Of a DNA stretch of 64,000 bases, positions 1-64,000 are shown piece after piece (positions within the stretch are counted from its first letter, which is position 1; every line of letters starts with the position of its first letter). Origin of the DNA: Mesostigma viride (lineage: Eukaryota > Streptophyta > Mesostigmatophyceae > Mesostigmatales > Mesostigmataceae); assembly GCA_009746045.1 (NCBI GenBank), contig RPFO01000796.1:95153-159152 (forward strand), given 5' to 3'. The notes under the pieces were generated by a model. It worked only from the letters and a program-made list of their open reading frames with translations. It did not search any database and had not been told where the DNA came from. A program made the position numbers and the translations under genes.

Positions 1-304
1 GTTGTACATGCAGCCATGCTACGCCCTGCATGGCTATGATCGGATTACTTGCCCACGCTCCTTGATTGTTATCATTGATATGCTCACATGGGTCTTACAG
101 TATTGCACCCACAGAACTTGCCCGATCGTCTATCGTGTCCGATTGCAGCTGACATGCATGGCATGCCTCTGGCATGAAGGAGAAAGGGGTCTCTGCCCTT
201 TCTTCCTGTAATTGTGCACATACAGGGATTAAAAGCACTTCGGTGCTCCGTGACTCCCCACCATGCATCCATGAACTGGAGCACGAGTTTAATTAATTTA
301 TTAA
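1..304 (+). mobile_element. 3' end of a TTAA-tailed retroposon (5' end outside window)
   Basis: This stretch aligns by eye with the 3' parts of the elements ending at 53.45 kb (+), 53.94 kb (-) and 50.79 kb (-). Shared landmarks are a block around 40-110, the purine-rich AGAAAGGGGTCTCTGCCC near 185, GGGATTAAAAGCACTTCGG near 228 and the terminal hairpin CGGTGCTCCGTGACTCCCC near 243, then GAGTTTAATTAAT. The hairpin's distal arm is disrupted by extra ATGCAT-like bases. No coding sequence is left. The TGCATG at 27-32 is a 4-bp insertion absent from three sister copies. Confidence 0.75.
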
Positions 305-639
305 TGGGTTGGCCCTTCAGCTACTTTCAACGTACGCACATCATGCAGTGCTAGCAGACAGCACCCATAGCTACTGGGTAGAGGAGCTTGTTGCCGGCTG
401 CTGCATTGCGAAATGTATGTGTGTCTATTCTAGGCGTTCAAGAGTATATCGTCGCACGGCACCTGCCCCCTGGCACGGTGCTCGAACTGAACGCCTAGCA
501 GGCGGTTGGCGTTTTTACTGACTTTGCTGGTAGTGGGACGCCAGGTCAAGCCGTGGCGTTGGCCTTTTGTGTTCGCCGCTGGCACTGAGCTGCCAGCCTC
601 AGCACGTTTCTAACCCCAGGCCTTATTATAAGGCGTGGG
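305..639. other. no gene seen
   Basis: Short chance frames only. A small palindromic CCTTATTATAAGG lies near 621-633, next to the start of recognisable LINE-A sequence. Confidence 0.5.
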
Positions 640-2786
640 GTTTATAATAAGCTCCGTTGAGGGGCAGTCGAAGCACCATGCACCTCACGGTTGGGGTGCC
701 GGTTATGCACCCCATTATTAGCGGTTTGCCACAGCTGGTATACGCAAGCATGCAGTTCTTTGCGGACTTGCATATGCTAGAGGGGGCACCCCGGCCCGCC
801 ACTTCTTGGTTATGCTGCTTGACGCCAACGCCATGCTCCCCGTGGGCACCTACTGCACTGGCAGTCGCTTTGCGCCGGCCGGCACGGCTGCTAACGACAA
901 CACCTCCTTGTTTTCTGCCTTTTTGCGGCCGGGATATAGCCGGCGGGATGCCGGTTGCTGTCAACACTCAACTACTCTATACTGCACTTCCAACGTCCCT
1001 CACAAGACTAATTGGTCGCCGGGGCCCTAACCATGCCGTCAGGCCTGTCTGCATGGACTGTACGTGGTGGTACACTGAGCAGCCCGGCAGCTAGCTAGGT
1101 GCGCTTCGGTTCTGGATACCCGAGTGTTCGACCCACCCACGGGGTGCTCTGACCACTGCATGCATGGACCGTTGCATCATTGGTGCGTGTGACTTGATTC
1201 GGCTACGGTTCCCGCGGCCCCGGCAAGCGCCGCGCCCAACAAGTGGTCCGTCCTGACTGAACTGCGCTACGCCCGGTCCGTGCATGGGGATCCTGATCAT
1301 AAGGACTGGACGGACGCCAACCACGATCGGAACAAGTGCCAGCCGGCAGGCCTACCTGGAGGCGCTGGGGGCCCAGGCGGACCGTCCGCCTGGGCCCCCA
1401 GCGCCTCCAGCCTCCAGGTACGCCTGCCGGCACTTGGCGACGGTCGACGCGCTGGCCCACTGGCGGTGCTCCCATGCAACGTACGCTGCCATTTTTGCGG
1501 GCTTTGCATGCGGCCCGCGCACCCTGTTGCTGGCGGCCCGGCACCTGCCGGCTGCATGCCCCGCGCCGCCGACCCGGCCCGCTCTACCTTCAGGAACCCA
1601 AGGTCCTGGCCGCCCGGCACTGCCTCTTAAGTGTAACCGGGACCCGCTGCTGAAACCGGTGCTCATGCAAGGCCGCCCTTGAGGAGGCCTATGCACACGC
1701 GCAGGACGCAGAAGCGGCCACGTGCATCGCGGATGCCCAGGCCTGCCAAGCTAGCTCGCAACCGCGACAATTAAGGAAATGTGGTACCACCTCCGACGAC
1801 CGGCTCGAGGTGGGCGGCGGCAGCGCACCCCGGTGCATGGAGCACACGGCCGGCCGGACGGCGAGGCGCCGGTATAAGCCTTGATGACCGCTGCATGGTT
1901 GGCCCACAATGTTTCCTTGACAGGTGGGGCTCGCGCCCCCCGGCCCGGCCCGCCGCTTCACCCCGCGCGGACGGCCGCCCGTCTCAGTGTTGCTGGACCC
2001 CGGCCACCGTCGCCTGCGCCACCCTCCTCGGTCGCGGACTACCAAGTCCCCGCCTTGAAGGAGGGCTGCCTAATTGCCACCAACGACGACGTCCACCTCT
2101 TTACTTTGGAGTATCCAATTGGACGGCGCCCTTCATCGCTTGCAGTACCACGCGCGGCGGTCGGTGCATGCCGACTATATACCCGTTTCGGCTGTCAGAG
2201 CTGCTGAAGACCCCTGACAGGGAGCTTCTGCTGGCGTTCTGCAATCGTGTTCTGCTCTCTGATGAGCCTCCGCCTGCTGAGTGGCCGGCAGACGGCTATT
2301 ATATCCCGCGAGTCATGCCGTACAAGAAGAAGCTCAGTGGCTCTGCTGCTGACCCCAGTAACTACCGGGGTGTCGCCTCCAGAGCGCCGTGCGCTGAACT
2401 ATAGGTCTATCTATATCGATCATACGCATGACTGCTGCACGGGCGCTCCGCGCCGCGCTGGACCCACACCTACTAGGTGAGTCTCAGATGGGTTTCCGTC
2501 GTGGCCGTAACACTGTCACATGGCTGTTGATTTCGGTAGCGTGTCCGACGGTTGAATCATGGTGGAGGAGGTGCGTCGCATTTGCCCTGATGGTCTTCAT
2601 TTTTGTCGACTATATCAAGGCTTTCGACACGGTCCTCTGGCCGGAGGCTCGATCTTTGGGCCATCCTAGCTCTGGATGGTGTGCCCCCAGCATTTATTGC
2701 TGCCATTCGCCGGCTGTATGAGGGCTCACAGGCATGCAGTGTATAGTGCAGGACTGTGGAAGCCGGCACCACCCCACCATTCCCCC
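640..2786 (+). pseudogene. LINE-A, 5' part: endonuclease and start of reverse transcriptase (decayed)
   Basis: Translated pieces match, in order, the endonuclease and RT of the better-preserved LINE copies in this window. They are LTVGV..HP.ISG (about 670-730), LLDANA.LPVG (812-850), then the pre-RT linker. Next come CNRVLLSDEPPPAEW and YKKKLSGSAADPSNYRGV (2230-2370), LGESQMGFRRGRNTV (2473-2517) and VFIFVDYIKAFDTVLW (2593-2640), the RT domain A motif with its catalytic Asp. Frames shift repeatedly, so it is dead. A TGCA-type insertion at 2733-2738 breaks the QAxVRT segment. The element does not end here: it resumes at 5981 after the piggyBac insertion and at 10706 after the LTR element. Confidence 0.85.
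1356..1410. repeat. perfect 26-bp hairpin with 3-nt loop
   Basis: Arms 1356-1381 and 1385-1410 are exact reverse complements around the loop CCG. The hairpin lies in the linker between the endonuclease and RT regions of LINE-A. It is very GC-rich and should extrude easily. Confidence 0.9.
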
Positions 2787-3108
2787 TTAACCCCTAAACC
2801 GTCCTCGTGCCGATTTTCGACTGCGAGTTTTTCTCATGCCTCACATTCGGCATGAGTTTGTGCGCCCTGTAGGGATTTGGCGGGAAGGTTTTGGCGGGAA
2901 CCAACTAGACCACCGAAAAGATCTAGATTCACTCTACTATCCGTAGGACACTTGTCTGACCGTATTTGACCACTGTATCAGGGTGGAAACCCTGGTCAAA
3001 GTCAACAGGGTACCCTGGTGCATGCAGGTTTGGGCGGTTTGACAAAAAAAATTGACAAAAACGTACGAAAACGAAGGATGCGAAAAAAGGGGGAGCGCGG
3101 ACATAGAC

Positions 3109-4368
3109 ATGGCGGACGAAATGCAGGCAGATATACGGACTTTCAAGGTAAAGAAGGGCATTTTCATGGCAGTGCCTGTGGAAAAGTTCGGACTAGACTG
3201 GGCGATAGAGCAGTATGGGGAAAAACACAGCGAGGTACGTTTGCCGGGCAAGGTAGTGACAGTGAACAGTCCGGAGATGGTGCACGGTGCTATTTCCCGG
3301 ACGACAAGCTCACGTACCCATTCACCCGTGAGCAGATTTTCATATATTCGTGCAGCTCAGATGAGTACGAAGCTCTAGTGAAAGAATGCGCAGCCAGGAA
3401 GGTCCCAACGGCAGGTAGCAGTGACGATGATAGCGAGCAGGGCCAGGATAGCGATTCTGACGCCGGCGAGGACGACGACGACAAATCCGAGGATATCGAG
3501 CTGCCCACACCGGTCAAGCGACGCGAGCCGGGGAAGCGCGCTGTCGGCAACCCGAAGAAGAACCCAGCCATCAGCCACGCCCCGAAAAGGCGCCGTCAGA
3601 CCAAGGCGGCGGCCAGCGAGAGCGTTGTCTCGGACGCTTCCGATGACGGCTTTGTTTACCAGAAGGGTGCGGAGGGTCCGGTGCCGAGCGGTGAGGCTGA
3701 GCTCGATGATTCGTTTTTCCTAACGACACGCCTGCCACTGAGGAGCCAGCCGAGACTGTCTGGAAATCTGGTTTCGGCAAGCCAGGTGTGTTTCCTTTTC
3801 CCGATACTCCGGTGCTGTCGCCGATGACGGGTACCGCCTGCTATCAAAACCTTTCCCCTGTCCAGCTCAAGTTTGGGCCCCTCGGGCTGTTCTCCCTTTT
3901 CTGGTCCCAACGTGATGTCGTGGCCAAGATTGTCAAGGAGACCAACGACTATGCTGAGCTCAAGGGGGCGGGCAAGCCAGGTGGCGTGAGTGGCACCCCT
4001 TAACAATGCATGAGATGGGCAAATTCTGGGTGGAGCAGGTGCTGTGCCAACTGTGCTGCGCGCAAGGCAGGAAGCACAAGACCTCGGTCATGTGCGAGCA
4101 CTGTGACATGGCGTTCTGCAGCAACAGCGAGCGGAACTGCTTCGGCCTCTTCCACTCCGGGCAGGTGGAGGGGCTGGACTTCAACGTGACGAAGCAGCGG
4201 GTATGGCAGCGCCTCTCCCAGCGTGGCGAATGCGCCAAGAATTTCAAGGGCGCCACTACCACGAGGGGGGCAGCAGCCACCACCCGGAAGCTCAAGGGGG
4301 TGGCGCGGCGCCGCCATCTCAGGGCGGAGCATGTCCGCCTGGGATATAGTCCTACGGAGGCTGACTAA
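3109..4368 (+). pseudogene. piggyBac-like transposase remnant (N-terminus and C-terminal Cys-rich domain; DDE core missing)
   Basis: The ATG at 3109 opens MADEMQADIRTFKVKK. After a frame change near 3285 the reading continues YFPDDKLTYPFTREQ, then an Asp/Glu/Ser-rich stretch (3420-3510) and basic KRR patches. A third frame (3735-4003) gives GKPGVFPFPDTP, then PLGLFSLFWSQRDVVAKIV and KETNDYAEL. This resembles the start of the DDE_Tnp_1_7 fold, where piggyBac proteins carry a P..FF...LL..I..ETN.YA pattern. After a stop, 4006-4368 gives FWVEQVLCQLCCAQGRKHKT with CEHC, C and H downstream, the cross-brace Cys/His domain that ends piggyBac transposases. Nothing between 4003 and 4006 could hold the catalytic domain. 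At least two frameshifts separate the parts. It could also be a decayed domesticated derivative. Confidence 0.7.
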
Positions 4369-4477
4369 TAATGCTAGCATTTGTTGCCTACGTGGCATGG
4401 CATTTGGCCTTTCCTGCCCGCGCTCATGCGCGCCGTGTATCACCATGGGCCGGCATGGTTTGAAGTGTGTGTTATTG

Positions 4478-5405
4478 TTTCATGGACCCACCTGTGCATG
4501 TGTTATTTGGTTTCATGTTGTTAGCCTGGGTTATTGTTTCATGGTCCCACCTGTGCATGTGTTATTTGGTTTCATGTTGTTAGCCTGCATGGGTTATTGT
4601 TTCATGGTCATGTCTTATTAGCTTTCATGTTTATGCATAACTTGTGCAGTTTGAAAATCTGCTCCGTGATGGTCACAGTGCCACCTATTTCTAGTTGGCA
4701 ATTTTCAGTGTTACTGCATGCATGGTCCCTTGGTCACTAATTTATCTAGGAGTGCTGGGATGTTTTGACTTTGTGTGCAAGGTCCATCATGCATGTAAAA
4801 ATAAGTACCACAGTATCAGCGGGTCTGCAAGCATTTACGCTTATTGTGGCATATATTTGTGCCACATAGGCTGGAATAAACATAATCATGCATGTTTCAT
4901 GCTTACCTATCATTTCCATGTTCAAAACTGCACTAGGATGTTTATTCTAGCCCCCCCCAAACTGGTGACTCAAAATAGTCACCAGCTATTTTTAGCATTA
5001 TCTTGTGGGTCCCTGGGTGAAACAAGACATGTAAGTGTTTGGATGTAGTGCTTGGGTACAGTTGCAGTCCCCCCTGAAATACTAGGGTGAAATCCAAGGT
5101 ATACGTGCTCCATCATGCATGATAAGGTTGTGAACCCCGTACTCGCGGCCCGCGCGTAGTCGTCTCCAATCATATCCGGCAGGGACCTGCAGTGGTTATG
5201 GCAGGTATTGGTGGCACACAGGTTGGAATAAGTGTTAGCATGCATGTTTGCCCATACTCCATGCTTACCTATCGTTTCCATGTTCAAAACTGCACTAGGA
5301 TGCCTATTTTAGCCCCCCCAAAACTCGCGACTCAAAATAGTCACCAGTTATTTTTAGCACCAGCTGATGGGTCCCTGGGGGAGTTACAATTTTTAGTGTT
5401 TGTAT
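4478..5405. repeat. direct repeats inside the piggyBac element
   Basis: A ~55-bp sequence (TGTTTCATGGTCCCACCTG type) is repeated two to three times at 4478-4620. A longer ~165-bp block at 4863-5025 is repeated at 5215-5385 with moderate divergence. Each long copy contains GACTCAAAATAGTCACCAG, which resembles the terminal ACTCGTGACT palindrome and may be transposase-binding sequence (inference). Confidence 0.75.
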
Positions 5406-5569
5406 CCCATCCTAACTAAAAAATCTATCTACAAAACCAACCCCAGGGTCAACTCATTGAGGAAAGGGGTCTATCATCCATTATAAGGGTGTCACCGCGC
5501 GCACTCACCGTGTGCCTCGCCCGTGTTCCGAGCCTAGTGATTCGTCCTCGCCCCAAGAGGCTAGGTTTT

Positions 5570-5775
5570 AGTTAGGTTAATATTGTGCGGAAACCTTTTT
5601 GCCACTTGGGCTTCTCAGGTTCCGCACAATATTACCGGCGATAACCACTCGCCGGACACTCAAGTTCACACCGGTGTGAACTTGAGTGTCCGGCGAGTGG
5701 TTATCGCCGGTAATATTGTGCGGAACCTGAGAAGCCCAAGTGGCAAAAAGGTTTCCGCACAATATTAACCTAACT
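5570..5775. repeat. perfect 206-bp palindrome, no spacer
   Basis: The two 103-bp arms are exact reverse complements with the centre between 5672 and 5673 (CACACCGGTGTG). Both strands therefore translate to the same 61-residue frame. Each arm is itself bounded by TAATATTGTGCGGAA and its reverse complement, so the arm looks like a small inverted-repeat element in head-to-head duplication. It lies inside the piggyBac element. Confidence 0.97.
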
Positions 5776-5980
5776 CCCCCCTGAGGGGGGGGGCTATTTA
5801 TAGAGCAGGGGGGGCTAGCACTGGGACCACCCACTATACCCCCAGGTGGGCCCTAATATGGTTATGCTTGGTTCCTAGTATGGTCCAGAAAAAATAATTA
5901 GGCTGAATGGGGGCACCTGTGGCATACTGTGCAACTCGTGACTCATTTTAGTCACGAGTCAAAGACGGTTGAGGGGTTAA

Positions 5981-6583
5981 TTCACCACGGGGCCGTGTGG
6001 CAACTGGTTGTGTCCTGTCCCCATATCATGATGCCGTTCATTATTGTCGTGGATCACGTCATGCGCCAGGCACGTGCATAATATGCGCGCTTCACCGCGC
6101 TCTTGACTTAGGGGTTCGAGCCTGGCTTGGACATCATTAACGAGCGCCAAGAGGGCGCGGCGACCGGTGGCCCTGTTTACCGCCTGTCCGACCTGTCAGA
6201 TTCAGTATGCGGCCCATACTGATCATGCACCCTATAGCTCACTCATCGAACTCCCCAAGCACATTCAGACCTGGCTGGACTGTTTGAATGGGCTTGGAGG
6301 CACAAGCGGTGGCCGGTGGGCTTGAAGATTAGTGTCAAAACTGAGGCGATGGTGATTGGGGCTACCAGTAAATTGCCCGCCGAAGCCACGGCTGCATGCT
6401 AGACGGGACCGGCGGAGGTCCCGTTCCGTGATCGCTTCACACTGCTGAGGAGCATGCTACCCGCGACACCGCCGACGATGTGGGCATACATCCGCATCGA
6501 TGGGCCTGGCCTGGGCCTGGCAGCTAGGCTTCGCTCGATCCGTCTCCTCAACCCCTACTGGCACTCGAAGGAGGTGGAAAGGT
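5981..6583 (+). pseudogene. LINE-A, middle part: RT palm and thumb (decayed)
   Basis: This continues LINE-A after the piggyBac insertion. GTGTGGCA..GGTTGTGTCCTGTCC (5994-6023, VWQGCVLSP) is followed by FIIVVDHVMRQARA (6030-6080). Further on, removing a 4-bp CATG insertion at 6393-6398 restores PRLLDGTGGGPVPRDRFTLL, matching TLLLLDG...RFKLLGS of LINE-C. The fragment ends at the CCCTG duplicated by the LTR element. Confidence 0.8.
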
Positions 6584-6588
6584 CCCTG

Positions 6589-7285
6589 AATTAACGCCAA
6601 GCGCATTGGCGTGATCCTGATTCGGCATATCTCTGCGATTCCAGCGGCACCGGAACGAGTTCATTCCGACAAGTATCAAGAAAGTTATGGCGTTCCGACT
6701 TCCCGGTCGCGCGCGAGCGCGAGCCGGCTGTTCTTCTAAAGTCGGACGTGAATATTTGCCGACGACATATGGGGTCGACAGTAATTCCTGGGCTGACAGG
6801 AATTAGGTGCTGTACCTACGACGGTATTGGATTAATACGTCGTACGCAGGAAATAGGAACCTTAACCTGTGGTCTGTTGGTACCGCAGGCTTAGTCCTGG
6901 ACTTCTAGGTGCAGATGCAATAGTCACTGTGGACTGTGCTCTGTGGTCACTGTGCCTGTATGGCAGACCTACTGTATAGGAGTTGGACGCTGTACAGGTA
7001 GTGAATACTGTACCGGGGGTGTTATTACTGAGCAGGCCTCCTAGGCTGCTCAGGACTAGCAAGCACAGTGCACAAGTATATAAACAATAGGCCAGTGCCA
7101 ATTGGGCATCTCTTGCGAGCCCGCCTCACGTGTTGTGCCTTGACTTGGCAAGCGCGTATACAAGCCTCAAGTGTGTGAGCGCTGTAACATTATCCAATTT
7201 TAACAAAGCTCCGTTTCCAACCATATACACACATTGCTGCATTGCAACCATATCCTTCACATTGCGTTTGCTAAGAACGTTAACT
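6589..7285 (+). repeat. 5' LTR
   Basis: Runs from AATTAACGCC to ACGTTAACT. A TATA box TATATAAA lies at 7077-7084, about 200 bp before the LTR end, as expected for the LTR promoter. One extra A (CTAAAG against CTAAG) and a T/A difference near 6604 distinguish it from the 3' LTR. Confidence 0.92.
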
Positions 7286-8309
7286 CAAATTACAACCAGT
7301 CTCAGCGGAACGGCCAGGAGGGTCGTTGCCGGTTGCGGTGTGCAGCGTTGACGACGCGAGGAGCTCGTCCGGTGGTGAATGGTGCAGGATCGAAGAACAA
7401 CGGCAGCAGGATTTCCGGTTTCGGCAGTCTGCTGGGGGTTCGATTTCGCCTGAATTGCGTCGTGTCGTTCGGGATCTATCTTTATTGCTTGCAGATCGTC
7501 CGCCTGTTAATCGCAGCTTCGTGCAATTCGTCGACGACCAGGTCGAAGATTGGGAGCGAATTCTGCGTCACGTCCAAACCATCGTCATTCCGGAGCACCG
7601 GAGCATCGACGACCTCGAGCAGGAGCTTCACGGTTTGGTCGGCATCCAGACGGTGATTACAGCAGTAGCTGAGCGAGTGCGTGCGGAGTTGGCGGCAAGG
7701 CGTGGCGAGGTTGCGGAGGCAGCTGGCGCAGTGCGACACGAGTTTGTACCGACAGCAGCGGGTGCGGGTGTACCACGTACTTTCGCAGGCGTCATCGGCG
7801 ACGAGGATGTTGCAGCGGGGCCAGTTAGGCGTGAACGACGCGGAGCGGAGCATTACAGGCGGCTTGCAGATCGCGAGGTCGGGGCGACAGCGGAAGCCAT
7901 CACCGGAGGACAGCGCGCGACAAGAGTCGGCAGGTTTCCGGAGCGAGTAAGAGTTCCTTTTCAGGAACTGCCCCCGCCCCTTCGCGTTCGTGTGACGCGT
8001 TGGGAGGAGTTTGCCCCTCTTGGGTACGATAGTGACCTTGAGGTGGGAGCAGGGGGTGTCGCTGGGCTAGGCGACGAGACACTTGGCGACCACGAGGTGC
8101 CAAGATACAATCCGCGGGGTGCCAACGACGGGTTGTCACCTGTCTACTATACCAACGGTGACGATTCACTCATCGCGGGCCGACAGCGGGTCGACGACGG
8201 CGCAGCGGGGAGCAGGGTGCCAGAGCTGATTGTGGTGAGCGACAGCGACGACGACAGCGACAAGGAGAACCAGGACGCGCCTGGGGCCAGCCGTGGTGGT
8301 CTTGCCTGA
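7284..8309 (+). CDS. gag-like open frame of the LTR element, no ATG
   Basis: The frame is open from the end of the 5' LTR (stop at 7281) to TGA at 8307, about 340 codons. It contains no methionine at all, so either the start codon was lost, initiation is non-AUG, or the frame is reached by splicing. The product is rich in Arg, Glu, Val and Ala. It has predicted helical stretches (LRRVVRDLSLLLADRP; HRSIDDLEQELHGLV) and an acidic Ser/Asp tail (SDSDDDSDKENQD) near the C-terminus. No zinc knuckle (CCHC) is present. The gag assignment rests on position and length only. Confidence 0.5.
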   Translation, partial: LKLQPVSAERPGGSLPVAVCSVDDARSSSGGEWCRIEEQRQQDFRFRQSAGGSISPELRRVVRDLSLLLADRPPVNRSFVQFVDDQVEDWERILRHVQTIVIPEHRSIDDLEQELHGLVGIQTVITAVAERVRAELAARRGEVAEAAGAVRHEFVPTAAGAGVPRTFAGVIGDEDVAAGPVRRERRGAEHYRRLADREVGATAEAITGGQRATRVGRFPERVRVPFQELPPPLRVRVTRWEEFAPLGYDSDLEVGAGGVAGLGDETLGDHEVPRYNPRGANDGLSPVYYTNGDDSLIAGRQRVDDGAAGSRVPELIVVSDSDDDSDKENQDAPGASRGGLA

Positions 8310-8599
8310 GTGGTAACACTTGGCACTTTCCTTTCTTGTTCAGTAGCTTATATTGCTTTAATTGCTGCTTGGCCACTTGGCTGGCTGTAGCAGATCTGAA
8401 CAGAGGCCATCATGGATGATGGAGCTATCAACCAACAAGCCTGTAGTGTTCTGTGGAATGCAGGCTACCCTGTTCAGGAGGGACGGGGAGTGGAGTATCA
8501 GGCTAATCAGGCTGGAGGAGATTATAAACAGACCATTGTGAAGGCCTTGCCAGAGAAGATCACCCAGGCTGCAGGACCTGAGTTGAGAGGCATGTGGGC

Positions 8600-9254
8600 C
8601 TGGTTTGCCAGCATCTGTGGTCCGTACGTCTTTGATGGTCCATAGCAGAATGCCTGATGAGGTGCTTGAGGATGAGAAGCCTCGAGTCATAGCCCGGTTG
8701 GTGGAGAGTACCCCTGATCTGATTTTGTCTGGGATTGACTTTGCCCAGCCTATCACCTTGGAGATCTTTGTTGACAGTTCCATGGATGCTCGCCAGGTTA
8801 TACCAAGGTCAGGGGGAGATCTGCTGCTCTGTTTGCTTTTTATCAGAGCAGGGCAAGTTTGTTCAGCTGGTACAGCAGACTGCAGAAGAGGGTCTGTATC
8901 AGTTCAGATGTGGCAGAATGCAGGGCCATATGCGAGGGGATCCAGTCCAGCCTGTACATAAAGGAGTTAATGCTGGAGCTGGCTTCAGTTACCCCTTGGA
9001 CCTTGCAGATGGAGACGTTGTTGCTAACAGACAGCATGGGTATGGTCCAGTTTGTTCACAAGCAGCTGGCCAGAAGCCGGGACCTGGATTATTTGTTGCT
9101 GAAGGAGTTGGCCAGTTTGGTTGACTTGAAGCATATCCCTGGCGAGGAGAACCCTGCTGATGCATTGACAAAGCTGCCACACAAGGCCCCAGCCCAGTAC
9201 AATGTACTGAGGAAGCTCATGAATGCTGACTGTCAAGTCGGTCTATCTGTCTAA
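8600..9254 (+). pseudogene. retroelement RNase H remnant (Copia-like)
   Basis: Pieces in shifting frames give ITLEIFVDSSMDARQV (8753-8800), then VAECRAICEGIQSSLYIKEL (8909-8970), LLTDSMGMVQFVHKQ (9018-9062) and HIPGEENPADALTKLPHK (9130-9186). These place acidic residues at D (VDSS), E (AE), D (TDS) and D (ADALTK), the usual RNase H set. They are followed by the typical post-RNase H tail ending at TAA 9252. Frameshifts near 8830 and 8860 make it non-functional. Confidence 0.7.
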
Positions 9255-10004
9255 AAGCTGAGAGCTGGGTGCTTAAGTCTCTGGATATCAGGCTGGGAGC
9301 TTGATTGTACATAATCCTGAGCACACCTTGAGGGGTGAGACATGTCTCTGGTGTGGGAATGTCTGACATTGTCTCTGATGGAGAGATGTCTATCTGGGGT
9401 TTTCATCTCAGTCTGAGGTTTCCCCAGATATGTGGTTTGTGGGCGGGGTTCGATTCCCTGGTGCCGTCTTAAGGCGGAGTTTCACGGACTGGCTGACCCA
9501 TCCACCATGCTGGTGAGGTGGCGACAGGTCCCCTGATTTTCCACGGTTGGAACGAGTATGGGAGCTTGTGTTTTGCATGTGCTTCGCGTAGATGTTGTGT
9601 CTGGTTCGATAAGGGGCAGCAGACCGGCGCCGACTCCCGTCTGGGGGTCAGCAATGTTTTCTGATGAGCTGTTGTGGGTGATCTGTGGGGTTTCGCCTAA
9701 GGTCCTGAAGGTTGTACATACTTCTCAAGTTCTTAGCTGAACAACACCTATGGGCTGCCACAGTTGGCCAACCTCTTGTACATGGGTAACACAACGAGCC
9801 TCCCGTGAAGGGATAGGGACTCATTGTAATTTGTTTGTGCTCCTGAGCCAGTATGGGTGCTATGTACATATAATAAGGAATCCAAGCTGACTGTCATGCC
9901 CAGCGGGTTGTGACTTGTAGTCGGGGAGGATGTCCAGTACCCATTGTGTGTGTTTGTATGTAGACTTGTGTGAGCTGCTACAGCTCAAGAAAAGAAAGGA
10001 TTGG
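9255..10004 (+). other. 3' untranslated interior of the LTR element
   Basis: No coding sequence. An inverted repeat ATCTGGGG...CCCCAGAT lies at about 9392-9430. It ends in the polypurine tract that primes plus-strand synthesis in LTR elements (9987-10004). Confidence 0.6.
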
Positions 10005-10700
10005 AATTAACGCCAAGCGCAATGGCGTGATCCTGATTCGGCATATCTCTGCGATTCCAGCGGCACCGGAACGAGTTCATTCCGACAAGTATCAAGAAAG
10101 TTATGGCGTTCCGACTTCCCGGTCGCGCGCGAGCGCGAGCCGGCTGTTCTTCTAAGTCGGACGTGAATATTTGCCGACGACATATGGGGTCGACAGTAAT
10201 TCCTGGGCTGACAGGAATTAGGTGCTGTACCTACGACGGTATTGGATTAATACGTCGTACGCAGGAAATAGGAACCTTAACCTGTGGTCTGTTGGTACCG
10301 CAGGCTTAGTCCTGGACTTCTAGGTGCAGATGCAATAGTCACTGTGGACTGTGCTCTGTGGTCACTGTGCCTGTATGGCAGACCTACTGTATAGGAGTTG
10401 GACGCTGTACAGGTAGTGAATACTGTACCGGGGGTGTTATTACTGAGCAGGCCTCCTAGGCTGCTCAGGACTAGCAAGCACAGTGCACAAGTATATAAAC
10501 AATAGGCCAGTGCCAATTGGGCATCTCTTGCGAGCCCGCCTCACGTGTTGTGCCTTGACTTGGCAAGCGCGTATACAAGCCTCAAGTGTGTGAGCGCTGT
10601 AACATTATCCAATTTTAACAAAGCTCCGTTTCCAACCATATACACACATTGCTGCATTGCAACCATATCCTTCACATTGCGTTTGCTAAGAACGTTAACT
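10005..10700 (+). repeat. 3' LTR
   Basis: Near-identical to the 5' LTR, TATA box at 10492-10499. Its right edge ACGTTAACT is followed directly by the duplicated CCCTG. Confidence 0.92.
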
Positions 10701-10705
10701 CCCTG

Positions 10706-11466
10706 GGCTCGAGCACCGCAAGTAAGTGCTCTTCAAGGTCCTCGGGTCCTCACGGTCAGCTCACCTAGCTACGGCGCCGAGGCATGGATGCTCACGGACA
10801 CGCTGCATGGCCACCCGGCTGCATGGACGGCACGGTTACCAGGATGCTTCGACATGCAGGTCCTGAACGTATGTAGGTCGGGTTTTCCACACACAGGTCT
10901 TTAGAGTCTTTGTATCAGGGTATGCCTCGCATTTCGGACGAGCTTATATAGGCAGCGTAGGATAGAATTCGTAGGACATCTTGCTCGCACCAGTCAGGTA
11001 GACACCGACCTCGATCGGCCGGTCTGGCCGGCCCCCAGCGGCTTGGCCAATTAACCAGGGCGGCATATCCTGACCTGGCCCGGGCCCAAAGACATTCTAG
11101 GTACGTAGAAAGATGGGTACACCTGCTATGAACTACACACAGCAACTTTGCCGGCCGACCTTGTGGTCCCAGCTTAGTTTGAACACAGCATTTCCTCCCT
11201 CTCTCTTGCTTGGACTGCTATGCAGAACAAGAAGAGTTGGCAGACGAATGTCCACTGCGCAGCCCCGGTGGGCAAGCCCCCCCCCCCCGCCAAGAGGAAG
11301 AGGCGCTTTGCTGAGTAGAGTAGCAATAGGATTTTCTCGAGTAGCTTAGAATTAGCTTAGAGTTAGCTTATAATAAGAGCTATAGTTCGGTTTCGCGGCT
11401 CCGCCCACCCCCATCCATCTGAGCAAGGAATATGCGCTATACATGATCAGATCCCAACGAAGTCAT
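10706..11466 (+). pseudogene. LINE-A, 3' part: end of ORF2 and 3' UTR
   Basis: Sequence resumes in the RT C-terminal region. Three CATG-type insertions (10804-10809, 10820-10825, 10853-10858) and one CTAG-type (10765-10770) break the frame. With the three CATG-type ones discounted it reads EAWMLTDTLATRLDG then TVTRMLRQVLNV, matching LINE-C EAWTLDQALSQQLDG. The 3' UTR (GGAATATGCGCTA near 11430) matches the LINE 3' end at 35.68-36.17 kb on the other strand. It lacks a TTAA tail. Confidence 0.8.
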
Positions 11467-11640
11467 GCATGTTATTATAGTTTATGTCAAGGCCTTTGAC
11501 TCAGTATTCTGGCCTGCCCTTTCAAGTATTAATTAATTAATAATTTTGCATCAGACTGCCTCACGTGGGTGCCAATCAATGCCTTCAATGAAGAATACTT
11601 GCTCTCTACCGGGTTCCCGGCCAAGCCGTTGGTTAAATAA
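11467..11640 (+). pseudogene. short LINE RT fragment and TTAA tract
   Basis: VIIVYVKAFDSVFWPAL (about 11469-11520) is RT domain A of another LINE copy. It is followed directly by ATTAATTAATTAATAA. The rest to 11640 shows nothing. Confidence 0.6.
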
Positions 11641-11790
11641 ATAAATAAATTAAACTCGTGCTCCCGTTGGGGAGTCACGGAGCACCGAAGTGCTTTTAAT
11701 CCCGGTATGTGCACAAAACCAACTGTATGTGCATACTGTAATCCCTGTATGTGCACAATTATTAATTAATTAATTAATTGTGGACCAGCT
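11636..11790 (-). mobile_element. TTAA-tailed retroposon 3' end, minus strand
   Basis: AAATTAAACTCGTGCTCCCG, the conserved hairpin and GAAGTGCTTTTAATCCC (11648-11704) are the reverse complement of the family 3' end. GTATGTGCACA is repeated beyond it, ending in another TTAA tract at 11760-11780. Confidence 0.7.
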
Positions 11791-11792
11791 GC

Positions 11793-11965
11793 ATCCCTCA
11801 GCTTGGTTCAGGCATCTGCTGGGTTTTCTTCATCTTCCACATGATGCCAGCTGGAAAAGTAGGTGGCCTCCTGTTTGAGGATCACCCAATCCAGGTCAGT
11901 GTGGACAGCAGCAGAAACAGATTTCTTGGTTAGAAAACTGCCCCTGTTGCTGACCAACTGCCCTA
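11793..11965 (-). pseudogene. retroelement RNase H fragment
   Basis: The minus strand reads FLTKKSVSAAVHTDLDWVIL then FSSWHHVEDEENPADA. This resembles the last RNase H segment of the LTR element at 9050-9170 (LDYLLLKE..HIPGEENPADA) but is clearly divergent. It is a small isolated piece. Confidence 0.55.
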
Positions 11966-14676
11966 ATTGTTGCTGACGACATCGACGGCTGGCGGTTCTA
12001 CTACGGACCGGCGGCGACGGCACCGGGAACGGGGGCGTCGGTCTCCTCTGCTCCCCGCTCGCCGTACGCCACATATGGGCGAACCCCAGCTGGTCAACGC
12101 TCGGCTCCTCGTGGCCACTTTTCATTCGATGGAGGGCCACTCGACCTACGCCCTGACGGTGGGCGTTGGTTACTACGCACCCCACTCCGGCCACCCAGAA
12201 CAAGACCGCAAAGGACTTAAGATCTTTGCAGCGCTGGAGAACCTGGCGAACGGCATCCCTGGTCGCAACTACCTCGCTCTGCTGCTGGACGCCAACGCCA
12301 CGCTACCACCGGGTACTGGCGGATGTCAGCACGCCCCCAACGGTACGGTCTCCAATGCCAACACTGAACTTTTTGCTGATTTGCTTACGACATGCGATTT
12401 GGTCACTGCCAACACCCGCTTTCCACATAGTCCAGATGCTTTGGTCACACACACCTCGCCAACTGGCACTGAACGCTGCATTGACTATGTTGTAATGCGC
12501 AAGCGTCATCAAGGATATGTACTAGCTGCTCGCTCGCATGTGATCCCCCTGGTGCGCTCCGATCATCGCATCATCACCGCCCGCATCCGCCTGCGATTCC
12601 CCTCGCCCTTTCGTAAGCACGTGGCACCACCTGATTTGCGCACACTTCAGTTGCTCGAGAAATCTGACGACGCTCTGGAGGACTTCCCTGAAAAACGCGC
12701 CCACAAGCGTGCCGCAGAGGCGTTCGTCGACGCGCTGGACGTCCCGGCCAGGCTGCCACGCCCAGCAGCCTGTTCGCTGCCGGCCCGGCATCGGCCCTTC
12801 GGCACCTCGCTGACAAGCTGCCCGCGGCCGGGGCCCTACTGCCCCCCCGCCGCCCGCCCCGCTTCACCAGCCTGCACCGGCTCCTCGCCGTCATCCAGGC
12901 CCGGCAAGCCCTGCGCGACAACAGCAACCCCGCCCGCTACGCCCGCCTCAAAGCCGATTACCACTCGGCCATCCGGCAGGCGACCAAGGAGCAGGAGGAC
13001 CTTCATGTCCGCGAGTACATACTTCGCCCACCTCAAGGACCAGCACGGCAAGTACGCCTGGACCCGCCTGCATGCGTCACGCCCAACGGCCCGCGCCGGC
13101 GGCGCGCAGCCGGCGCCGCGGACCGCTCTCTGGCTCACCGCAGCAGCAGCTCGACCAGTGGTATTCCTCCCAGTCCCGGCTGCTCGGCGCCCCCCCGCCG
13201 CCTGAGTCCGCCGCTTGGCCCTCTGGCGGCCGCACGCCTGGCAGTAGCACCGGCGGACGTCCCTGCGCCGCCCACGCCGCCCGCCGCTGAGCAGGACTAC
13301 ACGTACCCAGCCCTGACGGAACCCCTGGCCGACCCCAACGAGCTCCCGCCGTTCACCGAGCTCGAGCTGAGCACCGCCGCCAAGCAACTCCGCTTCTATG
13401 CCGCCGTTGGACCTGACCAGCTCCCAGCCCCGGTGATTAAGCTGACGGCGCTCACGGGGTTCCTGCTTGACGTCTGCAACCGGATCCTGCTTGCCGACGC
13501 GCCGCCGATTCGATCCTGAGTGGCAGCACAGCTACCGTATTATGCTGTACAAAAACAAAGGTTCCCCTGACGACCCCGCCAACTACAGAGGAGTCTGCAT
13601 CCAGAGCGCCGCACTTAAGTTGTTCATGCGCATGATCCTCGACCGCCTTCGTTCTGCTCTCGACTGTCACCTTGGGGAAAGTCAAATGGGCTTCCATCCT
13701 GCATGGGCGCAACACCGTCATGCATGGCCATCTTCGTCGCGCGTCGCCTCTTCGAGGAAATCGCTCTCCTGCAACCTGGTGAGTTTCCTGCCATCCTGAT
13801 CTTCGTCGACTTCATCAAGGCTTTTGATTCTGTCCTCTGGGACGCTCTATGGGCTGTACTTGCTCGCGCTCGCGTCCCCACTCCCCTGATAATTACCGTC
13901 ATCCGCACGCTGTATGAGGGGTCGACCACTTCGGTGCGCACTCAACACGGCATTACCCCGCCATGCCCTCTGCAGACCGGCGTCTGGCAGGGTTGCGTCC
14001 TGTCGCCGTATACCTGTTAACGTTTATTATTGTAGTGGATTATGTTATGCGCCAGGCACGTGCTCCGGCGCTTTGCTAGCATTGCAGGCCGTGCCCCTGG
14101 CCTAGTGATCACGAACGAGCTTGGGGAAGGGGGGCCGACTAACAAGCAGAATTTACTAGCTGACCTCATTTATGCCGACGACATCACGCTCATCGAGAAG
14201 CCGGAGTCTGCCCAACTTTGGCTGGACTGCCCGGCGCTCGAGGCTCGGGCGGTTAATTGGTCTAGAAATCAGCCCCAAAACGGAGGCCCTGGCCCTCAGC
14301 ATGGCAGGGCCCCCACCCACACTCCGCCTCTTAGACGATGCCGAGGTCAACTACCCTCCTTCAGGCCGCTTCAAGCTGCTCGGCAGTTGGCTTCCCGACT
14401 GCGAGGACGACATGACGACACGGATCGGCATGGCGTGGGCGCACCTCCATGACCACCGCCGCTGGTGGAGCAACCCCGCCCTACCCCGGATCGTCAAGCG
14501 TGACCTCTTCAAGGGCGCTGGCCGGAAACGAGGTCTTTTCAAGGTTCTTGTTCTTACTCTTCTGACCTATACGGGGCGGAAGCCTGCCCAGACACTCACT
14601 GAACATCTGGAGTCTAGATTAATTGAATTTTCAAAGCAGTACGTTAGTAGGATGCGTAAGTATATCTTGGGGTAAG
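11960..14676 (+). pseudogene. LINE-B: endonuclease-RT ORF2, frameshifted
   Basis: The AP-endonuclease part (11967-12640) shows LTVGVGYYAPHSGHPEQD, LALLLDANATLPPGTGGC, ERCIDYVVMRK and SDHRIITARIRLRF. The SDH triplet is the catalytic His motif of this nuclease fold. RT follows in changing frames: YKNKGSPDDPANYRGVCIQS (13545-13604), LGESQMGF (13671-13694), ILIFVDFIKAFDSVLWDALW (domain A), TGVWQGCVLSPY (13978-14013), DLIYADDITLIEK (the YADD catalytic box, 14163-14200) and FKLLGSWLPDCEDD. TGCATG insertions at 13700-13705 and 13721-13726 and TTAATT at 14253-14258 each shift the frame; deleting those 4 bp restores continuity. The end is YVSRMRKYILG at 14673. A direct repeat (GACCTCTTCAAGG...GGTCTTTTCAAGG) near 14500-14545 is a small internal duplication. 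Confidence 0.88.
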
Positions 14677-14685
14677 TAAGTAGTA

Positions 14686-14771
14686 AGTACTTGCGTGTCA
14701 TGCGCAAAGGCATGCCACGGAGTACTATGCTAATCTCATTAGAAAAATAATTACACAAAAGTTTAAACAAA
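14686..14771 (+). repeat. left copy of an ~85-bp inverted repeat flanking LINE-C
   Basis: This begins GTACTTGCGTGTCATGCGC and includes CCACGGAGTACTATGCTAAT. Its reverse complement lies at 20713-20799 with roughly 84% identity over the whole length, by eye. Related single ends occur at 32774-32812, 33690-33718 and 51735-51770. It looks like the terminal repeat of a DNA-transposon family. Confidence 0.8.
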
Positions 14772-14803
14772 TATCGTCTGCATCATCCCCCAACCGTTAA
14801 GCA

Positions 14804-16261
14804 CTAGATGGGGATGTAATCCTCATCCGAGCTGTCCTCTACTGTAATGGCAGACGAGGCGGTAGTGTAGCGGCTATCCTCAGGACCAATAACCTCCACC
14901 TGCGGACTTCTACCCTGGCTACTAAGCAACGGGCCGCGGGGCCCGTGGGGAGAAAACAGGAGCATACCCCTCGGGAAGGTGCTTGTCGCAGATGGCAGCC
15001 CATTTCTCCTTGTCAATCATGCGGGCGCGGAGTACGGATAGTCCCAGAAGCCCTGCATCTTCAAGCAGTTGTGTCACATAGGTCCGGGTCGCGCCGCGCC
15101 GGTGCCCGGCGCGCGCAAGTTTGCCAGTGGGTTGCGATGGGACAAGGGGACCCTGCCATAGGAGGAGGTGTCTACCTGGTTGGCCCGTCTTAAGCCCCCC
15201 GGCAGGGCCCACATCGGTATTCACCTGGTCTGTGCGGGCAAGATGGCCGGCAAAGAGGAGGCGGCGGTGTCGGATGGTATGGGTGACAAGAGGGAGCTCG
15301 CAGTAGAGCTCGGCCCGGGTGCGGCGTTCTTGGTAGCGGACGCCGAGGATATGACGGAGCATTCGAGTGACGGTGCCGTCAAGCTGCTGGCTCAGCGCCT
15401 GGTCCAGGGTCCACGCCTCGCAGCCATAAAGGAGGATGCTGAGGACAAGGGCCTTGAACAGAATGCGCTTGCGTCGCTCACTCAGGTAGCGACAGGTCCA
15501 GAACCTGTCGAGGCGGCGGAGGGCCGCCCAGGCCTGGCCAATGCGGGTGTTGATGTCGTCGGCCGTGGAGGGAAGCCAGCTGCCAAGGAGCTTGAAGCGA
15601 GTCGCCGGGGGGACGGGGCTGCCGTCCAGCAAGAGGAGGGTGGGTGGGGCTATCCCAGCAGGGAAGCCGATGGCCATGACCTCCGTTTTCTTGCTGATCA
15701 TAAGCCCCACCGCCCGCGCTTCCAGTGATAAGCTGTCTAGCCACAGTTGGGCTGACTCTGGGGTTTCCACGAGTGTCGTGTCATCAGCGTAGATCAGATC
15801 GCTCAGGCGGTAGGGTGGGTCAACCCCGCCGTAGCTGGCGTACTCCGTGATCTCGATCCCCGGCGGGCGCCCCTCCACCCGGGCGAAGCGGGCGTGTGCA
15901 CGCCGCATAATATAGTCCACCATAATGATGAATAGATATGGGGAGAGCACACAGCCCTGCCACACCCCGGTGTGCAGGGGGAACGCCGGAGTGACGCCGT
16001 CGGCGGTACGGACCTGGGCTTGGGACCCTTCATAGAACTGGCGGATGATCTCAACGATGTACGATGGGACACGGAACAGGTGAAGGACCACCCACAGGGC
16101 GTCCCATGTAACCGTATCGAATGCCTTGGTGTAATCCACGAAGATCAATAGCAATGGCAAGAGGCCGGGGGCCAGGCGACCCACTTCCTCGATCAGGCGG
16201 CGCGCGGTAATAGTGACCATAACACAATTGCGACCAACACGGAAGCCCATCTGGGACTCAC
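14804..16261 (-). pseudogene. LINE-C ORF2, C-terminal two thirds (RT), nearly intact
   Basis: A single frame of 442 codons runs from MGFRVGRNCVMVTITARRL (at 16250) through LLLIFVDYTKAFDTVTWDAL (RT domain A), TGVWQGCVLSPYLF, DLIYADDTTLVETPE (catalytic YADD) and RFKLLGSWLPSTADD. It continues to LFKALVLSILLYGCEAWTL, RHRRLLFAGHLARTDQVNTD and INTRIGQAW. After a last frameshift near 14940 it ends ITVEDSSDEDYIPI at TAG 14804. This is the best RT in the window. The first part of the RT lies on the far side of the transposon at 16266-17964. Confidence 0.9.
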
Positions 16262-16265
16262 CTAG

Positions 16266-17964
16266 CCCCTAAATGGGCGGAAATGCTGCCGATAAATCGG
16301 CAGTAACTCACCTATTTTGTAAACCAGCCCCTGTACAACCTAGCAATATCCAATGGCTGTCCTTGGGGGGCAAGCATGTCCATGAGTTGCCCTAAGCCAT
16401 GATATATCACAACCTCACATATATTCATCGTAGGCCATGTATAACTGCCGTCAAAGTCAGGGGGGTCAAGACGCGCGTTTTCATTTTTGGTAGAATGTGC
16501 ATTTTGAATTATGTTGTAAGAGCTAGGCACCTACCACTTCAGGGATGATAAACAATTAGTTGCTGAACAGTTTGAGCCATTGGGGTCATCATTTGGGTGG
16601 GTATACCAGCAGTTACACCCAGTACAGCCCATAGGGGTACCGTTGGTAAAAAGCAACCAAGGGGGTAGGAGTGGGCATACTACCTACTAATACCTACTAA
16701 TATGGCCCCCAACCATGCCAAACAATACATTTCCCTTCCACAATTATGGGGAAACATAACTGCATCATCACACTGCCCTTACATGGCACCTATGTGCAGG
16801 TGCCACCTTGTCCATGCACGTAGGTAACGTGGTACGGATACCCTACGCAAGGCATGCATTCTAGGAGGCAGCCACCAACAAACTAGTGATTTCAAGCCTA
16901 TTTCAGCCTGTCCTAGCAAGGATAAACTAGGCCTAAGCTGCTATAGCTTTCCAGGTGATGGCCAGCACACCTGGTGGCACATGCTGACAATGGGAAGCTT
17001 CTACTCACCGGTTACATGCTTGATGATGCCACAGAGACCAGCCAACTGCCTCACACTCATGCAATATGTGTGTGGGAAATGTATAACAAACATATATGGA
17101 GGTATTCAAACCCATACAGCCTCTAAAACTTATCACCATCACCCTGTGGCAGGTCAACTGACTGAGGGAAGCATCTAAGAAGGGTGTTTTAGAAAGGGGC
17201 CAGGCCAGGGTCAAGAAAGAGCATGAATAATCCAAAAAGAATGTGCTACACAAGCTAGAACGTATATATAAACGTCAAACATCGATAGGAAAACGATGCT
17301 TAAGCTTTACCAGGCATGGATGGCGTTACCTTGGCCCAGGCGGTGGCCGCAAAATGGCGCATTTCGGCACACCAAAGTTGTGCAGCATGGTCGCTGGATT
17401 CGGCGATTTCTGGCCACCCTTGCACGTTTACGACTAATATGTATCATAAAAAGTACAAAGAAACCGATATATCCTTTAAAATACGCCGGAAAGGTATTGC
17501 TGTCAACGTTTCTATCGTCCGGCCTGATCGCAGTTTTTTCCAGCAAGAACGCTGCCGACACCTATCAAATGGCATTCCCGCGAACCAAAAATTGGCCTGT
17601 ATGATCTTTAGGACGTATAAAATCAATATCCTAAGTTTGGCCAGAAAATTCGAACGCAAACGTAAATGCCATGCGTGGGCGCAAGCCGCCATGGCCAGGT
17701 CGTCGTTTTCCGCAATGCACGTTGTACGTGAAAAAGTACCCTGACCCCTTGTACTTAGACGGTCTGGAACACCTGTTAAACTTGGTCAAAATATAGCAAA
17801 CCCTAGTATCATGTTCTGGAGAAACTTATAAACTTTCATTCTTCTCAGCTAAACGTTTCCTAATTCCCAATAGTATTCTCGCAAACTGGTCCCCCGAGTA
17901 GGTGCCGACAAATCGGCTGCAAGTCACTTTTTGGCGGAAAATCGGCAGCAAGACCATTTAGGGG
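16266..17964. mobile_element. 1.7-kb DNA transposon inserted in LINE-C, CTAG (or TA) duplication
   Basis: Termini are exact inverted repeats CCCCTAAATGG, and both ends share a subterminal TGCTGCCGAT. CTAG stands directly outside each end (16262-16265, 17965-17968). Because CTAG is palindromic, the duplication could equally be TA with a longer TIR starting GCCCC, as in Tc1/mariner-like elements. Joining the flanks through one CTAG rebuilds the LINE codons for HLGESQMGF, which fixes the insertion point. No transposase is recognisable among the interior short frames; non-autonomous. Confidence 0.85.
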
Positions 17965-17968
17965 CTAG

Positions 17969-20112
17969 GTGGGGATCGAGGCTGCATGGCGCGCATGCGG
18001 TTCAGCAGGAGACGCATGAAGACTTTCAGCACGCAGCTTTGGAGGCATACGCCGCGGTAGTTGCCGGTATCCGCGGCGGACCCCTTGCCCTTGTAGAGCA
18101 TGACCCGTACAGCGGTCTTCCAATACGTCGGCGGGGGGAGGCCATCTCGTAGAATCCGGTTGCAAACACCCCGGAGGAAGGGCTCAAGCTCAGGCATCTT
18201 AACCACCTCCGGTGAAATATTGTCCACTCCCATGGCAGCATCATTGCGGAGGGTGGAGATGGCAGCAGCCCATTCCTGGGGAGTCCACTCGTCGTGGGGG
18301 CCGTCCACCAGGGGGCCGGAGAGCGGTGGGACCAGGTAGTCCGTCTCGCTGGTGGGCGCCTGCGGGGGCTCGATGGGGCCGCCTCGGCTGGCCGCAGGGC
18401 GTGCAGCTGCAGCGGGGTCAAGCGGGGGGGGCGGGCCAGGGGCCCCTGATAGTTTGGCCTGGGAGCTGAACCAAATCTCAAGGCGTTCACTGGGGGTGCC
18501 TGGGATGTCAGCCCGTTGCGTTTCCCGGCGTCCGGTGAGACGGTCGAGGAGCGCCAGGCCGCCTTGTGCTGGTTGGCGGCCGTGTGGCGATTGATTTCGG
18601 CGGCAAGTGTCTCCACCTCCTCCGCATGTGCGGCAGTATATGCTTGAGTAAGCCGTTCCTGGTACGGGTACAGGTCCTCCCCGCGGCGGCGGGCCTGCGC
18701 TAGCGCCAGCCGGGCGGCAACCACCCGGGCGTCGCGCAGGTAGAGCGGGGCTGGTCGGGCGCGGGGTTGCTCGGGGAGAAGCTTAGAGCCAAGCTCCACC
18801 GATCGCATGAACAGTTCGTAGGGTGGCGTGAGATCTACACCGCGATCTGCGTCCAGGTACATCAAAGGTTGCGCGTCCACAAAGGCAGACCTGATTGCAT
18901 CGCGGCGTATCTCATCCGCTGACCACTTCTCCCTGCGCCCACGGACGGGGCGTAAGCAGGTCCAGTCAGGGCGGGGCCGGGGGCGGCGGCGCGCAGGGGC
19001 CTGAAGACGTAGGCGCAAGGTTGCGGTGACCATGCGATGATCCGATGCGACACTGGGGGTGGTCAGCGTACGGGCATCGATGACGGAAGAGCGCCAGCAC
19101 TTGCGCACAAGTATGTAGTCCAAGCAACACATCGCCGCCGAGGGAGCATTGAGCCAGCCGCCCTGCGCATGGGGCCCACAAAGGTCACTAGTGCATCAGG
19201 CGGTTTAGCAAAAAGCGTATTGGCAGCAGTCAAGTCCCCCTCAGTGAGCAGTTGCTCAAGTAGGGGGGTGTTGGCATTGCTATCGGTTAGGCGCGGCGCA
19301 TACATGCAGCCCCCGCGGCCCACGGGCAGGGTCGCGTTGGCATCCACCAAGATGGCGACGATGTATTGACGTGGGATCTGTTTCTCTATGTCGAGCAACT
19401 GGTTGAAGAACGCTGCGCGGTCCTCGGCCGGGTGCCCAGCATGTGGGGCATATCCGACAATTACCGAGAGCATAATGGGGGTCCGTCCTTCAAGGGAGCG
19501 GAAAGTGCACTGAAGGATTCGATTCGAGCAAAGTTTGTGGTCCACGAGCTGGGCGGCAGCGGTGGGGGAGCACAGCAGGCCCACTCCTCCCTGACCCGGT
19601 GCATGCGCCGGGCCGCACAGCAGTTGCCATTGTAGTGCGAGGGTGACACGCTGAACGGGGCCCTCAAAGGAGCGTCGGTGCTCTTGGACCCCAAGCACGT
19701 CAATGCCATATAGGCGGCAGTAGTGGACAAGCTCGTTGGCCCGCGGGGGGGCATCTCCCCCGGGCAGAGTGCGGACATTGTAGGTAGCGATGCGCAGCGA
19801 GTGGTGCCGGCGTTGGCCCAGCAGGGGGCGCCGGGGACCCGCGGTGTCGGCAGGGGGTTGGGGGGAGGCTGGCGGGGACGTGTGTGCGGCGTGAGATAAC
19901 ATAGTACTTTTCAACGCGCATAGGGCACCCTCCAGGCGGGCGGCGCGACTTGCTCGCCTGGTCTTGGGGTCAAAGAATGCAGCATACCGTTGGGAGTGCC
20001 GGGTTGCGAAAGCCAGCAGGCGCTCCTTGTTGCGAAGTTGGCGATGAAGGTCGCGGCTTTGACTCCGTTGCGTCGTCCGTGAGATTGGACTATCCAAGAC
20101 ACGCTCGGCCAT
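17969..20112 (-). pseudogene. LINE-C ORF2, N-terminal part: endonuclease and start of RT
   Basis: The frame starts with ATG at 20112 (MAERVLDSPISRTTQRSQS). After a basic leader comes LRIATYNVRTLPGGD, the first endonuclease strand with the catalytic Asn. Then ELVHYCRLYGIDVLGVQEHR (catalytic Glu), LSVIVGYAPHAGHP, AILVDANATLPVGRGGC and, after a 1-2 bp frameshift near 19135, LDYILVRKCWRSSVIDART with SDHRMVTATLRL. A second frameshift near 18545 precedes the RT start, EWTPQEWAAAISTLRNDAAM then NISPEVVKM and YKGKGSAADTGNYRGVCLQS. A CATG insertion at 17983-17988 is absent from the related copy at 34.07 kb. The ORF ends at the transposon. Confidence 0.88.
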
Positions 20113-20249
20113 CGGACGACGGGTGAAGTACGGCGAACACTGCCACTTGGTGGCGCTGTATGATGGGATGCCCCGTGTGCATCTGATCCTATATTAATTA
20201 GGCCGGCCGCGGCGCGTAGACTACATTACAGTTAATTGCTGGCGATCTA

Positions 20250-20410
20250 GCCCGTACTGATCAGGTTGATACAGATGAGGTTTTGCTGCTGAACCTTGCG
20301 GACTGGCCAGCGCCCGGGAGATATCTTCTTACTTACATGGTCAGGCCGGGTTTGTTGACGTGGTGGCCAAGTTAATTGGACGTACCGGCTGCGATATGAT
20401 CTTTAAAGCT
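20250..20410 (+). pseudogene. LINE ORF2 C-terminal fragment
   Basis: LARTDQVDTDE-like sequence (CCCGTACTGATCAGGTTGAT) followed by PAPGRYLLTYMVRPG matches the C-terminal LARTDQV....QPGR segment of the LINEs. It lies on the opposite strand to LINE-C. Confidence 0.6.
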
Positions 20411-20712
20411 GGTCAACATGCAGAGCAAAGGTCCGCTGTTGGCCGGTCATACACTCTAAAACCCCCTCTTACTCAGTTACGGGTCGGATATATACATATG
20501 TACTGCGACAGGCGCCTAGCTCTCCATACATATGAGACTGCGCATGCTGTCCATGAACCCCACGGCACCGGTCTGCATGTTCACGAGGATTCGATTAAAA
20601 TTTATGATTAATTAAACATGTGCGCGGGCGGCCTATTATTTATTGAAATCGACAGCGGGGTAGCCCTCTGCGTTAAGGTAGAAGTTATTGCAAACTGGAA
20701 GCTAGTTTGTTT

Positions 20713-20799
20713 GATTGGTTAACTTTTGTCTAATCACCTTTCTATCGAGATTAGCACAGTACTCCGTGGCTTGCCTAAATGCATGCCACGCAAGTACAA
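20713..20799 (-). repeat. right copy of the ~85-bp inverted repeat flanking LINE-C
   Basis: Reverse-complemented, it begins GTACTTGCGTGGCATGC and runs through CCACGGAGTACTGTGCTAAT to ACAAAAGTTAACCAATC, parallel to 14687-14771. GTACAAGTTGGCACTTGTAC just outside is a further small palindrome. Confidence 0.8.
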
Positions 20800-20819
20800 G
20801 TTGGCACTTGTACTTGTAC

Positions 20820-21955
20820 TTTAATTCCCCATGGGCAGGAAGGCACGCAAGCCGCTGGTTGGTCATAATTTCAGGATTATGAATATGAACAATAAACCTT
20901 AGTTAAAGACAGCAGGCTACCTACATACATGAACATCGGGCAGCTGACAGCCTCAAAAGCATATTCTAAACCGCACATTTCCTCGGAAAGTTCCCTCAGC
21001 TGTCATGTGCAGAAGTCTACACCCACAAAAGTGGCCATTTGCACGTGGCAAAGCTGCATTCATATGGCACCACCCATCATCGGGCAGCCTGCACGTACGG
21101 CAATAAACCTACTCCATGGATACCGTTATCGGAAGTATAACATATAAGTGCTCAAGAAAACTACACTCTTAAATATTCTTCCGTGAAAAATGACAAAAAA
21201 AAAAAGGTCAAATCACAAGACCCACTGCACACATGCCTGCACGCATGCATGTCGTGCGGCATGCCATGAAAGCCATGTTCACTGGACACTGACAGGACCC
21301 ATGGAGCGTTGTGCTGCCTCCACAACACAGCTCCAGCCCATCCAGTCACTTCCAGTAGACAGCCAAGTGCACCCCTGGCAAAAAATGCCAGCTGTCATGC
21401 GATGAAGCATAATTCACCGCTCAAGAAACATTCTGTATTATGCCTGAATACTGCCGTGTCGTACACGCCCCTACTGACAGCCGCCACCCATGCCACCCAC
21501 CATCCACTGCCGATACAGAGCTGCAATCGTAACTCGGCCAGCAATGCCATCACCACAGGCGGAGGGGTTCGCCTGGGCCGCCCATGGACGTGCATGACAC
21601 CAGACCACCCATCATTGCTGCTCGTTCTTGCCCCCATTCTCGCCCCCATTTTCTCCATCATTCTCGCCACCGTATTTCATCAACATACTGCGGTCCATAT
21701 TCTCATCCCCGGTCCTGCCATGATGCGGGCCTCTGCTCAGGGGTCTCCTCAGGAACCTCTTGGTTCCCTCCCCTGTCCCGGAATCCTTTCCCTCTGACGC
21801 CGCACTCATCCGACCCGCTCATCCACAAACCATCAGCGACGGGGATCTATGATACGACAGACCATCGCTGATGAAATTACCTCAAGTGACTGCGTCACGG
21901 GCTATCCATCAAGGACCTGTCGATCGTGCACGATGAGTCACTGGATAGCCACTGA
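20820..21955. other. no gene seen
   Basis: Short chance frames, CA-rich and CCCCCATTCTCGCC-like low-complexity patches (21630-21690). It lies 3' of the sialidase-like gene. I saw no clear TGTAA polyadenylation signal within the first ~150 bp past its stop codon. Confidence 0.4.
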
Positions 21956-21957
21956 AT

Positions 21958-22090
21958 GATCACTGAATAACCACTGAATAACCACTGAATAACCACTGGA
22001 TAACCACTGAATAACCACAGAATAACCACTGAACAACCACTGAACAACCACTGAATAACCACTGGATAGCCACTGAATGATCACGACGAA
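21958..22090. repeat. 11-bp minisatellite (ACTGAATAACC)
   Basis: About eleven near-perfect units, with variants ACTGGATAACC, ACTGAACAACC and ACTGAATGATC at the edges. It lies about 100 bp past the stop codon of the sialidase-like gene and may be in its 3' UTR. Confidence 0.9.
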
Positions 22091-22195
22091 TCACTGAATA
22101 ATATGATCCGATGACCAACAATCGACGCCGATGGGCCCCAGATACGATGCTTATCGCATGTAGTGAAGATCCAAGGATGGCCCCCCCACACGCCG

Positions 22196-31326
<9,131 letters not shown>

Positions 31327-33286
31327 GAAAAGTCCAGTTCCTATGTATCTGGCATAAGTAGGGGAGCCGACTGCGTCGGCATATATTCAAGCCAGGATGA
31401 TCATCTTCTTCCAAAACATTAACGGCTGATATAGCGTCCCAATTCCTCCCTGGCCGCCATTTCAGCTCAGGGAGGCGCCATCGTGAGCATCGCGAAATTG
31501 GAAACACAATGCGATCAATTACACCAGCGAAGAATTGCCGACTCCTGCATAATTACGTCGTGCACGACATTCACTAGATGTAGAAGCACTCGTCCATTAA
31601 ACCAGTTATAATGAGGAAAGCCATAATTGCTTGATGGTAGCAGATTGGGATGGCACTGTTGCATTCGCCTCTGCTACAAGACATTCATCAGACCCCGGAG
31701 ATCGGGGTCCACATCACCCGCGCTAGAGCTCGCGGGATGACCGTCTTTTCCGTAATGCAAAATGCCTGTTGCCGGGCACGGGCCAGGGAGGAGGTGCACT
31801 AGCAAGTAGAAACTAACAGCGAGCCCTGCCATTCAGGTCGCCGTACCGGTTTCAGTTCAAATCAATAACAACACGGTAATCGCACGCAGTTGCCATCAAT
31901 GTGACTTTTACCTGCTAGCTGCTATCGAATACTGTCTACAGCAGTACGTTCGTAAGGTGCCGGACGCTCGAGAATGATGGGGTGGGACTAATGTTCAGCG
32001 TGGACTTGCTAGAAACTTCGTGACTGACCCCCGCGTCTACAGCAATTTCGAATAAGCCACGGGATGGGCCTATGGTGGAGCCTGGCTGTGGAGGCCGGGA
32101 CAGAGGCTTTGCATGACGGAGTTGCATCATGGACGGTCATAGACAGCAGACTCCTGCTTCCTTAGAGCAATATAAGGAAGTGAAGTAGTTTTGTGTAAAA
32201 CAAGGTTGCTGTCGAAAACGCCCTTGTATTTGTTATGTCAACCGAGAAGGCATGTACACTCTGGTCCAGTGCAGTTTATGTAGCTCAGAATTCGGATACT
32301 CAGTGACGAGCCACCGTCTCCAGCATTATGATTGATGAGTGGCTGTGGGCGACGGCAATCACGATGAAAGGACATTCACGGTGGTCAATGCGTCACCTTT
32401 TCTGTATTTGGCCGTTTGACGGAGCGACCTGGCTCTTGGCTTGACACGGGCGTCAAGCACGTACCGCTGCCTATCTGGTGAAGCTGCGATGAGGCGGTCA
32501 TCGCGTGTTTGCGGTACTGTCGGCACCACTTTGTTGTTCGCCTAGCACAGTATGCATGCACGAAATTGGGTTAGGATAGATCAGCATGATCAACGTGTAT
32601 GCTGTATGAATTTGATGATGAACACGTGGTCCGTGAGAATTGTGAAGTGCTTTCAGTGTGCTTGCATGTACACAAAACAAATGGGCATGCAGGGACTACC
32701 ACATGATTTTTTCATGCCCGGAGGCAGGCCACAGCTAGGTGCAATTGTAACTACTCACCAGGAGTCAGTACTCATAAGTACTTACGTGCCACGCGCGGGG
32801 GCATGATGCCACTTTGCTCGGGCACTCGTACGTGCACATGTCACATTGGTTGACTCATTTCACTCGTTATAATCATCATTTGATACAGATTTGACTTTGA
32901 CATTTGCCTCTGCAACGCAACTGACACCACCACCCCGTCCCATCTCCATCTCATCTCAGTATCCACCTGATTGTGTCAGTTACGCGGACAGCCGGTTCAA
33001 TGTACGTGGTGTATAGCTAATTAATTGAATAACCGCTTATATGAAGTGGTAGAACTGCTACTATCTCATACTACTGCTGATAGTAGTAGATACTACTAAT
33101 TACAATCGACCAGAGCTGATAACTAGCTTGCAGCTGGCATTTCTTTATGCGTGCATTCATTTTTAAATCAATGCCGCATGATCTCGTTCAAGGACGCCAC
33201 GCGGATCGAGCATTAACCCACCAGCCGATTGATATGGAAACTTGTACAAATATTACCGGCATTGGAACTATATTTGCCTAACTAGG
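31327..33286. other. 5' flank of the sialidase-like gene, no other gene seen
   Basis: The promoter must lie just above 31326 on the minus strand, but I see no convincing TATA box. At 32774-32812, AGTACTTACGTGCCACGCGC followed by GGCATGATGCCAC is a diverged copy of the inverted-repeat end at 14686. AT-rich sequence near 33060-33110 has no coding potential. Confidence 0.4.
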
Positions 33287-33375
33287 TAATTATTCTGAGT
33301 TGGCACGCCGCAAAGGTGAAAACCATTTGCGTTCAGTGCCGGTCCGCGAAAAACGCGGAAAAACGCGATCTGCAA

Positions 33376-33460
33376 ATGAATCCAGGCCGGAATCGAACTG
33401 GGGACCTCTCGCACCAATTTTGCTGACTATAGGACGGACGTCTCCGGATCCTAGGGCATC
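33376..33460 (-). repeat. tRNA-like SINE or tRNA relic
   Basis: The minus strand reads ...TATAGTCAGCAAAATTGGTG then GAGAGGTCCCCAGTTCGATTCC. AGTTCGATTCC is a good RNA polymerase III B box and TATAGTCAGC..TTGG a weak A box at about the right spacing. The T-stem and acceptor do not pair properly, so this is not a functional tRNA. Confidence 0.45.
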
Positions 33461-33559
33461 GCCAACTGACACCTACCGTCATCCGCAAAAGTTCTCCTTT
33501 CCGGGGAGTGATGAAAGCCTTTCGGATTTGGTACTAGGTAATTATAGTCATTTAATAAA

Positions 33560-33615
33560 TTTTTAATTAAGTAATCTCGTGCTTCCGTTGGGGAGTCACG
33601 GAGCATTAACCCCGA
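33560..33615 (-). mobile_element. very short TTAA-tailed retroposon 3' end, minus strand
   Basis: TTTTAATTAAGTAATCTCGT, then GCTTCCGTTGGGGAGTCACG and GAGC, is the family 3' hairpin. Only about 50 bp was copied, an extreme 5' truncation. Confidence 0.65.
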
Positions 33616-33686
33616 GGATGTTGATGGATGGGTGGATGCAATCCTACCGGTCCATGCATTCTATATAGTTACAAGCAATCCTACTG

Positions 33687-33718
33687 GTAAGTAAGTAAGT
33701 ACTTGCGTGTCATGCGTA
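33687..33718 (+). repeat. fragment of the LINE-C-flanking inverted repeat
   Basis: GTAAGTAAGTAAGTACTTGC followed by GTGTCATGCG matches the left end at 14677-14705 almost exactly. Confidence 0.6.
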
Positions 33719-33749
33719 ATCCTACTGGTCTATTATCTGGCCGCCCCCC

Positions 33750-34466
33750 TGGTGGACGGCCCCCATGATGAGTGGACCGGGGAATGGGCTGCTGCCATCT
33801 CCACCCTCCGCAACGATGCTACCATGGGAGTGGACAATTATATTTCACCGGAGCTAGGTTACATTTCAGCCTGAGCTTGAGCCTTTCCTCCGGGGTTTTT
33901 GCAACCGGATTATACGAGATGGCCTCGCCCCCCGCCGATGTATTGGAAGACCGCTGTCTGGGATCATGCTCTGCAAGGGCCAGGGGTCCGCCGCGGATAC
34001 CGGCAACTACTGCGGCGTATGCCTCCAAAGCTGCGTGCTGAAAGTCTTCATGCGTCTCCATGCTGAACCGCATGTGTGCCAGCCTCAATTCCCATTTAGG
34101 TGCTGGAGTCCCAGATAGGCTTCCGTGTTGGTCGCAATTGTGTTATGGTCACCACAGACTGCGCTCCGCCTGATCGAGGAAGTGGGCCGCCTGGCCCCGG
34201 CCTCTTACCAATGCTATTGATCTTCGTACGTGGATTACACCAAGGCATTCGATACGGGTTATGTAGGATGCCCTGTGGGTGGTCCTCCACCCGTTTCGTG
34301 TCCGGCATGCATCGTACATGCATTGTTGAGATCATCCGCCAGTTCTATACAGTTAAGGGTCCCAAGCCCAGGTCCGTACCGCTGACGGTGTCACTCCGGC
34401 ATCCCCCCTGCACACCGGGGTGTGGCAGGGATGTGTGCTCGATCTGCAGCCCCACATCTATTCATC
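33750..34466 (+). pseudogene. LINE-D1: RT fragment closely related to LINE-C
   Basis: This parallels LINE-C from the DEWT...EWAAAISTLRND region through GLxxPPxYWKTAV, the GESQMGF motif (here GVPDRLP after small indels) and FVDYTKAFDT. It ends at TGVWQGCVL..YLFI. It carries the insertions GTACGT (34226-34231) and ATGCAT (34318-34323) relative to LINE-C, plus a 3-bp one near 34104. At 34067-34085 it has GCCAGCCTC without the ATGC insertion seen in LINE-C. It ends at a TAAATTAAATTAAATTA tract. Confidence 0.8.
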
Positions 34467-34504
34467 AAATGTAAAATTAAATTAAATTAAATTATAACAT
34501 GACT

Positions 34505-35140
34505 CCGTATGTACCCAATACTCAAGCGTGACCTCTTCAAGGTCGTCATTCTGACGATCCTGACCTACGGCGCCGAGACGTGGACACTGATGCAGGAGCT
34601 GGAGCAACGACTCGACGGCGCCGTCACCAAGATGCTGCGCAAGGCCCTTAACATCCCCTTTGGTTTGCACATTAGTAATGAGGATTTGTACGCTGATTTG
34701 CCCTATGTTTCCCACATTATTAGGCACAGGCGCCTGGGCCTAGCCGGGCACCTGGCCCGCACAGATCAGGTAGATACCTCAGATAGACTAGCTGGCACCA
34801 AGCCCGCCCAGCCTGGGCGATATGTCCTCACCTGGCGTGCCCCCGGCCGCGCGCGGCAGGGCCGCCACCCGTGGACTTTTCGTGATAGACTCGGCATGGA
34901 CATGTGCTACACTAGACGTGACGGGCTCACCCCCGGGCAGCCTCCTGGTTTGTCTGTAATATGGAGGCAGATGGTGCGCAAGGATAGATGGCAAGTAGTG
35001 ATGAAGGAGACCACCCCCAAGCCTGTGGGGGCTCCGCGTGTGACCAAGTATGGCATTCATAGCGATTCGGGCCGCGGTGCCCACACCCCTGTAACAAGGA
35101 CCTAGATAGCTTATACCATCCATTCCATCCCATGTTCCCC
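34505..35140 (+). pseudogene. LINE-D2: ORF2 C-terminal fragment, open frame
   Basis: A frame of 199 codons ends at TAG 35103: RDLFKVVILTILTYGAETWT, LEQRLDGAVTKMLRKALNIP, DLYADLPYVSHIIRHRRLGL, AGHLARTDQV. This is the thumb and C-terminus of a LINE RT, diverged from LINE-C. It is 5'-truncated, with no catalytic motif retained. Confidence 0.8.
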
Positions 35141-35157
35141 TCCCACTGAGGACTTAT

Positions 35158-35355
35158 CAGTGTGAGCTAGTACGCCGTATTATACGCCGTATTATACGAA
35201 ATACGCAATACGCCGAGGTTTGGCGTATTGGGCACCGTACTAGAAATTTTACTAGTAGTACGCCGTATTATACGCGTATAATACAGGTATTATACGAAAT
35301 ACGCAATACGCCGAGGTTTTGCCGTATTGCCGTATTGCCGTACTAGCTCACACTG
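35158..35355. mobile_element. 198-bp hAT-type MITE, 8-bp target duplication
   Basis: Ends are inverted repeats CAGTGTGAGCTAGTACG. GGACTTAT is duplicated outside both ends (35150-35157, 35356-35363). A CAG-start TIR with an 8-bp duplication is the hAT pattern. The interior is two related blocks of CGCCGTATTATACG and AAATACGCAATACGCC. Similar TATTATACG sequence near 55330-55435 may be another decayed member. Confidence 0.88.
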
Positions 35356-35363
35356 GGACTTAT

Positions 35364-35650
35364 CAAAGAGACAACCAGCGCAGGCCAGAAATCGGGAGAA
35401 TCCGGACCATGGTAGCTCGAGCCTGCCGTTATCTTTTCCGCGTTTTCGAGTCGTTCAGGATGATGAAGATGAATGGTGATGGAAATGTGTATCCTTGTGC
35501 ATTGAAATTATGGCTGGCTTACGTGTGGAGCGACTAGATGACCTAGACGGTGGGGCCGGAAACAGCATGCTTGATCAGGGCGTGTGTTTCTAGCCTAACT
35601 GGCCGGGAGTGTCTAGTGGGACTTATGCTCACGTGACGCAGTCACGTGTC
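35364..35650. other. no gene; contains a ~50-bp block repeated at 59.12 kb
   Basis: AGACAACCAGCGCAGGCCAG and on to ACCATGGTAGCTC (35369-35418) is present exactly at 59131-59180. The remainder shows nothing recognisable. Confidence 0.6.
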
Positions 35651-36175
35651 TATTAATTAATTAATTAATTAATTAATGACTCCGTTGGGAGATCATGTAG
35701 CACATATTCCTTGCTGGATGGGTGGAGGTGGGCGAAGCCGCGTAATCGAACTAACCTAATTCCAAGCTATCTACTAGTCTAGAAAATCCTAACAACACTA
35801 CTCAGCAAAACGCCCCTTCCGCTTGGGGGGAGGGGGCTTGCCCGCAGGGGCTGGGATGTGAGCCTGGACAATCTTCTGCCACCTGTTCTTGTTCTGCATA
35901 GCAGTCCAAAGAAGAGAGAGGGAGTGAATGCGGTGTTCAAACTGAGCTGGGACCACTATAGGTCGGCCAGCAACATATGGATGTAGTTCATGGCAGGTTT
36001 ACCTAGCTTTCTAGGAATGTCCTTGGTTGGGGCCAGGCCAGGTCAGGATGTGTCGCCCTGGTTGGCCAAGCGCTTCAATGGACCGGCCAGACCAAGGGCG
36101 GTGTCGACCTGGCTGGTGCGAGCAAGATGTCCTACAAATGCTAATATCAAATGTATGGTGGACTATATATTACTG
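35651..36175 (-). pseudogene. LINE 3' end with (TTAA)n tail, minus strand
   Basis: Reverse-complemented, this runs from GTAGGACATCTTGCTCGCAC (end of ORF2), through AAGCCCCCTCCCCCCAAGCG and GCTTTGCTGAGTAG-like sequence, to GGAATATGTGCTACATGATC, CTCCCAACGGAGTCATTAAT and a TTAA tract at 35651-35677. It matches LINE-A 10966-11460. It shows that the LINE itself ends in a short hairpin plus TTAA repeats. Confidence 0.8.
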
Positions 36176-39100
36176 ATTAGGCGTGCACAACGGTCCGAGC
36201 CCCGCCAAAAACGACCATCTTACTCCGTCACCAAATTGGCGCGAGATCCCGAAAATCTGGTGGGCGGGAAGGTGACGACGAGGCAAAAAGTCACGCAGCA
36301 CCCATGGCGGCCGTGAAAATCCTAGCGACCGTCCTGAGAACACATTACGGACAGCGAATTGATTTTGAGCCTTCATAACTCATCTACTTCACGTAGATAT
36401 TTTTTTATCCTAAAGAAATCGGTCCATTTTTTCAGGAAAACAGAAAAAGGGCGGGCATTTTCGCGAGGTCGGGTCAGGTCCGCTGCATTTTGCAGTGGAC
36501 CCCCAAAAAGTCACACCGGAAACTTATCGAAAACGGCGACAGTGTAGTTCAAGGTAAGCCGCTCGCACGGTTCTATGACTAATTCAAAAAATTTTGACCG
36601 AAAAACTTTTTGTTAAAACGACTGCCATTGTAAATGCCTCGTTGCCGCAGCAGTTGGAACTGCCGGGAGGGTGCGTGCGGGGCTGATCATGGCAACGCAC
36701 GTAAAAATATGCCACTCCCTCGTTTCTTTCATTTTTGTCATCCCATTTGCGCAGGGCGCTTCAACAACTTCTAGAGCGAAGCCCAGCCTGATTTTTTGCT
36801 GGCTCTGTAGTGTAGACCTGCGCTCATCACTGAATATCGCCTGCGATCGTTGCGAAATGAAGCATGAATACGCATTGCGCTGGTTGAGTCGACGCTGTAC
36901 AGTGGAACCTGCTTTTTCGGCATCCGGATCCAAGGTAGGGTGAAGCCAGCCCCGTTCCCCTTCCAGATTTTCTGCCTGTCTCTTTCCCCGAGGCTCGTGA
37001 AAGCGCCTCGTTCATGTTACGCCGGACGCCTCGTCAAGCATCGCTGCTCGAGAGGGAGACGTAAGCCATGGCCAGCCTCCCCAAACAGCGTGATGTGCGC
37101 CTGTTCATTCTTCCAAGTGTAATTCATGGCGTAGGAAGCTGAGCCTGAAGGCAACAAACAGAAGGTACATGTCCTGTATTCAACAGTCAGCACATATAGG
37201 TGTGTTGATGTGCAACCCTGGAGCTTATCCAGCTTTCACAGGCCATACAACACGCTGCTGGGGCTCCACTTTAGCGGACCTGTTGGTAAGTATTTCAACC
37301 TCTTTCCTTGGCCAGATTATAATGCACCATGTTTATCAATGATGGGCGGCGTGTTCTGATCTGGGGCTGGGAGGCACGAAGAAACCAGGGGGGAGCCCAG
37401 GTATGTGAAGTGCGCAGATGTTGTTGCTGCCTTGGGAAACCCAGGATTCATTGCCCTTGTTACATTCAGATATGTTGAAGCAGGCTGAGAATTAAGTACT
37501 ATACATGGAAGGGGGCTGATTTGTCTTTGATATGGTTGCTGCCTATGATGATGAATATTGTTGCGGGCACAACAGAGTGCACAATGGGCTTACAGCATTG
37601 CGTAAGAGGCATGAATCTCACCAGGACACCTTCTACGGGCTCACAACAACATCACAATAACGATTACCAAAGTGCTTGCTGCCACACCACTGCCACATCA
37701 CTCCCCACCACCCCAACACACCTACCACTGTTACGCCGTTGTTAGCAGTGCCACGATTGCATAGCAATACCAACATTCCTGTCGTTAGCATGGAGGACCA
37801 CCAGGTGCATCGTGTGCGCATACCCATGTGACAGATATTATAGACTCCCACCAGGAGCAACGTCCACCACCATGAGTCTCGCCTGTTGGTGTAACTGCTG
37901 GCAGTGTCCCTACAACTCAGTATGGAATCTGCCATTAACGATAACGCCAGGCCCTGCACCATTGCTGCCACAATCTGCCATATTGACTTCGCCCATCGCA
38001 GCCTTGATCGTGATTGCAGCCACAAGTTCCTGCCGGCCCTCTTCATCTCTTCTATCGTAGCACCAGAAACTGGGGCCACATTTAGCAGCATCGGCAGCTG
38101 ACATAGCTGGCACCTGGCACAACAGATAATGCCAGTAGTATCAAAGAAGGCACCCTACTGCTCACCATTGCTATCAATCACTGGCATGATCAATCTGTCA
38201 CTACCACTTGCCAGCACCACAGAATATCATGACCTGGTGTGTTGCCACGGAAATCTGAATGGAGAGCTTTCACCACAAGCCCACCCCAATGAGTTGGTTT
38301 GCACACTACACCACTGTTGGCTGTACCGTGCCACCTGCCACATAAATTTCCCTTCCATCATGCAGCAGTAGCAACATAACCTCAAGGCTAGACCATAACG
38401 TCTATCTGCATAACGATAGCCTTCATGATCGCTGCCTCGTGCCACTGGCCATACTACTGCCATCTGCATTACTTTCTACCACATGTGCCACTCTCTTCTG
38501 CATCACTAGATCCCACTACTGCTGCCTGACCTGCCTGCTGCCAGCACCTTCGCTGGCATCTGCTCATGGCATGCCCATGGCCACATCCTCCATCTGCCGT
38601 GCATAGCCCATGCTTCACTAGGATTGGTAGTCCAGGGTGCACGATGAACAACACATAAAAAAATGCCCATGCACCTTTAGAAGATTGTTTGGCATGCGAG
38701 CTAGCTGGCTAGTTAATGTGCTAGAGATGTTAGATAGCAACTGCAAGCAAATGTAGTGTGCAGCCATGTTTGCTTCGAACCACTATTTGACTTGCCAACT
38801 AGTTGCTCTCTCTCAACACGCCCCACCATTGGAATGTTGGTAGTTAATACTATTGATGTATCAAAGAGACAACTGTTCATGTATTTCCATGATGAAGTGC
38901 ATGCCACATGTATGGGTGGAGATAACCAAGTTGGAGTTCAACCTTACCTCAGCTCGTACTGTTATGGGGTATGAACTTGTAAGGAAATATTATATGATGT
39001 TGGCTGCTGTCACGTGTCACTGTGACACATCGTCATCTGTGGTGTGACTGAGGTAATACTTGGCAATCATGTTCAGCATGCTCTATTTAAATTGCATTAA

Positions 39101-40655
39101 AAATTTCAGCTCTGTCTGAACTCATTTGCGCTACCTGTGGTGCATTATATATCCAAATTTTGCGCGAGAGTGACGCGTGACAGCAGAATCATGTAACTAG
39201 TTGGTGTTCAATCAAGGTGCAACTTTGCAGCCAGCCTGCAGATGTTGCAAGTAAAGTGTTTGCTTACTTCCAGCTTAATCTGAGCTCATTTGCACTGTTG
39301 GGTGCATTTAACCCATAGTCCGCTGACCCATTTTTGGCACTTTCATACCCCTGAAAATGAAAAAAATCATAACTCACAGGCCACAACTCCAAATACCCCC
39401 AACCAAGATGCTAGGAGTATCTACACTTCAAGGGCTTTCAGAATATGCAATAATACCATGGCTTTATCAAAGCATTTGGATGATAGCTCTGGTCAAAGTT
39501 GGCCAAAAGACGATCTTTTTTCCCCAAGGAAAAGTTAACCCCCCACTTTTTTCCCAGGGAGGGTAGGGAACCTCAATACCAACATAGGACAACTTAGTTG
39601 GATAGTCCAATGGGGGTTTCCTTGGGTCAGACCACCCGGATAACCCATTACCTCTATATAACGTGCTCATATATGTGTGTGGGTTACGCGCGTGTAAACA
39701 GCTATCTATGACATGCAACACAATAATGCATTATAAAAAGCTATAAAATGCTGCCAAAAGTGCTGGAATATAAACATGTTGCCTACCTGCACTAACGGAA
39801 TGATACACTCCAAAGATATGCCATAAACTGGGCACTTTCAGGGCTGAAACCACTCTCTACAACAGGCATGAAAGCTTGCTGAAATATGCAAAGATAAAAT
39901 CGTCATATATATTGCATGGGAGACGAATTCCGCTGCAAACAACACGCAAATACGTTGTCGTACCCAGCTCGTTCATGTCCTTCCCGGGGTCCGCTGGCCG
40001 GGACCACCATAACTCACAGATACCGTGGCTCTACGGGCATAGGCCGCCATAGCCGCGTCAAGCATGCATCCTTTATGATTACCAGGTTGATGTTTCGTTC
40101 AAAGATGACCTATAAATGCGTCCGCATTCGCAGCAAATGCTGCAGGGGACATCCCGTAGCAAACCTGGATGCTCGGGCTGGCGCAGACTGCCCGGCCATA
40201 AGGAGAAAATCGACATATGATAGGCGATGACTTGTCTGGCACTGACGACCAAGAAGGCAGTATTTTCCTACCTGTATTTTCCCAATCCTAAAAATCTGGC
40301 CATGCCTGACCTACGAAAATCACGCATCATCATTCTGAGCAACATTCTAAACCGTTTCTAGCCGCGAGACGCAAATTTCCCTGATAACGGCACGTTGGCA
40401 GCCATATCTCATTGCGCGCGCGCGCGAGTGAAAATTTCCCGCCAAAGTCACGTGATACTTTCTCAATGCACGTTGTAATTACCAAGCTATGGCGAATAAC
40501 CCCCCAAACCTATGCATCACCTTCGTCCCTAAGTGTTCCCAGACCCACCGGACAACTTCCCTCCGTCACGGGTGGCGCGGCGCTCCGGGAATTACGTGGT
40601 TTATTACGTTAAGTCAAAGTGTATGCGATCACATACACTTTTCGGACTATGGGTT
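36176..40655. other. no confident gene; a few exon-like stretches
   Basis: Candidates on the plus strand are: an ATG at 36304 with a 26-codon frame (MAAVKILATVLRTHYGQRID); 36671-36934 (SLIFCWLCSVDLRSSLNIAC, Cys-rich, followed by a possible donor CCAAGGTAGGG); and a short piece at about 37240-37287 flanked by TTTCACAG and GTAAGT that can read PYNTLLGLHFSGPV. I could not join them into one gene or recognise a family. 37640-38520 is CCACTACTGCC-like low-complexity DNA. 39283-39660 and 39900-40400 show nothing. A (GC)n run lies at 40414-40427. Confidence 0.25.
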
Positions 40656-40667
40656 AATCCTTTCCCC

Positions 40668-40675
40668 TATATAAA
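40668..40675 (+). promoter_or_regulatory. TATA box, unit A
   Basis: TATATAAA in CCCCTATATAAAGCGAGC, conserved exactly at 43093-43100 and 46464-46471. Conservation and position at the start of each copy suggest a promoter (inference). Confidence 0.5.
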
Positions 40676-40851
40676 GCGAGCTTCGTGACCGTTGGTCCGA
40701 TAATTAGGGGGAGTACCGCCGATAATTAGGTAGAAAATCGTGGTACAAAAATCAGCCATTGGGGGGTACTCCAGAGGTCGACGGGAGAATCGCAGATATC
40801 GCAGATAACGGCGAGCGAGCGAAGCGAGCGAGCACCCTACCGCGAGAAATG

Positions 40852-41700
40852 ATGGCCGCGAGAAGACGGGATGGCTGTCGACAGCCGCCTGTTCAGGAGG
40901 TCGTGACTGTTGGGCAAGCTACGTTTTCATTGTTGGACGCTTTGAAACGGGGTACAACGACGCCGTCTTTCATGACGGTTCTTTGGAGCGCCTGGACTGT
41001 GGGTGCCGCGAGCTCTTGGAAAAGATTGCGGGGAAGATGACTGTCGGGGTAAGAAGGTGGCACCCGTTCTGACGCCTGGGTAAGCTGCGTTTGTTGTTTG
41101 CTGGGCTTTGGAACGGTGTCACATAAGCATTTCGGCTTCCAGTCGGTCTCTTCCGAGCGGATAGGGAGAGGCAGTTTGCCTACCGGGCGGTTCCATAGCA
41201 GCACTGTCCCGCCATGCACATATTCCACCGTCTTTTGCGCTCGGTTTTGTTTTATTTCGATTTGGGACGCTTTGGAACGTCGTTTCATGTTTCATGCATT
41301 CCTATGCTTCGAGCCCGTCTGTTTGCTTTGTGTTTCCGTCATCAGCGGGAAAGGAGGCCCATTTTCCTCGGCAACAACATTCGTTGAGTCACTTCCCGCA
41401 TGGCAGGTATGCCTCCCGCTCTTTGTTGCTGTATTTCGGTCGGGGACACATGCCGGCGAATGCCTTTCCATTCCTTTTCCTGCACTCACGCATTATTTTT
41501 CCATTGTGTTTCGGTCAGCCACGGGAAGTGTTCCTGTTTTTGCTGCATCTGCGTGGGCTGTTGCTTTAAAAGCAGGTATTCTGCCTGCGGGGGATGGCAT
41601 GCACACGGCGTGGTATCCTGAGCGTCAAGCCCAAGCAAACGGCCGGGGAAAAAACCTTTGTATTTTGAGCTCGAATTTGATTTGTTCCTTTTCATGAAAG
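40852..41700 (+). CDS. unit A coding-like region, unknown protein
   Basis: An ATG at 40849-40853 starts MMAARRRDGCRQPPVQEVVT in one frame. In another, FETGYNDAVFHDGSLERLDC then CRELLEKIAGKMTVG ends at a possible donor GGGGTAAGAAG. Downstream, 41098-41697 is open for 200 codons but begins with TTG, not ATG. It is rich in Phe, Cys, Ser and Val, with TTTCGGTC-type repeats at the DNA level. No family recognised. The 200-codon frame is identical in unit C and has a few substitutions in B, so copies are too young to show codon constraint. Confidence 0.3.
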
Positions 41701-41835
41701 GGACCTTTACTGGGCATTTTTGGCATTACTGATGAATCACTAGATTAATGCATTAAAGGAGATGGTGTCTCTGCCTTTGTCATGTTTTTAAGAGCTATCA
41801 TTTGAATGGTAATCCTCCCACCCACACTGTTGACC

Positions 41836-42641
41836 AAGCACACTTTCAGCCCACTGACCACGCACGGGTTCCCCATACTGACCAAGCACACGTTCCAACC
41901 ACTGACCAAGCACACGTTCCACCCACTGACCAAGTGCACGTTCCACCTACTGACCAAGCACACGTTCAGCCCACTGACCATGCAAGCATGGGTTCCCCAT
42001 ACTGACCAAGCACACGTGCCACCCACTGACCAAGCACACGTTCCACCCACTGACCAAGTGCACGTTCCACCCACTGACCACGCACACGTTCCACCCACTG
42101 ACCAAGCACACCTTCCACCCACTGACCAAGCACACCTTCCACCCACTGATCATGCAAGCACGGGTTCTCCATACTGACCAAGCACACGTGCCACCCACTG
42201 ACCAAACACACGCTCCACCCACTGACCATGCAAGCACGGGTTCCCCATACTGGCACACGTTCATCCCACTGACCATGCAAGCACGGGTTCCCCGTACTGA
42301 CCAAGCACACCTGCCACCCACTGACCAAACACACGTTCCACCCACTGACCAAGCACATGTTCCACCCACTGAGCAAGCACACGTTCCACCCACTGACCAA
42401 GCACGGGTTCCCCATACTGGCACACGTTCATCCCACTGACCATGCAAGCACGGGTTCCCCGTACTGACCAAGCACACCTGCCACCCACTGACCAAACACA
42501 CGTTCCACCCACTGACCAAACACACGTTCCACCCACTGAGCAAGCACACGTTCCACCCACTGACCAAGCATACGTTCCATCCACTGACCGAGCATGAGTT
42601 TACCATACTGACCGAGCAGCCACCCACTGACCATGAAGCAA
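41836..42641. repeat. 24-bp minisatellite, unit A
   Basis: About 33 units of CACCCACTGACCAAGCACAC + GTTC with variants (GGGTTCCCCATACTG, CATGCAAG). The unit is a multiple of three and mostly stop-free, so it reads as an octapeptide (TDQAHVPP) on the plus strand and as Trp-Ser-Val-Gly-Gly-Thr-Cys-Ala on the minus strand. Coding use is unproven. Confidence 0.95.
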
Positions 42642-42802
42642 ACACTCGGCCTTGGCTGTGCTCTGATTAAGTAATTGTTGTATAAATGAAATACCTGTTC
42701 TGATCATGCACATGTTGTCTCCTTGATAAACCATGTGCCCATGGCCGTGGCTGTCTTGGTGACTCGCATCATTCACGGGTTGTTCAGCTGCCAAAGTTGC
42801 CC

Positions 42803-42856
42803 TATTAATTAATTAGTTAATTAAACTCGTGCTCCCGTTGGGGAGTCACGGAGCAC
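42803..42856 (-). mobile_element. ~50-bp TTAA-tailed retroposon 3' end in unit A (repeated in B and C)
   Basis: TTAATTAAACTCGTGCTCCC, GTTGGGGAGTCACGGAGCAC. The same insertion is present at the equivalent point in the later copies (45604-45656, 46172-46225, 49182-49229). It therefore predates the tandem amplification. Confidence 0.8.
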
Positions 42857-43083
42857 CCCTAGACTAGCCCCTAGACTGCACAAACCCAACCGGCAACCAA
42901 GTAGCCAAGGCATAGGAGCCCGACCACCCAAGCCAAGGCCCCTGTCCCATCTCCCCCAATCAACGTACAGGGAAAATGAGGATTGTATAGTAGGGGACGC
43001 AGTTACGCGTCTATATGAATTAGGTAGGGGACTTGAATAAAGTCTCGAATAGTAGGGGCTTGGCCCCTACCGGGTCTACTTGT

Positions 43084-45882
43084 CCTTTCCCCTATATAAA
43101 GCGAGCTTCGTGACCGTTGGTTGCAAAATTAGGGGGAGTACCGCCGATAATTAGGTAGAAAATCGTGGTACAAAAATCAGCCATTCGGGGGTACTCCGGA
43201 GGTCGACGGGAGAATCGCGGATATCGCAGATACAGTACGTACGGCGAGCGAGCGAAGCGAGCGAGCGGCCGCTGAAAGCGGCCTGCGCGCAGCGCACGGC
43301 GAGCGCAGCGAGCTGTGCGCTGCGCGCGGCGAGCGAGCGAAGCGAGCGAGCACCCTACCGCGAGCGAGCGGAGCGAGCGAGCACCGTACGGCGAGCGAGC
43401 GGAGCGAGCGAGCACCGTACTGCTAAAGCGCACAGCGAGCGCAGCGAGCCGCGAGCGAAGAGAGCACCGTACTCTACTATTTCTCTCCGGAGCGCAGCGA
43501 AGGAGCACGTTACTTAGAAAAGGATGCGCCAACGAATTTCAGACCTACGGCCGCTTACGATTCCTCTCCGGAGCGCAGCGAAGGAGCACGGGCAATTTCA
43601 GCGAGGGACGGAAGGAAACCAGCGCCGACGGGCCATGGGCCACGGGCCACGGGCCATGGGCCACGGGCTAGAGCCACCCCAGCGCCCAGCAGCGCGCGGT
43701 CGGCCCACCACTTCAGCAGCGTGCAGCATCGGGGCCCAGCATGAAATTTCAAATGATGGCCGCGGGAAGACGGGATGGCTGTCGACAGCCGCCTGTTCAG
43801 GAGGTCGTGACTGTTGGGCAAGCTACGTTTTCATTGTTGGACGCTTTGAAACGGGGTACAATGACGCCGTCTTTCATGACGGTTCTTTGGAGCGCCTGGA
43901 CTGTGGGTGCCGCGAGCTCTTGGAAAAGATTGCGGGGAAGATGACTGTCGGGGTAAGAAGGTGGCACCCGTTCTGACGCCTGGGTAAGCTGCGTTTGTTG
44001 TTTGCTGGGCTTTGCAACGGTGTCACATAAGCATTTTGGCTTCCAGTCGGTCTCTTTCGAGCGGATAGGGAGAGGCAGTTTGCCTACCGGGCGGTTCCAT
44101 AGCAGCACTGTCCCGCCATGCACATATTCCACCGTCTTTTGCGCTCGGTTTTGTTTTATTTCGATTTCGGACGCTTTGGAACGTCGTTTCATGTTTCATG
44201 CATTCCTATGCTTCGAGCCCGTCTGTTTGCTTTGTGTTTCCGTCATCAGCGGGAAAGGAGGCCCATTTTCCTCGGCAACAACATTCGTTGAGTCACTTCC
44301 CGCATGGCAGGTATGCCTCCCGCTCTTTGTTGCTGTATTTCGGTCGGGGACACATGCCGGCGAATGCCTTTCCATTCCTTTTCCTGCACTCACGCATTAT
44401 TTTTCCATTGTGTTTCGGTCAGCCACGGGAAGTGTTCCTGTTTTTGCTGCATCTGCGTGGGCTGTTGCTTTAAAAGCAGGTATTCTGCCTGCGGGGGATT
44501 GCATACACACGGCATGGTATCCTGAGCGTCAAGCCCAAGCAAACGGCTGGGGAAAAAACCTTTGTATATTGAGCTCGAATTTGATTTGTTCCTTTTCATG
44601 AAAGGGACCTTTACTGGGCATTTTTGGCATTACTGATGAATCACTAGATTAATGCATTAAAGGAGATGGTGTCTCTGCCTTTGTCATGTTTTTAAGAGCT
44701 ATCATTTGAATGGTAATCCTCCCACCCACACTGTTGACCAAGCACACTTTCAGCCCACTGACCACGCACGGGTTCCCCATACTGACCAAGCACACGTTCC
44801 ACCCACTGACCAAGCACACGTGCCACCCACTGACCAAGTGCACGTTCCACCTACTGACCAAGCACACGTTCAGCCCACTGACCATGCAAGCACGGGTTCC
44901 CCTTACTGACCAAGCACACGTGCCACCCACTGACCAAGCACACGTTCCACCCACTGACCAAGTGCACGTTCCACCCACTGACCAAGCACACCTTCCACCC
45001 ACTGACCAAGCACACCTTCCACCCACTGATCATGCAAGCACGGGTTCTCCATACTGACCAAGCACACGTGCCACCCACTGACCAAACACACGTTCATCCC
45101 ACTGACCATGCAAGCACGGGTTCCCCATACTGACAAAGCACACGTGCCACCCACTGACCAAGCACGGGTTCCCCATACTGGCACACGTTCATCCCACTGA
45201 CCATGCAAGCACGGGTTCCCCGTACTGACCAAGCACACCTGCCACCCACTGACCAAACACACGTTCCACCCACTGACCAAACACACGTTCCACCCACTGA
45301 CCAAACACATGTTCCACCCACTGACCAAGCACACGTTCCACCCACTCACCAAGCATACGTTCCATCCACTGACCGAGCATGAGTTTACCATACTGACCGA
45401 GCAGCCACCCACTGACCATGAAGCAAACACTCGGCCTTGGCTGTGCTCTGATTAAGTAATTGTTGTATAAATGAAATACCTGTTCTGATCATGCACCTGT
45501 TGTCTCCTTGATGTTGTCCCCTTGATAAACCATGTGCCCATGGCCGTGGCTGTCTTGGTGACTCGCATCATTCACGGGTTGTTCAGCTGCCAAAGTTGCC
45601 CTATTAATTAATTAATTAATTAAACTCGTGCTCCCGTTGGGGAGTCACGGAGCACCCCTAGACTAGCCCCTAGACTGCACAAACCCAACCAAGTAGCCAA
45701 GGCATAGGAGCCCGACCACCCAAGCCAAGAAGGCCCCTGTCCCATCTCCCCCAATCAACGTACAGGGAGAATGAGGATTGTATAGTAGGGGACGCAGTTA
45801 CGCGTCTATATGAATTAGTTAATAGTAGGGGACTTGAATAAAGTCTCGAATAGTAGGGGCTTGGCCCCTACCGGGTCTACTT
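43084..45882 (+). repeat. tandem unit B (2.8 kb)
   Basis: Same order as unit A, with the full GC-rich block (43245-43590) and GGGCCAYGGGCC repeats (43628-43670). The TATA box is at 43093-43100. The 200-codon frame at 44002-44601 differs from A and C at about five residues. A frame at 43524-43976 starting MRQRISDLRPL runs through the GC block into CRELLEKIAGKMTVG. The minisatellite (44740-45420) is about five units shorter than in A. An extra GTTGTCTCCTTGAT/GTTGTCCCCTTGAT duplication lies at 45499-45525. Confidence 0.85.
43245..43590. repeat. GC-rich snap-back repeats
   Basis: Many copies of GCGAGCGAGCGAAGCGAGCG and of CTCCGGAGCGCAGCGAAGGA, each largely self-complementary. Present again at 46605-47070. 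Repeats of this style are known from organelle genomes of chlamydomonadalean algae; whether these are related is inference. Confidence 0.8.
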
Positions 45883-46452
45883 CCACCCACTGACCAAGCA
45901 CACGTTCCACCCACTCACCAAGCATACGTTCCATCCACTGACCGAGCATGAGTTTACCATACTGACCGAGCAGCCACCCACTGACCATGAAGCAAACACT
46001 CGGCCTTGGCTGTGCTCTGATTAAGTAATTGTTGTATAAATGAAATACCTGTTCTGATCATGCACATGTTGTCTCCTTGATGTTGTCCCCTTGATAAACC
46101 ATGTGCCCATGGCCGTGGCTGTCTTGGTGACTCGCATCATTCACGGGTTGTTCAGCTGCCAAAGTTGCCCTATTAATTAATTAATTAATTAAACTCGTGC
46201 TCCCGTTGGGGAGTCACGGAGCACCCCTAGACTAGCCCCTAGACTGCACAAACCCAACCAACCAAGTAGCCAAGGCATAGGAGCCCGACCACCCAAGCCA
46301 AGGCCCCTGTCCCATCTCCCCCAATCAACGTACAGGGAGAATGAGGATTGTATAGTAGGGGACGCAGTTACGCGTCTATATGAATTAGTTAATAGTAGGG
46401 GACTTGAATAAACTCTCGAATAGTAGGGGCTTGGCCCCTACCGGGTCTACTT
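45883..46452 (+). repeat. partial tandem unit (3' end only)
   Basis: Starts abruptly within the minisatellite (CCACCCACTGACC) and repeats the last 570 bp of unit B through CTACCGGGTCTACTT. This is what unequal crossing-over between minisatellite and unit end would leave. Confidence 0.85.
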
Positions 46453-49400
46453 GTCCTTTCCCCTATATAAAGCGAGCTTCGTGACCGTTGGTCCGATAAT
46501 TAGGGGGAGTACCGCCGATAATTAGGTAGAAAATCGTGGTACAAAAATCAGCCATTGGGGGGTACTCCAGAGGTCGACGGGAGAATCGCAGATATCGCAG
46601 ATAACGGCGAGCGAGCGAAGCGAGCGAGCACCCTACCGCGAGCGAGCGAAGCGAGCGAGCACCGTACGGCGAGCGAGCGGAGCGAGCGAGCACCGTACTG
46701 CTAAAGCGCACAGCGAGCGCAGCGAGCCGTGAGCGAAGCGAGCGGTACTCCGGAGGTCGACGGGAGAATCGAAGATATCTCAGATACAGTACGTACGGCG
46801 AGCGAGCGAAGCGAGCGAGCACCCTACCGCGAGCGAGCGGAGCGAGCGAGCACCGTACGGCGAGCGAGCGGAGCGAGCGAGCACCGTACTGCTAAAGCGC
46901 ACAGCGAGCGCAGCGAGCCGTGAGCGAAGCGAGCACCGTACTCTACTATTCCTCTCCGGAGCGCAGCGAAGGAGCACGTTACTTAGAAAAAGATACGCCA
47001 ACGATTTTCAGACCTACGGCCGCTTACGATTCCTCTCCGGAGCGCAGCGAAGGAGCACGGGCAATTTCAGCGAGGGACGGAAGGAAACCAGCGCCGACGG
47101 GCCATGGGCCACGGGCCACGGGCCATGGGCCACGGGCTAGAGCCACCCCAGCGCCCAGCAGCGCGCGGTCGGCCCACCACTTCAGCAGCGTGCAGCATCG
47201 GGGCCCAGCATGAAATTTCAAATGATGGCCGCGAGAAGACGGGATGGCTGTCGACAGCCGCCTGTTCAGGAGGTCGTGACTGTTGGGCAAGCTACGTTTT
47301 CATTGTTGGACGCTTTGAAACGGGGTACAACGACGCCGTCTTTCATGACGGTTCTTTGGAGCGCCTGGACTGTGGGTGCCGCGAGCTCTTGGAAAAGATT
47401 GCGGGGAAGATGACTGTCGGGGTAAGAAGGTGGCACCCGTTCTGACGCCTGGGTAAGCTGCGTTTGTTGTTTGCTGGGCTTTGGAACGGTGTCACATAAG
47501 CATTTCGGCTTCCAGTCGGTCTCTTCCGAGCGGATAGGGAGAGGCAGTTTGCCTACCGGGCGGTTCCATAGCAGCACTGTCCCGCCATGCACATATTCCA
47601 CCGTCTTTTGCGCTCGGTTTTGTTTTATTTCGATTTGGGACGCTTTGGAACGTCGTTTCATGTTTCATGCATTCCTATGCTTCGAGCCCGTCTGTTTGCT
47701 TTGTGTTTCCGTCATCAGCGGGAAAGGAGGCCCATTTTCCTCGGCAACAACATTCGTTGAGTCACTTCCCGCATGGCAGGTATGCCTCCCGCTCTTTGTT
47801 GCTGTATTTCGGTCGGGGACACATGCCGGCGAATGCCTTTCCATTCCTTTTCCTGCACTCACGCATTATTTTTCCATTGTGTTTCGGTCAGCCACGGGAA
47901 GTGTTCCTGTTTTTGCTGCATCTGCGTGGGCTGTTGCTTTAAAAGCAGGTATTCTGCCTGCGGGGGATGGCATGCACACGGCGTGGTATCCTGAGCGTCA
48001 AGCCCAAGCAAACGGCCGGGGAAAAAACCTTTGTATTTTGAGCTCGAATTTGATTTGTTCCTTTTCATGAAAGGGACCTTTACTGGGCATTTTTGGCATT
48101 ACTGATGAATCACTAGATTAATGCATTAAAGGAGATGGTGTCTCTGCCTTTGTCATGTTTTTAAGAGCTATCATTTGAATGGTAATCCTCCCACCCACAC
48201 TGTTGACCAAGCACACTTTCAGCCCACTGACCACGCACGGGTTCCCCATACTGACCAAGCACACGTTCCAACCACTGACCAAGCACACGTTCCACCCACT
48301 GACCAAGTGCACGTTCCACCTACTGACCAAGCACACGTTCAGCCCACTGACCATGCAAGCATGGGTTCCCATACTGACCAAGCACACGTGCCACCCACTG
48401 ACCAAGCACACGTTCCACCCACTGACCAAGTGCACGTTCCACCCACTGACCACGCACACGTTCCACCCACTGACCAAGCACACCTTCCACCCACTGACCA
48501 AGCACACCTTCCACCCACTGATCATGCAAGCACGGGTTCTCCATACTGACCAAGCACACGTGCCACCCACTGACCAAACACACGCTCCACCCACTGACCA
48601 TGCAAGCACGGGTTCCCCATACTGGCACACGTTCATCCCACTGACCATGCAAGCACGGGTTCCCCGTACTGACCAAGCACACCTGCCACCCACTGACCAA
48701 ACACACGTTCCACCCACTGACCAAGCACATGTTCCACCCACTGAGCAAGCACACGTTCCACCCACTGACCAAGCACGGGTTCCCCATACTGGCACACGTT
48801 CATCCCACTGACCATGCAAGCACGGGTTCCCCGTACTGACCAAGCACACCTGCCACCCACTGACCAAACACACGTTCCACCCACTGACCAAACACACGTT
48901 CCACCCACTGAGCAAGCACACGTTCCACCCACTGACCAAGCATACGTTCCATCCACTGACCGAGCATGAGTTTACCATACTGACCGAGCAGCCACCCACT
49001 GACCATGAAGCAAACACTCGGCCTTGGCTGTGCTCTGATTAAGTAATTGTTGTATAAATGAAATACCTGTTCTGATCATGCACATGTTGTCTCCTTGATA
49101 AACCATGTGCCCATGGCCGTGGCTGTCTTGGTGACTCGCATCATTCACGGGTTGTTCAGCTGCCAAAGTTGCCCTATTAATTAATTAGTTAATTAAACTC
49201 GTGCTCCCGTTGGGGAGTCACGGAGCACCCCTAGACTAGCCCCTAGACTGCACAAACCCAACCGGCAACCAAGTAGCCAAGGCATAGGAGCCCGACCACC
49301 CAAGCCAAGGCCCCTGTCCCATCTCCCCCAATCAACGTACAGGGAAAATGAGGATTGTATAGTAGGGGACGCAGTTACGCGTCTATATGAATTAGGTAGG

Positions 49401-49453
49401 GGACTTGAATAAAGTCTCGAATAGTAGGGGCTTGGCCCCTACCGGGTCTACTT
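46453..49453 (+). repeat. tandem unit C (3.0 kb)
   Basis: The longest copy. TATA box at 46464-46471; the GC-rich block is partly duplicated (46605-46745 and 46795-46935, both around GTACTCCGGAGGTCGACGGG); coding-like region 47218-48070; minisatellite 48209-49013. From 47218 on it is nearly identical to unit A, closer than either is to B. Confidence 0.85.
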
Positions 49454-49689
49454 GTGATCCATAAAATGCTCCAAATGACCGTATTTGTGACGGTTGACAG
49501 CATAATTTCTGGCCATCCCATCTCTATTTCGGGTGCAACTTAGTACTTGAGCTGCATATGTTATATTTAATGTGTCTGCCCATTTCCAGGTCAAAACGAC
49601 ATTAATTGTGTTGTTTGTGGAATTAATTATGAATAAAACTGGCAATTTCGGCGTTTTTTATGCTTTTGGACGTCACCATTCTGTGAGCA

Positions 49690-50438
49690 CCAAGTGGCCA
49701 ACCAAGGCAGGGGCGCCTCCGCTTCTTCTCATCTTTGATAGCCCAGCGGACAAGATTTCGTTTCTCAGACGCCGCAAGCGGCTCGCGAATACTCCCTTCA
49801 CCGTGGACGACGACTTGACCCTGGCACAGCAACAACGGCGACGGGAGCTATGGCCGACCTACACCCAGCTCCGGCAGACCAAGGCGGGCCAGCCGGTGTA
49901 CTGGAAGGGGGCGGCCATCTACGTCGGCCACAAGCCCTGGCAAGCGACCCCCTCGACCACCGCGGCCCCAGCAACTCCAGCCCCAGCCTAGGGGAATACA
50001 GCAGTAGTGTAGAATAGTTAGACAGTGGCCTTGTACATGCCCGCCTACTACAGGCCCTATACCAGCTTAGGCCTCGCCTTTTTAGTCATGTACATGTGTG
50101 CCTATGATGAGCCACCCTCCAGATGATGCCTAGCTTTATTTAATTATGCAGTGCCCATGCAGGGAGTCACTCCCTGCTGAGAAGCCATGCCATAGCTCTT
50201 GTATAGCCATGATGATCTTCCCCCTCACAGGCATGCTCCCCCCTTACCCGGGCATAGCGTGATAGACCATGAGGGTGCGGGTGCCCTGGTGCACCTAGAG
50301 CAAGTGTTGTTTACATTCCCACCCTTGCAGGAAGTAGCTTAGAATGTATTATAGGCTCATATGCCCCTTCTCAGGGCTATGTGCTACATATACTCCCAAC
50401 GGAGTTATGTTCCTAATTAATTAATTAATTAATTAACC
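49690..50438 (+). pseudogene. retroposon with LINE ORF1-like C-terminal domain and TTAA tail
   Basis: The frame reads LLLIFDSPADKISFLRRRKR, TVDDDLTLAQQQRRRELWP, GQPVYWKGAAIYV and stops at 49991. The pattern (a charged RRRK helix, DDDLT..QQ.RR.LWP, then a short strand) resembles the C-terminal domain of L1-type ORF1 RNA-binding proteins (family inference). The 5' part is missing. The 3' UTR ends ACTCCCAACGGAGTTATG, then (TTAA)n at 50414-50438. Confidence 0.7.
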
Positions 50439-50569
50439 AAGGTGTGACTTGGCACAGTAAATCTGGGTACCATGGAGAAGCCAGCCACCAAGTTTGACCA
50501 TCATCCGAATATTAGTGCAGCTAGGAGGAGTAAGATGGGTGTTTTTTGGCACTTTCAGACCGTTGTGTG

Positions 50570-50788
50570 CAGAAGCCCGCTTTGCCCGGGTGGAGGGGCG
50601 CCCACCGGGGATCGAGATCACGGAGTACGCCAGCTACGGCGGGGTTGACCCGCCCTATACCGACTGAGCGATCTGATCTACGCTGATCACACGACGCTCG
50701 TGGAGACCCCGGAGTCCGCCCATGCAACTCTGGCTAGATAGTTTGTCACTGGAAGCGCGGGCGGTGGGGCTTATGATCAGCAAGAAAT
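50570..50788 (+). pseudogene. LINE RT fragment close to LINE-C
   Basis: Parallels LINE-C from FARVEGRPPGIEITEYASYG through DLIYADxTTLVETPES and LWLDSLSLEARAVGLMISKK. Catalytic YADD has become YADH. CATGCA at 50721-50726 is a 4-bp insertion relative to LINE-B and LINE-C. The fragment ends where the next retroposon's TTAA tail starts. Confidence 0.8.
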
Positions 50789-51690
50789 TAATTAAGTATT
50801 TAATTAAACTCGTGCTCCCGTTGGCCGGGGAGTCAATTAAGGAGCACCGGAGTGCACCTGTATGTGCACAAAAGGAAGAATTTCTGACGAATTGAAGGCA
50901 GAGGCATGCCACAGCAGCAATTGGACATGATAGACGATCCGGCAGGTTCTGTGGGTGAATAAGACCCACGTGAGCATATCATAATAACAAGGAGCGTGGG
51001 CAAGTAAGCCAAGCATAGCCAGGACGTAGCATGGCTGTACAAGGGCTAAGCCGGTGGCTATGGCTGGTTGCATATGTACTGTGCGTTATAGCGGTGCACG
51101 TGACTAGGTATATGGTGGCACGGCTAGTAGGCAAATATTCTAGGCATGGCTGCCATGGTGGCAGTAACTACCAATGATTACAAGCTAGGGCTATTCTATA
51201 GCCCGCAGCTAGGCTGGGGGCGACCACATCTTGTGGTTGATCATCATGCAGGTCCCCGCGCCCCTCCATGCAGTACACCTTGGGCTTCTGGGGGCCCCTG
51301 CTTGTGGCGGAGGTACATTAATTCGGGCCACAGGTCGCGGCGCTGCTGCTGCTGAGCGGGGGTCAGGTCGTCGTCCAGCGTCCAGGTGAGGTCGTGCAGC
51401 CTCGGATCTTGCGATCGACGAGAAAGGAACCTCTGCTTGTCCTCAGGGCTGGGGAGGGGAAGGTGAGCAAGACTGGCCGGTGGGGGAGCCACGCCTTGTC
51501 CCGTGAGGCGTGAGTAGGGAAGGCGGTGGCACCCGCGCAGTTCTACGCCTACTATACCAGGCCCATATGAGGGTAAGAAGCTGGTCCTTGAGCTCGTCGG
51601 CCGGCAAGGGTGGTTTCCAGATGTCTCACCTGGCTTCTGCATGGGGGAAACGACGCAGCACCACTAGCTCGGCATGCGCGGCGAGCGATC
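50789..51690 (-). mobile_element. ORF1-type retroposon, minus strand, TTAA-tailed
   Basis: On the minus strand ORF1 C-terminal sequence (KQRFLSRRSQDPRLHDLTWT, DDDLTPAQQQQRRDLWPELM) runs from about 51650 to 51240. The 3' UTR follows and then the hairpin at 50815-50860, with the tail at 50788-50810 inserted into the LINE fragment. It carries insertions at 50823-50828 (GGCCGG), 50835-50840 (AATTAA), 51267-51272 (CATGCA), 51413-51418 (GATCGA), 51475-51480 and 51599-51604 (GGCCGG). Confidence 0.8.
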
Positions 51691-52375
51691 GACGATACTT
51701 GTAACTTTCGTGCAACTATTTTATAATGAGATTATCTCAGTACTCCTTGGCGTGCCCACGCGCATGTGTGATATGTAACGCACGGTAAAAATGGCTGACG
51801 GCGGAGCTCAGATCTTTTGCGTCTGAGCCCCAAATTCAGTCAGATCACTGGCATTTGATGCGCCTTTTTAATACGCATTCGCCAGTCAGTATAATCGGTT
51901 ACGGCTGACACGCAGTATCGAAAAAGTTACGCACGTACGTGGGCAAGCTAAGCTATGACTCGAGGTCCCCCGAAAGCAAAACGAGGCCTGCAGAAAAGGA
52001 GCTTTCCGGCTCCCAGCCCAACCCACGTACTTCTTGCCATCGTCCTTGCCCGGCCGGCCAGATGTCGGGGCCCGCAAACCCCTCGCCAGCAAACCCATCG
52101 CCAAGCGCAGCTCGCCACTCGCCAGAGCCCAAGAAATTCTGCTACGACACATGCAAATGGCGACAGTACCTAGACTACGCATGCTTTACATTCAGCGGCT
52201 GGCTGCATGCGACTGACCGACGCGCACACTGCGCCGAGATATGCCGGCCAGTACTACGCACTGGAACACAAGCTCCGTGGGCCCGAGGGGCCCATCCCGG
52301 CCGGCCGCCGACAATTAACGTGAGTTCCTCGATCACCCTGCCAGAATTCAACCATGCATCGCCTCGCCATCCTCT
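51691..52375. other. no confident gene; contains an inverted-repeat end
   Basis: ATTATCTCAGTACTCCTTGG followed by CGTGCCCACGCGCATG (51733-51768) resembles the inverted repeat at 20745-20800. 51939-52300 holds an open but unrecognised frame (AAACGAGGCCTGCAGAAAAG region), possibly the 5' part of the following retroposon. Confidence 0.4.
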
Positions 52376-53557
52376 TCATCCACCGACCGCGCCCGCCGCG
52401 ACTGCCGGGTGGTGCTGCGTCGTTTCCCCCATGCAGTTAAGCCAGGTGAGACGTCAACCACCCTTGCCGACGAGCTCAAGGACCAGCTCCTTACTACCCT
52501 CATGGGCCTGGTAGGTGAGGTAGTTAACTGCGTGGGTGCCACCGCCTTCCCCACTCGAGTGATCACGGGACAAGGTGGCTCCCCCACCAGTCCCGCTAGC
52601 TCACCTTCCCCTCCCGTGAGGACAAGCATGCAGCGGTTCCTTTCTCGTCGCAAGACGGTTTGTGCACACGACCTCACCTGGACGCTGGACGACGACCTGA
52701 CCCCTGCTCCTGAAGCAGCAGCAGCGCCGCGACCTGCATGTGGCCGGAATACCTCCGCCACATGAAGCAGGACCCCCAGAATTAAGCCCAAGAAGGTGTA
52801 CTGGAGGGGCGGGGCCCTGATGATCAAACATGCAAGATGTCAGACGCCCCCTCCGGGCTGGGCTAGAATAGCTAGCCCTAGCTTGTATCCGTTGGTAGTC
52901 ACTGCCGCCATGGCAGCCATGCTTAGAATGCTCGCCTAGCTAGCTGTGCCACCATACCTACTACTGAGCTAGTCACGTGCACCACTATAACACATGCACG
53001 GTACATGTGCAACCAGCCATAGACTTAGCTTATATAGTCCTTGTACAGACAGCCATGCTACGTCCTGGCTATGCTCAGATTACTTGCCCACGCTCCTTGT
53101 TATGATATGCTCACATGGGTCTTCTTGCACCCGGCCACACATGATTCTTGCCGCCTGCCGGATCGTTAACCGAGTCCGATTGCAGCTGTGGCATGCCTTT
53201 GTGGCATGAAGTAGAAAGGGGGTCTCTGCATCCCTGTCTTCCTGCTGTGCACACACAGAACAGGGATTAAAAACACTTCGGCGCTCCGTGGCTCCCCAAT
53301 TAACGGCATGCCGATTGCAGCTGCGGCATGCCTTTGTGGCATGTCAGAAGTAGAAAGGGGGTCTCTGCCCTTTCTTCCTGCTGTGCACACACATGCAGGG
53401 ATTAAAAACACTTCGGTGCTCCGTGACTCCCCAACGGTCCTGCATGAGCACGAGTTTAATTAATTAATTAATTAATTAATTAATTAATTAATTAATTAAT
53501 TAATTAATTAATTAATTAATTAATTAATTAATTAATTAATTAATTAATTAATTAATC
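52376..53557 (+). mobile_element. ORF1-type retroposon with long (TTAA)n tail
   Basis: Coding-like sequence gives CRVVLRRFPHAVKPGETSTT (the start of an RRM-like strand), LADELKDQLLTTLMGLVGEV, MQRFLSRRKT, DLTWTLDDDLTPA, then VYWRGGALMIKH after a frameshift. The 3' UTR (52870-53450) includes a partial internal duplication of its last 120 bp (53190-53310 against 53311-53440). It ends GAGCACGAGTTTAATTAATT. Insertions CTAGCT (52596-52601), TGCATG (52735-52740) and AATTAA (53298-53303) are specific to this copy. Confidence 0.8.
53452..53557. repeat. (TTAA)n tail, ~105 bp
   Basis: About 26 uninterrupted TTAA units, the longest tail in the window. Any (TTAA)n is a perfect palindrome, so it can form cruciforms. 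Confidence 0.97.
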
Positions 53558-53939
53558 CGGCTCTTAAACTTCTTCAAGCTAACTGAACGCGACCTCGTCG
53601 CTAGGCTCCTCAACCCATGCAGCCCGGCCTGCGCAGCAGCGGCAGCCACACCGGCTCCCTCCGTCTGCATCCGAGCATGCAGTGCATGCTGGAGGAGCAC
53701 GTGACCTGGCCGCTGGTCGAGAAGATGCCATTGATGACCACAGCGCTCAACACGGTGGAGGCCAAGGTCTCCAATACGGAAACCAAGGTCGCACACAAGC
53801 TTCAACCTCAGCAGTCACGGCACTGCATGCAGACCGGCCGCGGCGCAGGCCTCTGATGCGCATGCCGCCCTCCTCTCCCGCCTCACCCAAGTGGAGGGGC
53901 AAGTGCGGCGTGCTCGATCATGAAGAAGCTTGAAGCCAT

Positions 53940-54171
53940 TAATTAATTAATTAAACTCGTGCTCCCGTTGGGGAGTCACGGAGCACCGAAGTGCTTTTAA
54001 TCCCTGTGTGTGCACTACAGGAGAAAGGGCAGAGACCCCCAGTCTCCTTCATGCCAAAGGCATGCCACAGCTGCAATCGGGCGCGGCTATAGCTAAAAGG
54101 ACAGGCTAACGATCCGGCAAACTGTGGGTGCAATAAGACCCATGTGAGCATATCATAGCAAGGAGCGTGGG
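53940..54171 (-). mobile_element. 232-bp truncated retroposon, minus strand, 11-bp target duplication
   Basis: Flanked by CTTGAAGCCAT at 53929-53939 and 54172-54182. It starts with the TTAA tail next to the left duplication, then the reverse-complement hairpin and about 170 bp of 3' UTR. A target duplication plus 5' truncation is the signature of target-primed reverse transcription. Confidence 0.92.
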
Positions 54172-54904
54172 CTTGAAGCCATCACCGCCCACACCGATCG
54201 AGGCCCTGGCCACACAGGTCCCAAAGGGATAATAGCGGAGCAGAAGGCCACCATCGCATCCCAGCCACCCTGGCAAGATGCTGGCGACCTCCCGCCGCTC
54301 TCCTATGCGGACCTGCTGCGGTCAGCGACTGCCTCAACCACTGACGCCATCGCCACGAAACTCCAGCCTGGAGCTGGAGGACCACCGCGCCAGGCCGAAC
54401 AACGGGAGCCGGGAGGCCACCGACCGCGCCCGACGGCCGCCGCGAGTGCCGAGTGGTGCTGCGTCGTTTCCCCCATGCAGCCAGAAGCCAGGTGAGACGT
54501 CAACCACCCTTGCCGACGAGCTCAAGCACCAGCTTCTTACCCTCATGGGCCTGGTAGTATAGGTGAGGTAGAACTGCGCGGGTGCCACCACCGGCCTTCC
54601 CCACTCACGGGACAAGACGGCTCGATCCCCCGGCCACCAGTCATGCTCACCTTCCCCTCGGGCCTGATCGATCGAGGACAAGCGACGGTTGACCTTTCTC
54701 TGATTGCAAGAGGAATTGCGCGACCTCTGACACCTGGACGCTGGACGACGACCTGACCCCCCGGCGGCCCGCTCAGCAGCAGTGCAGCGCCGCGACCTGT
54801 GGCCTGAATACATCCCGGCCACATGCAAGCAGGGGCCCCCATCGAAGCCCAAGGTGTACTGGCTGGAGGGGCGGGGACCTGCATGATGATCAACCACAAA
54901 ATGT

Positions 54905-54973
54905 GGACGCCCCCTGCATGCATGCGGGCTAAAGAATACTATTCTATAGCTCGCATGCATGCAGGGGGCGTCC
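54905..54973. repeat. 22-bp inverted repeat with 25-bp loop
   Basis: GGACGCCCCCTGCATGCATG + CG and its exact reverse complement at 54952-54973. Sister copies at 51.2 and 52.85 kb have only the left side, without the TGCATGCATG, so the palindrome arose in this copy. Confidence 0.9.
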
Positions 54974-55325
54974 AGTAGTCCAGTAGTCCTAGCTTATAAT
55001 AACTGGTCTACAGTCACCGTGCAGCCATTGCAGCCATGCCTAGCCTGTTTGCATAGCCGTGCCACCATACCTAGTCATGTGCAACACGCGCTATAACTAA
55101 CACACGGTACACAACCAGCCATAGCCTCAGCTTAGCCCTTGTTGTAGTACAGCCATGGCAGCTACATCCTGGCTATCAGTGATCATGCAGATTACTTGCC
55201 CACGCTCCTTCAATGTTATGATATGCTCACATAGGTCTTATTGCACCCACAGATCTTGCCGCCGGGATCGTTATAACCGAGTCCGATTGATTGAGCACTG
55301 CTGTGGCGTGCCTCCAGTGCCACTA

Positions 55326-55950
55326 TATTGCGTATGATTATGATAATCATGCATACGCAATACGCTATCGTACGCGGCCCAGGTGTATAATGTATAATAC
55401 GCTTCATACGGTGTATTATACGCTAATCGTACGCTAACCCCTTCAAAGTCTGTTTTTGCATGGTTTTGATGATCATGCATTCATCAATCTGACCAACCCA
55501 ACATGTTCTCCAGCATCACAAGTTTGGCTTTATATGCCACATTATCACATGGCCTTGCCAATGTCGTCACTACCTAGGTAGAACAACAAGCGCTGTCCCT
55601 AATGAATACTTACTCAATAAAAGCACAACAAAACGTCAAGTTTATATTCAACTAGGGGTACTGAATAAGACATTTTGCCAGAAATAAGACACATTGCCTA
55701 CTCATCGTAGGCCGGCAATTACTAATGGTTCTGCATGAAGCAAGGATACAAAAGGCTTTATGGCTGGCATGCAGGCTAACAAAGTGCACCGGATATGGCC
55801 CAGCAGTAGTGCGCCCAGAGCCGGCCATGCCGGAGGAGCTGGCATGAGCGGACTGCCACTCGGAGGCGTCGGTTTCTACAAGGTCATGCAGTAAGCTAGC
55901 TTGCCTTTGGCTGCCGCCCGCGCATCAGCCTGCTTCCCGGCGTCACTACC
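55326..55950. other. decayed MITE-like sequence, then no gene
   Basis: 55330-55435 has ATTGCGTATG...CATACGCAAT inverted pieces and TATTATACGCTAATCGTACG, similar to the hAT MITE at 35158. 55440-55950 shows nothing recognisable. Confidence 0.45.
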
Positions 55951-56228
55951 AGTTAACGTTCCTAGCAAACACAATGTGAAGGATATGGTTGCAATGCAGC
56001 AATGTGTGAATATGGTTGGAAACGGAGCTTTGTTAAAATTGGATAATGTTACAGCGCTCACACACTTGAGGCTTGTACACGCGCTTGCCAAGTCAAGGCA
56101 AAACACGTGAGGCGGGCTCGCAAGAGATGCCCAATTGGCACTGGCCTATTGTTTATATACTTGTGCACTGTGCTTGCTAGTCCTGAGCAGCCTAAGAGGC
56201 CTGCTCAGTAATAACACCCCCGGTACAG
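55951..56228 (-). repeat. LTR fragment of the 6589-10700 element family
   Basis: Reverse-complemented, this matches the last ~280 bp of the LTR including the TATATAAAC region and the ACGTTAACT end (here at 55951). It diverges abruptly at GGTACAGT. Several differences show it is older than the intact element. Confidence 0.85.
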
Positions 56229-56560
56229 TCACTAGGAGTTAATTTGAAGCCCCCGTAACCTGTCCGGTAACTTCGACGCCCCCGTAACCTGCCCGGTAAC
56301 TTCGACGGGCCAGGTTACGGGTCCGTATTCGTTGGCGGTTTGGGTTACCGGACCGGTTACGGTACCATTCGGAATATTGGCCCCGAGATTCGGTACGGCC
56401 CAGTAACTGGGCCGGTTATGTTTACGGGGGCGTGAACGGCTTCGGTTCAGGTTACGTTGGGGTATACGGGACGGGTCAGGTAGTGGTTACGGCGCCATAG
56501 CTGCCCCAATATTAGGTACTGGGGTGGTTACGGAGCCGTTATCGTTAACTGGATCGTAAA
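56229..56560. repeat. degenerate GGTTACGG / CCGTAACC repeats
   Basis: CCCCCGTAACCTGYCCGGTA is repeated twice at the left. Inverted GGTTACGG-like motifs recur about ten times to 56530, giving many small hairpins. Not assigned to a family. Confidence 0.6.
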
Positions 56561-56585
56561 CCGCGACATAGCTGGCTAGCTACGC

Positions 56586-57850
56586 ATGCACACTGTGGAA
56601 GACGTAGAAGACGCGTTAATTGACTTCTCTGCAGCATCAGCAAAGTATGATGTACATGGCAACCCATGGAAGCGTGCGGCGGGGGCAAAATATATGCTAC
56701 AGGAATTGAGAAAATGGCATCAACAAAATCGCACGCTGTGGAAGAGCCTTAAAGTGGTAAAACAACGCCACAATGGAGGTGTGACCAGTCGGCTTCAGGG
56801 AAGAGTAGCGGTGAGTCACTCTCTTATTTTAGTTGGCGGCAATTCATTGCTGTGATGCAGGCTGCCATGCCAGCAGTCTTCCCTAATGTGTATGGTAGGA
56901 GTACAAGACTAAGGCAGTTATGTTGCTGGCCTCTGCACTGACCCTCCCGCTACATTGTTGGTAATGTTGCTGCTTGGTTGGCTTTCCTTTGACGTGCATA
57001 TCGTCCAATTCTGTGATGCAGATTGAACGCCTAAGCAGCCACATCTATATCTGGAGCAAGGCATGAACGGCAGCAGAAAAGAGAGAGGAAGAGAGGGAAA
57101 GAGAGGCTGCGGAGAAGCGCGAGGAACAGCTAAGATGCAAGAGGCAACGGGTGGAGGAACATGGCAACGAAGCCAGCGGTAGTGGGAGCTGCGAGCAAGC
57201 ACGTCAACTGCGGTGGATGCACACGTGGGGGAGGCACATGCGGGGCAAGCATGTGTAGGCCTGCAAATCGTGCCAGGGCCCACCGTGATTGCAATTGCCG
57301 AGTTCCTGCTGAAGCGAGCACTGGCCTCCTTTCCGCAGTTGGCAGCCAAGGACGCGACAATCACGCTTGTGGAGAGTTTGTGTAAGGAAGAACCTGGACT
57401 CGGCATCGGGCAGTCCAGCGGTGGACCTGCTGAACAACACAGCCTGTGCCCTTGCGAATGCCGCGCTGCAGTTGGTCTCCAACTCCGTCCATCCATGTTG
57501 ATGGCAAGGTTAGTTGTGCCACATTTTCTTCCTGTTTTGGGTATGACGCATCAATAATTGCCCCTTGTATGTACGGGTGCGGTCGATTGACCTCCCTCCA
57601 GCAACATTGCAACATCCGTTACTGACGTCCACTGCGGCGGATGCGTTCCTCCAGCATGTTAGTTGCCTTGTGAGCTGTAATTGTGCAGGGTGTCGTCAGT
57701 ACATCCGATGAGAAGGATAACAAGGAGCTCAAGTGTCACTGGTGTTGCCTGGTTGATGGCGCACGTAATATCCATGGGCATCAGCATATGGTCCCAAACA
57801 CACTCAAACGGCTGGCCGAGTCGCTGGGAGAGGCAGTCCACATGCAGTTG
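56586..57850 (+). pseudogene. unassigned multi-exon gene or broken gene
   Basis: A first exon from ATG 56586 reads DVEDALIDFSAASAKYDVHG, LQELRKWHQQNRTLWKSLKV and ends at GTAGCG|GTGAGT (56811). An acceptor GATGCAG at 57022 opens IERLSSHIYIWSKA, one in-frame TGA at 57064, then a strongly charged helix (EKREEEREREAAEKREEQLR). Further on, in another frame, TVIAIAEFLLKRALASFPQL and, after a 1-bp shift, AVDLLNNTACALANAALQLV. After TTGTGCAG (57690) comes KDNKELKCHWCCLVDGARNI and LAESLGEAVHMQ. The pieces look protein-like, but the stop and shifts suggest a pseudogene or intron errors on my part. No family recognised. Confidence 0.35.
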
Positions 57851-57876
57851 GAGAGGGTGGGTGGGTGGGGTGGCGG

Positions 57877-58033
57877 GAGGGAGGGAGGGAGGGAGGGAGG
57901 GAGGGAGGGAGGGAGGGAGGGAGGGAGGGAGGGAGGGAGGGAGGGAGGGAGGGAGGGAGGGAGGGAGGGAGGGAGGGAGGGAGGGAGGGAGGGAGGGAGG
58001 GAGGGAGGGAGGGAGGGAGGGAGGGAGGGAGGG
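57877..58033. repeat. (GGGA)n microsatellite
   Basis: About 39 uninterrupted units. The flanks 58034-58830 are cryptically simple GGTGGGTG-rich DNA without genes. Confidence 0.97.
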
Positions 58034-58830
58034 CGGGTGGGTGGGTGGTTATGGTGGGTGGATGGGTGCAAGGGTGGTTGCTTATAAGTGAATCGCCAGG
58101 TGGCTGGGGGATCGACGGGGTTTGGGAACTCCTAGGTGGGTGCATTATTGGATGCCTGAGTGAAACTGTTTCATGGGCTGGAGGATTTGCACCGTTGGTT
58201 TGTGGCGGGTGGATGTGTAGCTGTGATTAGAAGTGGGTGGGGTGAGCGATGGGGAAGGTAGATGGGTGGGTGGGTGCACGGATATGGGTGGGTGGGTGGT
58301 TTTGTAGTTGGGATCGACTCACCTATCGCGGGTGGAGGGCTGTGCATGTTAGGGGTGAGATGGGTGGGTGACTGGCTGAGAGGATGTGGATGTGTGAGGG
58401 TGAGTGGGTGCAGGTCGGTGGGTATAAGGGTATGGGGGGAAAGAGTGGTCGAGTGGGAAGGGGCGTGGGTGGGTCAGGGGTGGGCGGCCCGGTGGGCACA
58501 CATGGGGCCAGCTGGCTGGGTGGTTAGGTGGCTGCGTGGTTTTAGTAATGGGTGCCTGGATAAAAGGATGGGTGAATGCCTCCTTATTGCCTAGGTGGGT
58601 AGATTGCATATGTGGCTAGCTGGGTGGGTGGATGTCCCAGTGGGTGGGTATGTGGCTGGGTGCCTGGGTGCACGAGTGGTTAGATAGGTTGGTTTAGTAG
58701 GTGCGTGGCTGGCTGGCTGGGTCACCGGGTGGGTGGACCAGTGGGTGGCTGGGTACTCAGGTGCGCAAGTGTATGAGTACTTGTGTGGGTGGGCCAGGTG
58801 GATGCATGGGTGGGTGACTGCATGGGTGAC

Positions 58831-59459
58831 TCGGTACGCACAAAGGGCAACGGATATAGACATGGGGATATGCCAATGCCTTGGGGTGAGCATACGTGGA
58901 TGCCAGGTGACATGTGCCAGCCTGTCGCAGTTATACTATACCTTGGCGTTTGCTTGGCGTGTCGTTGCCAATAATTTCACACAGGACGTACATGGTACGT
59001 GTTGGTAGCAATCACATGGCTGTGTTAGTGAGTGATGTTGCATGTATTGTTCAGCTTTCTTTCCCATTTTGCAATGTGCCAAGGTTCTTAAGTAGTTTAG
59101 AAGTATGGTGTCATGGGGTATACATCAAGGAGACAACCAGCGCAGGCCAGAAATCGGGAGAATCCGGACCATGGTAGCTCACATGCATGTGCACTGCACA
59201 TCACACATTTGTGGCATACTCGCAATGTCTACCTTACATCTTGCATTCTGTTAGGAACAGTCGCCACTCAGGCATTCACATGCACCAGGGTTTCGCTCAC
59301 TGTTTGTGCTGTAGTCATCGTTAAATCAAAAATCTTTACAAAGCCTGGCAATTGTCATAATGTTGGGCTCCTTATGACATGAGATTTTGCACACGAAGTT
59401 TTGCGACCATGCTTCAGATGCTTGCATGATGACGACCAGTTTTGGTTGTAATATGACAT
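58831..59459. other. no gene seen
   Basis: Contains the block 59131-59180 shared exactly with 35369-35418, preceded by ATCAAGGAGACAAC. Otherwise nothing recognisable. Confidence 0.45.
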
Positions 59460-59619
59460 GGTGGTGCAGGTGCCCTGGTGCACCTAGAGCAGGGGTAGCT
59501 TACATTCCCACCCTTGCATGAAGTAGCCTAGAATGTATTAAAAGCCATATGCCCCTTCTCAGGGATATGTGCTACATTTACTCCCAACGGAGTGATGTTG
59601 ATAACTAATTAATTAATTA
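59460..59619 (+). mobile_element. 160-bp truncated TTAA-tailed retroposon, 7-bp target duplication
   Basis: Closely matches the last 160 bp of the element ending at 50438 (GGTGCCCTGGTGCACCTAGA...TACTCCCAACGGAGTGATG). It is flanked by ATGACAT at 59453-59459 and 59620-59626, with the tail TAATTAATTAATTAA directly before the right duplication. Confidence 0.85.
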
Positions 59620-59979
59620 ATGACATCATATTAATTTTTAAAATCATTATTGATAGCAACACTACCTTGTTAGCATTTGTTACCATTCAGGGCTCCAAAT
59701 GCCCTGAGGCGTTGTTCAAGGTCTGAACAACCGTAATTCATTGTGGCTGTTAAGTTCCAGCTTCGTCGGGCATAATTCGTCTAACTATCTAAGTGCAAAC
59801 GTTGTTTGGAAGGGACTCATTTTGGCCTTAATTAAGGATCTGGAGCAGGAGCACGTATTCCATGGACTGATGGGGGTGGGTGCATTAGAACTGAGCCGCG
59901 AAGACTAGCTGATCTCACTCTAATCTTATATACAAGTTGTCTCCTTGATAATATACAAAGTTGTCTCTCTTAATACAAA

Positions 59980-60131
59980 ATCCTAACTACTCTACTCAGT
60001 CACGCACCCCTTCCTCCTGGCGTGGGGGAGGGGGGGCTCTTACATCGCCATGCGTCCAGGCATGATTTGTCTCGCTTCATGTACCATGATTGCCTTTAAT
60101 TTGACCATTAATTAATTAATTAATTAATTAA
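59980..60131 (-). pseudogene. LINE 3' UTR fragment and TTAA tract
   Basis: AAAATCCTAACTACTCTACT and the following CGCACCCCTTCCTCCTGGCG parallel 35785-35840. A TTAATTAA tract lies at 60107-60131. Only the last part of the LINE 3' region is present. Confidence 0.55.
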
Positions 60132-60133
60132 TA

Positions 60134-61699
60134 ACATCCATCCATCCATCCATCCATCCATCCATCCATCCATCCATCCTCCATCCATCCTCCCTCCCTC
60201 CCTCCCTCCCTCCCTCCCTCCCTCCTCCCTCCCTCCCTCCCTCCCTCCCTCCCTCCCTCCCTCCCTCCCTCCCTCCCTCCCTCCCTCCCTCCCTCCCTCC
60301 CTCCCTCCCTCCCTCCCTCCCTCCCTCCCTCCTCCCTCCTCCTCCCTCCCTCCCTCCCTCCCTCCCTCCCTCCCTCCCTCCCTCCCTCCCTCCCTCCCTC
60401 CCTCCCTCCCTCCCTCCCTCCTCCCTCCCTCCCTCCTCCCTCCCTCCCTCCTCCTCCTCCCTCCCTCCCTCCCTCCCTCCCTCCCTCCTCCCTCCCTCCC
60501 TCCCTCCCTCCCTCCCTCCCTCCCTCCCTCCCTCCCTCCCTCCCTCCCTCCCTCCTCCCTCCCTCCCTCCCTCCCTCCCTCCCTCCCTCCCTCCTCCCTC
60601 CCTCCCTCCCTCCCTCCCTCCCTCCCTCCCTCCCTCCCCCCTCCCTCCCTCCCTCCCTCCCTCCTCCCTCCCTCCTCCCTCCCTCCCTCCCTCCTCCTCC
60701 GTCCCTCCCTCCTCCCTCCCTCCCTCCCTCCCTCCCTCCCTCCGTCCCTCCCTCCGTCCCTCCCTCCGTCCGTCCCTCCCTCCCTCCCTCCTCCCTCCTC
60801 CCTCCCTCCCTCCCTCCCTCCCTCCCTCCCTCCTCCCTCCCTCCCTCCCTCCCTCCCTCCCTCCCTCCCTCCCTCCCTCCTCCCTCCCTCCCTCCCTCCC
60901 TCCCTCCCTCCCTCTCCCTCCTCCCTCCCTCCCCTCCCTCCCTCCTCCCTCCTCCCTCCCTCCCTCCCTCCCTCCCTCCCTCCCCTCCCTCCCTCCCTCC
61001 CTCCTCCCTCCTCCTCCCTCCCTCCTCCCTCCCTCCCTCCCTCCCTCCCTCCCTCCCTCCCTCCCTCCCTCCCTCCTCCCTCCCTCCCTCCCTCCTCCTC
61101 CCTCCCTCCTCCCTCCCTCCCTCCCTCCCTCCCTCCCTCCCTCCCTCCCTCCCTCCCTCCCTCCCTCCCTCCCTCCCTCCCTCCCTCCCTCCCTCCCTCC
61201 CTCCCTCCCTCCCTCCCTCCCTCCCTCCCTCCCTCCCTCCCTCCCTCCCTCCCTCCCTCCCTCCCTCCCTCCCTCCCTCCCTCCCTCCCTCCTCCTCCCT
61301 CCCTCCCTCCTCCCTCCCTCCCTCCTCCCTCCCTCCCTCCCTCCCTCCCTCCCTCCCTCCCTCCCTCCCCCCTCCCTCCCTCCCTCCCTCCTCCCTCCCT
61401 CCCCCTCCCTCCCTCCCTCCTCCCTCCCTCCCTCCCTCCCTCCCTCCCTCCTCTCCTCCCTCCTCCCTCCCTCCCTCCTCCTCCCTCCTCTCCTCCCTCC
61501 TCCCTCCCTCCCTCCCTCCCTCCCTCCCTCCCTCCCTCCCTCCCTCCCTCCTCCCTCCCTCCCTCCTCCTCCCTCCCTCCCTCCCTCCTCCCTCTCCCTC
61601 CCTCCCTCCCTCCCTCCCTCCCTCCCTCCTCTCCCTCCCTCCCTCCCTCCTCCCTCCCTCCCTCCCTCCCTCCCTCCCTCCCTCCCTCCCTCCTCCCTC
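60134..61699. repeat. 1.5-kb polypyrimidine tract, (CATC)n then (CCCT)n
   Basis: About 14 CATC units to 60190, then CCCT repeats to 61699 interrupted by CCT, CCCCT and rare CCGT units. The plus strand is nearly all C and T for 1.5 kb. It can form triplex (H-DNA) structures. The long Arg-Glu-Gly-Gly frames on the minus strand are artefacts of the repeat. Confidence 0.98.
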
Positions 61700-61921
61700 C
61701 ATCCATGATGAAATTTGGTCGGGTAAATTGCAATAGACTCGCCTTTTGATGACGAACACGCCGATCTAATTTTTGGCAGCCATTGCCCAGGATTTCGCAA
61801 GTTATCGCCAGCGGCCTGCCCAGCAGATCTCGCTATTTTTCTGCACATTATGGCGGCACCACGCATGTGATCAGTGTGCCTGCGCCCCCTGCCCTCGTCC
61901 AGGTGCTATTAAACGTAGCTA

Positions 61922-63119
61922 TGGAGGTCCCCGCATCGTCTTCAGCTCTTGCCGCCGATTCTATTGATGCCCAGATTGCTGCAAACAAAATCGCCCACGA
62001 CATTGTCGTCGCCAAGAACGCCGCTAACAAGCGATCCAAGACTTGGAAGCAACTTCGGAAGCAACTCCGATAGCTGCTGAAACCTCCTTGCCGGACGCCA
62101 TTTCTTCCTCATTCTACATGCCAGGCCAGCGTTTGAGCCTGGCAGACATCGATACCTTACTCGCCTACAATGACGCCGCTGTGACAAGCGTGCTGAAGCT
62201 CCGCAACGACAACGACGCCCCGATTCGCCACCCTAAGAGCGGCCAGGTTATGGAGGCTGCTTCGGATGAATGGCCTCATTGGGATGAGCGCCAGCGTCGG
62301 CTTGCCTGTCTTATTTCGTGCTGCCCTGAACTTGTCGAGCTGCCGGCGACGACCATCGCCAGGCCAGCCCCCGCGACCGATGTTAACGTGCAGCTGCAGG
62401 ACGTCGCACAGTCTTTTACGACCGTGCAGGGCGACATTAAGGTCCTGACGGAGGCGTCTGCAGCTGCGACGGCACTATTGCTGGAGCTGAAGAAAGCCAT
62501 GGCAGCCCCCGCCAAAACTACCACGTTTGCCGACGTCACCGGCAAGCAGTTGACCACCATCGTTCAACAGGCGGCCAAGTCTGCAGCTACCGCTGCGGTC
62601 ACCCAGAATGCAGTGCAGCAACGCCAGCGCAATATGGTAATCAAAGGCTTCCAGACAGGCGCGGCAGCACATGAGACAGCACACTCACTTGCCGAGGAGC
62701 TGCGCGGCCCAGCGTTTCTGGGGAAGATGCAGCTCCAGAACCGTGTTGTCATTGAACGAGCCATTCGGCTGCCAGGCCCTCCGGGCCTGGTCGTCGTCAC
62801 CATGGCCTCCATGCACGACAAACGCCTCGTGCTGGGAGCACGTCGTCTGCTCCAGCCCGGCGACTTCAGCCTCGACGAGGACTACACGCCGGCTCAACTG
62901 AAGGCGAGGAGCGCGGTGTGGAACAGCACCATCGTCCAGGGGGAGCGGCGTTGCCACCCTCCATCGCCTGACTACGTATGCATTGAGTCGTCCCCCTCTT
63001 CTTCCCCCTCTTTTTCAACCTCCACCGGCGGGCCGCTTCGGCCACTTGCCGCTTTCTCTTGGCCTGTTTTTGCGCGATGTCAACGGGATTTTCCATGGTG
63101 GCTGTACTTTCGCTCGTAA
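61922..63119 (+). CDS. LINE ORF1-like protein, near-intact
   Basis: A frame starting MEVPASSSALAADSIDAQIA (ATG 61922) joins, after a small frameshift near 62020, a frame of 358 codons to TAA 63117. Order: a helical Ala-rich N-terminus, a middle coiled-coil-like part (VNVQLQDVAQSFTTVQGDIK), then QRQRNMVIKGFQTGAAAHET, LQNRVVIERAIRLPGPPGLV, MHDKRLVLGARRLL and DEDYTPAQLKARSAVWN. The same R.RN.V..GF / V..A.R / KR.VL..RR.L / DEDYT..Q...R..W pattern is seen, shorter, in the elements at 49.7-54.9 kb. This is the best ORF1 in the window and represents a different subfamily. A Ser/Pro-rich tail (SSPSSSPSFSTS) replaces the usual VYWKG end. No ORF2 follows; it ends in unrelated repeats. Confidence 0.65.
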
Positions 63120-63261
63120 TTACGGGTGGTGCATTAAGCGCAGGCTTTCGACCTTCCCTTTCAACACCAAACTACTCCATCATCTTGTGTAAGTTAGGGT
63201 CTTAGGGGCAGTGCAGCTTGTCTGGACGATCGATCATGCAGACAAGCACACGTGACCCTGA

Positions 63262-63412
63262 CCGAAATGATTACCAAAAAAGGACAAATGATTACCGATT
63301 TTTACCGATGATTACACATGATTACACATGATTACACGTACATGATTACCAAAAAAGGACAAATGATTACCGATTTTTACCGATGATTACACATGATTAC
63401 ATATGATTACAC
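63262..63412. repeat. direct duplication with ATGATTACAC sub-repeats
   Basis: GATTACCAAAAAAGGACAAA to CACATGATTACA occurs twice (63267-63338, 63343-63412). Within each, the 10-mer ATGATTACAC is repeated two to three times. Confidence 0.9.
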
Positions 63413-64000
63413 CCCGTATTACATAGGAAGGTGTGACTATGTACTCCACCCTATGTACTCCAAGAGTACATAGGGTGGCACACTATGTACTCCAAGAGTA
63501 CATAGTCCGGAGTACATATGATCCGGGATTTCCGAATAGGGGACTGCCGACGCGGTGAGACACGCCCGTATTACATAGGAAGGAGTGACTATGTACTCCA
63601 CACTATGTTCCAAGAGTACATAGGGTGGCACACTATGTACTCCAAGAGTACATAGTCCGGAGTACATATGATCCGGGATTTCCGAATAGGGGACTGCCGA
63701 CGCGGTGAGACACGCCCGTATTACATAGGAAGGAGTGACTATGTACTCCACACTATGTTCCAAGAGTACATAGGGTGGCACACTATGTACTCCAAGAGTA
63801 CATAGTCCGGAGTACATATGATCCGGGATTTCCGAATAGGGACTGCCGACGCGGTGAGACACGCCCGTATTACATAGGAAGGAGTGACTAAGTACTCCAC
63901 ACTATGTACTCCAAGAGTACATAGGGTGGCACACTATGTACTCCAAGAGTACATAGTGTGGAGTACATATGATCCGGGATTTCCGAATAGGGGACTGCCG
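63413..64000. repeat. ~150-bp satellite with hairpins, runs off the window
   Basis: Four units start at 63413, 63565, 63715 and 63864 (CCCGTATTACATAGGAAG), spaced 152, 150 and 149 bp. Each contains two copies of CTATGTACTC CAA GAGTACATAG, 10-bp stems with a 3-nt loop, and a GGAGTACATATGATCCGGGA block. Copies differ by only a few bases. Confidence 0.95.

Follow-up and report, generated by a model that had tools for sequence, protein, structure and literature searches.

Short inverted insertions in retroelement copies of Mesostigma viride and a candidate hairpin route to their formation

Repeats of the window and their insertions

The window, the whole 64,000-nt stretch of Mesostigma viride DNA analysed here, carries an old LINE-type repeat as copy A (50780–51690, forward strand), copies B and C (52390–53310 and 54430–55320, both reverse) and an end fragment D (1–310, reverse). 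The alignment of copy A comprised B, C and 29 copies from the genome. Members of this family have one end in common, with the other falling at varying points, and copy A lies antisense to a partial open frame, which we take to resemble LINE ORF1. A (TTAA)25 tract at 53456–53556 probably represents a LINE copy's 3′ tail, because related inserted copies also finish in (TTAA)n; the repeated insertion earlier offered as its source is not needed. A young LINE, with genome copies ~98–100% identical, is represented by its RT-coding and 3′ part (14673–16265, reverse) and by the part upstream of an inserted element, el4 (17965–18917, reverse). El4 itself (16266–17964) is a DNA transposon whose ends are inverted (CCCCTAAATGG) and whose duplication is 4 bp long (CTAG). 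The LTRs of one retroelement pair at 6588–7286 and 10004–10701, both on the forward strand. El4 and c11 (39307–40584), a repeat with many substitutions and few indels, were unaffected controls.

Further copies were sought in the 440-Mb M. viride genome. The best 40 of 3289, 1464, 191, 1478 and 1411 candidates were kept per search, so that old or interrupted copies are under-sampled. Insertions longer than 12 bp, events absent from one copy alone and insertions with poor flanks (<5/6 matching bases in the old-family and pooled sets, <4/6 in window pairs) were dropped. The pooled set was confined to alignments of at least 120 bp that had no more than 99.9% identity and at least two gaps, and the tandem arrays of the window were left out; its classes were assigned in order, each event being counted once.

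The individual events fit a rule in which a word of k = 2, 3 or 4 bases is copied in inverted form (forward-strand coordinates). In the young LINE copy, a TGCA insertion (k = 2) at 17983–17986 is private to the window copy and lacking in 25 copies, and a k = 3 event with word TAG (14921–14924) is lacking in 27. Elsewhere in the window, comparison with genome copies gave, for k = 2, CATG at 50721–50724 (lacking in 30 copies), AATT at 50835–50838 (AA to AATTAA; 16), CATG at 51267–51270 (CA to CATGCA; 17), CGAT at 51412–51415 (GA to GATCGA; 21), GGCC at 51475–51478 (GG to GGCCGG; 18), CTAG at 51664–51667 (CT to CTAGCT; 17) and TGCA at 52735–52738 (29). For k = 3, the words TCA (54727–54730), TGC (55157–55160) and CGG (55261–55264) mark events lacking in 28, 23 and 18 copies, and for k = 4, TCAG (52710–52713), CACA (53006–53009) and GTAG (55008–55011) mark events lacking in 20, 22 and 18. 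An 8-bp insertion, GATCGATC, at 54666–54673 looks like two rounds at one site and is lacking in two copies. Two further k = 2 insertions are CGTA at 34225–34228 (GT to GTACGT; lacking in 30 copies) and CATG at 34317–34320.

A sequence-only reading had listed 27 such sites, of which 26 read as claimed; the stretch 34318–34323, assigned to an AT class, is ATGCAT and does not fit, the actual event being CA to CATGCA one base to the left, from 34317. By our reading of the alignments, 21 of the 27 fall on an insertion lacking in at least two other copies (support 2–30 copies). Those at 10820, 13700, 10765, 54630, 53298 and 54822 were unsupported by genome copies, though 53298–53301 is an AATT insertion in one copy pair, and at 54822 a 5-bp gap was called against genome copies while alignment with copy A shows a rule-conforming TGCA at 54824–54827.

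The product rule and its length classes

Insertions far outnumber deletions in the LINE copies, with a modal length of 4 bp. The excess of four-base insertions of the form XY, reverse complement, XY that the sequence-only reading had claimed was borne out decisively by the aligned copies, and proved stronger than the letters alone could reveal. The cleanest set is the young LINE (window copy and 29 genome loci): of its 18 private 4-bp insertions, 16 match the rule against 1.8 expected, and no 4-bp deletion was found. The old family gave 95/138 (12.4 expected), and in pairs of window copies 34 of 56 4-bp indels took the generalised form, with 5.1 expected when inserts were shuffled between sites. 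Among 84 window 4-bp events without counterpart in at least two other copies, a number that includes a few alternative gap placements, 54 match.

The form first proposed was too narrow. It is the k = 2 case of a general rule, by which w, a word of two to four bases, is replaced by its first two bases, the reverse complement of w, and its last two bases, for a net gain of 4 bp. Over the pooled loci, about 329–331 of 513 4-bp insertions match against 48.3 expected from a permutation null, divided as 232, 71 and 26 (sum 329) among k = 2, 3 and 4. The two offsets are 2 and 2 in 331 of the 334 pooled 4-bp insertions that match any inverted form. When words of up to 12 bases were allowed and the family majority was taken as original (alignment bubbles of >12 or >20 bases excluded), the two LINE families tested yielded k = 2, 3 and 4 (11/3/2 of 18 in the young, 38/13/7 of 122 in the old) and no words of 5–12 bases. 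The pooled search returned one match each for k = 5 and k = 6. Six-base insertions with 3 + 3 offsets also occur (5/49 pooled, 0.5 expected), so two is not an absolute offset.

The inverted orientation predominates in this class, with 329 inverted events to one direct-orientation analogue among the remaining 184. Two-cut excision with free re-insertion was rejected on this ratio (direct forms being counted among the non-inverted events). A six-base XY-rc-rc-XY form was sought and not found. Classical independent P-additions at both ends were likewise rejected; they gave 24 four-base matches, most of the 20 listed being self-complementary words also covered by the rule. One of the two non-fitting young insertions, TAGG in L050, looks by eye like a double P-addition. 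Without any fit were 160 of the 513, and 23 were plain tandem duplications. The rule-fitting share of 4-bp events climbs with copy support, from 28/76 to 95/118, so the non-fitting class is in part alignment noise, which is not demonstrated for all of it.

These tallies bear on whether chance, selection by eye or assembly error could have produced the pattern. Hexamer counts against a Markov null, suggested earlier as a test, are weak evidence alone and were rejected as proof, the excess under an order-4 model being slight: TGCATG occurs 64 times in the window (62.2 expected), AATTAA 85 (63.3) and CATGCA 95 (72.0), the latter two among the larger excesses. Genome counts of TGCATGN4TGCATG (1171 + 982, against 35 + 32 for the reversed pattern) were also set aside, as TG and GT differ in frequency. 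The slight hexamer excess and the six unsupported sites among 27 are what such an explanation can draw on; against it, the aligned sets exceed permutation nulls about sevenfold to ninefold, and a random-insert null by far more, and neighbouring repeats on the same contigs are scar-free. We give it next to no credence.

Plain fill-in of 4-nt (topoisomerase II-like) or 2-nt (Spo11-like) staggers, yielding tandem duplications with chance palindromes, earns equally little. At the same sites, random 4-bp tandem duplications match the rule in 13% of cases (random 4-mers in 2.4%), and the 23 plain duplications do exist, but they stand against 329 fitting events of 513. The +2 class points the same way: of 91 direct dinucleotide duplications, 83 have a self-complementary XY and 8 another XY. 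Conversely, self-complementary XY makes up 3/232 of the +4, k = 2 events against a 25% background (p = 8 × 10−25). This switch agrees with the tail pairing that the hairpin model set out below would predict. Among +3 insertions, 104/244 are the rule form minus one base, with 37 expected for any inverted form. No explanation was found for 151/308 +2 and 110/244 +3 insertions.

The edges of the words favour C|Y...R|G, a preference that is symmetric by construction because both strands were pooled. C lies outside the word in 44, 46 and 42% of cases for k = 2, 3 and 4 (background 28%), and Y is the first base inside in 66, 63 and 64% (background 50%). The k = 2 logo reads C-YR-G, with nothing else strong within 8 bp; k = 3 and k = 4 edges were inspected within 4 bp (n = 71 and 26 events). 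The preference tracks the outer edges of w, which points to a stagger of variable length, 2–4 nt, and gives less support to one fixed at 2 nt and filled in to differing extents. The earlier proposal of a 2-nt stagger, filled in, with hairpin opening that adds two bases comes close to the data, apart from its fixed stagger and its restriction to two-base words.

Snap-back or strand switching by a polymerase during replication or repair had been named as the alternative. Two switches can write any inverted templated insertion, yeast breaks acquire foldback insertions of mostly ~5–34 bp in the events described in PMC11724301, and the few 3 + 3 events would suit such synthesis. The near-invariant 2 + 2 offsets (331/334), the lack of words above four bases in the two families and the strict +2 outcome for self-complementary dinucleotides make it a poor fit, and we judge it very unlikely.

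Elements hit, elements spared and timing

The LINEs are hit, and the LTR element probably is: its family has one private 4-bp insertion, a rule match by hand. El4 and c11 lack scars although they neighbour hit LINEs on the same contigs; c11 differs from L029 by 31 indels in a global alignment and 10 gap openings by BLAST. In control repeat T (40847–41800; window copy and 15 fetched), two distinct 4-bp insertions were seen, neither fitting by eye, together with one 4-bp deletion and one +3 insertion that matches the form by eye. In the wider T tandem array, 58 of 96 clean 4-bp gaps match (81 overlapping pairs), mostly, by eye, one array-wide CATGCA difference recounted.

A footprint-leaving transposase had also been suggested. 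In this account, a cut-and-paste transposon (hAT- or CACTA-like) with a 2–4-bp target duplication and flank hairpins would have visited the retroelements and left. Ac/Ds footprints show P-nucleotides and microhomology in the material presented in PMC5873905, the C-YR-G edges could be a target preference, and five-base insertions with a 2-bp duplication have a CAG/CTG core in 6 of 18 cases, beyond TA sites too, like leftover element ends. No resident source was found, however: none of the 14 larger inserts in the LINE copies collected has a 2- or 3-bp duplication. The insert with a 4-bp duplication is el4 and the others have 6–12 bp, while L048 has ~40 extra bases with a 5-base overlap. El4, with its 4-bp duplication, was rejected as the source; CTAG was read from both flanks, and TTAA at single flanks in L003, L026 and L027. 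Excision would further need a nick offset equal to the duplication length minus 2, and el4 and c11 are scar-free. Excision footprints are an unlikely source on this balance.

Scars are commoner in diverged copies. The young family has 40 private insertions of at least 2 bp (49 of any length) in 72 kb, against 78 private substitutions, and in the old family 32 copies of ~0.72 kb each carry 357 private insertions between them. Across copies, insertions correlate with substitutions (rho 0.42 in the young family, 0.54 in the old), with L013 as an escaper (1 insertion despite 23 mismatches); L026 and L027 are duplicates of each other and hence have zero private changes in the tally. Private substitutions of the young family are spread evenly over codon positions (19/14/19), whereas shared ones favour the third (3/1/12). 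The even spread, the correlation and the far denser insertions of the old family suggest that the scars arise after integration. Accumulation could partly mirror unsampled rounds of retrotransposition.

Mistakes made during reverse transcription or in the cDNA, host cleavage and rejoining of cDNA included, would account for the range of targets, with LINEs hit, an LTR element probably so and a DNA transposon spared. Both the density in the older family and the correlation with substitutions argue against this origin. Moreover, 27 of the 40 young private insertions lie in the long open stretch, where the majority disrupt the frame; inheritance through active copies is therefore improbable for them. 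We regard cDNA-stage errors as quite unlikely.

A candidate mechanism and known systems

We lean, with moderate confidence, towards a model in which the scars record breakage, hairpin sealing and reopening, and end joining. A putative cutter would cleave retroelement DNA at a C|Y step on each strand, so that w is left as a 5′ overhang of 2–4 nt. Both 3′ ends would gain 2 nt and be sealed into hairpins, and each hairpin would then be opened 2 bp inside its stem, in the manner of Artemis-type nucleases acting on V(D)J coding ends. The resulting 3′ tails, w[:2]+rc(w) and rc(w)[:2]+w, would be complementary over k bases; annealing, gap fill-in and joining would give L-w[:2]-rc(w)-w[-2:]-R, a gain of four. 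With a self-complementary dinucleotide the tails would pair over 4 nt and yield +2, and loss of one or two terminal bases would yield +3 or +2. Several features count against the hairpin model, among them the non-fitting insertions of each length, the 3 + 3 offsets, escapers such as L013 and the lack of a means by which retroelements would be singled out. The same 2-nt extension regardless of overhang length is odd, and the CAG/CTG cores are expected from a transposon footprint instead. The hairpins familiar to us are products of transposase or RAG transesterification, and no enzyme is known to us that would close ends of this kind once they are filled in.

More tentatively, a cutter directed at retroelements, making 5′-staggered breaks at the C|Y steps of LINE (and LTR) DNA and routing both ends through hairpins, may constitute a mutagenic genome defence without a resident transposon. 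If so, it would represent a novel form of genome defence, in which retroelement frames are killed by +4, +3 or +2 insertions and V(D)J-like end chemistry operates outside immunity. The signature also lets single break-repair events be counted in a genome, and the rule yields predictions on the k limit, tail pairing and C|Y edges. Judged from listings of the open-access full-text literature, no +4 insertion signature set by 2–4 local bases was found, and the string 'palindrom' is absent from the main text of PMC7027972.

Comparison with known systems places these scars near several processes. Plain fill-in after topoisomerase II or Spo11 cleavage would correspond here to direct duplications, of which there are 23 plain ones of 4 bp and 8 non-palindromic ones of 2 bp; the inverted 4-bp events number 329. 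RIP in fungi is a repeat-focused mutation that makes C-to-T changes and breaks reading frames. Among the repeat copies compared here, LINEs are hit, el4 and c11 are spared and diverged copies have more scars; reading frames are likewise broken, but by +4, +2 and +3 insertions.

Classical mariner elements duplicate TA, and hAT elements 8 bp. Mariner/Stowaway footprints, described in PMC4561436 as a small duplication with a few element-end bases, resemble the minor XY-CTG-XY class, whereas the main class lacks a constant core and its duplicated pair is rarely TA. Microhomology occurs in 85 to almost 100% of Ac/Ds footprints in Arabidopsis by the account in PMC5873905. Such footprints resemble the present scars in their P-nucleotides, in the microhomology-guided joining of opened hairpins that our model would have, and in a form with a single complemented base at its centre, as in our k = 3 events. 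Unlike hAT footprints, the words here span 2–4 bp in the two families, no transposon was found among the collected copies and +4 is the main product. Yeast foldback insertions also place inverted local sequence at a break, but are mostly ~5–34 bp with microhomologies near the break (as reported in PMC11724301), against k of 2–4 and near-fixed offsets here.

V(D)J coding joints carry palindromic additions, primarily of two bases (as treated in PMC3528771 and PMC13041557), and Artemis is described as cleaving at the apex or 2–4 nt from it (PMC13041557). The likeness lies in a short palindromic addition beside a break, seen here where rc(w) adjoins w[:2]. In contrast to V(D)J joints, the present sites show no RAG signal (k = 2 logo to 8 bp, k = 3 and 4 to 4 bp) and are spread over retroelement copies. 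Both ends would here carry one common overhang, so that the modelled tails pair and +4 becomes the main product.

Four-base insertions in aligned repeat copies

The genome searched comprised 439,911,974 bases in 2243 contigs. LINE fragments in the window encode reverse transcriptase and endonuclease domains, and the closest named relatives of the encoded reverse transcriptase were Mesostigma viride proteins, at no more than 63% identity. Two repeat families were analysed: an old LINE-type family, with three copies at 50.8-55.3 kb of the window and a set of 32 copies; and a young LINE family, represented by the window copy (14673-16265 and 17965-18917) and 29 genome loci, totalling 72 kb with 78 private substitutions, i.e. 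those found in one copy only.

The sequence-only reading had listed 27 sites at which a dinucleotide XY becomes XY-rc(XY)-XY. The described sequence was present in 26 of these stretches, and 21 of the 27 were absent from at least two other genome copies, as judged by our own reading of the copy comparison; the remaining sites had no such support in this comparison. The form itself was valid but too narrow. Sites that failed it often obeyed a general rule, in which a word w of k bases is replaced by its first two bases, the reverse complement of w, and its last two bases, with a gain of 4. The original form is the case k = 2; events with k = 3 or 4 are tiny inversions flanked on either side by a two-base repeat (e.g. 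CTGA to CT TCAG GA).

The first pair of old-family window copies differed by 54 indels, 21 of them 4 bp, and 70 mismatches. Pairwise comparison within the window yielded 56 unique 4-bp indels, of which 34 fitted the wider rule, compared with 5.1 when inserts were permuted among sites. Simple counts of the hexamers, also proposed, gave little information, and aligned copies gave much. The rule was obeyed by 54 of 84 window 4-bp events absent from at least two other copies, by 95 of 138 4-bp insertions in the old family, and, when loci were pooled, by 329 of 513. Of random inserts 2.4% matched, as did 13% of random 4-bp tandem duplications. Four-base palindromic insertions in retroelement copies are genuine.

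With the family majority taken as the original and k allowed up to 12, the young family gave 11, 3 and 2 events for k = 2, 3 and 4 (16 of 18 private 4-bp insertions), and the old family 38, 13 and 7 (58 of 122 fitting); no words of 5-12 bases were found in either. The pooled search, a method that cannot see longer words properly, returned one match each for k = 5 and k = 6. Among the pooled 4-bp insertions, 160 of 513 matched nothing. Of 57 five-base insertions, 18 had a 2-bp duplication, with a CAG/CTG core counted six times among those 18; this minor class has a constant core and resembles mariner-type leftovers. Insertions of the form XY-CTG-XY or XY-CAG-XY occur in LINE loci, such as TA-CTG-TA and AA-CTG-AA in one locus, L053.

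Distribution among elements

Clusters rich in fitting 4-bp indels comprised recognisable LINE families and the tandem array at 40847-49455, whose units are near 3 kb and which was found again on other contigs. In the array, 58 of 96 4-bp gaps fitted, a count in which a single array-wide difference recurs; some of its 24-bp sub-repeats carry a CATGCA difference common to the array. Another cluster (34 of 47 fitting) was partly el4, with LINE-like pieces too, and a few small clusters of unassigned kind gave one to six fits each.

The 1.7-kb DNA transposon el4 (16266-17964), with CCCCTAAATGG inverted ends, lies inside the window's young LINE copy. Its duplication is CTAG in the window, and TTAA stands next to the single end seen at three other loci (L003, L026 and L027). 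Compared with three other loci, el4 showed 70, 41 and 10 mismatches and 2, 2 and 0 gap openings; its pairing with L026 was free of indels longer than 1 bp. Three pairs of c11, a repeat of unassigned kind at 39307-40584, showed 536 mismatches and 21 gap openings, of which one was 4 bp, with flanks that were not clean. Both elements are spared. Distance is not the cause, since in loci L026, L010 and L029 some 370-480 bp separate a LINE copy carrying 16, 16 and 13 insertions, respectively, from spared el4 or c11 sequence.

The LTR retroelement at 6588-10701 has near-identical LTRs and, by eye, a 5-bp duplication, CCCTG; a first look gave 1478 genome candidates for its LTR. When the window's second LTR and 20 copies from the genome (21 in all) were compared with the first LTR, the private changes amounted to 11 substitutions and 7 indels. 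Among the indels were a 4-bp insertion that, checked by hand, follows the rule with k = 4, and a TA duplication. This element is probably also hit, the events being too few for certainty.

A resident transposon that leaves footprints was sought among 14 larger inserts in the LINE copies analysed. None was found, as their duplications were 6-12 bp, except for the 4 bp of el4. At loci L040-L068, (ACTT)n forms the end of the young LINE copies and (TTAA)n that of other inserted copies; duplications of about 10 bp accompany several new insertions. One young copy carries extra bases at L048:740-830, with ACTG at the borders and containing TTTTAGGGTTTAG, which resembles a telomere repeat; they were perhaps captured at a break. 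A perfect 206-bp palindrome, its own reverse complement across its full length, lies at 5570-5775.

Timing of the insertions

Insertions outnumbered deletions in both families. In the old one, requiring clean flanks left 385 distinct insertions and 21 deletions; without that filter, and tallied copy by copy, the totals were 357 private insertions and 66 deletions. The young family had 49 private insertions and 18 private deletions. Young-family private substitutions were spread evenly over codon positions 1, 2 and 3 (19, 14 and 19), whereas shared ones fell on the third (3, 1 and 12), so the private changes have the look of mutations in dead copies. Across copies, insertions correlated with substitutions (rho 0.54, p 0.001, old; rho 0.42, p 0.02, young), and their density was far higher in the old family. 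Together these data favour an ongoing process by which scars accumulate in integrated copies. However, the two families are different elements, retrotransposition rounds may be unsampled, and some old-family copies with many mismatches are nearly insertion-free (L013, 23 mismatches and 1 insertion; L022, 30 and 4), possibly reflecting location effects or another repair state.

A proposed route from break to product

Among the pooled insertions, 329 were inverted and the direct analogue occurred once among the rest, so random re-ligation of a loose cut-out fragment was rejected. Offsets were 2 and 2 in 331 of 334 pooled 4-bp insertions with any inverted form; a small 3 + 3 class made up 5 of 49 six-base insertions. 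Self-complementary dinucleotides form 25% of the background, yet only 3 of 232 k = 2 events, and occupy 83 of 91 direct 2-bp duplications. The rule form minus one base accounted for 104 of 244 +3 insertions, and XY to XY-rc(XY), with XY non-self-complementary, for 66 of 308 +2 insertions. The edges of w favoured C outside and a pyrimidine inside, alike for k = 2, 3 and 4 (232, 71 and 26 events; both strands were pooled, making the counts symmetrical by construction).

This preference at the outer ends of w points to a single C|Y cut in each strand, the two cuts being offset by k bases so as to leave 5′ overhangs. The ends would then be sealed as hairpins, these opened 2 bp into the stem, and the tails of the opened ends paired. 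For k = 2 the tails would be XY-rc(XY) and rc(XY)-XY, both 3′; a self-complementary XY would allow pairing over 4 bases instead of 2, giving +2. The inversion, the 2/2 offsets, the switch to +2, the +3 and +2 forms and the edges all fit this route; the hairpins themselves are inferred.

Each component has precedent in the literature consulted: P-nucleotides of primarily two bases at T-cell receptor joints (PMC3528771), cleavage by Artemis either at the apex itself or at a distance of 2-4 nt (PMC13041557), and hairpin footprints with microhomology at Ac/Ds excision (PMC5873905). As far as the open-access searches reach, no description of the palindromic +4 rule was found, and it is new within them. 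The joint chemistry is P-nucleotide-like and of a known kind, but the setting and the rigid product rule are new here.
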